Positions 1 to 64,000 of a stretch of 64,000 nt of DNA are shown here, piece after piece. Each line of letters begins with the position of its first letter. Position 1 is the stretch's first letter. Made by a program: the position numbers and the translations under genes. The notes beneath the pieces were generated by a model that did no database searches, was not told the DNA's origin, and saw only the letters and a list, made by a program, of their open reading frames with translations. The stretch comes from Allacma fusca (Eukaryota > Arthropoda > Collembola > Symphypleona > Sminthuridae): assembly GCA_947179485.1 (NCBI GenBank), contig OX359245.1:55663067-55727066 (forward strand), written 5' to 3'.

Positions 1-269
1 CTTTTACTCGATTTGCAGTTTGACTTTGGTATGGTGCTCTAGGATAAATTGTTAATTCTCGTTTTAAAACTCTGTGTTCTTCCTATTTTCAATTAATCTA
101 GAGTATTCACCTAACTATCTTGCAACTATCTACTCCAGATTAACTAAATACTCCGCACCTCCACCAAATTTGTTAGGGGTCTGAGTTGAGTTGAGATAAT
201 GTACTATGAATTCCTTCAAGTTTGCTTTTGGTTCTTCAAATGTTGAAGAGATCGAGAGGATAGTAGTAT
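1..269. other. Intergenic, nothing recognised
   Basis: AT-rich sequence without a supported reading frame, RNA gene or terminal repeat. It precedes a segment that recurs elsewhere in the window. Confidence 0.5.
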
Positions 270-629
270 CATATTGTGGCATCTCTATATATTGAAACGT
301 AATTTACCATTTATTTTCAATCAATATCTTAAAAAACCACTGTAATTAGTGCCACCATGAACGATTACTGGTTGGTTGTGCTAGTTTTGGATTATTTGTA
401 CCTCTTATATTGTGGGAGGGATCGGGTAATAAAATATTGGTTGCTGTTCAATATGTGGTGATATATTTCTGCCGATGACTCTATTACATATAATTATTGA
501 TATTCCCCAGGTTAAAAATTTATTTAAGGTCCAAGGAAACATTGATTTCTAAGAGATCATCACGGATCTCTGTGAAATGGCATGGTTTACTATTTGTATT
601 AACAATGCCGTTGTTTTTCGGTATTTTTT
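270..629. repeat. Duplicated IR-flank segment (left part, split by LINE A)
   Basis: This stretch aligns by eye with 18940-19300 and more loosely with 30150-30370. Shared landmarks are the run TTTTCAATCAATATCTTAAA, the word GTTAGTTTTGGATTA and a GGGTAATNAAATATT block. The match resumes at 4320-4460 after LINE A, so this is one duplicated flank interrupted by a retrotransposon. It belongs to the paralogous segments that carry the IR genes. Confidence 0.75.
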
Positions 630-644
630 AAGTCAACTTTGTTT

Positions 645-1529
645 GTTAGTACTACTAGATCTATTATCCCTAAAGGTGATGCCAGCCTCATTACAGAGCC
701 AATAGATGATGGAAGTAACCCTCCTCAACCTGTTCGAGACAACAAACCTAAGAAAAAGGAAAGCAGAGATGAAGCCCCCAAAACCATTGATGATGAGAAA
801 TCAGAGCGGAAGAGAATACTGGACATACTAGCCAACCTGCAGAAAAATTCTAACACATTACTAGGTGACACAGCCGAGCTAAAGTCCAACATGGCGAATC
901 TTCAAACATCTGTCCTCACCCAAACTGCAAAACTTGAGGAGCTCGAAGGGAGAGTAGATTCTCTACAAACCAAACTGGAAGCGGACCTGGTTCACACCAA
1001 AAATGATCTTCTAGCTATGAAGAACTCACAGTCATTCAGAGCACGGAATGTAATAATTACTTCTAACTCCTTCGCCAAAACCCCCAGTAAAACTGAGATG
1101 GATGCAGCTATCAATGAGGTCCTTGATCTTATTGGAATCAAGAATGTGAGGATTGAAAGCGCAAAAATCATCCCGTGGGGAAAAGGAAGTGCTATTCTCT
1201 GTATATGTGAGTCAAGTTATTCATGTTCGTTAATTTGGAAAAATGTTGCGAAACTCAAAGATTCCAGGTACGGGGTCAAACCGGATTTGTCACCTGAACA
1301 GAGAAAGGTTAAGAAGCGCCTGTACGAATGCGGATCCAGACTCATAGAAACCAACGGAAAGATGACCTTCAAGTCCTGGAGATATATAGTAATAAGCAAC
1401 TCGGCAGGTAAGGACAGCTACTACGAATCGGATGGCGCTACGATGGTCCAAGTATGCCCGGAATGGATTCCAAAGAAACCAGGGGCCTATACTGGACACC
1501 AGTCGGGCTCTACCGGAGTACGTCATTGA
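645..1529 (+). pseudogene. LINE A ORF1, coiled-coil RNA-binding protein, 5'-truncated
   Basis: About 294 codons are open from the element's 5' edge with no initiator Met near the start, so the N-terminus was lost at insertion. A charged, Lys/Glu-rich N-terminal stretch is followed by a heptad-like coiled coil (roughly residues 65-125). After that comes an RRM-like region beginning near FRARNVIITS, and a basic C-terminal part containing SPEQRKVKKRLYE. That order matches L1 ORF1p-like proteins, which bind the element RNA and act as nucleic-acid chaperones. No CCHC zinc knuckle is visible. Apart from the missing start the frame is undamaged. Confidence 0.75.
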
Positions 1530-1550
1530 GACGTCGGCGCTAAAAATGCA

Positions 1551-4241
1551 AAATTACTGTTTTGGAACTGTCAAGGATTTAAGAATGTATCAAATTGGAA
1601 TGAAGGGGAAATCGAATTATTTTTTTCTCACGATATTTAATGTTTAAATGAAACATATATTTGTAACGATAAATATAATCTTCCTGATAAATTTAAAAAG
1701 TATGAAATATTTATGTCACTAGCTACAAGAAATAGGTTAAAGGGTCGGCCAAGCGGGGGTCTAATAATGTGTATCTCCAAAGAAACATTTGCTTCCAATA
1801 CAATCTGTACAACTCAACACTACATTATCAGCCAAGCCAAACACAACAGATCATCAAAGTCTCTCACACTTGCTTTTTGCTACTTCCCACCGACGTGCTC
1901 GTTAAGTATTTTTGACATGTTCTTTGATGATATCTATCCACACATAAATAATAATCTCTTCATTTTTGGGGATTTTAATGCTAGAATAGGATTGTTGAAT
2001 CAAATAGATCCCCGCTCAGGATATCTGAATTGTTTGCCACTGGATACAATAAGAAATAGTAGAGATAACTTTATTAACGTAAGAGGGAAGCATTTCATTA
2101 ATTATAGCGAGTTATATGGACTAAATGTACTAAATGGTAGATCAGCATCCGATCAGGTGGGGGAGTACTCCTTTGTGAGCACAAATGGCTCAAGCTGCGT
2201 AGACCAGTGCTGGTGTAATCGAGAAGCGCTTAAAATTGTTAAGGATTTCACTGTCCTACCTATACTTTTGAGTGATCACTATCCATGCTCGGTAACCCTA
2301 AATTTAGAACAAAAGGAGGTTAAAACATCGTATGAACCCAAGTTGAAATTTAACTCTAAAAACGCACGTAATCTTAAACAGTTCTCAACTAATTTAGCTG
2401 CTACTACACAGGGAATAGAAGAATATGACAAGTTAGAAGAATGTATCAAAATAGAGGCCCATAAATGTAACATCTGTAGTATGCAAAATAGTTACCAGAA
2501 GGGTAAAAATTCGACGGGAAAGCCCTGGTTTGACCAAGCCTGCAAGATAGCCCAAACAAAACTACGCAAACAAATCGTTGTACATAGAGAACTGCAATGT
2601 GAAGATAGTAAACAGTCATTATTAGAGTTAAGGAAACTGTACAAAGATTTACTAAAATCTAAGAAACTAGAGCATTCCCTAGCACTTCAAGATATCTTCG
2701 CTAACTTTAAGCGCTCGAGTGCATTCTGGGCTGCTATCAGACGATTTAGGTCGAGAGCCGGCTCACCAAACGTAATTACTATTGAGACTTGGGAAAAATT
2801 CTATGACGATATAATGCCAACCAGAAGTATATCAGACATAGCGACTGCAATTAGTGGTAGAGATATAGATCTGGATACAATAACGCAAAAATGAAAATAA
2901 GAGCCTCAAATGGCTCTACTAAGTTCTACGATATCACAAGAGGAGTACTCCAAGGAGAAATTCTGAGCCCCCTATTATTCGCTCTATTCATAAGCGATCT
3001 AGATAAGGTTCTTCAGAACAATGAGTGCGCGCCCGTAAGCCTGGGTGGCTCACAGTCCGTTAATATGTTGATGTTCGCAGATGATATTGTAACATTAGCT
3101 GGGTCCAAACAATCCCTACAACATAAAATTAACTGTCTTAGTAAGTACTGTGAAAGTAACGAACTAGAAATTAATTTATCCAAGACAAAAGATATTGTAT
3201 TCCGTAAAGGTGGTAAGTTATGCAAGTCCCACAAATGGTATTTAAGCGACAAGTCTATCGAAATTGTTAAAAATAACACTTATCTCGGAATAGTATTTTC
3301 ATCATCAGGAGTGTTTTACGATGCAATGCTAGACCGGTCATCTAAAGCTAAAAGAGCTGTGGGTAATGTAGTACAGTTAGGTGCCCGGGCTTCAATGTAC
3401 TCTTGGGCAGGAAGATGTAAAATATTTGATACTATTTGTAAAAACTCACTTTTATATGGAGCTCCTATCTGGGCTGTCAAATACCTGGATTATCTTGAGT
3501 TATCTCAAACAGCTCTTGCGTCTTCCTAAATCTACGGGAAATTATTTGGTGAGATTCGAAACTGGTAGGGCAAAAATAAAATGTCAAATTATTCTTGATC
3601 TCCTGAGGCTCTGGTTTAAGATATTATCAATGGATAAAATTAGGATGCCTAGAATTTGCTATGATAGACTTATCGAACTAGACAATTGTGGAATGTTATG
3701 TAAGTCTCACAATTGGGCGGGTGACGTCTCCAAAATTCTAAGCAGTCTGGGGTTCGAAGACATTTTTACTAAGCAGTGCCCTGTGTATCTGGCTGATAAT
3801 ATTAAGGATATAATGAACTCTGTTTACAATCAGAGCAGATTACACGACATGAACAGAATCCTGAACTCCTCGTCTCACCCTTTGTACAAGTTAGTTTATA
3901 AAAATGATAAATGCAAGCAGTATCTAAATACCCTCATTCCATTGTCACTCAAAGCCCTACTGTGCCAGTTTCGACTCAACAGCAGTAGGCTAATCTATCG
4001 AATGAACTGTATTATATTTAATGAAGAATTTTGTAAGCTGTGTGGCCCTCCTACACTTTATGACATTGAGCACATTCTGTATGACTGCAAGTACTTAAGT
4101 AATATTAGAAATAAGTACTTTTCACACATTTCAAGAGACTACATCCTAGTCCTTCGTAATATTTGTAACGCCGACGTGAATCTATGTAAACAACTAGCCT
4201 TCTTCCTAATTTCATGCATTCAAAAATTTGTATATATGTAA
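1551..4241 (+). pseudogene. LINE A ORF2, endonuclease/reverse transcriptase, broken
   Basis: An AP-endonuclease-like domain begins with FWNCQGF (catalytic Asn). An in-frame TAA at 1638-1640 then precedes CLNETY (catalytic Glu). Further endonuclease motifs are GDFNAR and LSDHYP. At about 2890 the frame changes abruptly to RGVLQGEILSPLLF and FADDIV. The whole first part of the RT, including motif A, is absent, so an internal deletion has occurred. A second frame change lies near 3505. The C-terminus has a zinc motif of the type CKLCGPPTLYDIEHILYDC, common in CR1/L2/Jockey-type ORF2. With a stop, a deletion and a frameshift this copy cannot retrotranspose autonomously. Confidence 0.85.
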
Positions 4242-4304
4242 TGCATTATGGGTAAGCCCGATTAAATGCAATAAACTGGCCGAACAGGCCTTGATTGATT
4301 GATG

Positions 4305-4460
4305 AAGTCAACTTTGTTTCTGTACTTGACTATACAAAGTTTTACATTTTTGTTTGTTGCATGTTCCTTATTTGGGACGCAGCCCGTTTAATCTCGCCAT
4401 AATTTGCATAATCTGGGGAGAAGGGAAAGCAAGGTAAGATAAAATATTGTATCCCACGAA
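4305..4460. repeat. Duplicated IR-flank segment (right part)
   Basis: Continues the alignment with 19300-19450: TTTGGGACGCAGCCCGTTTAATC, shortened here, occurs as GACGCAGCCCGTTTAATC in both, followed by TTGTATCCCACGAAGAA. It includes the right-hand copy of the LINE A target duplication. Confidence 0.7.
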
Positions 4461-4615
4461 GAATTTTTTAAATCCAGAGGTGTGGAATATTTTGGAATTT
4501 TGTATTTGAAATAGTATTTGAAATACATTTGGTATTGGGTATTTGGTATTTTTCTAGCCATAAATTTTTGAAGGTATTTTGTATTTCTTATTTTGCAAAC
4601 ATTAACATCTCTGCT

Positions 4616-7600
4616 GTATTTTGTATTTCGTAGTAGTAGTAGTAGTAGTTAGCTTTATTATTATTAGTGTGTGTCAATAAGAGTCAATACAAGTATTGGT
4701 TTTCATCCAAGACACATTAGGTCAAATGCGAGAATAGATCAACAATCAGAAGGAATAGACAATGTCGTAGCCATAAATACATAAAACAGAATTGGTTATG
4801 TTACCGACTCTTTAAGAGACAATAATATATGCTGTGTAAGCATTTTAGGAAACCCTACAAAACAAGCATTTCGAAGTCAAAGATGGTCAGGTAACGTATT
4901 CCAAAATTTAGCACAAGTATACATAATATTTTTTTCACTTACTTTGCATTTTATAATAGGGTGGTACGATAAAACAGCCCTACCCGCACGAAATCGGGAT
5001 GACATAAACTTAGCAAGTACAGAGGAGTTTAAGTAAGAAACATTATGTCCGAAGTACAAAAGATTAAACATAAGCTTACAACTAAAATACTGGACACGTT
5101 CAGACAGACCAAATACATTAAAAAATTCATATAGATCTGGCAAAGACAAGGGAAATTTCAACCGTTCTGGATATAACATTTGTAAAAACTTGTCCAATTT
5201 ACTCTGAACTAAATTAAAATTTGTTTTACATACACCAGACCATACCAGTAAGCAATAGTCTACATGAGAGAGGACATAAGAATTTAATAAGAGTCGCTTA
5301 ACGTCAGGGGTCAGATACCGACGAATTCTCATAATTGCACCCATCGCTTTATTGGTTTTATTTAGTACATACATACAATGATCATTAAAGTGTAGCTTGT
5401 CATCAATAAAAACTCCCAAATATTTGAAAGACCAGACCCTCTCCAATTCCTGACCATTAATGAGTAGCTTTACGTCGTGTTCTACTTTAGCAGATTTATG
5501 GAATATCATGTATTGTGTCTTAGAAACATTGATACATAATGTATTATTATGCATCCAAACGCTCAATTTACACAACATATTCTGCATACTTGAAAAGAGC
5601 GTAGAAATACACGTACCATATATGTAAATAACAATGTCATCAGCGTATGCTACAAAATCAGTACTAATTGCGGAGCCAATGTCATTGAAAAAAAGTATAA
5701 ATAAAAGAGGGCCCATAATAGAACCTTGTGGGACACCATTCAAATCATTAAAACTGTCGGACAAAATACCTTGTAGATATATTTTAAAATGCCTGTCCTT
5801 TAGGTAATCTGCAAGTACATGTAATAAGTATGTATCACATTTAAATTGATGTTTGATTTTGTAAAGTAATAATTTACGGGATACAGAGTTGAAAGCCTTC
5901 CTTATGTCAATGAATACAGCGAGTACTTTGACACATGACAAATCCAAATATTTACATACTGAATGTACAAAGACAAAGATAGCAGTAAAGCAGGACCTTC
6001 TGCGCCTGAAACCATGCTGGTGCTCATCCAACTGCTGATTACACAATAATAGCATACGATTACGGATAATTTTCTCAAAAAGTTTGTTTATAAAGGGAAG
6101 GCTGTGAATAGGCCTATAGTTATCTGGACACTTACGACATCCCTTACCTTTATACAATGGAGTGACAATAGAAGTCTTAAAGAACTTAGGCAGCCTGCCT
6201 TTACACAGTATCAGATTGTACAGAAGTAAAATAGGAGTGATTATTGCAGCATTAGAAAGAACAGTATTGTTAATTACCTCATGCTTATTAGGCTTATGTT
6301 TAATCGATTTGGCAGCTCTACGTATCTCTTTTGAATTAATGGGTGTATATGAATAACTCTGGGTAAGTTCAGCTTTAAAGTGAAGTATATCAGAATCATC
6401 ATAATTACATGGCACAGTGAAAGAGGAAGCCAGCTCACTACATATAATCTTATGCTGTGACACTTCTACATTGTTTACGTAAAGCTTCTCGAGTAGCTAA
6501 TCTTTTTGTTGGTTTACCCGTTAGCTCATCAACCAAGTTCCATACTTTTCGTGATGAAATATCACTGTGGCTATTCAAACGAGATACGTAGTAATTGCGC
6601 TTAGCCTTATAAATATCTGCCTTTACATTAGCTCTTAATTTACGGTATATATTATAATACTCAACTGAGTTCATTTGTACAGCTAATTTCTTATAGCTAT
6701 CTCTGACCTTTATGTTCTTAAGAATATCACTACTTATCCAACATTTACTCGTAGCTTTTATTCGTTTTTTACACTCAGGTACTAATTCATTTATAAGATC
6801 TCTAATAGTAGTACTTATAACATTATGAACCAAATCAATGCTATAATTAGGAGAATGAAGAAATTCCCAGTCAATTTTGCAAAGTTCGGTGCTCAATATG
6901 TTCCAGTCAAAACCCTTATAGTTCTTGTAGTGAATGTACTTAACTGAATGTGTAGACTTTCCTTTGAAACTCAGGTCAAATGTTAAGTAGTCATGGTCAG
7001 ATAACCCCGTACTTTTTACATCCCAGCTTAGCTGTGTATTCCGAGGAACATAAATATGGTCAATTAACGAACTAGATAGCCTTTTACCAAAGGCCCTTCG
7101 TGTTTGTACAGTTACCACTTGTATATAGCCATACAATGACAAACTGGCCTTTAGCCTAACGCTATCAGTTGTTATACCTGACAGATCTATATTCATATCG
7201 CCTAAGATAATGCATCTGGTTTTTGTATTCAAAATAAATTCAAACAAGCAATCCAGAAATAGCATAAACTTATCTATAGAACCAGAAGGAGGTCTGTATA
7301 CAGGAATAAAAATATTAGGATTGAACTCATTTAGCCCTAACTTAACGGCCAGATACTCTACCCCTGAGTTAAATGTATTAATTTCTGGGCTAAGCACAAC
7401 ATATCTCAGGCGATTATGAACGTACATAATCAAGCCACCACCTTTTCTACCATTCTCTCTATCTTTCCTAATTAAATTGCACTGTGAAATATTATACAAA
7501 TTCTCAACAGTTTCTTTATGAAAGAAAGTCTCCACTAAACATACTATGTCCAAGCTTTCATTACAGAAGTGGATTTTAATTTCGTCAAGTTTATGAAGTG

Positions 7601-8146
7601 CGAAATTATTACCATTAAGGTACATAGTCTTAATTATTTTATGGTTGAGAGTATGAACGGCTAAGTTAAGAGGTTGAACTGTAACTGTATTTGGCAATGA
7701 AACAGTGGGGAGAATGATCAAATTATTATAACAATTTTCACAAGACCACAAATCACTATCTATAGAGCGAAATTCTACAACCGTAAGCTTGAGACACTTC
7801 ATATGGAAAGTCAAATTGCAGGACAGACACTTAAGCCTGAGTATCTTCTCTCTGATCTTCAGTCCACAGCCACTACTACTGCAAATAACAGACGGTGCCA
7901 TGTCACAGAAAGCAGCCAAAACACCATACAGATGGGCTAATTCAGAGCCATGACTTACATGGGTGTCAGGAAAACCCGGCAGCTTACAGGTGGAGTGTAT
8001 ACCAATACACTCAAGCCATAGGTGACTAAAAGCGAAAAAGCCGCAACTTAAAATAGAGTTGAAGTGGTAGGCAGTAAGCTAGCGACTATCCAGCTCGGCA
8101 GTATGGACAGGAGTGAAGATTACGAAAGGTATAGTATTTTGTATTT
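4616..8146 (-). mobile_element. LINE B: PHD-endonuclease-RT non-LTR retrotransposon
   Basis: The body spans 4629-8133 on the minus strand. It is flanked by a 13-bp direct repeat, GTATTTTGTATTT, at 4616-4628 and 8134-8146. The target is itself a GTATTTTG word array, so the duplication is supported mainly by its exact position at both ends. The 3' end carries a (CTA)n tail and the sequence GATGAAAACCAATAC, which is also found in LINE C, so B and C are one family. About 215 bp of leader precede the single large coding region. Confidence 0.8.
4877..7919 (-). pseudogene. LINE B polyprotein, one frameshift
   Basis: The product starts MAAFCDMAP and has a PHD-like zinc finger (about residues 12-62: CGLK..., KCLSCNLTFHMKCL, LWSCENC). 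An endonuclease domain follows with LNGNNF, CLVETFF, LGDMNIDL, LIDHIYV and TGLSDHDYLTFDL. The RT has VFIDIRKAFNSV (motif A Asp kept), GVPQGSIMGPLLF and YADDIV. The reading frame changes once near 6463-6490, between KPTKRLATREA and the segment beginning LLEKLYVNNVEV. This is a single-base-type frameshift, since each side is otherwise open. Catalytic residues look intact. A PHD finger joined directly to the endonuclease recalls CR1-group ORF1/ORF2 parts; clade assignment is inferred. Confidence 0.85.
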
Positions 8147-8211
8147 ATTTATCTTGTAAAATTTACCCACCCCGTATTTCAAATACAAAACAATTTTAAA
8201 ATATGACTCTA

Positions 8212-8867
8212 GCAATTGTTAAGTTTGTCTCATGTTCACATAAATATTTTAAAGGCAAAAGAATTAATTAAAAACATTATGAAACAACGAATCCAACCGC
8301 TTTCTTTCGCCTACCACCGATACAGCAGGGTCCTGGGGCTTTGAAGCCATTCTGCAACTACGGTAGTTGAGTAAGTTCAGTGTTGGACTACTCTTGTGCC
8401 GCCTATAAATATGTAGAGACAAATATTTCCGTTACATTGCATTTTAAAGTAAAATTGTTTCACATCTAGGAAATCCCAGCAGCCCACTATATGTATGTGA
8501 TGGAAAACACCAATTTCTAGGTATTATGCAATAATTTTGATGGTAAATTCGGAAAAACAATTTATTAATGCTTTTAGACAAAATTAACTGAAATATGATT
8601 TACTAGATAATTTAATGGAACAACTCAAAAGAATTTACAGGCTATAAATTATTTACAGGCTATAAATTATTTTGAGTTATTGATTTATAAATAATTGTTA
8701 AAATATTGTAGGAAAATTAAAATTGTGTAGACATTATTCTGAATTTCTTGTTTAAATATATAAAACATAATTTAGGTATTACTACGGGTGACTTTCTTCA
8801 TGTACTGATCCTACGTTAATAATGTTTTTTCTGTAATAATTTTCTGTTAGTTGTTGTTATACTGCCA
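8212..8867. repeat. Duplicated IR-flank segment (downstream type)
   Basis: Aligns by eye with parts of 19570-20480, 30400-30640, 34905-35170 and 41000-41290. Shared landmarks are CAGGGTCCTGGGGCTTTGAAGCC, shortened here to GGGCTTTGAAGCCATTC, GGACTACTCTTGTGCC, and TTAAATATNTAAA followed by GGGTGACTTTC. No gene is seen. At its right end it joins directly to a fragment of IR coding sequence, which marks a deletion junction. Confidence 0.6.
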
Positions 8868-9195
8868 ATTTACGTCTCCAAACCATTGGCTTTCTGGCCG
8901 ACCAATCGTGAACATATGGAGATTATAATTGTTATTACATTGGGATGATCGCTTAATTTTTGCATCAAATTCAAACCTCGAATTTGTGATATCGGCTGCA
9001 GGCAAAGATGCATAATTGAATCACAGTACATATATCCTTCCTTTAAATGATATCAATATATTGTCCTACATTTTCCTATATCTAGTATAAATGTCAGTAT
9101 CGAGCCCTACCTATATGCATATATTTTAAAATCATGGACAACTCTGCCTTCCTATATATTCATATTTCCTATATAGGTTCCTTTGACATACAACA

Positions 9196-10024
9196 CGCAT
9201 GCTTAAGTAACTTATTTTCTAACATGCAGTTGTGGCTTGATAACATTTATAGATGGATGAGTGACAACGCCCTTTCTATAAGTACCGACAAAACCATGTA
9301 TGTAGTATACCACAAATCAAATTCAAATATTCTGACTGATTGTAAGCTTTTTTTTAACAATGTGGAAATTCATAGGGTATGGTCTTTCAAATATTTGGGC
9401 ATAATTATTGACGAGAAACTTAACTTTAAGGAACACTGTGACTCTGTGACTAAAAAGGTAACAAAATCCATGGGTGCAATCATTCGGGCCAGAAGATACC
9501 TTAATGAGAGTGCTATGAGACTTGTAATTAACTCATTTGTGTTATCACATATTGACTACTGCATACTGGTTTGGTCCTCAGTCTGTAAAACTAAACTCGA
9601 TCTATTGCAGCATAAACTTGATAAGTTCCTACATTTGCTTCACTCCGGTTCCAGGAAGCTCAAGTTCTCCAATACTTTACCCTACATGTATGAGAAATAT
9701 AATGTTCTGAATGTATACGAGCGCATAAGTCTGTATAGCAATAAGTTCATATTTATACTGTCGCATTATGGCCACTGTGTTGACTACATTAATGGTGTGT
9801 ATGTTGCTAAGCTTTGTCTCTCCAGCCTTCGTTCTGCTTCTAGCATTACTCTCTACCATCCAGTTGCTAAATGTAGCATCACCCAAAGGAATATTATGTA
9901 TAATTGCGTAAAGCTTTGGAACTCGTTGCCCAGTGAACTACGTGCACACAATGGTATTTTAAGTGTATTTCTTGGAATGTTAATTAAACAAATCTTGTTG
10001 AAACGTAAGGATACTGTAATTTAA
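9196..10024 (+). pseudogene. LINE C ORF2 C-terminal fragment
   Basis: An open frame of about 275 codons that starts after the RT catalytic motifs. It is collinear with LINE B from about LSNLFSNMQLW. Shared blocks are RVWSFKYLGIIIDEKLNF, LSHIDYCILVWS, KLDKFLHLLHS and YHPVAKCSITQRNIMYN. This is the thumb and C-terminal part of the RT polyprotein; PHD, endonuclease and YADD are absent. The frame itself has no internal stop, which suggests a young insertion. Confidence 0.82.
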
Positions 10025-10149
10025 ATGGGAATTTCTGATGATGACCTGGCCTGTATTAATGTCTGTTTTTTAATCTCAATGTGGTATATGTGTGTCTGGG
10101 ATGAAAACCAATACCTGTGTATTGATTGTTTTTGACACTTGCAATAAAG

Positions 10150-10188
<39 letters not shown>
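9196..10188 (+). mobile_element. LINE C: 5'-truncated copy of the LINE B family
   Basis: Begins inside the RT region and ends with GATGAAAACCAATACCTGTG, an AATAAAG-containing tail and a long (TAA)n run (about 10151-10188). A possible 7-bp target repeat, ATGCTTA, occurs at 9199-9205 and 10187-10193; this is weak. It is inserted within the hAT-like element 9003-10546. Confidence 0.8.
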
Positions 10189-10189
<1 letters not shown>

Positions 10190-11183
10190 CTTACAGTATC
10201 CCTTAAAGAAACGTTGGAATTGCGTATATCGTTGGCTAAATTATAAAAAGTACCATTTTCGATGCACATCCCATTTAAAAAGCACGTGTTACGAAATGAA
10301 ATGGTACCTTTTAAAATTCAGCCGACGATATCTTCATTAAAAAGCCAATGTAGGCCTTTCTCATGGCCCTTCCTATTTCCTACATACGTACTTTTGCTCG
10401 GAAGGAGGCTTCCTATCCTATCCCTACTTTTAATTATTAGATTTTTCATGCCTTCCTTTTCCTACATATAAATTCTTGCAAAGTCCGTTCCTATCCTATA
10501 AATATGCCTATTTGTAGGATCCTTGTAGGAAGGAAATGCATCTTTGGCTGCAGGTAAGAAATCTCGAGTTGATGTTCACCTGAGACAGAACATCTGTGTA
10601 CGCGTGCAATACACATGAAGGACGAAGATGTTTTCGATCTGTGTTGAAGCTGGGTTCCATTCTACAAACAGCATATTTTCAAGAAATGCAACCATGCTTC
10701 TGGACAATTTGAGACTGTCTTTTCTTTTAAATATTCTGAGTTCCATCACGTTAAAATCTTTGTGTTTGGGGTACAGTAAAATTACGTAGTCTCGTTCCGG
10801 TTTGGAGGTAATGACAATTAAGCCGGTACTACTCTCCCAGTACAGGGTTTTGCCTTTTTACCAGTTTTTCGGAGCTTTTTCACCAGCAAGTACAATTTAC
10901 AGTTACATTTGCCCAATTTTGTATCCTGGGTCGGATTTTCCAATTTGTGATAAATATTATTGGATGAAGGATTCTGTGTGCTAATTTTAAAACTGACAAT
11001 GCTTGGTTTTGTTCAATTCTATGGTTCATAGATGTACTTGAATTTAAAATAAGTTGGTAGGTGTCTAATAGATATAACCATAAAATTGGAAAGAAAAATT
11101 TATTCACCTTTGAATGAATCGACATTAAAAAGAAAAGAAATTATAATCAATGACGTAAGACCTACGCCGTAAATACATTACAT

Positions 11184-11444
11184 GTTAAATTTTAGACTAA
11201 ATGCCAAGTCGTTTCGACGAACGGCAATGACTACCCTATTCCTAGCTCAACAGGTTTTCCATATTTTTTAGCCTTTAGGTCAGCACACAAACGTAAAACA
11301 TTTAAGTAAATAAATTTTGCGTTATAAGTAGATCGATTATTTTCTTTTCCGAAATGTAAAATGATGATGTATATTCACGATTTCCTTTAGCTGGTATAAA
11401 GTTTGATTCGGCCGGGAATTCGAAATTAACCTTTCCAATTATAG
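11184..11444. repeat. Duplicated 5' flank, IR-C/IR-D type
   Basis: Matches 33545-33800 and 43775-43990 immediately upstream of the IR-C and IR-D starts, for example ACTACNCTATTCNNAGCTC and CAGNACACAANNGTAAAAC. It may hold IR promoter elements, but no TATA box or initiator could be assigned. Confidence 0.65.
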
Positions 11445-12130
11445 TATGTAGGAACAGGAACGCATATGGGAACGGGTGCAATACAGGCTGAATGGGATCT
11501 GTACCCAACAGGATCGGAAACGCTATGCTCAAAAACCCGTTTCTGTTCATGCGTACCCGTGTACAGAGGAATCTGCGAGCATAACGACAATTACAATATT
11601 GATTTGTTTTGGCGTGGTGTGAACGACTATTTTTGTGTCGTTGTAGTTTAGAGGCAAACGCTCTTTGTTTGAACAAATCATCCCACGTCGACTGATGAAT
11701 TGTGACAATAAAAATTAACTATATGCGTATGTTGTGCTTAGCAGTTGTAAGGTGATTTAAAAATTACAAAATTAATTATCTAATTAGAATGAAATATAGC
11801 AAATAGAATGAGTGCAATTGTGTGTAGCCATTGTTAGCAAAAATTTAAACAATAGGTATATATAATGTGTAACTTTTATCCTTGAATATATGAACTTCCG
11901 TTTCGGGTACGGGAACGGGTTGCAGGGTTTTGGGTATGGGTTTGGGTGCACCCAAAATTTGTTTTTGGGAAAAGGAACGGGTTTGTGTGCTATTATTTCA
12001 AAAATTTCGAGTCTGGGTGCGGCACTTTTTTTCGCAAGATTTCGGGTGCAATTTGGGAATTGTGTTCTACCTTGTATCCAAACGCCAACTGTGGGAACGG
12101 GGACAACGTTTCTGTTCCCATGACAGGCAC
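11445..12130. mobile_element. Inverted-repeat element with GGAACGGGTAC words (boundaries tentative)
   Basis: Word-rich arms at 11445-11560 and 11885-12125 (GGGAACGGG, GGGTATGGGTTTGGG) flank a plain middle. Left end AGTATGTAGGAACAGGAACG and right end, reversed, CAGTGCCTGTCATGGGAACA are alignable. Paralogous flanks resume at 12131 with ATCATCATCTAAAT. No clear target duplication was found. Confidence 0.5.
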
Positions 12131-12788
12131 TGTATCATCATCTAAATGTTTGGTGCGTAGTTCATATACCCGTGATAATTGTGTGAAGCTCTTGAAGAAA
12201 GCAGACAGTTTTAGATATCCTGCTGAATGGAAATGCAAATAATTACTAACTGTCCCTCGGTGGCACTTTTTTTATTAGCGGGGACAACAGGATCTTCCAA
12301 ATAGTTTGCTTCTTGTTGCATGATGAAACACTATGTAAATAATTTTTGTAGTCTAAAACTGTAAATAGTTTACTTAGGTCAGGTGATAAACCCTGAATTT
12401 CTTCCCGGGAATTTCAGGAAGGTCGCCAAATAGTGTAAACAGGGACAGTACAAACCAATTTTGTAAAATTTGGAGCGAAATTACGCATCCATTAAATATA
12501 TATCTATAGACAAATGGGCATGTCGTTCCATGAGCTTTTGTACACTAAATTGTGGATACCTTGTTGATTTTCTTTACCTGTCTTTATGATTGGCAATGAA
12601 TTTTAAGCGATGTTAAATTAGATCTTCTCCGGGGCGCTAGATTAAATTCCTTAACTGAATTATGTTGTTTAACGAGATTAGATGCATCACAATTAAGTTT
12701 CGGCTTGAATTTACTAGATTATATTAGATAGAATGATTAGATTTCGATAAAAAGTCATCGCTACGCGATACTTTGAGACTTCGTGTAC
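12131..12788. repeat. Duplicated upstream segment
   Basis: Aligns with 33930-34560 and, more loosely, 45220-45560: GGGGACAACANNATCTTCCAAA, quoted here as ACAACANNATCTTCC, and TAAATTCCTTANCTGAAAT-like blocks. No coding potential was recognised. Confidence 0.6.
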
Positions 12789-13325
12789 GGTGGCGTCAGC
12801 TACCGCCGTCAAAGTACGATGAATTTTGAGTTTTGTCGAAATTTTTGATTTTTTTCAAAACATTTTGGGTAGATTTCAACCACGTAAGCATTAATTATAA
12901 CGATTTGCATTAGCAATATTCACAACAAATTTCGGTGAAATCGATTCAGTAGTTTTAGAGATACATGTCCGTGGACTTGAAGATTGAAATTTCAGATTTG
13001 TTTTCGGAAAAACTTTCTGGCGGATTTCAGTCACGTAAGCAATATCCATTGTTATTCACATAAGCAATATTCACATAAAATTTCATTGAAATCGATAAAA
13101 TAGTTTTGGTGATAACTGACATGTGACTTGAAGTTTTTTCTCGAAAACTATCTGCCGATTTCAACCAAATGCAAACTCAGGCTTACTTTTGACACAAGTA
13201 ATGTCAGTAAAAAAATTAATTAAAATCGATTTAATATTTTTTAAGATATCGGATATAGATATATATAGATATATATTACACAGACGTACGGATAAGGCTA
13301 TTTTACTAGTCTGCTGACGCCACCC
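12789..13325. mobile_element. TIR element containing three degenerate tandem units
   Basis: The ends are GGTGGCGTCAGC and, inverted, GCTGACGCCACC. Inside, a block of roughly 125 bp recurs three times. Each unit has GATTTCANNCACGTAAGCA-like sequence, then CANTAAATTTCNNTGAAATCGAT, quoted here as TGAAATCGAT, then TAGTTTTNGNGATA. The paralogous site near 34550-34560 lacks this DNA. It ends close to ACACAGACGTACGGATAAGG, a motif style common in dispersed arthropod repeats. The superfamily is unknown and no TSD was found. Confidence 0.55.
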
Positions 13326-14029
13326 TAAAAACTGTCCCCACAGTATTGAGACAGACTGAGAAAATCCCTGGCACATACAAAAGATACAGCTTGCAGGAAA
13401 GATTAGAGAATGTATGAAATGGCATTCAAACATTGCAGTTTCAGCGCAAGATTTATTGCTGAATTTGTATTACAACTTTTCAGCGCTAAACTTCACCCAA
13501 CTATCCCCAATTTAAGGCGCCTGAGACCCAGGAAGGTTACATTACTCAAATGCAGTTCCGTGAGAGCTTTAAAACAGACACAGGTTCCTCATATATTCAA
13601 AATAATAACAGATAATAGATAAAATCAAAACTATAGGCAATAATCAAAGGAACGTACTGAAATACAAATTTTGACTGCATGGATTATCATTGTCCAAAAC
13701 CTCATCGATTCCTAAAATTTCTTAAATATACAATAAAAGAATAAATACATATATATATATACATTATTACGATAATAAAGTTCAGCGGAGATCATAAAAT
13801 TATCTTAGTGGTTGAGAGTATACGGAAAGCATGTTCACTTCGGTAAGTCCAAGATCAAAGTAATATGAAAATTGTAACATCTTCTAAATCTTTTCAGAAC
13901 TATAAATATTATTATTTGAAACGTATTTGAAGTCTTATTTATCCTTTGTCTCTGCTCATATAAAGGACAATGGTGCCAATTACATGGTTCATCTATTTTC
14001 AAACAAATTCCGTGCAAAACAGAAAGCGT
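13326..14029. other. Intergenic, duplicated in part
   Basis: 13330-13560 matches 34560-34790 (GACTGAGAAAATCCCTGGCA, TTTATTNCTGAATTTGTATT). The remainder is AT-rich with a short AT dinucleotide run near 13750. No gene is supported. Confidence 0.5.
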
Positions 14030-14746
14030 ACTTGCAGGATCCACCAGTCCCTACCTTTTTCAGTCCAAGTCAAAATCAGTCTTAAGTTTCTGATCAGTCA
14101 GTCAGTCCATAAGTCTGTTTGCCCTTTCCCATGAGTCCCAGTCAGTCAAAGTCATTATCAGAGTCACTGGAATCAGTCACAGTCACAGAGGGAGCGTGAA
14201 AGTTTCAAAAATGCCTTTTTTTTGTGACTTTCTTGTGCTGCATTTGAATACAATTGATGACCTGGAATCTACTTTTGTAAAATACTATTAAAATCTCCAA
14301 TATTTTCAATTTGATGGTTCGAAATATCTCGCGACATGATTTAAAATTCTTAGTGAGTATAAGTTTATCAAAAACAGAAATACTGATTTGTTCGAAGCAC
14401 ATAAGCTAATCGAAGTTTCCACTTTGGCAGTTGCTCGTCCTTCGCAACCGATGTGCAGCATCGGCACTTTAGCAATGCAAAACCATGCCTTGTAAGAAAT
14501 GAAATGTCGATTTTTTTCTCCGCTAGATGCGGTACGTATTCTTTATGATTTTCTTGTTTCCTACATTGGTTTACGCGTTCGTCTCAGTCTCAGTCAGTCA
14601 TGCTGAACCAGAAATAAGTCTAAGTCAGTCAAAGTCTTTAGCTGCAGGTAGATTTATCAGTCGCAGTCTCAGTCAGTCATCAGTCAGTCACTAAATGTTG
14701 CAGTCAGTTCTTCAGCATCAGTCTAAGACAGGTCTATCCTGACTTG
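14030..14746. mobile_element. Inverted-repeat element with CAGTC word array
   Basis: The body is about 14035-14741, opening CAGGATCCACC and closing GGTCTATCCTG, inverted with two mismatches. Both arms consist of CAGTCAGTCA-type words, with a non-word middle at about 14200-14560. The flanks share ACTTG (14030-14034 and 14742-14746), a possible 5-bp TSD, shorter than the 8 bp of its neighbours. No coding sequence was found. Confidence 0.55.
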
Positions 14747-15002
14747 TAGTACATTTTAAGGAAATTCAGTTGAGCCTATCATCACCATTCCAAGGCAATT
14801 GTTGATGTGTCGGAAACTGAAAATGTGAGTAACGTTTATTGAGGTCTGCTTAAAACGTCAATTTGTGTCAATAATTCCTGATATTAAATCAGTCAATTCG
14901 AAACTCTTTTCAAGCAGATTGTTCTTCAGAAGTCGTCGTTTTTAGTTACGTAAATCTTTTTTATCGTTGTTTCAGCACGTTTGTGATAACTGAGAAGTAG
15001 AG

Positions 15003-15760
15003 CTGGGGACCGGAAGCGGGTTTTTGGATTCGGGCCGACCCGAACCCGGCCCAGCCGGGTTTTTGGCCGGGTTCGGACTGTAAATACGAACTTACGTCGG
15101 GCTCCGACCGGGTTCGGGCTGCACTAAAACAATGAAACCGAGTTAGGATCGGGCTTGGGCCTGTATTTATTTTTCAGTTCGGGTTTCGGGCGGGCCACAA
15201 ATTACAAATGACCCGACAATCCTACTAGAATAGAATTTAGTGCAGATAGGTGGCATACATATTTGACGTTGCGCAGAGTTCAATCGTTGCTTTCACGTAA
15301 TTGTGCATATTTATGAAAAATAATAGTTCATTGTATTTAGTACGTATACACATGCTTAAGCATTTTGAAACGATCCCTTCCGCTTGATAGTTTATGTTCA
15401 AAAATTTTCAGAGCCAAAAAGAAGTTTTGCTCCTTTTGAGCTCGCTTATTGAATGTGATGAGTAGGAATGGATAGTATACGTATGATGTAAATATAATAG
15501 AATATGTAAACAAAGGCTTCACATCGGATTCAATTGTTACTAAAAAGCCGGGTTTCCATCGGGTTTTAAAACCATTTAAAGATCTGGTTTTTACCGGGTT
15601 TGGGCTGTAAAAAATTTTGGAGACCGGGTATTTAACGGGTTCGGGCTTCACAAAATTTAAGGTCCATAAAAGGGGTCGGCTTGAATATCAAATATTTAGC
15701 CCGTTGGCGGGCCGGGTCGGGCTAATAGAGTATTTGTTCGGGTTTTGAACTTCCTAATAG
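15003..15760. mobile_element. CCGGGTTCGGGC word-array element, right end unclear
   Basis: It starts TAGAGCTGGGGACCGG, a hAT-like TIR style, and is filled with CCGGGTT/GGTTCGGGC words at 15010-15200 and 15545-15755 around a plain middle. No matching inverted end is visible; the right side abuts another word-array fragment. Confidence 0.5.
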
Positions 15761-15774
15761 GGTATAGTTACACG

Positions 15775-16034
15775 ATACTCCCAAAAGGACTATTATAAGA
15801 ACATTTATAGGGATATATGTAGGTAGGCATCTCCCTGTTTCCTATATTATAGGAAGGAACTTCGTGTTGCTTTAGCCTTTATAGGATTTGAGGAAGGCGT
15901 TTCGTTGAACATTTCCTTAAAAGCGGGAGATAACTTGACGAGGATAATAATTATAGGCAAATAGGGAGGCGTATTATTTTAGTTTAATTATAGGAAGGAA
16001 ATAGGCTAGGTGAATTAAAAGGCCCATCTTTGGT
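15775..16034. mobile_element. Partial copy of the CCTTCCTATA element
   Basis: Shares TATAGGAAGGAA-type words with 9003-10546 and ends GCCCATCTTTG, equivalent to that element's ATGCATCTTTG terminus. The left terminus is not found. IR-A 3'-flank sequence resumes immediately to the right. Confidence 0.5.
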
Positions 16035-16320
16035 CCACATAATATGCACATAACGAAAAACACTCATAAGCTGACGTAAACATGTACATACACTTCTGAA
16101 TCTGTTTTTGCAGATTTGATTGGAGCATTTATTTTTCATTCTATTATCAAAATCTCACTTTAATGAAAGAAAAGACTTGTTAATTGCATCTCCGATATAT
16201 GAGAAAAAAGCAACATTTGTTAAAACCCGATCCGTTAAACACCATCACATTAATACTTTAAATTTATTTGTGTTTTCGTATAGATTTTCAGAAGCGGAGA
16301 TTAACACTAGACATTTAAAA

Positions 16321-18426
16321 TCAATGACGATAATCAATTTTCGTACAATGATCCCATGATCGTATTCCATCAGCAGGTCTGACTTGATGAACGGGAGGAG
16401 GCTGAGGGAACTGTACCTTCCAAAATTCGACAGAAGAAACAAAACTAATAGTTTGATACATTATGGTTGAACATTTACTTCGAAACTTTTTGCTTAAAGA
16501 TTTCATTCCCACCAACTCCCACAAATGACAAATTCCAGTAATACACAAAAATGCTAGAAACATGACAAACGTAATGCTGGTTTGCGTTATTGATAACTGT
16601 TCTGAAGTACCGTGTGATCGCATCAATCTTTGTGACCCTTCATCTTTAAAATAATCTTCAAGCAGTGTCACCTCCAAAATATCACTTATCATATTATCAG
16701 TTAACTCAACAAATAGTTCTATGACTCCTGTGGCAAGAAACTGATGTGCAATAGAATATAAAACAGCGGCATTTGGGTTATAAAATCTCCAAAAATTAGG
16801 TAACATAGTATATGGTTTTAGACCCTGGAAGCAGTAAAGGCGAGGTTTTATTAAATTTAAATGGGTCGCCACAGACTTCACGAATTTGTTGCTTTCCAAT
16901 CCGCACGTTTTTTCTGTTCTCATTAGGAAATCATAATAACCTCTTTCTGACGGATGATGAACTTGCGCTAGGATTTTCGTCCTATTCCGCAATCCATCAA
17001 TGTAAGACACATTTCCGGAGAAGTGATGCTCGTTCAAAAAATACTCATCAGAATACTGTGAGGGTACAGCAGGCGTGTATTCGTTTTCAAATAATCCCTT
17101 AAAATCATCTATTCTTGCGGGTATTGTTGGGGTAACCAGAAGACTCTCAATAGAGGCTGAATATACATTACTCAGTACAATTGCAAAATAATTCCACAAC
17201 GTGAGTAATGGGATCAATTTTGTTGACGTTCGTGGTTGGGAAACAAGAGTAGCAAGAGCTGTAAACACTGGGTGTTTTATTGACGCTTCCGACTTGATGA
17301 CTAACGCCATCAAACAAACGGATAAACCAAGACAGGTCCAGGTAGAAGCGTCAATTGGGCGAAAGAATGCTGGTGGGTTTATTTTCAAGCTCTGAGTGTC
17401 ATTGACGAAATAGAAGAAATTATACTCCGCATAGCTTTCAAAAAAATTCATTGTGTGTTTTCTAATCGGTGATTTTGTTCCATAACCCCCGTGTATTCCT
17501 CCCATTTTTTTATCGCCTGTAGCCGTTCGGAAAACACCTGTAGCGTTTAAAACCTTGCTCATTGAGGCGTAAATAATAATAACCAAATCCTGAGATTGTA
17601 TTTTGTCACCTAGTTTCCCGAGATCTCGGAAAGTCCAGCTCTGGATTCGTTGCTCCCAATTAGCTTCTTCTAACTCCTGCCCAGAAGGCTGACCAAGCAT
17701 TAACTTATGACGATTATAGTTGTAACTCCAGTGGGATGATCGCTTAAGTTTTGCATCGAATTCAAACCTCAAATTTGTGATATCGGTTCCAGGTAACAAA
17801 TCATCGGTTGATGTTCGCCTGAGACACAAAACCTGGGTAGCCGTGCAATACACATAAAGGACGAAGATGTTTTCGATCTGTGTTGAGGCTGGGTACCATT
17901 CCACAAACAGCATGTTTTCAGGAAATGCAACAATTTTGCTTGTTAATTTTAGACGAACTTCTCTTTTAAATATGTCGAGTTCCATCGCGTTAAAGTTCTT
18001 GTCTCTGGGGTACAATAAAATAACGTAGTCTCGTTCCGGCTTTGAGGCAATGGAAATTTTTTCTGCACTATTCCGCCAGTTTATAGTTTTGCCTTTTTTA
18101 CCAATTTGTCGAACCATCTTCACAAGCAAATACAGTTTACAGTTACATTTGCCCAATTTTGTGTCTTCCGTTGTTGGTCGGATTTTATCTTCTGTAATAA
18201 GTGCAACTGGATGAAGCATTCTGTGAGTTAGCTTTAAGACCGACCGTGCTTGGGTTTGTTCATTTCCTTGGTTCGTAGCATTAGGTGAAATCAAAATAGT
18301 TTCGCAAATGTTTAGTGGAACCAAAATATGTGAAAGAAATATTGTTTGAGGCTTAGAAGATGCAGTATTAAAAAGAGAACAAATTATGATCAGGGACGTA
18401 ATACACACACTAAAAATGCGCTCCAT
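16321..18426 (-). CDS. IR-A: divergent ionotropic receptor (iGluR-like), intact
   Basis: A 701-residue single-exon protein starting MERIFSV, the start shared by all copies. It has a hydrophobic signal peptide (1-24), a long extracellular region (25-360), M1 at about 363-378 and a short pore segment. M3 at about 403-430 ends VYSASIESLLVTP, the slot where iGluRs have SYTANLAAF. The second ligand-binding lobe is about 435-605 and M4 about 611-640. N-glycosylation sites include NAT near 294, NVS near 472 and NRT near 481. By family, such receptors are ligand-gated, chemosensory-type cation channels in the plasma membrane; the ligand is unknown. A possible polyadenylation signal (AATAAA on the minus strand) lies at 16263-16268. 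The closest copy is IR-B. Confidence 0.85.
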   Translation of the reverse strand: MERIFSVCITSLIIICSLFNTASSKPQTIFLSHILVPLNICETILISPNATNQGNEQTQARSVLKLTHRMLHPVALITEDKIRPTTEDTKLGKCNCKLYLLVKMVRQIGKKGKTINWRNSAEKISIASKPERDYVILLYPRDKNFNAMELDIFKREVRLKLTSKIVAFPENMLFVEWYPASTQIENIFVLYVYCTATQVLCLRRTSTDDLLPGTDITNLRFEFDAKLKRSSHWSYNYNRHKLMLGQPSGQELEEANWEQRIQSWTFRDLGKLGDKIQSQDLVIIIYASMSKVLNATGVFRTATGDKKMGGIHGGYGTKSPIRKHTMNFFESYAEYNFFYFVNDTQSLKINPPAFFRPIDASTWTCLGLSVCLMALVIKSEASIKHPVFTALATLVSQPRTSTKLIPLLTLWNYFAIVLSNVYSASIESLLVTPTIPARIDDFKGLFENEYTPAVPSQYSDEYFLNEHHFSGNVSYIDGLRNRTKILAQVHHPSERGYYDFLMRTEKTCGLESNKFVKSVATHLNLIKPRLYCFQGLKPYTMLPNFWRFYNPNAAVLYSIAHQFLATGVIELFVELTDNMISDILEVTLLEDYFKDEGSQRLMRSHGTSEQLSITQTSITFVMFLAFLCITGICHLWELVGMKSLSKKFRSKCSTIMYQTISFVSSVEFWKVQFPQPPPVHQVRPADGIRSWDHCTKIDYRH

Positions 18427-18939
18427 GTTAAGTGGTATAAAAAGACAAAATCTTTATAGCTCCTGAGATTACTTTCGAGAAGCAGTAATATCCTGTTTTC
18501 CCCCCAATAAATTTAGTACACTATACCTGGCTTGTCAAGTTTTGTCTATTGTTTCTTGTCCTTATAAGTCGATTAATTCAAAGAAATGAAATCCAATACT
18601 AAAAAATATCTACACTATTACTTCAGGTCGAATTTAAGTAAACATTGAGCATAAACAAATCTAAATATTGCATGGATATTTGTATTTGGTATCCAATGTG
18701 ATGGCACCGTCACGCGGACAAATTTACATGTCTAAAAGAATCGTTCATGTTAAAATTTTCTGCATGTTTTGGGCATACCACTGGGAATTACATGATGGTT
18801 TTGCTTAAATCAGACAGAGTTTCGCTTACTGCAGCTGTTGTAATTATATTTAAGTATTGCGAATTTTTAATGTACTGGCTTCATTTAACTGGTGTTCCCA
18901 TTAAATTGGCATTATTAAATCATATCCAGGATATTTGTA
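18427..18939. other. IR-A 5' flank
   Basis: Matches 29570-30145 upstream of IR-B, differing from the IR-C/IR-D type flank. Shared stretches include CTGGCTTGTCAAGTT and TTTGGTATCCAATGTGATGG. It presumably holds the promoter; no core motif could be assigned. Confidence 0.55.
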
Positions 18940-19465
18940 TCATGTAGTGGCATGTCTATATGTTGACAAATAATTACCATCTATTTTCAATCAATATCTT
19001 AAAAACCACAGCAACTAGTACTACCATGAACGATCGCTGGTTTGTTGTGTTAGTTTTGGATTATATGTAGCTCATATATTGTGGGGGAATAGGGTAATAA
19101 AATATTTTTTAATAAGTGCTGATGCATTTCTGCAGATGTCGTTATTACATGTAATTACTGATGTTCCCCGGGTTGAAAATTTGTTCAAGGTCCAAAGAAA
19201 CATTGATTTTAGAGAACATCTCCAATCACTGTGAAATGGCTGAGCGTACTATTGGTATTTACAATTCGTTTTTTTTCGGTATTTTTAAATCAACTTTTAC
19301 ATTTTCTACACTTGACTGTACAAATTTTAATTCCGTTTTTATGTTACATGTTGATTAATTTAGGACGCAGCCCGTTTAATCTTAGGCTAACTTGCATAAT
19401 CTAGGGAGAAGAGAAAGCCAGGTAACATAGAAGATTGTATCCCACGAAGAACCGAGAGTGCACTG
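18940..19465. repeat. Duplicated IR-flank segment carrying the LINE A empty site
   Basis: Uninterrupted paralogue of 270-629 plus 4320-4460. Around 19285-19300, TTTAAATCAACTTTTAC corresponds to the LINE A insertion point. Confidence 0.75.
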
Positions 19466-19667
19466 TGAAGCTAAGGCAGAGGTACACCTATCCCGAATCA
19501 TTTCATCAATCCAGTAAATATGAGGCGAATGTTGGGTACATGATAATTATTAGCAGTACATCCCACCAAATCCAACACCCATCTAACTCCTTCTCTCATC
19601 TCCGATACAGCAAGGTCCTAGGGCTTTGAAGCCATTCCTCGACGATGGTGGTTGAGTACGTTGAGTG

Positions 19668-20051
19668 CTGGACTACAGGCACTCCGGAATAAGGGGGACG
19701 GGAGGGACACTTTCCCGCCCAAAAAATGTCTGGGAAGGACAAACAATACAACTGTCCCCCCTACTTTTCAGGTACTAAATTAATTTTGTCCTGACTTTTT
19801 CTGTCAAAACTGCAGTAAAAACTGCAAATCCTGTGTAAATCGCTATTAATTGTATTTAAAAAACTTGAAGTTCTTGAAAATCGAGAAAATCTGTACATCA
19901 GATGTTAATATGAGCTAGATAACTTAAAATACTGTGTTACCTTATAAGTACGTACAAACGTTTATATGCACTAGCAAAGTAGCCAAAATTAATTAAACGT
20001 TTTGTCCCCCCCCCCCACTTTTTCGGACGTTACGGTGTGCCTGCTCGACTA
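19668..20051. mobile_element. Short hAT-like inverted-repeat element
   Basis: The body is 19676-20043 (368 bp) with TIR CAGGCACTCCG/CAGGCACACCG. The flanks CTGGACTA (19668-19675) and CTCGACTA (20044-20051) match at 7 of 8 positions. The paralogue near 8380-8400 reads straight through GGACTACTCTTGTGCC, giving an empty site. Words are GTCCCCCC-like. It includes a C9-11 homopolymer near 20008-20017. Confidence 0.75.
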
Positions 20052-20814
20052 CTCTTGTGCCCCCTATCAATATGTAGAAAAAAATATTTCCTTTGCATTG
20101 AATTCTAAAGCAAAATTGTTTCACATCTAGAGATTATCCCAGCAACCCACTATAAGTTTATATGATGAAAAACACCGATTTCTAGGTATTCTGCAATAAT
20201 TTTGCTGATAAATTCGGAAAAACAATTAGGTAATACTTTTAGACATATATTTAACTGAAATATGATTTATTAGGTTATTTAATGGACCAACTCAAAAGAA
20301 TTAGCAGTCCTACATTATTTTGAGTTGTTGATTTCTAAATAATTTATTAACACAATGTAGGAAAATATTTGTTTAAATTGTTTGGACATTATTGTGATTT
20401 CCTTGTTTAAATATCTCAACTGACTGGATACATTATTAATATTTGAAATGAGTTAATAATGAATTGAATTACGTATACAACTCTAATAACAGAATACTGC
20501 ATTAAACATTCAATTTCTGTAACATACGGGGATGAAATTTTTCACTTTCATAGACATGTGTTTTTCGCAGCTAGTTTAACAACATTCAAGTAAGACAAAT
20601 ATTTTAAAATAAAATAATTATTGACTATGGCTGAACTAATTTCTCAGTTTTGATTGAATTTTTCTTGGAATATTTTATTAGCAAAAACTCACTTGATTGA
20701 AAGAAACGAGTTTAAAATTGCATCTCTGAAGCATGACAGATGACGGAAAACTTTCTAAAACCTGATCCGTTATAAATCATCGTATTATTACTTTGAAAAT
20801 TATTGTGCTTAAAG

Positions 20815-21052
20815 CAGTGTCGGGCACGGTATCCGTACTCGAAGTGCGGGTATTGCAATATCTGGTATCTGTACCCATACCCACACCAGAGTATCCGGGT
20901 ACAAATTTGCCATACCCATGCCCGCAATATAATCTGAAACCTGTAATCCCATTGTACCCGTACCCGAAAAGTACTCGAAAATTGTATCCATACTCGGGTA
21001 ATTATCTCGGCGTCGTACTCATACTCGTACCCGTGTACGTTATCCACATTTA
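20815..21052. mobile_element. Fragment of a GGGTACGGG-type element
   Basis: Begins CAGTGTCGGGCACGGTATCC and consists of TACCCG/CGGGTA words. No right terminal repeat is seen, so it is probably truncated. It interrupts DNA that matches the IR-D 3' flank near 41590. Confidence 0.5.
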
Positions 21053-21191
21053 CATAAAGGTGGTTGTTGTTGGTTAATATATGTTGGTAATTATGTAGCA
21101 AATTGAATTACTACATAGCATCACATATTTTAGTACGTCAAACAAATATGATTTTTTTTAGTTTAAAATCTTTTCCAAAATTAAATTATTT

Positions 21192-21636
21192 CAATAAATC
21201 AGGGGTCGGATTTATGTAGGAAGACGGGAAGAATCTTCCCAGGGAAAAAATTTTTCAGCAGGGAAATTTTCAAACGGGATTGCAAACAGGGATTTTCAAA
21301 TCTGTTGACCTTTTTTGGCAGGTGTTTTATTAAAAACAATTTTTGTCAGCAGGGATTTTTGAAATCGTTGAGGTGTTTCACTGAAGATAATTTTTGTCAA
21401 CAGGGATTTTCGACATTGTTGAGGTGATTTACGAAATAGAATTTTGGTCAACAGGGATTTTCAAATTTGTTGACCTTTTTTTCAGCAGGGATTTTTGAAT
21501 TTGTTGGGTGTATTACAAAAATTGTTTTGTCAACAGAGAGTTTTAAACTTGATTCGAACAGGGACATCTTGACCAGCAGGGAAAATGAAAAAAATCTTCC
21601 AGGGAGATTTACAAAAATCCGACCCCTGCAATAAAT
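21192..21636. mobile_element. hAT-like element with CAACAGGGATTTT words
   Basis: The body is 21200-21628 (429 bp). Ends read CAGGGGTCGGATTTATGTA and, inverted, CAGGGGTCGGATTTTTGTA. The TSD CAATAAAT is perfect at 21192-21199 and 21629-21636. The interior repeats (C)A(A/G)CAGGGATTTT. Related pieces occur at 40646-40860, 45784-46023 and 60575-60699. Confidence 0.88.
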
Positions 21637-22649
21637 TCTGCACAAAAGGAGCAAACATAGTGAAATAGATATAAGTAAAATAGTAAACCAATGTTTTTGC
21701 TCTACTTTAGTGACCACTTTCTGGTTTTTACCTGCGAGTATATAGAACTTCTCTTGAAAAATTTGGAGATTATGTTATAAGCTATTCAGTTAATTATGAA
21801 ATCAGAGAAGGCATTTTGTGTTTATAAGAATGTAAGTAATATAATAATAATATTGCGTACGTGAAACTTTACCCGCTAACTTTAGTGAAAGATGATTTTC
21901 TCCTGTAGCAAACAATGAGGATACATATTTGGACATCCCGGAAAAAGTCTCTTCAAACCATCTCCTTTACATGCTACCCATTCCGATTGCATAGGATTTG
22001 GTGGCAATCATTATGTAATAAATTGCAAATTAAATTTTTTAACTTCTTAAAATATATATATTTATAATATTTTGTAAATGGGAGCGTTATGCAGGGAAAA
22101 CCAGAAGTCAGTTATTCATATTTTCAAAATGCGGTAGATTTACGGACATTTTTCTCGAAAAAATTCTTAAATTTTTGCTTTCAAATAATTAGTGGTTTCT
22201 TTCCTAGTCTATTTGATCCCACCCGATTCGTGCAAGGAGTTGGAGTAGCAGGAATGCATCCTTTTGAGTCTTTATGGAAAATGAATGTTGTAATTGTTTA
22301 CAACCAGATGTCATGACGGCGTCAAAAGATGACCAAATAGCTTATAATGATGGAACTGCCTTAATCTTGCTGAACTCTTGTGTTGTCGATTGAACCGAAT
22401 TCACCGTTGAATCCCCTGCTTTATTCGGTTGAAATACCTTTATATTTGCTACAAAATAAAGTAAAATTCTATTGTTGTAAAATTTAAGTCTGAATTGAAA
22501 AGTTTCAAAATTTCAGCTAATTCACAAAAATGTCGGAATAAATAGACTGACTCTACTTCTTGTAATCTGCGTTTTTGTGGTTTTTACTTTCCTGACCCCA
22601 AAATTACCTTAGACTATCTTCTTCCCTACCTTCTGGTTTCCACCATACG

Positions 22650-23601
22650 GTTCACAATAAGCATGAGATCGGTTCGGATAAAACACAAATCCGAACCGTA
22701 ACCGAACCGAACCGAAGTTTTTGGTTAGTTTTTTTTCAAAATCCGAACCGAACGGTTTTGTTCGGACAAAAAAATTCTCCTATCCGGAACCGAACCGTCA
22801 TACATCGGTTCGGATGATTTTCATAACCGAACCGTTTGTCGGTTATCCGAATAACCGAAACAATATTGCGCATTTTACCAGCGAAAACTTCATTCGAAAT
22901 AGATAAATATATATTAAAACCTTTTCTGAAAATCTTTGTTTAAAAAAAATGTCGTTCAAACTTAAAACAATTATTACACTAGTTTTTATCAAATTCAAGC
23001 TATTATTTAACTTCAAATGACAACTAAACACCTAAGGTCCAATATCTCCTGTAAGACCAAGTGGTCCCAAACCTCACTTTTGCTCATTGCTCCCGGTAGT
23101 TTGTGCCCCTATTACGGAGTCGGAGGTTTCCACTGATGGCATATTAGTTAGTATTAATGCAATTATTTAATTTAAGCTAAAAATTAAATAATGCTGTTTG
23201 AAATAATTTCGATGTGGTGAACAAATGTAGGCCTGCTCGTGGTCCATGCGTTGTGCTTTCTAAATATATTGCAGATACAGAACGAAACAATCGTTTGTCT
23301 CGAGAAATTCATGCTACAGACGTTCTCGATTACGATTTCCTAAATATTTTAGAAGCGAAATTCAAAATCGGTTATCCGTCGGTTTAACCGAGCGGTTACA
23401 TTTACTTAATCCGAACCGATCGGATAAATTCATATTTAAAACCGAACCGATCCGAAACCGATATCCGGTTAGGCACTGACGTATCCGAACCGTTCGGTTA
23501 TTTCAATTCGGTTACGACTGCTCTAACCGAACCGTCGGTTTCGGTTAACCGATGGTCGGATAACCGCGTTAAACCGAACCGATCTCATGCTTAGTTCACA
23601 A
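22650..23601. mobile_element. hAT-like element with CCGAACCG words
   Basis: The body is 22658-23593 (936 bp). The TIR is perfect over 20 bp (TAAGCATGAGATCGGTTCGG) and the TSD GTTCACAA is perfect at 22650-22657 and 23594-23601. Arms at 22660-22860 and 23370-23590 are made of CCGAACCG/CGGTTCGG words. The middle is ordinary AT-rich sequence with no transposase. Confidence 0.92.
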
Positions 23602-23722
23602 TAACAAATCCCTTTCCTTAACTTAAAGTAGACCTTCTAGTGATGCCAATATTATGGTCTGATCCCCAATTTATGAAACTTGTCTGGTCCAAAGGTCAGA
23701 CCAGACTTGGCTAAAGACCGTA

Positions 23723-24436
23723 ATACGGACTAGAGCATCACCCCGTGGGATATTTTAGGCCCGTGGCTCGTAACGTTTTACCCGTACCCGCCCGGCCCGA
23801 AATTAATGTTTATCGAAAAAGCCCGGCCCGGCCCGCAAAATTAAAAAAAGCCCGTAGCCCGCCCGCAAATACAATACATCTTATATAGATACTGAAAAAC
23901 TGTATTTTAAAATATTGGTGTTCTTGACTGTTACATACACTCGTTAAACTACCTTGTTTATTAAGAAGGCAATACAAAAGCTTATGCTGCTATTTCGGCT
24001 TTGGTAAGCACTTCTGGCGGCGTTCTTGAATTGAAAAGCAGGTATGCAAGAAAGCTTTTCTTGCATACCTGCTTTTGTTATTTAGTAACAGTCGTACAGA
24101 CGGGCACGGGCCTAAAATATCACACGGGGTGATGCTCTATCGTACACCAAGCCTTAGTTTGTTTGAAAGCTAAAATTGCAAACGTCTGAAATTCGTTCAA
24201 GTCATTCAAGTCTTTGTGCATTCACAACCGCTGCTCCTGCATTCACAACTCATAGAATTTCTCACGGGCTTTTACGGGCTTTCACGGTCTTTTTTAACCG
24301 CGATGAAAAGACCGTACCCGCCCGTAACCCGTCAGACGTAATAATTTTTACCCGCACCCGCTCGAAGCCCGTGCGGGCCGGGCTTTTTGCGGGCTTACCC
24401 GTAAATTTTAACCGCCCGAGATGCTCTAATACGGAC
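23723..24436. mobile_element. hAT-like element with GCCCG words
   Basis: The body is 23731-24428 (698 bp), with TIR TAGAGCATC and a perfect TSD ATACGGAC at 23723-23730 and 24429-24436. Arms are dense in GCCCG/CGGGC words. The middle contains a strong hairpin. A second, partial copy begins at 48424. Confidence 0.9.
24034..24076. repeat. 20-bp perfect hairpin inside the GCCCG element
   Basis: The arm AAAAGCAGGTATGCAAGAAA (24034-24053) is followed by loop GCT and its exact complement (24057-24076). It sits centrally in the 698-bp element. Confidence 0.9.
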
Positions 24437-24712
24437 TATGGTCAAGAAAACCATTAAGATTAATTAAATAATCGCAATTTATCATGTAAAATTTTGATAT
24501 CATCCATAAAAAACGCCCATATTCAAAGTTACGTAGGATTTCGTGAATTCATAACTATTTTATTTTGTAACGGTTAGGACCATGGTCCTTTGGTCTCTTC
24601 TGGTCGTGTTACCGGACAAATTGCATCTGGTCTGGCCGAAGTGTTGAACCCAGACCAATGACTGACCATTGTAAATGGTCGGGACCTGACCATTGGAATC
24701 CATAGCACTTTC

Positions 24713-25455
24713 CACTCAATTCGGAGGCTGGGGAATAATTTGTAGAAAACCTTATTCTTCATTACTTATACATAGAAGGTTTACATAAAACTTCACCGCA
24801 TGTTTTATTATGTTTTTTACTTTCCCATTCTAGCCTACATGGGTTTTGACTAGAAAAAGGATTAAATAATCTACAAATGACCAAAGGTTCAACGTCCTCC
24901 AAACGGAAAAAAGAGTTTCAATACCCTATAGTTAAGTTATATTAAGACTTTTTGACGTTTTGTTACATTTCCATAGCTTTTTGAAATTACCAAGGATGCT
25001 CAGATATTTTAGATCTTAGTATTTTATGAAATAGTATTTACAAATTGCAAACAATATTCGACAACTAGTTTTTGCAGTAATTTTTGTACGTCTTAAATCT
25101 AATTTAATATTGCTACCTCATGTGAAATATTTCAACACTACAAGACAAAGTCAAATATTGGGTTTGAATGAAAACAAAGAGTTTCGATACATTTCCAAAG
25201 TTATAAATTTGGAAAACGAAAATCTATCACGAAGAAATGTGTATATTTATTAAGCTTGTGATGTAGCTGTTTCTATTGAGAAAATTTTAAAACATTTTAA
25301 AAATTTTAAATTAAATAGGAAAGTTTCTCCAATGATTACTTTCACCGACGGAGCAGGAGATTCTACGGACATTGGAAATTATATAAATGCAATAAATTAA
25401 CTCAAAATGCTTGCACGTCGTTAGCCCGTTTGGATCAAAAATTTGCTTTACCCGT
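24713..25455. other. Intergenic, nothing recognised
   Basis: AT-rich sequence without supported reading frames, terminal repeats or tandem structure. Confidence 0.45.
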
Positions 25456-25662
25456 GCGTTCCATCAACGTCACATGTAACGAACAACACTCACAAGCTGA
25501 CATGAACATGGATCCCAAGGACGTATGTACATAAACTTCTGAAACCGTTTTTGCAGATTCGATTGGAGCGTTTATTTGCTAATTCTATTATCAAAATCTC
25601 ACTTTAATGAAAGAAACGACTTCATAATTGCATCTCCGATATATGACAAAAAAGCAACATTT

Positions 25663-27347
25663 GTTAAAACCAGGGCTGGAGTATTCGAAAAATATGGATA
25701 CGATTCTGATTAGGATTAACCCTTAAGGATTCCAATCCCAATTCAAATGTATTTGTTTCCAAAAATAAAAATTCCAATCCAATTTATTCGAATATTTTCT
25801 ATGAATTCCAATATAATTCAAATACTTTCGTTATTAAATATTAATAAATGGAGGTACTAGATTCCCGAAAAACATTGTAACTTTGCAATTAAATTTAAAC
25901 CAGAAAGTATCTAAATTCGGCAATTATGAATGAAAATATTCCAGCTCATTTTATAAAGGCATTACTGCTAATCTACACATGTATCATAACCGTATAAAAC
26001 TTGTTGATTCACTTTGTTTTACAGGGATATTCTAGCAAGGATGGGAAATCGGAAAAATATGAATTCTAATTCGAATTAAAATATTCAAGGCGAAGAATTC
26101 CGATTTAAAATACTTATAGCAATACTGAAAAATATGAATTATAATACGGATTTAAATATCCTCGAGTATTCGTTCATTATGAATTCCGATTTGAATATTT
26201 ATTTGAATACCCCTAGTATACTGAAAATACAAAGAATTTAATTATGGAAAAAGTTCAACCTTAGAAACATGATATCATGAATGTTTTGGGAAGCTAGTTT
26301 CCCCCCCAGGTCACTGCGTATAAATTTAAGAGCTGAAAAAACACGTTAAACTGATATTTGAACTCCAACATTACTAATTTTCTTTCGGCCCATTTTTAGT
26401 TACCTACAAAAATTTTAGTATCAACGATTTAAATTACTTGAGTAATTAACTTGTACGACAAACAATAGTTTTGAGCACAACCGGTAAAAGCCTCTGACAA
26501 GTGCTAATAATTTGACTCTATTTTACGTAGAATGCGGAAGCATGTTCATTTCGGACGAAGAAAACGTTCGCCAATGCTCTTTGATTAACTTTACGTTGTA
26601 GGTAAAAAATTGCGACAATTTTAAATTTATATTTAAGTATGTACACTTGATGAAATATACCATTGAAAGCAATATTTTATTTTAATCGGAATTCATTAAA
26701 AAATATTTGAATACCAATTCGGATTCCAAAAATCTTTTTGAATGCGATTTTGAATTAAAATACTTTCTGGGAATTATTTGGAATTCTAATATGAATTAAA
26801 ATCCTCAAATTTTTGAATATAATTCCGATTCCGATTCCAATACCGATTCCGATTCCCATCCTTGTATTCTAGTAGTAAAACAGTGAGCTGCATGCTTTTT
26901 CCCCTGACAAAATTAGATTACTTTTTACCAATTGAGAAAAATCTGACAAATGAATTCATTGCACACAGCTTGCAGCAAATTGATTTCCAAAAAAAATTAT
27001 TAAAGTTGCTCAGCGTCATTTTGTGGGGACGAACATAATAATAAATTTTGTATTCCAATGAGTAGTTTAAAAAGGTATGTAATGGCTGACTGAAAACTTA
27101 TTTTGTTGTTTGAATTTACGAGATAAACTTTGAAATGTCATGGATTTTTCGGATATTTAAGCATTGGATACAGTATTCAAATATATTTTGAATACTAATT
27201 CCAATACGGATATTTCTTTTCGATTCAATATAGATTTAAATACTTGAAAAAATATATTTACAAATACCAATTCCGATAAAAATACCAAAGAATAGAAATG
27301 AAATACCGATTCCAATTCCAATTCGAATGACCAGCCCTGGTTAAAAC
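25663..27347. mobile_element. hAT-like element in the IR-B 3' flank, ATTCGAATA words
   Basis: The body is 25671-27339. The ends CAGGGCTGG are perfect inverted repeats, each followed by ATTCGAA within a few bases. The TSD GTTAAAAC is at 25663-25670 and 27340-27347. The IR-A 3' flank has the intact site GTTAAAACCCGATCCGTTAA at 16218-16237. Another element (26036-26864) is nested inside. No transposase was found. Confidence 0.93.
26028..26872. mobile_element. Nested hAT-like element with GAATTCCGATT words
   Basis: The body is 26036-26864 (829 bp). The TIR is CAAGGATGGGAA and the TSD TATTCTAG is perfect at 26028-26035 and 26865-26872. Arms carry AATTCCGATT/GAATATTTGAAT words. Its left 465 bp recur at 52325-52790. 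Confidence 0.92.
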
Positions 27348-27469
27348 CCGATCCGTTAAACACCATCACATTAATACTTTAAATTTATTTGTGCTTTGGT
27401 GTAGATTTTCAGAAGCGGAGATTGACACTAGACATTTAAAATCAATGACAATAATCAATTTTCGTGCAA

Positions 27470-29568
27470 TTATCCCATGACCGATATTCCATCAACAGGC
27501 CTTACTTGATGAACGGGAGGAGGCTGCCGGAATGGTACTTTGAAAATTTTGACAGAAGAAACAAAACTAATAGTTTGATACATTATGGTTAAAAATTTAC
27601 TTCGAAACTTTCTTAAACATTTCATTCCCACCAACTCCCACAAATGATAAATTCCAGTAATACTCAAAAATGTCAGAAGCATGACAAACATAATGCTGGT
27701 TTGCATTATTGATAACGGTTCTGAAGTACCGTGTGATCGCATCAATCTTTGTGACCCTTCATCTTTGAAATAATCTTCAAGCAGTGTCACTTCCAAAATA
27801 TCACTTATCATATTATCAGTTACCTCATCAAATAGTTCTATGACTCCTGTGGCAAGAAACTGATGTGCAATAGAATACAAAACAGCGGCATTTGGGTTAT
27901 AAAATCTCCAAAAATTAGGTAACATAGTATATGGTTTTAGACCCCGGAAGCAGTAAAGGCGAGGTTTTATTAAATTTAAATGGGTCGCCACAGACTTCAC
28001 GAATTTGTTGCTTTCCAATCCGCACGTTTTTTCTGTTCTCATTAGGAAATCCAAATAACCCTTTTCATCCATACGATGAACTTGTGCTAGGACTTTTGTC
28101 CTATTCCTCAATCCATCAATGTAAGACATATTTCCGGTTAAGTGGTTCTCGCTCAAAAAAACGCATCAGAATAGGATGAGGGTACAGCAGGCGTGTAATC
28201 GTTGTCAAATAAGCCTTTAAAATCATCTATTCTTGCGGGTATTGATGGCGTAACAAGAAGACTCTCAATAGAGGCTAAATATACATTACACAGTATAATT
28301 GCAAAATAATTCCACAACGTTAGTAATAGGATCAATTTTGTTGACGTTCGTGGTTGAGAAACAAGAGTAGCAAGAGTTGTAAACATTGGGTATTTTATTG
28401 ACGGGACCGACTTGATGATTGAAGCCATCAAACAAACGGATAAACCCAGACAGATCCAGGTAGGAGCGTCAATCGGACGAAAGAATGCTAGTGGGTTTAT
28501 TTTCAAGCTCTGAGTGTCATTTACGAAATAGAAGAAGTTATACTCCTTGTAACTTTCAAAAAAATTCATTGTATGTTTACTATGCGGTGATGGCGATCCA
28601 TAGCCCGCGTGAATTCCGCCCATTTTTTCATCGCCTGCAGCCGTTCGGAAAACCCTTGTAGCGTTTAAAAACTTGCTCATTGAGGCGTAAATAATAATCA
28701 CCAAATCCTGAGATTGTATTACGTACCCGAGATTCCTGAGATCTCGGAAAGTCCAGCTCTGGATTTGCTGCTGCCAATTAACTTCTCCTAACTCCTGGCC
28801 AGCTGGCCGATCAAGCATGAACTTGTGACGATTATAGTTGTAACGCCATTGGGACGATCGCTTAAGTTTTGCATCAAATTCAAACCTTAAATTTGGGATC
28901 TCGGTTCCCAATAATAAAACATCAGTTGATGTTCGCTTGAGGCACAAAACCTGTTTACGCGTGCAATACACATGAAGGACAAAGATTTTTTCGATTTGTG
29001 TTGAAGCTGGGTCCCATTCCACAAACAGCATGTTTTCAGGAAATGCAACAATTTTGTTTGTCAATTTCAAACGAACGTCTCTTTTAAATATGTCGAGTTC
29101 CATTACGTTAAAGTTCATGTCTTTGGGGTACAATAAAATAACGTAGTCTCGTTCCGGCTTTGAGGCTATGGAAATTTCTTCTGCACTATTCCGCCAGTTT
29201 ATAGTTTTGCCTTTTTTACCAGTTTGTCGGAGCATCTTCACCAGCAAATACAATTTGCAGTTACATTTGCCCAATATTGTGTCCTCTGTTGTTGGTCGGA
29301 TTTTCTCATCTGTAATAAGTACGACTGGATGAAGCCTTCTGTGAGTTAGCTTTAAGACCGACAGTGCTTGGTTTTGTTCATTTCCGTTTTTCGTACCTTG
29401 GGGTAAAATCAAAATAGTTTCGCAAATGTCTAGTGGAACGAAAATATGGGCAAGAAATATTGTTTGATGCTTAGAAGATGCAATATTAAAATGAGAATAA
29501 ATTATGATCACTGTTGTAGTACCCACACCAAAAATGTGTTCCATGTTAAACATTATAACAAGACACAA
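27470..29568 (-). pseudogene. IR-B: ionotropic receptor broken by one base
   Basis: Very close to IR-A throughout. The N-terminal frame (28153-29568; conserved Met at 29544, MEHIFGVG) includes the signal peptide, outer domain, M1 and M3. The C-terminal frame (27470-28156) holds the second lobe and M4. The break falls in a run of seven T on the coding strand (28155-28161), where alignment with IR-A needs one more base. Everything else is open, so this could be a recent null allele, an assembly homopolymer error, or a real pseudogene. A possible AATAAA is at 27384-27389. The C-terminus also ends earlier than in IR-A. Confidence 0.85.
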
Positions 29569-30149
29569 TATGCTTTACAGCTCCCGAGATTACTCCATAG
29601 AAGCAGTATTATACTGTTTGGTTTTTTCTCAATAATTTCAGTACACTATATCTGGCTTGTCAAGTTTGTCTATCGTTTTTTGTCCTTCAGATAGGATTAA
29701 TCCAAATATATGAAATCCAATACTAAACAATTATCAACACTAAAGGATTTTCAGGCAGATCTATTTTTTCTTGAACCGAAATAGTAATTGAAGACGCATG
29801 CATGATCATCTTAATCTGATATGCTGGTTCGGCCCGTAATTTAAGTAAACATTCGACATAAGCAAATTTAAATATTACGTGGATTTTTGCATTTGGTATC
29901 CAATGTGATGGCACCGACCCGTGGACAAATAGAAATAAATGAACCGTTGATGTCGGAATTTGCTGGATGTTTTGGGAATACCACTAGGAATTGCATGATG
30001 GTTTTGCATAAATCAGACAGTGCTTCCATTACTGCGTACGTGGTAATCATAAATATGTATTGCGAATTTTCACTGTACTGGTTTACATTAGGCTTGTGTT
30101 CCCATTATATTGGCATCATCAATCATTAAATAATTCCCAGGGTTATTAA

Positions 30150-30640
30150 TATCATATAGTGGTATCTCTATATATTGACAGGTGACTTACCGTGTATTTT
30201 CAATCAATATCTTAAAAAACCACCGGAATTATTACAACCATGAACCACCTTTGGTTGGTGGTGTTAGTTTTGGATTAATTATATATACATATATTTTATA
30301 TTGTAGGAGGGATAGGGTAATTAAATATTAACAATTTCCTTTGTTTTTCGATATTTTTTAAATCAAATTTTTTTTCTGTACTTGACAACAAATACAAATT
30401 TTTCTAAGTAATTTTGAGTTGTTCATTTCTAAATAAACAAGGTAGATTTTTAGGAAAATATTTATTTAAATTGTTTAGACATTTTTCGGAATTCTTGTTT
30501 AAATATCTAAACTTCAACTATAAGTATTACAACGGGTGACTTTCGTCGTGTACTGACTGGCCACGTTATTAATGTTTGAATTGAATTCAATTATGTATTA
30601 ACCTCTAATAACAGAATACTGCATCGAACATTTAATTTCT
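30150..30640. repeat. Duplicated flank segments, compacted copy
   Basis: 30150-30385 matches 270-629 and 18940-19300; 30400-30640 matches 20300-20530 and 35000-35200. Large parts present in the other copies are missing here. Confidence 0.6.
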
Positions 30641-31378
30641 GTAACATCCGGGATGAAATTTTTAGTTTTTTTGCAGCCCGTTTAACAACATTAAAGTAAG
30701 ACAAATATTTTAAGATAATGTAAATATTGATTATCGCTAAAGTATTTTGTCAAATGTATCACTTAATCCAAAATTCCTCAATTATTAAAATACATATTAA
30801 ACTGCCGATATCAGTGATAAATAAATATTTTATATATGTTGTTTGTTAATATACAAGGAAAGTCAGAGAGTCCAAGCGTATTATAATAGTCAAGTGCTGC
30901 ATATGCAAATAATTTACGGGAATTAGTTTCCTTAGAAGTACAACAAAACGAAGCCTATATTTATTTGACAATAATTCCAAGGATCATATCAATGAGCATG
31001 AATTTTTGCATTTACCACTGGCAAAGAAAAAAAATGCAAATTTCTTTAAAAGCGCAAAGGTGCGCAGCACTCTAATAAACTTGGAATATACTTCTGAAGC
31101 TAATTTCTCAGTGTTGATTGAACTTTTCATGGAATATTTTAATACCAAAAACTCTTTATTGAAAGACACGAGTTAAAAATTGCATCTCTGAAACATGACA
31201 AGTGAAGCAACACTTATTAAATCCTGATCCGTTAAAAATAATCATATTATTACTTTGAAAATAATTGCCCTTCGGCGTAAATGTTAGATACTGATGCATA
31301 TACAGTCAAATTTCGATTAAAGAAAATGGGAATTTTTTAGAATGCTCCCATGGTTGTGATCCCATTCACAAAACAGCC
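30641..31378. repeat. IR-C 3' flank (duplicated)
   Basis: Matches 20520-20810, 36030-36400 and 41240-41700 in blocks such as AACATNNNGGGATGAAATTT, quoted here as GGGATGAAATTT, and GAAAGANACGAGTT. No gene is seen. Confidence 0.6.
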
Positions 31379-33571
31379 TTACTTGATGAACCTGAGGAGG
31401 TTGAAAACTTGGAAATTTGAAAAGCTGGACTGAAGAAATCCATTGGGAACAAAATTACTTATTTGAAACTTTCTGCTTGAACATTTAAATCGAAACTTTC
31501 TGCTTGAACATTTAAAGCGAAACTTTCTGCTTGAACATTTAAATCGAAATATTCTGCTTGAACATTTAAATCGAAACTTTCTGCTTGAACATTTAAATCG
31601 AAACTTTCTGCTCGAACATTTAATTCGCAATAACTCCCAGAACAGACAAATTGCTGCAATACACGAGCATGTCAGAAAAACAACAAACATAATGCTTGTT
31701 TGTGTTAATGACAAGGGTTCCAAGACAGCGAGAGATTGACGCAGGAATCTTTCGGCAACTTCATCTTTGAAGTATCCATTGAGCATTATTTCCTCCAAAA
31801 TATCGCATTCCATAATATTAGTTAGCTCGTTAAATAACTGGATGACTCCAGTGGCAAGAAACTGTTGCGCTATGGAATAGAATACAGCCGCATTTGGATT
31901 AAAAAGTGTCCAAAAAACAGGAGCCAGCTGAATAGGCTCTACGCCGCCGAAGCTGTACAGTCCCGGTCGTAGCAAATTAAATCGATCTTCCACAAACTTA
32001 GCCAAAGCTCTGTCTTGCAATCCGCATGTTTTTTCCGTTGTCATTAAGAATTCGAAATATTTTTTTTCTCTCATAGTATCCACTTCCTCAAGGATTTTCT
32101 TCCTATTTCGTAGTCCATCAATATAAGGTAGAATCCCAGTAACGTGTTTCGGGTTCAAGAAATACGACTCAGAATACAACAATGGTACAGTAGGCATGTA
32201 ATCGTTTTCAAATAAATCCTTAAAATCAAACAATCTCTTCGGCTTGGATGGGAAAACCAATAGACTTTCAATAGAGGCTGAATACAAGCTAGTGAGAACA
32301 AATAAAATGCAGTCCCATATCGTCAATAATACAGCTAATTGAGATACATTTCGTGTTTGAAAAACAAGAGCTACCAGTGCTAGAAACACGTGCTGTTTGA
32401 ACGAAGGGCTCAATTTTATGACAAGCGTCAAAAGGAAAACTGAAATTAAAAAGCATATCCAGGTAGAAGCGTCAATTGGGCGAAAGAATGCTAGTGGGTT
32501 TATTTTTACGCTCTGAGTGTTGTTTTGAAAGTAAAAAAAATTATTGTACTGGTGGTCCTCCAAAAAATGCATTGTATGTTTTTCGAGTGGTGATTTTGAT
32601 AAGTAGCTTCCGAAAATTCCTCCCATTTTTACATCACCCAAAGTTCTTCTGAACACCGCTGTAGCGTTTAAAAATTGGCTCATTGAAACGTAAATAATAA
32701 TAACCAAATCCTGAGATAGTATTACGTCCCCGAGTTTCCTGAGATCTCGAAAAGTCCAACTCTGGATTCGCTTCTGCCAATTTACTTCTCCTAACTTTTG
32801 ACCTTCTGGCCGACCAATCATGAGCTTATGACGATTATAATTGTAACTCCATTGGGATGATCGCTTAAATTTTGCATCAAATTCAAACTTCAAATTTGTG
32901 ATATCGGTTCCAGGTAACAGGTCGTCAATTGACGTTCTCTTGAGGCACAAAATCTGCGTGCACGTACAGTACACATGAAGGACAAAAATGCTTTCGATTT
33001 GTGTTGAAGCTGGATTCCATTCTACAAACATCATGTTTTCAGGGAATGCAACAATGCTCCTCGACAATTTGAGACGAACTTCTCTTTTAAATATGCCGAC
33101 TTCCATCACGTTAAATTGTTTGTGTTTGAGGTACAGTAAAATAACGTAGTCTCGTTCCGGTTTGGAGGCAATGGCAATTAAGCCGGCACCGCTTTCCCAT
33201 TTCAGAGTTTTGCCTTTTTTACCAGTTTTTTTGAGCTTCCTTACCAGCAAGTACAATTTGCAGTTACAGTTGTCCAATTTTGTGTCCTCCGTCAGTGGTC
33301 GGATTTCCCAATTGGTGATAAATATTATTGGATGAAGGATTATGTGTGCTAATTTTAAGACTGACGATGCTTGGGTTTGTTCAACTCCATTGTTGTTAGC
33401 TGGACTTGAAATCAAAATAAGTTGGCAGGTGTCTAATGCAACGATAAAATAGGAAAGAAAAATGTGTTCAGGTTTGTTTGAATCGACATTAAAAACAAAA
33501 GAAAGTATATTCAAAAACGTAAGACCTACGCCGTAAAGACGTTCCATGTTAAATAGTGGACTGAATGTCAA
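31379..33571 (-). CDS. IR-C: ionotropic receptor with tandem-repeat C-terminus
   Basis: 730 codons from the first Met. By comparison with its paralogues the likely start is Met-9 (MERLYGVG, 33547), giving about 722 residues. Signal peptide, outer domain, M1 (about STWICFLISVFLLTLVI), pore segment, M3 (ending LYSASIESLLVFP), second lobe with the ERK-type MTTEKTCGL block, and M4 (SIMFVVFLTCSCIAAICLF) are all present and uninterrupted. After M4 the cytoplasmic tail has six copies of a nine-residue unit, KCSSRKFRF, which IR-D lacks. It is presumed to be a plasma-membrane chemoreceptor channel; the ligand is unknown. Its second lobe is almost identical in DNA to IR-D. Confidence 0.85.
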   Translation of the reverse strand: MTFSPLFNMERLYGVGLTFLNILSFVFNVDSNKPEHIFLSYFIVALDTCQLILISSPANNNGVEQTQASSVLKLAHIILHPIIFITNWEIRPLTEDTKLDNCNCKLYLLVRKLKKTGKKGKTLKWESGAGLIAIASKPERDYVILLYLKHKQFNVMEVGIFKREVRLKLSRSIVAFPENMMFVEWNPASTQIESIFVLHVYCTCTQILCLKRTSIDDLLPGTDITNLKFEFDAKFKRSSQWSYNYNRHKLMIGRPEGQKLGEVNWQKRIQSWTFRDLRKLGDVILSQDLVIIIYVSMSQFLNATAVFRRTLGDVKMGGIFGSYLSKSPLEKHTMHFLEDHQYNNFFYFQNNTQSVKINPLAFFRPIDASTWICFLISVFLLTLVIKLSPSFKQHVFLALVALVFQTRNVSQLAVLLTIWDCILFVLTSLYSASIESLLVFPSKPKRLFDFKDLFENDYMPTVPLLYSESYFLNPKHVTGILPYIDGLRNRKKILEEVDTMREKKYFEFLMTTEKTCGLQDRALAKFVEDRFNLLRPGLYSFGGVEPIQLAPVFWTLFNPNAAVFYSIAQQFLATGVIQLFNELTNIMECDILEEIMLNGYFKDEVAERFLRQSLAVLEPLSLTQTSIMFVVFLTCSCIAAICLFWELLRIKCSSRKFRFKCSSRKFRFKCSSRIFRFKCSSRKFRFKCSSRKFRFKCSSRKFQISNFVPNGFLQSSFSNFQVFNLLRFIK
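31465..31626 (-). repeat. Six 27-bp in-frame tandem repeats in IR-C
   Basis: The unit GAAACTTTCTGCTTGAACAT plus 7 bp (TTAAATC) is repeated six times with a few substitutions. It encodes KCSSRKFRF units after M4. Being 27 bp long, it keeps the reading frame. Confidence 0.92.
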
Positions 33572-34910
33572 GTCGTTTTGACTGACGGCTTATTTACTGT
33601 TGGGCTTTACCAAAAAATGACTACACTATTCTCAGCTCAACAAGTTGTGTCTATATTTTTTAACCTTCAGGTCAGTACACAAAAGTAAAACATTTCAACA
33701 AATGAACTTTGCGTTTTAGGCGGATCCATGATTTTCTGTTCCGAAAAGATAAATGACGATGTATATGCACGATTGCCTTGTACTGATACACAGCTTGATC
33801 CTGTCGGGAATTTGAAGTTACCGGTGGGGATAAGCTAATAGCGTTAATAATAGATGACTTTCAACATTTAGATTCCAATGGGGTGGCATCTCAGGGTCCT
33901 GGGGCTCAAATAAAAAGCGCGTAAGTTTGATGATCGTATCATCATCTAAATTTTATGGTGTGTACATAGTTCATATACCCCTGGGAATTGTGTGAAGCCT
34001 TTAAAGAGATTGGGTAGTTTTAATATCCTGCGGCCGGGACGACTGGAAATGTTAATATTTACTGTCTCTTGGTGGTACTTAATTTGAGCGGGGACAACAA
34101 AATCTTCCAAAAAGTTTGCTTCTTTATGCATGATGAAACAATATGTAAAATGTTTTGGAAACTAGAACTGTAAATATTTTAATTAGGTCAGGTGCTAAAC
34201 CCAGGATATCTTACTGGGAATTACAGGAAGGTCGTCAATTAGTGTAAGCTGAGAGAATACAAAACAATTTTGTAAAATTTAGAGCGGAATTACGTAGCGA
34301 TTAAATATACAAGCAAATGTGCACCTGATGTCGTTCTACGAGGTTCTGTACAACAAATTGTGGAAATCTTGTGGATTTTCTGAACTTGTCTTTATGATCG
34401 GCTATGAATATTAGGCGATGTAAAGGTAATTCTTTTCCACGTCTAAATTAAATTCCTTAGCTGAAATAAGTAGGTTAATGAGATTAGATACGATAAACGT
34501 AAGTAATTGCATTTCGGCTTGACTTAACTTTAAAATTATTAGATTTCCATAAAAAAATGACCCCAACCCATTGAGACTGAGAAAATCCCTGGCACATACA
34601 TACATTAGAGTTAACAGGAAACGCTAGAGAATGTATGAATGGCATTCAAATATTGCTGTTTCAGGGAAAGATTTATTACTGAATTTGTATTACAACTTTC
34701 TAAAACAAATATTCACCAGCTTTATCCCAAATTTATGTTGCCGGAGACCAAGGAAGGTTACAATAGACTTAAGTGTAGCTCAGTGAGAGCTTCATGGACA
34801 ATAACGCTTAATTCGGTAAGGTCATGTATTGCATTAACCAACATTTTAATTACAGGACAATAAATGCATCAATGAATTCCCTGGTAGGTAAAATCAAAAA
34901 CATAATTACT
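33572..34910. repeat. IR-C 5' flank (IR-C/IR-D type)
   Basis: Aligns with 11184-13560, minus the two transposons there, and with 43779-44090. No gene is seen. It provides the empty sites for the elements at 11445-12130 and 12789-13325. Confidence 0.65.
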
Positions 34911-35197
34911 TAATGTGTTTATATATAAATTAACTGAAATATAATTTACTAGATCAGTTAATGGATCAATTCAAAAGAATTTACAGGCACTAAATTGTTA
35001 GATAGATAACTTCTAAATAGACAAGATAGACTTTGAAGGAAAATATTTTTTTTAATTATTTAGACATTGTTCTAAATTCCGTGTTTAAATATCTAACATC
35101 TAATTTTAAGTGTTAATACGGGTGACCTTCTGTATGTACTGACTGGACACGTGAATATTATTTTAATTGAATTATGCAAACAGCTCTAATAACAGAA

Positions 35198-36004
35198 TAC
35201 AGTCGACTCTCTTTATAACGACATCAATAAATCTCCCAAAAAGTGACGTTATAAGAGAATGACGTTATAGAGGCACATAAAATAAATAACGGTTTAATTG
35301 CAAATTTTTCGTTTTTAGTTACATTGGAGTCAGGACTGGTTTACTTTAAGTAGCACATACTCTATGCATATGTAGAATGAGAATAAAAATGGTTAATATT
35401 AATAAATAAATAATATTTTTCGAAGTTTCTCACGCCACAAGCACCTACAAAAACAAATGTCAGGATTGAATAAAATGTTTTGTGAATCTCAATTAGACAC
35501 TTTTTAGAACATGTACAAAATTTTTTAAACCATGAAAATTGTAATTCTGCTAAAACTTTGAGTGCCAATTCTTTACTGGATGCGAAAATAAATCTAAAAG
35601 CTTGGAAATGTGGATTTTCCTGGATGGGGCTTAATCAATGTCGTTAACCACGCTTGCACATATATTTGCAATAACACGTATGTACGTTCCTTCCGTCTTT
35701 TATAACTTCGCGACATTATAAGCCAATGCAATAATTGAAACTGAAGAATAAAAATAGCTTTAAATTACAGAACCAGTATGTTATTTAGCTAGGTTTGACG
35801 CGTTGTAACGTCAACATGACGTTACAAGGGTACGCTTTTCACCCTACGGCTACCAAAAGGCGACTTTGTAAAGGAACTGACGTTATAACGAGTGACGCTA
35901 TAAAGGTAGAAATTATCATATAATGTAGCTCGGGAGGAATCCAGGACGACTTTATAGGGAGAGTGACTCTATAGGGAGAGACGCTATAAAGAGAGTCGAC
36001 TGTA
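35198..36004. mobile_element. pogo-like non-autonomous element with TA duplication
   Basis: The body is 35200-36002 (803 bp) with TIR CAGTCGACTCTCTTTATAAC at the left and CAGTCGACTCTCTTTATAGC read inverted from the right. The TA dinucleotide is duplicated (35198-35199, 36003-36004). Paralogous flanks at about 20490, 30610 and 41225 read GAATACTGNA without it. Interior words GACGTTATA/TATAACG repeat near the ends. The TIR style and TA target fit Tc1/mariner-pogo. No transposase is seen. Confidence 0.88.
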
Positions 36005-36404
36005 ATGCAATGAACATTCAACTCCTGTAACATACTGGGATCAAATTTATTGTTTTTGTAACAATGCGTTTTTATTCCAACCTGTTTAACACTAATCAAG
36101 GAAGGAAAATCTTAAAAAATAAAAGAAATATAAAAAAAATAATAATAATTTTTGGTTATGGCTACAGTATTTTGTCAAATATGTTGTTTAAGCTAAAATT
36201 TCTCAATTATTCCACTGTTTATTATACTCTCAATATCAGTGAAACTTAAATATTGTATTTTCTGTTACTTGTTGTTATACAAGGAAAGTCAGCAAGTTCA
36301 AACGTACTGTAATAGTCACGTACTGCCTATCCAAATAATTTACGAGAATAAATTTCCTTAGAATTACAACAAAACGTGGCGTATAGTTATTTAAGAATAA
36401 TTCC

Positions 36405-36460
36405 AAACCTGAACCTGTACCCAAATACCCGGGTAAAACCTGTACCCATGAGGGGCAGTG
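36405..36460. mobile_element. Fragment of GGGTAC-word element
   Basis: A short run of CCTGTACCC/ACCCGGGTA words ending CATGAGGGGCAGTGC, comparable to the CAGTGNTCGG-type ends at 20815 and 53692. Only one terminus is present. Confidence 0.45.
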
Positions 36461-36724
36461 CATGCAATGGTATTATTTCATTGCGTGTTTGATATTAGTG
36501 AACTTTCAATGACACATGCAGACTATACTTAGGAACTAGAAAATAATTATAGACGTATTTGATGAAACGGTCACTTATTTAGTTATATTATTCGTTCTTT
36601 ATATTGTTTAGTAGGCACGATTTCAAAAGAGGGGCCACACCTTTCTAGTGTATATATAGTACTATTATAGTATCTCCTTTTGCTAATTGTAATCATAGGA
36701 AGTTTGAAATCTGAGCGTAAGCTC

Positions 36725-37235
36725 CTCTGGTCTAGTGTTTCTGAACGGTACCAAAACATGGACTCGTCCCGACTCGTTTTCCCGAACCGAAAAAAATCCC
36801 AATTCTGTTCCCAAAACCGGAACCGGTATTTTCGAGTCCGGGACATTTTTGGTTTCCCGGAACCGATCCGGTAAATAAAAGCGGTTCCCGAACCGGTTCC
36901 GGTTCCTTTCCGAACAGTCAGAAAATGTATATGATTCATTTTTATGGAAGCCAAAATTGTATTGCCTTTTCAAATGATAGTTGACAAATGCTGGCCAAAT
37001 GCAAGTTTCGCGTTTTCATACAAAACGGCAGCTTTAACAAACCATTCCCGAAAACTTTCGGTTTTGATTTTTGTACCCGAAACCGGACCGAAATTTGACG
37101 GTTCATAAACCGATGACCCGAAACCGGACCGAAACGTAACGGTTCTTTAAAAAGTTGACCCGAAACCGTACCGGAACCGAAACCGAACCGGAACCTCGGG
37201 AATTCCCGATACCGAACAGAAACACTACTCTGGTC
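36725..37235. mobile_element. hAT-like element with GAACCGG words
   Basis: The body is 36733-37227 (495 bp). The TIR is TAGTGTTTCTGAACGGTA/TAGTGTTTCTGTTCGGTA and the TSD CTCTGGTC is perfect at 36725-36732 and 37228-37235. Arms consist of CCGGAACC/GGTTCCGG words. No coding capacity. Confidence 0.92.
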
Positions 37236-38761
37236 CTAGCAAATTATCAAAACCAAAGTTGCTCCCCCTCCCAATTGTATCAACATTTTATTGTAAAGTG
37301 GAAATTACTTATTGCTGCTAAATCCAATAAAATTTACGACTACTGGAGACAAATAATTTCAGGCTACAACCCTTGGATATTCTTATGTATGAATGCATAT
37401 AACAAAATATAAAATACACATTCAGGTATCTATAGACACAAAATAAAATGATTTTGAACCCCAAATGTGATATCAATTTGGAGTCCTTATTTGGGAATCT
37501 GAAAATCTGGGAGCCCTAGTTGTCATGCGTCGATAAAATTGAGCATTTCAGTTTAATTCAGGGAAGAGGCTCATTTAAGAGCATATTTTTCAAGAGCATA
37601 TTTAATTGAGAAGATCCAGAGATAGGAAGATAAGTGCGATTAACAGCCATGAAGGTTAACTATTTGCTTAACAAACTTTACAAATTCAGCAAGTTTTCCT
37701 AATTCATTCAATCATTAAGCATGCTACTATATATGTACATAGGTATTAGAATTTATTTGTACGTTTCGCACATGTCAATGGGGGATGCCCAACGTCAGCC
37801 ACTTCTTTGCACTTTGCAGTATAAATATGTATGCGTGTCATTCTGTAACTATTAGTTTATCCCAAAATTATATCCATGGGGGATCTGTGTTGAGCATCCT
37901 TTGGTCATACAATCTTAAATGTCACAAATTTATTAAAGCGAGGATTTTTTCCTCAAGTAGTTCGCAAGAACTTTAGCAACTTTGTATGACATATGTACAT
38001 ATGTGCCGTAATTGTGCGTCAACGTTCATTCACTTTCTCATTTCCCTCCTTCTGAGCCTTAGTCAATGAACATAATCTTACAACTGTGTAACACAAGGCA
38101 GGTTACAATGTCCCGTCATGATCCATCGTAATGTATGATTTTAACAATGGTAAAGGCTATTGGAGCATCAGAGTATATATAAGTATATACCTTATGTATT
38201 ATTATTTTGCTACCTGCTGTCTTTCATTACTTGTCTCCTGTTGCCTTATGCCTTCATCACAAATGCCCTCTTCTACCTTATGTCTTTCACCACTCATGCC
38301 TTTGAATCCTCATGTCTTCTGCTACCATATGTCTTGTGCTAATTATGCCCACTACTCCATATCTTTTGCTATGTCCTTAGCCCTTTAAAGTCTTTGGCTC
38401 TGGCACCTGCCTCCAAATATGACCTTTCGTGTTCCAATACAATTATTTATCTAACATATCAATATCGATATAATTTTACCACAATTAGTACAACTGACGG
38501 TGTAATTATTCATATAAAGAGTATTCACATCATAATGGCTTTATTCAGAGAAACATGGTAAATAAATAAATTCATAGCACACTTTTCCTCCGGGAAGAGA
38601 TAAATATTGGAGTGAGCAAACAAGGACAAGAAGAATGTGCAGGGAGCACGAAATGCAAGAAATGAGGAAAGATGAAACAACGAATGATAACAGATTTGAA
38701 TGTATAATGACAGACTATGAAGGAATAATATTTATGACAAACTCAATGTAGTCTAACCCGG
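37236..38761. other. Intergenic, with a CTTATGTCTT word patch
   Basis: No gene is supported. 38185-38400 repeats degenerate CTTATGTCTT(T)/CCTTATGCC words without recognisable terminal repeats. A possible AATAAA for the cuticle gene (minus) lies at 38540-38545. Confidence 0.45.
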
Positions 38762-39839
38762 TTAATAATGTTGAGCGTAGGCAACTGGAGCAGCGACCTT
38801 TGCAATAGCTGGGGCGGCATAGGCACCGTAAGCTGGTTGAGCATAGGCGACTGGAGCAGCGACCTTAGCAATAGCTGGGGCGGCATAGGCAGCGTAAGCT
38901 GGTTGAGCGTAGGCAACTGGAGCTGCTACCTTAGCAATAGCTGGTGCGGCATAGGCAGCGTAAGCTGGTTGCGCATAAGCAACTGGGGCAGCGACCTTCT
39001 TCACGACAGCTGGGGCGGAACGGTCGACGACGGCGTTGAATCCGTTGATATCATCAGCGGTGTAAGTGACGGTACGGACAGCACCATCGGGCTCAACCAA
39101 AGAGTATTGTCCTTGGACGACATCTCCGCTGCGGGTCTCAGTCGCGGACTTGGAGTCTCCGGTCAAACCATCAGTGACGGAGTATCCATAAGAGTATTGT
39201 GGGTTGGGGTCGTAGGGCTCGGCAACGGCAACTGATGACCAAATTTTTGAAAAAAGGGTATAATTTTAAAAAATTTCCAGATTTTTTTTTATCAAATCGT
39301 CCTAAAAATTTCGTTTTTATTACCCTTGGCGACTGGGGCCGCGTAGGCGATGGGAGCAGCGACCTTGGCCACAGCTGGTGCATAAGCAGCGTAAGCTGGC
39401 TGAGCATAGGCGACTGGAGCAGCCACTTTAGCAATAGCTGGTCCGGCGGAGTAGGTGACAGATGGAGCTTGAGCGTAAGCAAGAGCTGGGGCGAGTCCAG
39501 CGTGGGCAACAGCCACGAGGCCCAAGAAAGCGACGACCTAAAAGACAGCAAGTATTTGTAGAAAAATAAATACACCGAGTATTATTTTTATTGTGAAATA
39601 ACTATTACGTTATATCAAATTAATTAATTAAATTATAAGTGTTACATCCCGCTCAAAACGCCTACAAATAATGCGGTTTGTAATAGCAGCAGGATGTCTC
39701 AATAGAACTGGACAAAGAAATATTAAAAAACGAAAATCCAGGATTACGAAAAACAAATAGGCACAAGGAAGATAAAATTCTGAAGTTGTATATAATAATT
39801 CCAAGAAAGTGAAGTCAGTGTTTCTACCTTTCCAATCAT
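38762..39839 (-). CDS. RR-2 cuticular protein, three exons
   Basis: Exons are 39828-39839 (MIGK), 39324-39537 and 38762-39231, with introns GTAGAA...TTTTAG and GTAATA...CATCAG; total 231 residues. After the small signal-peptide exon junction comes a hydrophobic [13 protein letters not shown] and an Ala/Pro/Tyr/Val-rich region ([17 protein letters not shown]). The Rebers-Riddiford RR-2 chitin-binding domain follows ([46 protein letters not shown]), then about four more [21 protein letters not shown] units. It is a secreted structural protein of sclerotised cuticle that binds chitin through the RR domain. The second intron is only 92 bp. Reading the first intron-exon junction outwards is essential, as the single frames look truncated. 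Confidence 0.9.
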
Positions 39840-39920
39840 GTTGGCTGATATTTTCCTTGTTAACTCACAACTCACAAGATCCTATGAACTGAATGTACCT
39901 TTACAGAGGATCTCATTGAG

Positions 39921-39928
39921 CTTTTATA
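39921..39928 (-). promoter_or_regulatory. Candidate TATA box of the cuticle gene
   Basis: TATAAAAG on the minus strand, about 80 bp upstream of the ATG. A TCAGTT initiator-like hexamer lies at 39887-39892, slightly farther downstream than the usual spacing. Confidence 0.55.
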
Positions 39929-39929
39929 C

Positions 39930-40645
39930 TTTGCTTGGGTCAGTCTTCTCCGTAGGTGTTGGGCGTTGTGTGTAACTCTATGCCAACATAATTTAGCGTT
40001 ACAAAGGTACTATGATCTTACCCCTTCAGTTTATTAAAAGGTACATGACTTTCAATATCAATTTATTACCAATTATTTCGAATTCAATTAATTAACTACC
40101 CTTCTGAAGTCCTGCTAATTTCGACCTAGTTTGTGCTTTGGTAAAGTTTAAATTTAATTAATAAGGCCAAGTCATGCAAGGCGTTCACAACCTACTGGGT
40201 TGTACTTTAAAGATGCTTAATTTTATAATTTTTTGTTGTATGCAAATAATAGTAATTATTTCATTGCCGTTTCAGAACACTGCTGTAACTGAAATCATTT
40301 TATCTCACTGTTTACCATATTCGGTGTTTACAGTTTTAAGCTCATTCTGGAAAATTCAGCAAAATATTATTCGATTTATGAAAAATATTCAAGCAATACG
40401 GGATATATTAATATCCTGTCATTCTCCTGACAATATCCTCCGCTTCCCCTATTCTTGAGTGTCTAACTAAGTATTATCAGACACAGGGCTGCTTTCAGGT
40501 ATCCAAAATTCAGGATCCGCACCGTATGTATCAACTATATTCATCATCAGAAAAACAGTGGAAACATTTCGCTCCTATCAGTTCAGTGCATCATGTCGCG
40601 CGTCTTCTTTGGTACATCATTCAAGCGTTCTAATTTAGAGAACCT
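39930..40645. other. Intergenic, nothing recognised
   Basis: No supported gene. A 94-codon open stretch at 40174-40458 lacks homology that I recognise and has no domain-like features. Confidence 0.4.
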
Positions 40646-40860
40646 CAGGGTCGGATTTTTGTAAATCTCTATGGAAGATTTTTTAAATTTTCCTTGCTGG
40701 TTATGATGTCCCTGTTCGAAGCAAATTAAAACTCTCTGTTGACACAATATTTTTCGTAATACACCTCAACAAATTCAAAAATCCCTGCTGAAAAAAATGT
40801 CACCAATTTTGAAAATCTCTGCTGACAAAAAATGATTTTCGTAAATCACCTCAACAAAAA
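40646..40860. mobile_element. Truncated copy of the CAACAGGGATTTT element
   Basis: Starts CAGGGTCGGATTTTTGTAAA like the inverted right end of 21200-21628 and carries AAATCCCTGCTGA words. The opposite terminus is missing. Confidence 0.65.
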
Positions 40861-41702
40861 AACTAACACAGTGTTCTACCGTCAGTGGCACTGTTCAAGC
40901 TTAGAATGGGTGCATTGACAATTTTTAAAACCAGAAAGTTCAGAACGTCTTCAGTGGGCTTTGGAATCGCATGAAGAAAACCTGTGATTGAATTTACAGG
41001 CTGTAAAATATTAGGAAGGCATATATTATAATTATTTCTAAATAGAAAAGACAGATTTTTAGGAAAATATTTATTTAAATTGTTTAAACATTCTTTTCAA
41101 TTCCTTGTTTGAATATCTAAAATTTAACTTTAAGTATTTCTTGGAGTGACTTTCTAGATGTACTGACTGGACACATTGATAATATTTTTATTGAATTGAA
41201 TTATGTATATAACTCGAGATAACAGAATACTGTAATGAACATTCAATTTATGTAACATACGACGATGAACTTTGTCGTTTTTGTGTGCAATTTATGTTTT
41301 TATTGCAACATGTTTACCAACAATAAAGTAACCAATATATTTTAAAATAAAATAAACATCCAAAAGTGCACACAGATGAACTTAGAATCTAAGGGCGTAA
41401 ATACTTTTGGAACTACAATTATTATTACAGTTTTGATTGAACTTTTCATGGAATATTTTATTGGCAAAAACTCACTTTAGTGAAAGAAACGAGTTCAAAA
41501 TTGCATCTCTGAAATATTACAGATGAAGAAACACTTGGTAAACCCCGATCAGTTAATCATAACCACATTATTACCTTCAAAATAATGTGCTTTGGGGTAG
41601 ATTTTGAGACGTGGAGATTGACAAATAGGCATTCGAATTTCAACCACGGAAATGCAAATTTCTTAGAGCTCCCATGATCGCAGTCTCATGCAAAAAGCGA
41701 CC

Positions 41703-43778
41703 TTACTTGATGAATCGGAGAAGGTTGAGGGAACGGTACTTGGACAGAAGAAATCTAATGGGAACAAAACTGCTAATCTGACACATTCTGCTTGAAAATT
41801 TATTTTGAAACTTTGTGCTTAAACACTTACTTCCCATCAACTCCCACAAATGACAAATTCCTGCAATACACAAACATGTCAGAAACACGACAAACATAAT
41901 GCTTGCTTGTGTTAATGATAAGGGTTCCAACAGAGGGAGAGATTGACGCAGGAATCTTTTGGCAACTTCATCTTTGAAGTATCCATTGAGCATTATTTCC
42001 TCCAAAATATCGCATTCCATAATATTAGTTAGCTCGTTAAATAACTGGATGACTCCAGTGGCAAGAAACTGTTGCGCTATGGAATAGAATACAGCCGCAT
42101 TTGGATTAAAAAGTGTCCAAAAAACAGGAGCCAGCTGAATAGGCTCTACGCCGCCGAAGCTGTACAGTCCCGGTCGTAGCAAATTAAATCGATCTTCCAC
42201 AAACTTAGCCAAAGCTCTGTCTTGCAATCCGCATGTTTTTTCCGTTGTCATTAAGAATTCGAAATATTTTTTTTCTCTCATAGTATCCACTTCCTCAAGG
42301 ATTTTCTTCCTATTTCGTAGTCCATCAATGTAAGGTAGAATCCCGGTCACGTGTTTCGGGTTCAAGAAATACGACTCAGAATACGTCGATGGTAGAATAG
42401 GCATGTAATCGTTTTCAAATAAATCCTTAAAATCAAACAATCTTTTCGGCTTGGATGGGAAAACCAATAGACTTTCAATCGAGGCTGAATACAAGCTAGT
42501 GAGAATAAATAAAATGCAGTCCCATATCGTCAATAATACAGCTAATTGAGATACATTTCGTGTTTGAAAAACAAGAGCAACCAGTGCTAGAAACACGTGC
42601 TGTTTAAACGACGGGCTCAATTTTATGACCAGCGTCAAAAGGAAAACTGAAATTAAGAAACATATCCAGGTAGAAGTGTCAATTGGGTGAAAGAATGCTA
42701 GTGGGTTTATTTTTACGCTCTGAGTATCATTTTGAAAATAAAAGAAATTATAATACTGGTAGTCTTCCAAAAAATGCATTGTATGTTTTTCGAGTGGTGA
42801 TTTCGATAAGTAGCTTCCGAGAATTCCTCCCATTTTTACATCGCCCCAAGTTGTCCTGAACACCGCTGTAGCGTTTAAAAACTGGCTCATTGAAACGTAA
42901 ATGATAATAATCAGATCCTCGGACTGTATTTTGTTCCCGAGTTTCCTGAGATTTCGGAAAGTCCAACTCTGGACTCTTTGCTGCCAATTTACTTCTCCTA
43001 ATTCGTGGCCAGCTGGCAGTCCAATCATGAGCTTATGGCGATTATAATTGTAACTCCTTTGGGATGATCGCTTAAGTTTTGCATCAAATTCAAACCTTAA
43101 ATTTGTGAGATCGGTTCCAGGTAACAAATCATCAGTTAATGTTCGCCTGAGACACAAAACCTGGGTAGCCTTGCAGTACACATTAAGGACGAAGATGATT
43201 TCGACCTGTGTTGAAGCGGGGTCCCATTCTACAAACAGCATGTTTTCAGGAAATGCAACAACGTTCTTCGACAATTTGAGACTAACGTGTCTTTTAAATA
43301 TGCCGAGTTCCATCACTTTAAACTTCTTGTCTTTGGGGTAGAGTAAAATAACGTAGTCTCGTTCCGGCTTTGAAGCAATGGCAATTAAACCGGCACTACT
43401 TTCCCAGTTCAATGTTTTGCCTTTCTTACCATTTCTCCGGAGGTTCATCACCAGCAAGTACAATTTGCAGTTACATTTGCCCAATTTTCTGTCCTCAGTC
43501 AGAGGTCGGATTTTCGTGTTGGTGATAAATATTATTGGATGAAGGATTCTGTGTGCTAATTTTAAGACTGGCCAAGCTTGGTTATGTTGATTTCCGTGGT
43601 TCATAGCTTTAAATGAAATCAAAATAAATTCGCAGGTATCTAATGCAACCAGAAAACGAGAAAGAAAAATACTTCGAGGGTTAGCTGAATCGACTTTACA
43701 AAGAAAACAAATGATAAACAATGAAGTAAGACCTACGCCGTAAATACGTTCCATGCTAAATTGTAAACTAGATGTCAA
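41703..43778 (-). CDS. IR-D: divergent ionotropic receptor, intact
   Basis: 691 codons from the first Met. The likely start is Met-9 (MERIYGVG, 43754) by analogy with IR-A, giving about 683 residues. Signal peptide, long extracellular region, M1 (TWICFLISVFLLTLVI), M3 ending LYSASIESLLVFP, second lobe, and M4 (ASIMFVVFLTCLCIAGICHLW) are present. The tail lacks the nine-residue repeats of IR-C and ends NLLRFIK, as IR-C does. The region from about 41950 to 42330 is nearly identical in DNA to IR-C, whereas the N-terminal half differs more. It is presumed to be a chemosensory-type channel subunit; partner and ligand are unknown. Confidence 0.86.
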   Translation of the reverse strand: MTSSLQFSMERIYGVGLTSLFIICFLCKVDSANPRSIFLSRFLVALDTCEFILISFKAMNHGNQHNQAWPVLKLAHRILHPIIFITNTKIRPLTEDRKLGKCNCKLYLLVMNLRRNGKKGKTLNWESSAGLIAIASKPERDYVILLYPKDKKFKVMELGIFKRHVSLKLSKNVVAFPENMLFVEWDPASTQVEIIFVLNVYCKATQVLCLRRTLTDDLLPGTDLTNLRFEFDAKLKRSSQRSYNYNRHKLMIGLPAGHELGEVNWQQRVQSWTFRNLRKLGNKIQSEDLIIIIYVSMSQFLNATAVFRTTWGDVKMGGILGSYLSKSPLEKHTMHFLEDYQYYNFFYFQNDTQSVKINPLAFFHPIDTSTWICFLISVFLLTLVIKLSPSFKQHVFLALVALVFQTRNVSQLAVLLTIWDCILFILTSLYSASIESLLVFPSKPKRLFDFKDLFENDYMPILPSTYSESYFLNPKHVTGILPYIDGLRNRKKILEEVDTMREKKYFEFLMTTEKTCGLQDRALAKFVEDRFNLLRPGLYSFGGVEPIQLAPVFWTLFNPNAAVFYSIAQQFLATGVIQLFNELTNIMECDILEEIMLNGYFKDEVAKRFLRQSLPLLEPLSLTQASIMFVVFLTCLCIAGICHLWELMGSKCLSTKFQNKFSSRMCQISSFVPIRFLLSKYRSLNLLRFIK

Positions 43779-44228
43779 GACGCTTTGTCTGACGTCCAGT
43801 TTACCGTTTGGAATTTACCCAAAACAATGACTACACTATTCTCAGCTCTACAGGTCGTGTCCATATTTCTTCATCCATCGGGTCAGTACACAAGAGTAAA
43901 ACGTTTCAACAAAACTTTGCGTTTCAGGTAAATCGATTGTTTACTTTACGGAAATGATAAATACATGCACGACTGCCTTGAGCTGATACATACATATACA
44001 GTTTGACCCTGTCGGGAAGTCGAAGTTAACCGTTGGTTCAAGCTAATAAATTAAATATTGAATGACTTTCAACATTTAGATTCCAATGTAAGCAAGTAAG
44101 CTTTTGAAGAGCACGCGCAGTTTTTGATATCCTGCGGGCGGGACGACTGGAAAATGTAAATAATTACTAACATGATACATTCCTTAGTGGCACTTTATTT
44201 GAGAGAAACCAACAGGACTTACAAATTA
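43779..44228. repeat. IR-D 5' flank (duplicated)
   Basis: Matches 33572-33850 and 11184-11430. No core promoter is identified. Confidence 0.6.
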
Positions 44229-45215
44229 CAGGGAATTTCCTATATAGTGGTTCCCTGGGGATGACAAAATACCTGCCAATGTATGGGGATGCCTCTATGT
44301 CTTACTACACCTGCCCCTAATCATGAAAATCCCTCGAAAATAATTTGTTCCAGACAGATATAGCAATGTTGAAAATTGGCCTCTGTTTCTAAAATTCAAC
44401 AGAGCCTTGTGCCAAAATATCGAGATACATCTGATCAGCTCTCACCGAAAGAGCCTGGTCACGAAACGAATGGAAGACTGCAAGTTAAGAAATTACCCAA
44501 AGAAATAACCCATTGTAATTTTAATCTGACCCAAATGCTAATGTAGAAACCTAATGTTGAACTCTATGCGAATCCTTTCACAACAATTATTTTTGTTTTC
44601 TTGTTTTCTTATTTAATCTCATGTGATTAATTGTGTCGTAGACTTTTCTCACAGATAACACTGAATAAATACACACAAACCGTAAAAACCCTAAAGATGG
44701 CCCCGGCCAACTTCCAAGCATTAACCTAAACCCAGGTTATCTTTAGAGGCCCGGCTACCTTTAGGAGCCGGCCATCTCTACTAAATATAAAAGCGTAACT
44801 TACAAAATATGATTTTTTTTTAAATGTTTTTTAATATTTAGTTCTATTCCAGAGTAATGAATGTAGCATAATTCGGATTCAAATGAATAGTCCAGATTGT
44901 CCGTAGAGTAAATAAAAGCTGCAAAATTTGAACTGCATATATAGAAAAAAACTATCGTATAAAAAACCAGGCTATCTTTGGGGGCCCGGCTATCTTTAGA
45001 GGCCGGCTATCTCTACATGTATGGGGTAAAACCCAGGCCATCTTTAGGATCCCGGCCACCTTTGGAGGCCCGGCCATGTTTATGGTTTTTACGGTACATG
45101 CATATCTTACTACAATGTAATGTAAATGTAATACTAGGGAAATTTTAAACGTGCCCATATAAAGGGAATGCTTTCTAACAATAAGAGGAAACCACTATAT
45201 AGGAAATTCACTGTG
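44227..45215. mobile_element. Inverted-repeat element, CAGTGAATTTCC family
   Basis: The body is 44229-45213. Ends read CAGGGAATTTCCTATATAGT and, inverted, CAGTGAATTTCCTATATAGT. Flanks are TA on the left and TG on the right, so a TA target is plausible but decayed (Tc1/mariner-pogo style). An element with a different TIR is nested inside (44679-45095). A shorter relative is at 49350-49523. Confidence 0.7.
44679..45095. mobile_element. Nested element with CCCGGCCATCTTTAGG words
   Basis: Perfect 12-bp ends ACCGTAAAAACC/GGTTTTTACGGT. Arms repeat GGCCCGGCTATCTTTAG-like words around a plain AT-rich middle. No target duplication could be assigned. Confidence 0.6.
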
Positions 45216-45783
45216 GTTTGCTTCTTGTTGCATTGTTGAACATTATGGACGATTTTTGTGAAAATATTTTATTTAGGTCATGGGCTACACCCCGAATTTC
45301 TTACCGGGAATTACAGGAAGGTCGTCAAATAGCGTAAACTGGGACAATAATAATAACCAATTTTGTCAAAAATGGAGCTTAATTAAGCATCGATTATATT
45401 TCAAGACAAACGCGCACTAAATTGTGGATGTCCTGTAGATTACTCTTATCCTGCTTTTATGATCGACAATGAATTATAGACGATGTTAATTTAATTCTTC
45501 TCCACGAGTGCTAAATTAAATTCCTTAACTAAATTAAGTTGGTTGATAAGATTAGATACGCTAAGTTTATTGAGGTCTCCTTAAAAAACGTTTGTTTGTG
45601 TCAATCGTGCCCTGTACTGGCAGCTTCTGAAAATCCAAAAAGCTTCTGAAAATTTTTACTTGGAAAGATGACACTATGCTCGAAACAATCCCATATATGT
45701 GCATGTAGCGTCACTAAATATTTTGGATTTTTTTTAGAACAGAGCGTCCATTAAAAAATGGCAAGTCCAGAAACTTTCACTTG
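45216..45783. repeat. Duplicated upstream segment
   Basis: Resembles 12290-12680 and 34110-34520 (TTGCTTCTTGTTGCAT, TTACAGGAAGGTCGTCAA). No gene is seen. Confidence 0.5.
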
Positions 45784-46023
45784 CGCATCTGATTCTTGTA
45801 AATCCCCCTGGAAGATAATTTTGTTTCGCATTTTTGAAAATCCGTGTTTACAAAACAAATGTTTTCAAAAGACGTTCAGCTATTTTGAAAGCTCAATTTT
45901 AAATTGTTCTCCAAAAGAATTTTCCTTCCTTTTTGAAATTTTTACTATTCGAAAATTTTCCCCTACCAGTCATTTTTTTCCAAGGAAAGAATCTCCTCGT
46001 CTTCCTACAAAAAACCCATTCCT
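45784..46023. mobile_element. Copy of the CAACAGGGATTTT element
   Basis: Left side TTGTAAATCCCCCTGGAAGA and right side AAGAATCTCCTCGTCTTCCT correspond to the two ends of 21200-21628. Termini are eroded. A long open frame here is an artefact of the repeat. Confidence 0.6.
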
Positions 46024-46664
46024 GTCTGATAGTCTACAAACTCTTGCTTGTATTGGCTATGGGTTGAAAATTATTTTGCAATACATTGTACGCATATTTG
46101 GTTTAAAGGAGTTTAATTTTTTCTTACAGGCAAATAGTAATGTAATATATAAGTATTTTAAAACAATTTTTTAACTGAAGCCATTCTATCTCAATGTTTA
46201 CACAATTCGGGTTTTAAGCTTAATGTGGACAAATAAATTCAGCTAAATATTATTCGATTTATGAAAATTATCGACGCAATGCGTCAATTAATAGCCTGCT
46301 ATTCTCTGAACTTTAAGGGGATATAATGTCCTCCGTTTCCTCTATTCCGGAGTGTCTAAATATCATTAGATATGCTTTTTAACCACAATCTGGAAACCCA
46401 AACCAATCAAAACTATTTTCGACAGCATTATGTTTTCCGAAAAGAATACCTTCCAGTATAGTTCCAAATTCTTCCCTTCGAGAAGGGCGGAATATACTAA
46501 TTGTGCCAGTAATACCCTATTCCTAGAAATAGTAAAGACACACATGTTTCATACCTCAAAATAAAGTATTCCGTGTTTAGCACCGTCCAAGTTTATGTGC
46601 ACCATTGCTCTGGGCTGATTTATTGAGCGTTTCCAAAATACCCTAATTTTCAGAAGTGAGAAAT

Positions 46665-47305
46665 TGATCCTAACTAATGGATCTATGTTCGTAGAAAATC
46701 GTCGCGCTGTAAAACTGCTACGGTCCTATCAATAGGATTTACTGCTACCAGCAAACTCTGAAGAAACATTTCGTGAAAAATCCAAACTTTGATACATTCA
46801 AGGGTGAGCTACAAATGTTTGAATAAGCATATTTAAATATAATGATTTTGCCGAATATTTTCATTCTTTTTTCATTTTCTGGTGGCAAGAACCTTTTATT
46901 TTAAATACAGAAATCTTTTCGTTGCGAATTTTTAGGTTGCAATCAGTCCTTTAGATTGTTGACAGTAGGAGCTTTTATGTTACTTTAAAAAAATGCTTGT
47001 AATATATTTTGTATAATATAAATAATTTACACTAATAAAGCTTTAAAAACAGTAACAATTTACGGATTTGTATGTTGATGATAGTAGAGTTTGTTTAGGT
47101 AACAAGTAATGATAAACTTCTAACATGTAGGAGTGTGTTTTCATATTTGAACTTAAGTTTGTGCTTCCATATGGACGTCCAAATTGTCTACTCGTAGGGA
47201 CAAACAAAACCTATTTGCCGTTTAAGCTCGGATGAGCTGAAGAAGGTCGGAGATGCAGAGGGTTTTATCCATACTGCTTCAATACATTTGCACATGAGAT
47301 CCAAT
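46665..47305 (+). pseudogene. Fatty acyl-CoA reductase remnant (exons 1-2)
   Basis: 46665-46803 resembles FAR exon 1 at 61820-61976, including GCAAACTCTGAAGAAACATT and the donor GGGTGAGCTAC. 47222-47305 resembles part of exon 2 at 62595-62680 (CTGAAGNNGGTCGNAGATGCA, CAATACATTT). The nucleotide-binding motif region is decayed and several exons are absent. It is an older duplicate of the gene at 61782. Confidence 0.75.
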
Positions 47306-47307
47306 TG

Positions 47308-47520
47308 ATCGAACAATCTTTTGTCCTTGTCTTAGTTTTGTTTTTCGTACCAGCTGACGTAAGTGTTGAAATAATTCTGATTATTGATGCGAAAATTCGT
47401 TCCAATAGGCGGATTTAACATATATGTCAGTAATACTGCACTATTTCTGGAGTTTGTACGTCCGAAAAAAAGCAGTTTTAAAAAAATTGCCCAATCGAAC
47501 AATCTTTTGTCACTCCACTG
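47308..47520. mobile_element. Tc1-like element end with internal direct repeat
   Basis: ATCGAACAATCTTTTGTC occurs at 47308-47325 and 47494-47511 in the same orientation. The second copy runs on to CACTCCACTG followed by TATATATA. The inverted reading CAGTGGAGTGACAAAAGATT has the form of a Tc1/mariner terminus, and internal direct repeats recall IR/DR ends. The other terminus was not found. Confidence 0.5.
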
Positions 47521-47828
47521 TATATATATATATAAATAATACAAATATAGATATTGAATACATGATCAACAATGCTACTTGGAAGTTGGGTTAGGGTAAA
47601 AGATTCCTATTCAGAAACAGAAGTTATCAATATTGGTTAACCTGTGGCCAAGAAACCATTGGTTATCAATGCTGATCAGTATTTGAACCTTAGAACTACT
47701 TATGATACATGTATGCCTTAACTGTGTCGTTAACCTAATATTGCACCGACTTTCGAAATTGTTTAATGGGCTTTAACATCTGAAAATTTCAGCTGAAAAG
47801 TAACCCTTTGCTCAACAATTAGAATTTA

Positions 47829-47963
47829 AAATTTCTGCGCGATTTCCTGCAATAACCAGGGCGAGATAACCCAAACCTTTGGTCTCGCTGGAACATTGGG
47901 CCAGGTGCCTAATATCCCACAAAATTTCATTCTGATCCCGAGTTGGCATGTGGCGACGGTTAC
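47829..47963. repeat. Dispersed repeat, copy 1 of 2
   Basis: Shares TTCTGCGCGATTTCC, ACCAGGGCGAGA, TTTGGTCTCGCTGG and CCCACAAAATTT with 49027-49161 in the same order. An imperfect inverted pair (CCAGGGCGAGA / TCTCGCTGG) sits inside. Confidence 0.75.
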
Positions 47964-48423
47964 TGGTTTGTGAACGTTGGTCTGCACAATATTATTTTCC
48001 GTTAATTATTTCACTTAAGGATTATTTCCGACATGCATAGATGATTGGCACGAGTCGTTCTAACTACATAACCATGGTAATGAAACTTTCGTGGAGAAAT
48101 CTCGTTAACGTTGGTCCCTCTTTTACATGGCATTGCATAATGAACCAGAAAATATTTAATTCGAATAATTTGTGGGAATATTCCAGATATTATTGAATTC
48201 CCCTTGTTGAAAGTGGCGAAAATTTGGCGTTTTGATCTTTACATTTCATAATGTAATAACTACTTGCGTAAAAATATGTTATTGTAAAATCACTATCTTG
48301 CTGCAAATGTAGTGTGAACTCAATCCATATTTTTGTGCTTTACCCAACTAAGATGTTGGTGAACCGTTAGGTCAACATCAGGCTAGGTTTAAATACGCTT
48401 AGAATTTTCTAATCACTTCCAAG

Positions 48424-48773
48424 TAGAGCATCTCAACGTGGGATATTTAATGCCCGTAGTCCGTAAATTTTTACCAGTACCTGCCCGACCCGAAATTGAA
48501 GTTCAACGCCAAAACCCACAAAATTTAAAAAACCACGTAGCCCGCCTGTAAATACAATTTCAGCTCGCAAATCCTTTGCTAGGCCCAGAACAATTTGTTC
48601 ATTCAATTTTGCTCGGTCACAATCTGGTATTTTTTGACTTTTTTGTATGAAATTTGTAATAACTGGATTTTTTTCACTCTTCAGAAATTTATCGAGCAAA
48701 ATGAATAATTTTAAATGAATTATTATATTTGTGAGCTTTGCACCAAAATGTAAGCTTTCTTACATACGCTCTA
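48424..48773. mobile_element. Partial copy of the GCCCG element
   Basis: Opens TAGAGCATCTCAACGTGGGA like 23731, with GCCCG words. It has a shrunken version of the central hairpin (TGTAAG...CTTACA) and a possible end ACGCTCTA. Flanking octamers do not match. Confidence 0.6.
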
Positions 48774-49026
48774 AATATTCTTACAGGGTCGCGCAATTTT
48801 CAATTCTAATTCGTGAGGAAACTTAAATTTCCCAATGTTAAATCCCATGAGAAACCTCCATTTTAAAATTTCACAAAAAAAAATAAAAATGCTAAAAATG
48901 TGTTAAAATCCATTAATGCCCCTTATAACACAGTATTACCATGTTTGTAAGCTTGGTTTGGGCTATCTCGTCCTCGTTTCCGGTGGAAACCGGATTTACG
49001 TTAGAAATTAAAAAAAGATAAGTCTT

Positions 49027-49161
49027 AAACTTCTGCGCGATTTCCCGTGCAAACCAGGGCGAGACGGCCCGAACGTTTGGTCTCGCTGGGACATTGGATC
49101 ATGTACCTAAGCTCCCACAAAATTTGATTCCGACCCCGAGTGGGTATGGGGCGAGGGTTAC
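49027..49161. repeat. Dispersed repeat, copy 2 of 2
   Basis: Counterpart of 47829-47963, about 1.2 kb away in direct orientation. Function unknown. Confidence 0.75.
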
Positions 49162-49349
49162 ATATTAGTGAATAAAGTTAAACACTCAGCTATTCGAAAG
49201 TATTGCACTACAAAAAGTGTTCAATGAAATGAAAAACGATACATTACATATATGTAGGAAATGCATAGGTATAGACACTCTAAGTTGTTATTGAACATGT
49301 ACAAGTCCTGATTCAAGGCTCTTCAACGCTCTAGATTTAACTCAAGACT

Positions 49350-49523
49350 CAGATTTCCTATATAATGGTTCCCCAGGGGTGACAAAATACCTGCCAATAT
49401 GTAAAGATTCCACATAATCTTGCTACTATACATAATATACATGTAATCCTGTGGAAAATTTAAACATGTCTTAAACGGATTACTGTCTAACAATACGAGG
49501 AAATTATTATATGGGAAATTCAT
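49350..49523. mobile_element. Short copy of the CAGTGAATTTCC element
   Basis: CAGATTTCCTATATAATGGT and TTATTATATGGGAAATTCA are the two ends. The interior shares GACAAAATACCTGCCAAT with 44229-45213. Confidence 0.65.
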
Positions 49524-49921
49524 CAAATCTCCGTTAATAGCAATACTGCATATATGTATATAATGCAATATAAGTATAATATAATAATATAGGTACACCT
49601 AATTTTGAAGACAGTCACAAAAAGTTCTGTAAAATCATACTACAATCTATAGCTATCAGGCAGTATGCTTAAGTTCCCATCAGAACTAACCAGAAACATT
49701 AACAAATTCAAGGAATGTAGGCCAAAATCTCTGGCTATTTAATCAAAGTAACAATTTACGTCAGGTACATACATACATAATGGAGAAGGAACATGCGGGA
49801 ACTACAGAAAGTAAAAATATCCCACCAGAAAGAGCAGTTCAACGAAGAGTGAAGAAAAAGCTAGGAAAGATTTCAAAGAGCAGATTTAAATACTGAGAGT
49901 GGTATTATTTACACTAATTTT

Positions 49922-50733
49922 TTAGTACAGTCTAGCACCGAGTCCAAGAGAAGAAATTCCGCCACCGATCAACTGTTGTGGAGCAATTCCTCTGGCAATC
50001 AACTGTTGTGGAGCGATTCCTCTGGCAATCAACTGTTGTGGAGCGATTCCTCCAGCAATCAACTGTTGTGGAGCGATTCCTCTGGAGATGTATTGTGGTT
50101 GAGCGATGAGTTGTTGGACAATTGGAGCAGCAGCAACCTTGGTCACAGCAGGAGCAGAACGGTCCACAACAGCGTTGAAACCATTGATGGAGTCCGCGGT
50201 GTAAGTGACGGTACGGACAGCACCATCGGGCTCAACCAAAGAGTATTGTCCCTGTACAAGATCCCCATTACGGGACTCAGTGGCAGACTTGGAGTCTCCG
50301 GTCAAACCGTCAGCAACAGAGTATCCGTAGGAGTATTGTGGGTTTGGGTCGTAAGGCTCAGAGACAACGGACTTGGCCACAGCCACTGGAGCAGCAACTC
50401 GGGCAAGACCTGGAGCACCAATGAGCCCATAAGGACTGGCGAGTCCAGAGAGTCCTCCGTGAGAAATAAGTTGGGCTTGGGAAATAGCCACAAGAGCCAA
50501 AAGAGTTGCGATCTACAAAAGTAATAAAAATTGCATACAACAATTAATAATCCCTCTTTTCTATTTTTTATCATTAACACGTTTTTAAAAGGAATCCACT
50601 TTTGATTCAAATTTCAAAAATCCGGTCTTAAAAATATGACAATACATAATTCACAGCATAATGCATTCAATATATATAATAACATAAGCATTCAAACGAC
50701 AAAAGTCATTTGAGACATTACCTTTCCGACCAT
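49922..50733 (-). CDS. RR-2 cuticular protein, two exons
   Basis: Exon 1 is 50722-50733 (MVGK) and exon 2 is 49922-50512, joined by a GTAATG...TTGTAG intron; 200 residues. A signal peptide ([17 protein letters not shown]) is followed by a short linker and the RR-2 domain: [50 protein letters not shown]. The C-terminus has four near-identical ten-residue units, [10 protein letters not shown], in place of the Ala-rich repeats of the gene at 38762. It is a secreted, chitin-binding structural cuticle protein. The same MxGK first exon in both genes supports common origin. Confidence 0.92.
49966..50102 (-). repeat. 30-bp tandem repeats in the cuticle gene
   Basis: About four units of 30 bp, each containing GCAATCAACTGTTGTGGAGC and encoding [10 protein letters not shown]; in frame. 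Confidence 0.88.
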
Positions 50734-50832
50734 GTTGAAAAATTAAATTGTAAAGAAGGGAGAAATTGTTGTCTTGTTAGTGACTGTTGAAAGGAATTGT
50801 TTGACTGTGATTTGTACTAGTGGTACTGCTGG

Positions 50833-50840
50833 CTTTTATA
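50833..50840 (-). promoter_or_regulatory. Candidate TATA box of the cuticle gene
   Basis: TATAAAAG on the minus strand, about 100 bp upstream of the exon-1 ATG. It is the same octamer as upstream of the other RR-2 gene. A TCACAGT initiator-like sequence lies about 30 bp downstream. Confidence 0.6.
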
Positions 50841-50869
50841 TCAAAGAAGAATTTGAAAAGTGACCCAGA

Positions 50870-52324
50870 CGACAGGGCGTTATGGATTTTTCATTAACTA
50901 GACTCTTGCAATTTGTTATTGTACACATACATATATGTACGTATTACAAAAACAAATAAATCAAGATCACGTGCTCGATTTTCTGTATATGGGAATTACA
51001 ATGCAACTGTGAAAGTGCTACAGTTCTTGGACAGTCACAATCACAGCCATATATACATACCTAATATCATATCATGTAACTCTGGCAATTATAATCACAT
51101 TGGGTATCATCCACAAGCAAAACAAGTTGTAACAACATTTCTTATGTTCCCTTTCCACTGAGCATTTTTATTATTCTGCTCTTATTTCGGGTGATGTAAA
51201 GTTTTGACAGGATTGCTTAAATTTTTGGCATTGGCTTAATTTCGCTCCATGAGTTTCCCATGTGAACATTATTTGTACATACCAAGTGTACAAGGTAGTC
51301 TGTAACAAGCAGATGCTGGATCCCATACCTCAAAGCAAAATATTCACTATTATCAAGCCTTCTCATTTTCTTCAAATTCACTCACCCTCAAATTGGTGAA
51401 TTAGCTGAAAATTGGAATATGCCCGCAATTAGTGTTTAGATGTTAATTACTTTTATGTGCTGGTAGTACCAAGGTAAGGTCAAAATTCAGGTCAACAAAA
51501 AAGTTTATTACTCATGGCCTTCTAGGTTGTAATGTTGTGCGTCCCTTGATGGATGTAATTTACAATATTTCAAATTGCCATTATGTCACTTATAGACTAG
51601 ATTTAATTTCTTCTCTTGTGACTTTACATCTTGTCTTGTCTCCGATTTCGTGTAGAATTTTCCTGGAAAGGATGCGAAAACCTATTAGTTCATTATAGGA
51701 TATGAGATATGTACGATAAATTGCTTTGTACATAATTAAGCTAATTCCCACAAGATTTTCCGTAAGGATACATTTTTTTTGCATGTGTTTAAAATTATAG
51801 AAACTTTGAAAGTCCTGGACTATGCTGAATAAACCTTGGCACGGTTTGAATTTTTTGGTACCCCATGAGCGCCCCCTCATTTTTCGATAACTTTAACCCG
51901 GGATATCTCCGAATCCTGCATTACGATTTCTTTGGGCCAATTATCAAAAATGATCTACTCTTCTAGGCGCACCCTACAGGAGTTTTCTTATCGAGATCGA
52001 ACAGGGGGCATGTTCTCGTAAGGATTGTGCGGTGTCCTTTAGGGGTTGCTGTTCCATAGTTCCATTCAGTAGATGATGCTTGAATAAAGAATGTGACACG
52101 GCTAATTAGGGGAGAAGAGTCATGTCAACAATATGAGCCTGTGTACACGAGCTTCTGATCGTGGCCAAAGGGAGCGAAAGGAGTTTATTACGACTCTGGT
52201 CAAGCATAGATAGCCGAAACGAGTGTAACCACTATTTGGGTTTTATTAAGAGGACGTTTGGAGTTCATATCAGTGTTTTGTACCAAAGGCAGGACAATAT
52301 TTTATACGGAACTTGCATATAAAC
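50870..52324. other. Intergenic, nothing recognised
   Basis: No supported gene, array or terminal repeat. Open frames here are short and without recognisable domains. Confidence 0.4.
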
Positions 52325-52790
52325 CAAGGATGGGAAATTCGATATATATGAATTCTAATTCGAATTAAAATATTCAAGCCAAAGAATTCCGATTTAAAAT
52401 ACCTATAGAAATGCTGAAAAATATTAATTCTAATACTGATTTAAATATCCTCGAGTATTCGTTCATTATGAATTCCGATTTGAATATTTATTTGAATATC
52501 TGCACTTTAATATACTGAAAATACAAAGAATTTAATTACGAAGAAGTTCAACCTTAGAAACATGATATCATCAATGTTTTGGGAAGCTAGTTTCCCCCGC
52601 AGGTCATTAAGTATAATTTTAAGAGCTGAAAAAACACGTTCAACTGATATTTAAACTCCAACTTTACTAATTTTCTTTCGGCCCACTTTTAGTTACCTAT
52701 ACAAATTTTAGTATCAACGATTTAAATTACTTGAGTAATTAACTTGTAGGACAAACAATAGTTTTGAGCACAACCGTTAAAAACCTGTGA
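52325..52790. mobile_element. Truncated copy of the CAAGGATGGGAA element
   Basis: Nearly identical to 26036-26500 (CAAGGATGGGAAAT... CCTCGAGTATTCGTTCATTA ... GAGCACAACCG). It then diverges, so the right half is missing. Confidence 0.85.
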
Positions 52791-53683
52791 TTCTGTGTGC
52801 AAAATCCGAGATTACTGAAAATAGACTCAAAAACTCATCCTAATCAGTTACCCAATCAGCAATATTGTACAGACGTAATACTTAACATCAACCGTTCAAT
52901 GGGTTTTCAATGTAATCTGTAATTATTATTCCTATTGTACAACTGAAAATAATTAAATGTAATGTGTTCCAGACACCGAAATAAAAAGAATATCTCTAAT
53001 CTCGGTAATCCCCTTAAAATAGTAACTGTAATCCAAAAATCTCCAATTAGTTGATGGGCTTTACTTTTAAGCCGATGTTGATTTAGCAATAGTCTATCTT
53101 CCGTTTAATTTACTTACTGCTATCCAAGAACAAATAAATATTATATATTAATACTACTGCCCTGGTTAAACACAGCACAACGGCTTTTATCAGTTTATGA
53201 CAACATATGTATATAGTAACATTACGTTCCTTATATTTCCCTCCTGAAAATTAGTTTCAATGGAATGCATTCTTATTTAAAAAATTGCAAGCTTTCAAAC
53301 AGTTACTGTGTTCACCTTTGGGCTATCGACAACTAACTACTAATACTTTCAAAACTGACATATTTTTTTTACAAAAACCCAAAATGCTGAAAATTTTTTT
53401 TACAATAACTTAAAACTGGATTATTGTGAAAGAGTAAGATTAAGTTTTGGATAATTAATTGTTTACCAGCATCACTTAATTTGAAACACTTATTGGCGTT
53501 CTTCAACTGATGATTAATTTGCTGAATTATTAATCATTCATTCACATCTTTTAAAAATGACATATTATGTGTAGCATAAATAAACCAGATCCATAAGTCC
53601 CATTGGAAATTCTCATTTAAACAGACATACCAACTTTATTATTACATGGTATTACAGTTATTAGCTCAACCTGCTGCAACACA
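52791..53683. other. Intergenic, nothing recognised
   Basis: AT-rich with poly-T and poly-A stretches. No supported feature. Confidence 0.4.
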
Positions 53684-54376
53684 TTATGGCGCAGTGCTCG
53701 GACTGGGTACCGGTAATACTCGGGTAAATGGGTACGGGTATGGGTACTACCCGGGTACAGAAGTTGCGTACTCGCAAGTACACGCGTACTACCTGGGTAC
53801 TCTGAATTTTAGACAATAAAGTGAGTAAAGGTAGGGGTATAACTCAGTGACAGTCTGGTCCCAGCAAACAAATAACGTCCTTGGGACATAGTGTGGATGA
53901 CCCTGGCAATTGTCCCCCTCTTATCATTGACGGGCCGGTATATACTCAGGACATTTTTATGACATACTAATGTCCACCCAAAACTGATCCTCAGACAGAA
54001 CTGCGGAGTAATTAATACGACGTCCTGAGGAAATCATTTTCCGATAACACTTGTACATACACTATTACTACCTCAGGATGAGTATGGGTGTATGTACACG
54101 TATGGGTGTGCAGAAAATGAATAATTCCATAAAACAATAAATAAATAATGTTAACAATCAAAAACAATTCATTTCGTAACAACGTTTATTAATTTTAATG
54201 TTCACATACCACATTTGCTTTAACAAATACCCTATTGAAATTCGTCACGGAATTGTTTTCTGATTTTGAATCCAACAGTGTGGGATAAGTTTAGGTAACT
54301 TTAGACTTCCTCACCCGATAAAATATTCTCTCCAACCTGCTAAAAGCATAGCAAATATTTATGAAATAAAAGTGAG

Positions 54377-55976
54377 TTATTTATTTACATATAACAACAA
54401 GGTAGAGTAATTCCTTAAATTACACATGCTTTTTGCCTTTCCGGCAATTCTATCCTTTGCATGACGAAGCCAACTGTCAATGCTGGACTTGACATCGTCT
54501 CGAGTGATCGTTCCCGCATTTTTTGCTGTTTTTTTCACAGATGCTGAAAGATTCAAACAGTTAAAAAATATCTACTAAGAAGGTTAATGGAATAATTATC
54601 CACTAACAATTTGAAATAATATTTTAAATGTTATTGACATTTTAAATAATACAGTTAGTAGGGTTACTATGTAAATACACCCCCAAGATTGATATCCCGA
54701 AAAATAATCAGGGCCGTAATTTTTATTACTTAATTGCAGTTCAAAAACCTCAGAAGTTAAATCTTACCATAAATTAATTTAAGAAACCCAAGCTCTGAAA
54801 AACTCCGGTTTCCGCGTAAACCACACCAACTGTAGCCCGTCGCAAGTGCGTCAGTGAGTAGGTCCGTAAAAATTGCAGCTACGTGCAGAGATGCCTTCCT
54901 CCCTCCAAAAGAGCTAAACCACTCAACCTGAAAAGTATTGCTAAAAGCTAGACACTAATGTAAAACCTCCCGCTGCAGATTGTCTGGAATAATATAATAA
55001 CTAATAATAACAGCTTACTGTTTTTAATTTCAAAATTTTGTCACCGTCAAGAGTCCGCTTAAAAGCTACCAGTCATTGAAAGGAAAATTCTCAAACCCCG
55101 AATCGTCAATTGCAGCATGTGCCTCTGTTGAGCTCCTGAGTAAATATACCTTAGTCTCCAGTCGGTCAAGTTTCAATTTCACATCAGCCAAATACTCTAG
55201 GATCTTGATTTGGAAACCTGCAGATTAAGAAAATAAGATAGCTAGAGCAACTACAAAATTTTAACTCATATCAAACTTTATTGAAAAAAATTACCAGCAT
55301 CTGGTCGTGTAATTATAATTGAATGAGTTTCATGACAACCGTCGGTATTCTCCAAGACAACACCGTTGATTTCACTTGCGTTGTCAACTGGACCCGAGAT
55401 TGAAGCGAAGTCCAATGTGCTGCCAGACTGGTTTTCAAAACTGATCAAATTTTGTTGTGGTTCTTGATTCATAGTACCCATGGTACTGGATGTGGACTGA
55501 AAACTGATGGGGGTGTAATTTACTAAATCAGTTGAATTGGTCAATCGTTTTCGAGGCTAACTGGATTCCTGGCTGGAGATAAACGAACGCTTTCTGAAGT
55601 AGCGCGAATTGCCCTGGTCCTCCTCTGTGTCGCTCAATTCCGATGTGTGTGTGGAGATGTTAAGTTTACTCCGTGCAGCCGTATATGTATCTATATAACT
55701 AAAGCAACTGAATAAATAAGGGTTCAATTTCGCTACATTAAAGTGCATTATTTATTTTAAAAAAACATTATCAAAAATCTTTAGAACTTCTGCTTTCCAT
55801 TTACTCCAATCATCCAATCTTGTGGACAGCTCTACCGATTGAACTGCTCGTGAAAGTTTGTGACTATTAGAAGACAATGGAGGCCAAATACAAAATTCGT
55901 CGTCCAATATCCATGCTCGAGGCACAACAGCAACGGCATCTTTTTCTTCAGGAAACTTCACAATACAAAACATCAT
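54377..55976 (-). pseudogene. DUF4806-domain protein, multi-exon, damaged
   Basis: Exons by splice signals: about 55757-55976 (MMFCIVKFPEEKDAVAVVPR, CIWPP), 55295-55698, 55019-55217, 54768-54927 and 54377-54549. The last three form a DUF4806 domain: a KILEYLADVKLKLDRLETKV coiled segment, FPFND, then VEWFSSFGGRK, LLTDALATGYSWCGLRG, FSELGFLKLIY and SSIDSWLRHAKDRI. Donors GTAATT, GTAAGC and GTAAGA are paired with CAG acceptors in phase. Damage: an in-frame TAG at 55557-55559 and a one-base deletion near 55070. The first intron could not be resolved. DUF4806 has no established function; its position next to a transposase suggests an accessory protein of the element. Confidence 0.7.
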
Positions 55977-57929
55977 AAATGTATCAAAGACACTGCTACA
56001 AAATAATTGTTTTCAGGAATTACTAGCAGTTTTTTATCAATGTCTGTTATATCAAAATATGACAGAGTTTCGCTTGGATTAATTAGTTTGTATAATCCAA
56101 TTACTGATGATTTTATTGGGCAGTCAAAATAGTTTACACTTTTCCACACTTTTCCAACCAGGACAGTTGCAGTTTCAGAATGACAAAAATTTAACACTTC
56201 CACTACAGAACCACTTTTCAAAACACAAAATTTGTCATGGCTGTTAATTGATATGTTGGAAGTTTCACAAAAATTTAAAACTTTGTACTGCGGGTCACGT
56301 AAACCTGGAAGCATGGGCCCATTAAAATTCCTTCTCTCCAAGAGCTCTCTTGTCTTTGTTCGTGTAAACGGCGATTAACTTGTTTGATGGAAAAATTGGG
56401 CTTGCGCAATAAGCGCTTTATAACGCCTAACCAATTCTCGAATGGAAAGGCGCTAAATTTATCAAGATGCCCATACAATTTGACATCATCTGCTAAATGC
56501 AGAATTCCATGCAAATTCCATGAAAGATTTTCTTTTCCAAGTAAAATTTCAAAATTCCTTACAAACTCATTAATTAACTGCTTTGCCAGTTCATTATAAG
56601 TCATACACAACACAGGGTGCGCTAGTATGCGGCACGCAATATGCAATGCAAGGAAAATTTTGTAATGATCTTCGGGTAAAATATTTTTTAAAACGACGAC
56701 ACCATAATATAATAAAAATTGTCTTAGTTCCGTTGCTTTATATCTATCAATATCTCTCAATGTTCTCGGTTTCCGGTTAAATTCTGTACACGTAAACTTA
56801 TCACATTGTAATAATCTATTGGAAACTTCATCAATTTGTAAACTCGATAGCCTACAATAAATATAATTCATAACTCCTAAACATAATAGGTGCATGTATT
56901 CATAAGGAAACGAGTCAGCAATTTTTATATTTAAAGTTTCAATACAACTTGTTCCGTTATAATGCTCCTCCTGCTGTCTATTTCGGAAATTATTTTCGTT
57001 GCGAATTTCGCTTTGATGACCAGAAAATACTACGCGATTTTCATAGTATTCCCCTTTTATTTTACATTTTAGACATGAATAATATCCACTATGGCCTTTT
57101 GTGCACGTAATGTAGGATCGAGCTGGGGCATCACATATGAAGCATATTAGTTTGACATTAATTTGTTTTTCGCATATAAGCACTCCATTCGTTGTCACAT
57201 CCAGAAGTTCATCAACGAATTGCTTTAAGAAAATATTCACATCTTTAGGTTTCGAATATCCGCACCATAATCCTATCACAAATGGGTCACTTCGAAAATT
57301 ACAAATTTTTCCTAAAATAGGCCAAAAGGTTTTGGAGGTGCTTTTAGAGATTGGTATACCATCGATACTTATCTGAAGTAATATTTCTTTTAGGTTGGAA
57401 CCTTTGCTCTCTGTTAATTGAGTCAGATGGGCTTTCAATCCGCTGTGAAAATAAATTCCAGGCTCAATCGTGTGAACTGTGGTTGATGTAGGTGTGCATA
57501 GCAACGTACGAGTATCTTTTGGTAATTCAACGTAATTGTTGTCTTCTCTGAGAATGTTAGAAGATCCTTCAATGCACAATGAGTAATTTGATATTTGACG
57601 GCCCAAATTTGTAGTTTATATTTTAAATCAAATACATCAACCCTATGGTTGTCTTTAGAATCTTCTGAATCATCGCCTGAGTCATTTTCACATGCTACGA
57701 AATTGTAAAGTTTGTCGGTATTTTGTTCTTCATTGTAAACATGCGGACGTGTATAAGAAGGATCACTGTCTGTCGTATTTATGACACGTTCATTAGTGCA
57801 GTTCAAAGTACTCCGAGGGTTACCCGCAGGTGATGTAAAATGTTCTCTTAAAGATATCTGCTCCGTCTGTATTCTTCTTTTGAACTGTTTCGAACTGATG
57901 AAAATTGAATCTTGTTTTCTTTGACTCAT
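55973..57929 (-). pseudogene. TNP2-like transposase, two frameshifts
   Basis: Starts MSQRKQDSIF, with an acidic N-terminal region. Recognised blocks are LPKDTRTLLCTPTS, GIPISKSTSKTFWPILGKI, a cysteine-rich CDAPARSYI...CTKGHSGYYSCLKCK (first acidic residue), YEYMHLLCLGVM, FNRKPRTLRDIDRYKATELR, LHLADDVKLYGHLDKFSAFP and FENWLG. Frames change near 57563 (one base lost before ILREDNNYVE) and near 56340. The acidic residue before MH is Glu where, from memory, relatives have Asp (DYMH), so the catalytic triad may be altered. By family it would cut and paste the element as a DDE enzyme. It ends IHL, four bases overlapping the DUF4806 start. Confidence 0.75.
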
Positions 57930-59422
57930 TTTTAATTCAATAATATTTCCCTAAAAATGTTGTTCTCAGTCACTTAAACAAGAACTGGGAATTTAATTTA
58001 ATTTTGGATTAGGATCACTGATGAGCTAATAGTAGTACATATTTATAATAATATTCGAGTACTAACAATGAGAAATTGCGTCCCGCCTTTTAAACAATAC
58101 ACAACCTGTTTTACAACCTCAGGACGTCATTATAGGACCGTAAATAGATATCGGTATTAGTTATTATAATGGTATCGTCAACATGTTATATGAAATGCTC
58201 TAAGTTTGTCAGTAGTTAGCGTTTCCACAACAACCTGCAATAATAGTGACATCGCTCAAGCTGTCTGAGGATATCTTTTTATGGTTGTCATATTATGATT
58301 AAGATTTGGGAATACACGATATTGTCAGGACTTAAAATGTTTTCTGGGGTAGTACCCAATAGATACGGGTATCACTTTGTAAAATACCTGTACCCGTGGG
58401 TGCTTTACCCGAATATTTTTGGGTACTTCAAGGATTCCTGCTGGGATGGATTACTATGTCTAACAATAAGACCTACCAACCGTGGAGTTGCTTATTTCTT
58501 TTTATACATATATTTGAGTTAGTGACAGAGCCCCGTGGCTTCGTCTCATTGATGATTACGCGGTAGTTGCAATCTAACGCTTCTAATAAATCATCCCAGG
58601 AATCTAATAAAGGAATAGAGCGTAGAGTCAGTCAAATCGCCTGTTTATCGACTTAAATAGTGAAGCTCATAAAAGAAGAATTTCAAGGGGGATGTTCTTG
58701 AGATTCAATGTAATTAGCTTCATTGGGAGCGTAACATTAAAATTATTTAGACTTATTACGAGATAAGTTCGGAATTAATATACAATTATTATCAGATCCA
58801 TTTCTTAATGCGACAAGTACCCAGGGTTAGACATTTGAAAACGCCAAGGCATTTTATGCAGACAATTTGAGCATTTTCAATCCTGGGCATTTATGAAACT
58901 AAGTATTTATTGCAGTAAATTTTATAAAATTTTGGCATGAAAAATATCATTCCTTGCATGCAGCATTTATATTTCAGCCCCTTTGAATCTTTATGATAAT
59001 TTTGATGTTTAAAGAACTTGACAGGTATCTGAACTTGGCTTTCAAAACTTTCATGGTGTTGCATTTGAGTCCTATTTCGAATGCATTGGATGCATTAATG
59101 TCGGACTTGCGTTAAAAGATTTTTGAGAAAGCGATTAGCTGGGAACACAATTTTTTCATGTTTTGGAAGTTGAAAAGCAAGTTATGGAAAGCTTAGTATT
59201 AAAGAATTCGTCCTAATTGTTTATCCTTACACCATACAAGAATTGTTCAATAACTAATTCACGAGAACACATTTCAATGCATACAGCAAGTTATTATTTT
59301 CTCCTAATAGCATTTGAATTTCGTCAGTGTTTATTATTTACACTTTTATTTTATCGATATTTGGGTACGGGTATGGGTACGGGTACACGGTTTCTGTACC
59401 CAGTCTGAGCATTGTTATGGCG

Positions 59423-61781
59423 CTTCCCTCCTTAGTAAATTAGCATGTTGTACTGATCCAAAATGATTTTTACTTCAGTCAGTTACTTTTGACTTTCATC
59501 CTTTGAAACATGCGTTTACGTTGTTGTTATACATACATCCACATTACCTTTAACATGGTATATATTTTAGCTTTGTAATAAATTTACCCGTAACAACTTC
59601 ACTCTGCATTTAATAGAATCATCCCTGACTAGCACTTAAGTACAGTCACCAAGGGGCACCTTGTTCCTGCACGATCCATATCGATCGATACTGTAACATA
59701 TGCACAAAAGTTTGGTTCCGCTGCCTATGTACATCGGTACATATGTATTTATAATGTGATCTATTTTATTTTTCGGAGATCATACGCACGAACCAAACTT
59801 CTCCAAAACCAATAGTGTTCTGGCACAGTAGGTATTGTGTCACTGTATAAAGTTAAGGTTTGTGTCGCCCCTGACAACAAACTATGCATTTCCAATTCTG
59901 ACCACCGATGATTGTTTTATACCCATTGCCTTTGTGAACATAACTAGACCTTCTAGTGTCCTGCTTTAGCTCTTTTGTTTTGATTTATTTAATTTAGGAC
60001 CAGATTTTGTGTTGTCCTGTTTCAAGTTAGACTAGAAGCATAATAACTTCTCAGGTACCTGTCAGCACTGGTTAGACCTTGGTTTTTTACAGCATTTATT
60101 TAGGACTGGTCTACTAGAAAACCTGTTTTGCAAAAGTCAATATATGTAATTATGTATGTATATTTGTTTGATAGAACACAATGTACAATATCAATCGCTG
60201 CTGAAACAATTTATTTCGTTCAGCTTATACTAGACCATGGAAAATGTTTCCACAGCGATACCTCCTGACAAGAATTTACAAGCCGGTTTTCGGTGTGCAA
60301 AGTTGTGTTGAAAGTGTAGACTCACAATTAGATTGAATGTACCTTGGTATACTCCAGTTGTGGGAATAGTTTTCCCTGGCTCTTTACATTACTCTTGTAA
60401 TGAGTGCTGGAGTGATGAAATGAGAGAATTTTCCATGAGATAAGTAATTATTTTGAGCCAGGAATCGTCGTGGGTACAAAAAGTTTTCCCCCGTTCCTGT
60501 TTCCACTGAATGGGTACTCCCCTTAAGTGTTCCAGTACCAAGGCCCGTTCCCGTCATCGAGGGAACAGTATTTTACAGTAGTCAACAGGATTTTTTTTTA
60601 AATCGTTGAACTAAATCCAACAGATATTTTTGAAATTGTTACCCTGCAGGGAAATTCAGAAATCATCTTCCAGGGAAATTTAGACAAATACGACCCCTGG
60701 AACAGAGTAGAACAAAACGACTGTCGCCCCCTCGACCACCCCAAAACTGAACCGTGGTCAGTGAAACTATACTAAACAAAGCTGGAAAAAAGAACCTAGA
60801 ATTGTGAGAATCAAAGTTTTCATAATTATTTCTATTCTGGGAATCTGCACTCAGCTTACCTTTTCCCCACGTATCATTAAAACCAAAATTGAAGCTTTAT
60901 ACTCAAGTAAAACCTTTTACCCTTGATTTTGACGCCATAATTTATTAGGTTTTCAAGTTTATGTGTGTATAAATCGAATTTAATTTTCTTAGTGAGGATA
61001 ACTAGTTACATTAAATTCCAAGAATCCTAAAATAAAACATGGACATACATATATTCATATGTCCCGGTACAGCAAGGTACATGTTCCCATTTGTTCATTT
61101 TTTGGTTGCTTTTTGGGTACAAGCGCATATGTATCAGGTACGAATGCCATTACTTATTTTGGAGATCAGGTACAATTACAAAAATTTGGACTTCTTAACA
61201 TGCGTAAAAGTACAAATCAATGTACACAATTTAAAAGTATACGTTTTGTAGGTCCAGGAATAGATCCAGGTAAAGTATTCTTATACCCACAAGGAGCACT
61301 ATTAGCATGTAATTCAATGCCTGTAACCCATACAATATTTTCAAGCGAGAGTATCTGTACTGCGTAATCCAACATTTAATTTATTTAATCTCCCCTTCAA
61401 GTCATATGCATAAGTCATTCCTATTCAAATAGTTGAAACGGCCCCATATATTTTACTCCCAACCAGTCTAATAGTCAAAGAGCCATTCACAGAAGCGTGT
61501 TGTTTTTTAAAACGGTAACATACCAGACTTCCTTAGTCGTATATGTATTTTTCCCACCAGTACACAAATGTGTACCTGTTCTTAAACATAGTTGCAATCC
61601 AGGATGATGTCTATCTGCAAATACTTCGTTTATTTTCTCTCAAGTAAATGGACTGGACTAGTCTGGGTTAATTTATTATACCTCTAATTTTGAGTCTAAA
61701 TTTTAGCTGCTAAGCTTCCAGCAAAAGCCCTAATTTAAGTGTGATTAATTTTGATTTGAACAAGTGAATGCTAATTTCAAG
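59423..61781. other. Intergenic with repeat fragments
   Basis: 60460-60590 has GTTCCCGT/GGGTAC words. 60575-60699 is the right end of a CAACAGGGATTTT element, ending CGACCCCTG. An unexplained 102-codon open frame lies at 61059-61367. No gene is otherwise supported. Confidence 0.45.
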
Positions 61782-64000
61782 ATGAGCATTTCCGAAATAT
61801 CTAAATTTTTTAGCGGAAAAAGCGTATTCCTAACAGGTGCTTCTGGATTCGTAGGAAATTGTTTAGCTTTTAAACTGCTCCGCTCCTGTCCTGACGTAAA
61901 AACCATTTACGTATTGCTACGAGCAAACTCTGAAGAAACATTTCGTAAAAAATTCCAAACTTTGATTCATTCGCGGGTGAGCTACTGGTGTTTCAATAAC
62001 GATTTTAAAACATCTGATATTTCAGAGTTCTTCAGGTGTTTCTCAAGGTGTTTCTCAGATCGGTGTATTTCTCGATAGCGATAAATTTGTGGGCTTAAAT
62101 GAAGATACCTTTTCGTACATTGACAGAGTATTTACTTTCCGGGTAGGGACAACTGTTCAGGTAACAGATACTGACCTCATTTTAAGATGCAGCAAATGGA
62201 CATTTATTTACCTTGACGTTTGTGTGGTCTATTTTTAAAATATTTATCGAACTCACGCGATCTAGAAACACCTGTTACAGCAGAAAATAGTTTCATAATT
62301 CCTGACATGAAATAATAATTCTTACTCCACTCCAGTTGTAAGTTTAAAAAAATCTTTCTCTTGATATTTAATATAACTTGCTTGTTAGTGCCTGATGATG
62401 AGAGTCTGTTGGTTGGCGAAAGCTTAAATATGATTTTGCTTGTTTAATAAAGTTAACGACGTAAGCCAAGGATATGGAATCCATTACCTCTTGATATTAT
62501 TTATAGCCCTTTGACACAATCCGTAAAGAAAATCCCGGATAGCTTTCGAAACTTCAAGGGGTTCATGGGGACATAACTAAACCGATGTGTGGATTAAGCC
62601 CAGATCAACTGAAGGTGGTCGAAGATGCAGACGTTTTCATTCATGCTGCTGCTGCAATACATTTCCATATGAGCCTGCCAAAAATCATGGAAATCAATGC
62701 GGGTGGAACGAAGAATGTGCTGGAATTGGCTAAACAAACGAAAGATGTCAAGGTATGGAGTGTATGATCGCTTCCCAACTTGTTTGTTAGATGCAGTGTG
62801 TACTGCGTCCGTTAAACATTTTTCCATCCCAGAGACCATAGATTTGGAAACCCATGACATCGTGACAAACATCGTGACAAGCAATCATAAATAGTATGTC
62901 GCACTTCTGATTCTCACTGATCCAATTTTGCATATAAAAAGGCGATATTAAGCTGAATTGAATTCCACATAAAATTTACTACTATAGAAATTCCTCTTCT
63001 AAAATTTGCTCTGATTTAATTTGTTCATTCCCACAATTTTCAATTTAGTGACAGCAGAATAATTCTATAAAATTAAATGACTTTAAATAAAACATAAGCT
63101 AAAGTAATTATTATTCTCAAAATGTCAAAATTTTGGTTTTCCAAAAACTCCTCTCTGCATCTCTTCCTTGAGTGCTATTTCCGGAGTTTTTGAGCTACAA
63201 GGACGGAACGCATTGAAGACAATCTACAAGAAATTTTCTTTGACATTGAAAATTGACTATATTTTACTATTAACCCTTCTACGGACTAGGGATAAGAAAA
63301 ATGTTTCGAGGAACCCAAAAAACTACACCATACACATAAGGTACTTGACAGGTACACAAGGTGCAGATTTTCTCAAACAATTTTACTGGCGTTTCCATTT
63401 GCAGAAGTTCAAAAATATTTCCATAATATACGAGTTTAATTGCTTGTCTATATACTCACAATCGTCTTGGATTTGAATTCAGCAAACTTTTGTCAACTGA
63501 AGTGAACACATTTTATTTTATAATTTGTAATTTCGGAATAACAATGAGTGGCTCCACGAACGCTATGAATCGTATGTTATCAAACTCTGTCAACTCTTGC
63601 AAATTCACTTTTTTAAAATTATCATCAAGAAAATAGCTTAACAAGAGAACTTCAAATTTTTCAGGCCTTTGTGTACCTATCAACTATATTCATCATGCCT
63701 CCTTCGGCAGTGGACGAAAAAGTATATCCACTGGATATTGAGCCTGAGGATGCTTTGATGTGATTTGGTAAAATGCCAACACAATGGAGTTTTATGTCAC
63801 ATTTGCTATCAATGCCTTCAACTTGAAATGAGTTCTATCAAACATAGATTTTAACATGATTATCCAAGAATAATTAACGCGTGTATCTCAAATAAATTCC
63901 CAAAGAGTTTATGATTCCTTCCAGAATTTTAAAAGACAAAATGAATACTTACACCTACTCAAAGCACATGGCAGAAAGGTTGGTTGAGCTGGCGAGGAAT
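61782..64000 (+). pseudogene. Fatty acyl-CoA reductase, partial, with in-frame stops
   Basis: Exon 1 61782-61976 (MSISEISKFF, NADPH-binding TGASGFVG, YVLLRANSEE; donor GTGAGC). Exon 2 62507-62752 (PFDTIRKENP, GDITKPMCGLSPDQLK, FIHAAAAIHFHMSLPKIMEI; donor GTATGG). Exon 3 63665-63767 (AFVYLSTIFIMPPSAVDEKV). Exon 4 63925 to the edge (ILKDKMNTYTYSKHMAERLV, with the YxxxK pair). By family it reduces acyl-CoA to fatty alcohols for waxes or pheromones at ER or peroxisome membranes. TAG at 62540-62542 and TGA at 63761-63763 fall in frame, and the exon 3/4 phase does not fit, so it looks decayed. Out-of-frame DSFRN homology beside the TAG suggests paired small indels. The 3' part lies outside the window. 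Confidence 0.82.
62388..62432 (+). ncRNA. Hammerhead-like core motif (weak)
   Basis: CTGATGA (62392-62398) and CGAAA (62417-62421) are spaced as in a hammerhead ribozyme, in FAR intron 1 and followed by AATAAAG. The intervening sequence does not form a good stem II, so at best this is a decayed copy of the kind found in Penelope-like element repeats. Confidence 0.2.

Follow-up and report, generated by a model that had tools for sequence, protein, structure and literature searches.

Word arrays in the arms of hAT-type elements of Allacma fusca: putative transposase-binding sites in several sequence versions

Nine short-TIR elements and their borders

The window, a stretch of 64,000 nt from contig OX359245.1 of the springtail Allacma fusca, contains nine elements bounded by TIRs and 8-bp TSDs, and a further transposon lodged within one of them (Table 1). 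The first-pass annotation had listed the nine, and every TSD pair was found at the letters it gave, that of F2 (CTSGACTA) agreeing at 7/8 positions. The TIRs are short in all nine (about 9–20 bp), with one or two mismatches in F2 and F9. When the window was scanned blind, with an exact 8-bp TSD and at most one TIR mismatch per 10 bases required, 13 pairs emerged, including 7 of the nine elements, versus a mean of 0.8 pairs in 20 Markov shuffles of the window. F2 (TSD 7/8) and F9 (TIR differing at 2 of its first 10 bases) lie just beyond this filter. A search for TIRs and TSDs around six extra word arrays (near 4.5, 11.9, 14, 15, 15.8 and 20.8 kb) found none.

Table 1. Elements of the window. 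Word z is the enrichment of the word over dinucleotide shuffles in the left arm/right arm/middle
Element	Position	Strand	TSD	TIR	Word	Word z	Remarks
F1	9003..10546	.	GCTGCAGG	CAAAGATGCAT	TAGGA(A)/TCCTA	2.6/7.6/0.8	nonautonomous
F2	19676..20043	.	CTGGACTA/CTCGACTA (7/8)	CAGGCACxCCG		0.9/0.2/2.1	without word array
F3	21200..21628	.	CAATAAAT	CAGGGGTCGGATTT	CAGGGA	1.5/1.5/6.7	
F4	22658..23593	.	GTTCACAA	TAAGCATGAGATCGGTTCGG	CGGTT/CGGAT	22.9/30.4/-0.8	hAT nonautonomous
F5	23731..24428	.	ATACGGAC	TAGAGCATC	CGGGT/GCCCG	1.0/15.7/4.3	
F6	25671..27339	.	GTTAAAAC	CAGGGCTGG	ATTCCAA/TTGGAAT	2.8/5.2/-0.2	split by F7
F7	26036..26864	.	TATTCTAG	CAAGGATGGGA	AATCGGAAT	5.0/6.0/-1.4	inside F6
F8	36733..37227	.	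CTCTGGTC	TAGTGTTTCTG	CGGTT/CGGAA	5.2/8.0/1.0	
F9	53692..59414	.	TTATGGCG	CAGTGCTCGGACTGGGTAC	GGGTAC	11.9/4.5/-0.1	two pieces, 53692-53859 and about 58348-59414
Inserted transposon	53860..58348	-					within F9; Transposase_21 (CACTA-like) frame

Several of the elements are composite. The sequence proper to F1 comprises about 9003-9195 (the break was judged by eye) and 10189-10546; between the two pieces sits a nested LINE fragment with (TAA)n at its end. F5 holds an inverted inner copy of its own left end. We rejected F9 as an autonomous 5.7-kb element, because its Transposase_21 frame belongs to the inserted transposon, which (as query 169-4657) has copies elsewhere that are 94% and 90% identical; F9 itself is therefore shorter.

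The borders were compared with copies elsewhere in the genome, as the first-pass annotation had proposed, and where tested nearly all fetched copies coincide with them. F4, F5, F7, F8 and F9 were queried without flanks, and their borders were judged by TIR and TSD in the fetched copies. The TSD was perfect in 56/65 scorable copies and within one mismatch in 61/65. These divide into F4, F5, F7 and F8 (34/39 perfect and 37/39 with at most one mismatch, one copy of 40 not being scorable) and F9 (22/26 and 24/26, the window's own copy counted). Two F5 copies had no TSD. Paired ends were missing at 4 of 30 F9 loci, of which two are copies of the inserted transposon. For the remaining families, queries included flanking DNA and the best 40 candidates per family were scored. 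Matches to F2 and F3 end within a few bases of the element on both sides; F1 and F6, scored at the right end, behave likewise, a few partial copies stopping short. In F1, F2, F3 and F6 the 8-bp TSD was scored in the window copy only (7/8 in F2).

TSD length had suggested a single hAT-type machinery, an idea that is backed by the sequence of the duplications. Across 68 perfect TSDs, pooled over F4, F5, F7, F8, F9 and others on both strands rather than taken family by family, 62% have T at position 2 and A at position 7. The resulting consensus, nTnnnnAn, is the Ac-group TSD consensus of hATs as cited in PMC8961557.

Word arrays in the arms

The arms were originally described as saturated with a family-specific word and the middles as ordinary. 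This holds cleanly for both arms of F4, F7, F8 and F9, and an enriched arm is present in 7/9 elements in all; F1 and F6 are weak on the left, and F5 is enriched on the right only. F2 does not fit the pattern, nor does F3, in which the word is scattered over the entire element. About half of the arm bases of F4 fall in words. The claim that the words differ completely did not survive comparison: CGG occurs in those of F4, F5, F7, F8 and F9 (5/7 words), CGGTT is common to F4 and F8, and GGAAT to F6 and F7.

The arrays also have a polarity that is absent from the first-pass annotation. Despite the inverted TIRs, words favour the same strand in both arms in 15/17 families when counted as 5-mers and in 12/17 when counted as 6-mers. 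GC skew was tried as a proxy for word orientation and proved weak for most elements, so word counts were used instead.

Word positions are better conserved than the bases between them. Across F4, F5, F7, F8 and F9, with TIR and CpG positions left out and base-matched spacers as the reference, word columns carried 73 mismatches versus 142 expected for the same bases (0/4000 permutations). By family, F4, F5 and F9 were each significant (P<=0.003), and F7 (P 0.23) and F8 (P 0.22) were not. An earlier test based on circular shifts, in which the TIR was kept, pointed in the same direction in 5/5 families (P: F4, 0/2000; F5, 0.07; F7, 0.10; F8, 0.024; F9, 0.015).

These data bear on whether the arrays could be degenerate tandem or satellite DNA, generated by replication slippage or duplication and devoid of any binding role. 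True tandems do occur in some arrays (a 51-bp unit in F3, a 41-bp unit in F8, and another in the array of the hAT at locus L037), and in most arrays the 12-bp contexts of the words resemble one another slightly more than shuffled contexts do, so some duplication contributes. However, context pairs identical at 10/12 positions or more make up just 0–8% in 11/12 arrays, versus 20% in L037; word spacing is irregular, both strands are used in several families, and the words are better conserved than the spacers. Enrichment is in the arms and not the middles of F4, F7, F8 and F9 and of five gene-bearing hATs described below. The arrays lie within elements, with spacers that are mostly unrelated and no satellite units, and we regard a purely satellite origin as very unlikely. 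F8 is a young element (96–100% identity among the 40 copies scored).

Arrays around hAT transposase genes

Outside the window, the ends of F4 bound a fragment of a hAT transposase gene. At C1:71723100-71727400 lies an 1839-bp element with the TSD CCAGGATC on both sides and both F4 TIRs (20/20), in which F4 words in the two arms enclose an open 356-aa hAT C-terminal frame that includes a match to the hAT C-terminal dimerisation domain. The protein of a second locus of this F4-linked hAT is 96% identical, with one internal stop.

Both ends could be located at five of seven further hAT loci, with H35 and H55 yielding no 5′ end. Four of the five have perfect TSDs: H54 (3339 bp, arm z 25.9/34.4), H40 (3574 bp, 4.7/3.1), H38 (4206 bp, 3.8/5.0) and H32 (3954 bp, 3.3/3.7). 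H45 (3767 bp, 10.0/3.2) has a TSD of 7/8 and a poorer TIR. On the 3′ side of 44 hAT genes, the 6-mer count exceeded the highest of 40 random sequences in 18 and equalled it in 7; the other 19 stayed below that maximum over the 820 bp downstream, with arrays further out in a few.

The search for hATs carrying the same words as the window's elements, suggested by the first-pass annotation, succeeded in part. F4 is matched by the 1839-bp element, and F1 shares the word TAGGAA with H45, the 3′ TIR of which also starts CAAAGATG. Among the fetched loci, no gene-bearing element had the ends of F2, F3 or F5–F9. Three candidates were set aside: the first 78 bases of F9 match at 83% beside the hAT gene at L032, which is nevertheless not its autonomous partner, because that hAT has ends of its own (CAGTGRTGGG, TSD ATCCTAAC) and the F9-like end sits within it; an F3 match next to L050, another hAT gene, proved to be an F3-type copy in its own right; and an F2 match beside L055 is unpaired.

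The nine elements might alternatively stem from a number of unrelated superfamilies that have the 8-bp TSD in common but no machinery. Their TIRs differ, F2 and F3 have no confined arrays, and for F1, F2, F3 and F5–F9 the fetched loci offer no transposase element that matches directly. We nevertheless consider this very unlikely, given the pooled TSD consensus, the tie between F4 and a hAT gene, and the features shared by F1 and H45. Most of the nine families are clearly of hAT type; for those with no matched gene, we infer membership.

Array content follows the transposase. Transposase identity correlated with array content across 17 nonredundant genes (Mantel r 0.62, 0/5000 permutations), a result that includes plain common descent, because related arrays partly align as DNA. 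In the input, L040, L045 and L114 had their positions reset by hand (the top word came from a neighbouring array) and L032 was added by hand. The correlation supports the earlier suggestion that words switch as lineages diverge.

A role for the words in transcription of the element or host, as promoter or silencer sites, rather than in transposase assembly would suit the presence of arrays on both sides of the transposase gene and the G-richness of 16/18 3′ arrays when read along the sense strand of the gene. Elements with no gene nevertheless keep and conserve their words, the words lie next to the TIR at both ends, and word type tracks the transposase; a transcriptional function seems very unlikely.

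A proposed docking model and its relation to known systems

Our data are best accounted for by nonautonomous, MITE-like hAT elements whose arms would be arrays of sites recognized by the N-terminal DNA-binding domain of a hAT transposase, a reading that we hold to be highly probable. That the arrays could be subterminal transposase-binding sites had been suggested at first pass, and their position flanking hAT transposase genes and their conservation relative to spacers support it. We infer that the words would be read by the N-terminal domain. The N-terminal exons of H40, H45, H32 and H38 are homologous and contain CL..C...GW.....HLV; Pfam gives no BED-finger match in them and their structure prediction is poor (pLDDT 51). 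H54 has a sub-threshold zf-BED match (E 0.09).

In the proposed mechanism, each family would be mobilized by its own hAT transposase, with the N-terminal DNA-binding domain docking on the arm words; the TIR would be the cleavage site and the array would recruit transposase subunits. Because a nonautonomous element would move only when bound, copies with intact words would be favoured. The word that a transposase prefers may drift as its lineage diverges, with the array following, examples being AAGGCA, TAGGC, TAGGA and GAAGG in one group and CGGATA and CGGTTCGG in another.

More tentatively, and with somewhat less than even confidence, we suggest that the arms of each hAT lineage spell out the DNA preference of its own transposase many times, on one strand in both, that inverted TIRs combined with same-strand words distinguish left end from right, that the lineages form a natural selection experiment and that the polarity rule is general for hATs. 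If so, a set of lineages would disclose a recognition code for the zinc fingers and the rules by which words switch, and a polarity reported for Hermes and Kat1 would extend to hATs generally, suggesting a simple general means of keeping hAT ends distinct. Co-change of transposase and site is hard to study in single model systems. Here, a single genome has about ten word types beside hAT genes, several of them weakly supported, and selection on the words can be measured, so that co-evolution of a putative binding site with a DNA-binding domain is directly testable.

The first-pass annotation had considered the architecture undescribed, but accounts of subterminal repeats already exist for Ac, Hermes, Kat1 and CGGBP-like hATs. 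A survey showing that one genome harbours several hAT words at saturating density was not found in titles and abstract openings, a scope outside which most subscription journals fall, and this is weak evidence of novelty.

In maize Ac/Ds, transposase binds AAACGG hexamers that occur several times within 200 bp of the ends, with three copies reported as required (PMC3260210). Nonautonomous hATs, short TIRs and multiple subterminal words are common to that system and ours; Ac/Ds is one system with one word, whereas about ten different words occur here in one genome. The motifs bound by the DNA-binding domains of hAT-19-like transposases, and of proteins derived from them, are diverse; most contain CGG and some are AT-rich, and the four that belong to hATs match the respective element in its subterminal regions (Yellan et al. 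2021, PMC8097297). The CGG-containing motifs of CGG-binding proteins derived from hATs recall the CGG of the words found here, but that study used binding assays, mostly of host proteins, whereas our putative sites come from sequence comparison.

The repeats of Kat1 of Kluyveromyces (TGAATT), also hAT-derived and subterminal, differ in polarity between ends (PMC4763223); unlike our elements, Kat1 is domesticated and has six exact copies. In Hermes, AAG(T/C) is repeated 17 times at one end and 14 times at the other, and these repeats are interpreted as BED-finger sites; on the left, STR2-7 run antisense, on the right STR1-5 run sense, and the asymmetry of the ends is called important for activity (PMC10368747). 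We read these orientations as one strand of the element, as in most of our families, where the two arms carry their words on one strand and the TIRs are inverted; Hermes has one 4-bp word, whereas here there are several longer ones. The kind of element is thus known, and the A. fusca genome offers a rich natural set in which to see how putative docking sites change.

The elements and their word arrays

The first-pass annotation described nine elements with TIRs and 8 bp TSDs (F1 to F9), and their TSD pairs were all present in the window at the letters it stated. A blind scan for an exact 8 bp TSD with a near-perfect TIR yielded 13 pairs, including seven of the nine elements, compared with an average of 0.8 in 20 Markov shuffles; the elements are real. 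Every family had additional matches in the 392.7 Mb genome (best 40 candidates per family scored). The ends also held in genome copies, a check that the annotation had proposed. With flanked queries, matches elsewhere stopped within a few bases of the stated ends, at both ends for F2 and F3 and at the right end for F6 and F1. The queries for F4, F5, F7, F8 and F9 had no flanks, and the border test was, therefore, the TSDs of fetched copies, which were perfect in 22 of 26 F9 copies (window copy counted) and 34 of 39 copies of the other four families.

The words, short family-specific repeats in the element arms, were scored as repeated strand-symmetric 6-mers, with the counts for each arm and for the middle compared with those of 200 dinucleotide shuffles. 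The proposal of word-saturated arms stood for at least one arm in seven of the nine elements, and cleanly for both arms in four. Enrichment was extreme in F4 (z of 22.9 and 30.4 in the arms, −0.8 in the middle), and the arms were also enriched, with ordinary middles, in F7, F8 and F9 and in F1 and F6, the last two with a weak left arm (2.6 and 2.8). In F5, the right arm and middle were enriched and the left arm was not. The proposal did not hold for F3, where enrichment was confined to the middle, or for F2, which showed no enrichment. Nor do the words differ completely between families, as had been suggested: CGG is common to F4, F5, F7, F8 and F9.

Across 12 measured arrays, 13–48% of the arm sequence consisted of words. 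The spacers were mostly unrelated, with 0–8% of pairs of 12 bp contexts identical at 10 or more positions, except at genome locus L037, where the array is one recent tandem; mean context identity was slightly above shuffled in all arrays measured.

Several elements proved to be composite. The transposon that interrupts F9 carries a Transposase_21 frame, and its copies elsewhere are 94 and 90% identical. The F1 middle encodes the final part of a LINE reverse transcriptase, which shares 48% identity with the LINE at 4880–6496 across 251 residues, and is closed by (TAA)n immediately before the right arm. F6 contains F7 as a nested element, and the left end of F5 recurs, inverted, in the interior of that element. 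Elsewhere in the genome, an F9 copy lies inside an H54-type element (L011, 237–3227; TIR TAAGGTTCCTCACGGA, TSD CTCCCATG), and an F8-type copy (L025, 2835–3328) sits within another F9 copy.

Features of the window, with positions in nucleotides
Feature	Position	Observation
F9	53692–53859 and about 58348–59414	Two pieces, interrupted by another transposon
AAATAC array, short	4474–4595	78% identical to array near hAT gene L114; CAGAG-type ends judged by eye, TSD search negative
CAGTC/GACTGA word array	about 14040–14740	Both arms, same strand; matches words downstream of hAT genes L117 and L121 (GACTGA/CAGTC); search gave no TIR or TSD
CGGGTTCGGG word array	15001–15770 (about 770 bp)	Mostly same strand, both sides; no ends found by TIR/TSD search
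ATAGGAAGG array	15800–16035	Ends in CCATCTTTG, resembling one end of the F1/H45 group; search found no second end
GGGTAC/CCCGTA array	20829–21073	About 75% identical to array beside hAT copies L041–L043
Non-LTR retrotransposon remnant	603–4238	Split frames; endonuclease match
Non-LTR retrotransposon remnant	4880–8078	Split frames; endonuclease and reverse transcriptase matches; sub-threshold PHD-like match
Minus-strand frame set	16324–18453	Sub-threshold Lig_chan match (single set scanned)
Minus-strand frame set	27473–29574	
Minus-strand frame set	31382–33589	
Minus-strand frame set	41706–43814	
Cuticular-protein-like frames (named by eye)	38765–39265 and 49925–50512	With 66 bp and 30 bp tandem repeats

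The four frame sets look similar by eye and are perhaps a tandem ionotropic-receptor cluster.

Link to hAT transposase genes

The hAT dimerisation domain had 860 candidate matches in the genome; 150 were scored, all above the family cut-off. On the 3′ side of 44 of these loci, the word count exceeded the best of 40 random sequences in 18 and equalled it in seven; 19 lay below it within 820 bp, a few of which have arrays further out.

The decisive link is a 1839 bp element that ties F4 to a hAT gene. The first 206 bases of F4 have a 91% match just beyond this gene, and the element around it carries both F4 TIRs perfectly, TSD CCAGGATC on each side and F4 words in both arms. A search for hATs with the same end words had also been proposed earlier; for F4, such ends bound a 356-residue open frame, the hAT C-terminal part. 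Since the N-terminal part is missing, the element is itself a deletion derivative; a second locus is 96% identical in protein, with one stop inside.

Towards the 5′ side of seven further hAT loci, both ends, which do not imply an intact gene, were found in five, with perfect TSDs in H54, H40, H38 and H32 and 7/8 in H45; no 5′ end was found for H35 and H55. The word TAGGAA is common to F1 and H45, and CAAAGATG starts the H45 3′ TIR, as in F1.

Constraint, lineage and polarity of the words

In alignments of 11 copies each of F4, F5, F7 and F8 and 26 of F9, with 25 bp per end and CpG sites excluded, word columns held 73 mismatches against 142 expected from permutation within the same bases (0 of 4000 permutations). 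Constraint was significant singly in F4 (17 observed versus 40 expected), F5 (3 versus 14) and F9 (48 versus 78), and not significant alone in F7 (4 versus 6.8) and F8 (1 versus 2.5).

Array content was correlated with transposase relatedness (r=0.62, 0 of 5000 permutations) across 17 nonredundant hAT genes, taken from 26 loci (25 passing a word-count rule and L032 added by hand) with five positions hand-set. Array similarity falls to background below about 50% amino-acid identity of the transposases. A number of related arrays remain alignable at the DNA level, and common descent is, therefore, part of this correlation; L112 and L116, which are 60% identical, have words in common with no DNA alignment reported.

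When words were picked on one arm and tallied on the other, 5-mers kept the same strand in 18 of 21 elements (two opposite, one tie) and 6-mers in 14 (four opposite, three ties). With one element per family and F2 left out (n=17), hand-worked counts of same, opposite and tied were 15/1/1 and 12/3/2, respectively, and two-sided sign tests, also by hand, gave about 0.0005 and 0.035, same-clade families not being independent. The excess was only slight in F4, F7, F8 and L011. Because the TIRs are inverted while the words keep their strand, word direction from the tip differs between the ends, and same-strand words may serve to tell left from right.

Classification and comparison with known hATs

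T occupied position 2 and A position 7 in 62% of 68 TSDs pooled from these families, a pattern given as the Ac-group consensus in PMC8961557. The N-terminal exons of four hATs are homologous, with a variable stretch between GW and HLV; by eye they look like a zinc finger, a Pfam search of them recognised no BED, and the structure model is of poor quality. There is good evidence that F4 is a hAT, and F1 very likely is. F5 to F9 are probable hATs by TSD and architecture, as are F2 and F3 by TSD and TIR only.

Our data are best explained by a model in which the words are very probably subterminal transposase-binding sites of hAT elements. The annotation was probably right about the class of mechanism, and its element set is mostly coherent.

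The architecture, which it put forward as a candidate for an undescribed one, already has known examples in Ac, Hermes, Kat1 and CGGBP-like hATs. PMC10368747 calls end asymmetry important for the activity of Hermes, whose words, as we read them there, keep one strand in both arms as here, and in Kat1 the polarity of the repeats differs between ends. Our work adds a family tied directly to a hAT gene, signs of constraint on the words, a relation between the words and the lineage of the transposase, and a tendency of the words to keep the same strand in both arms.
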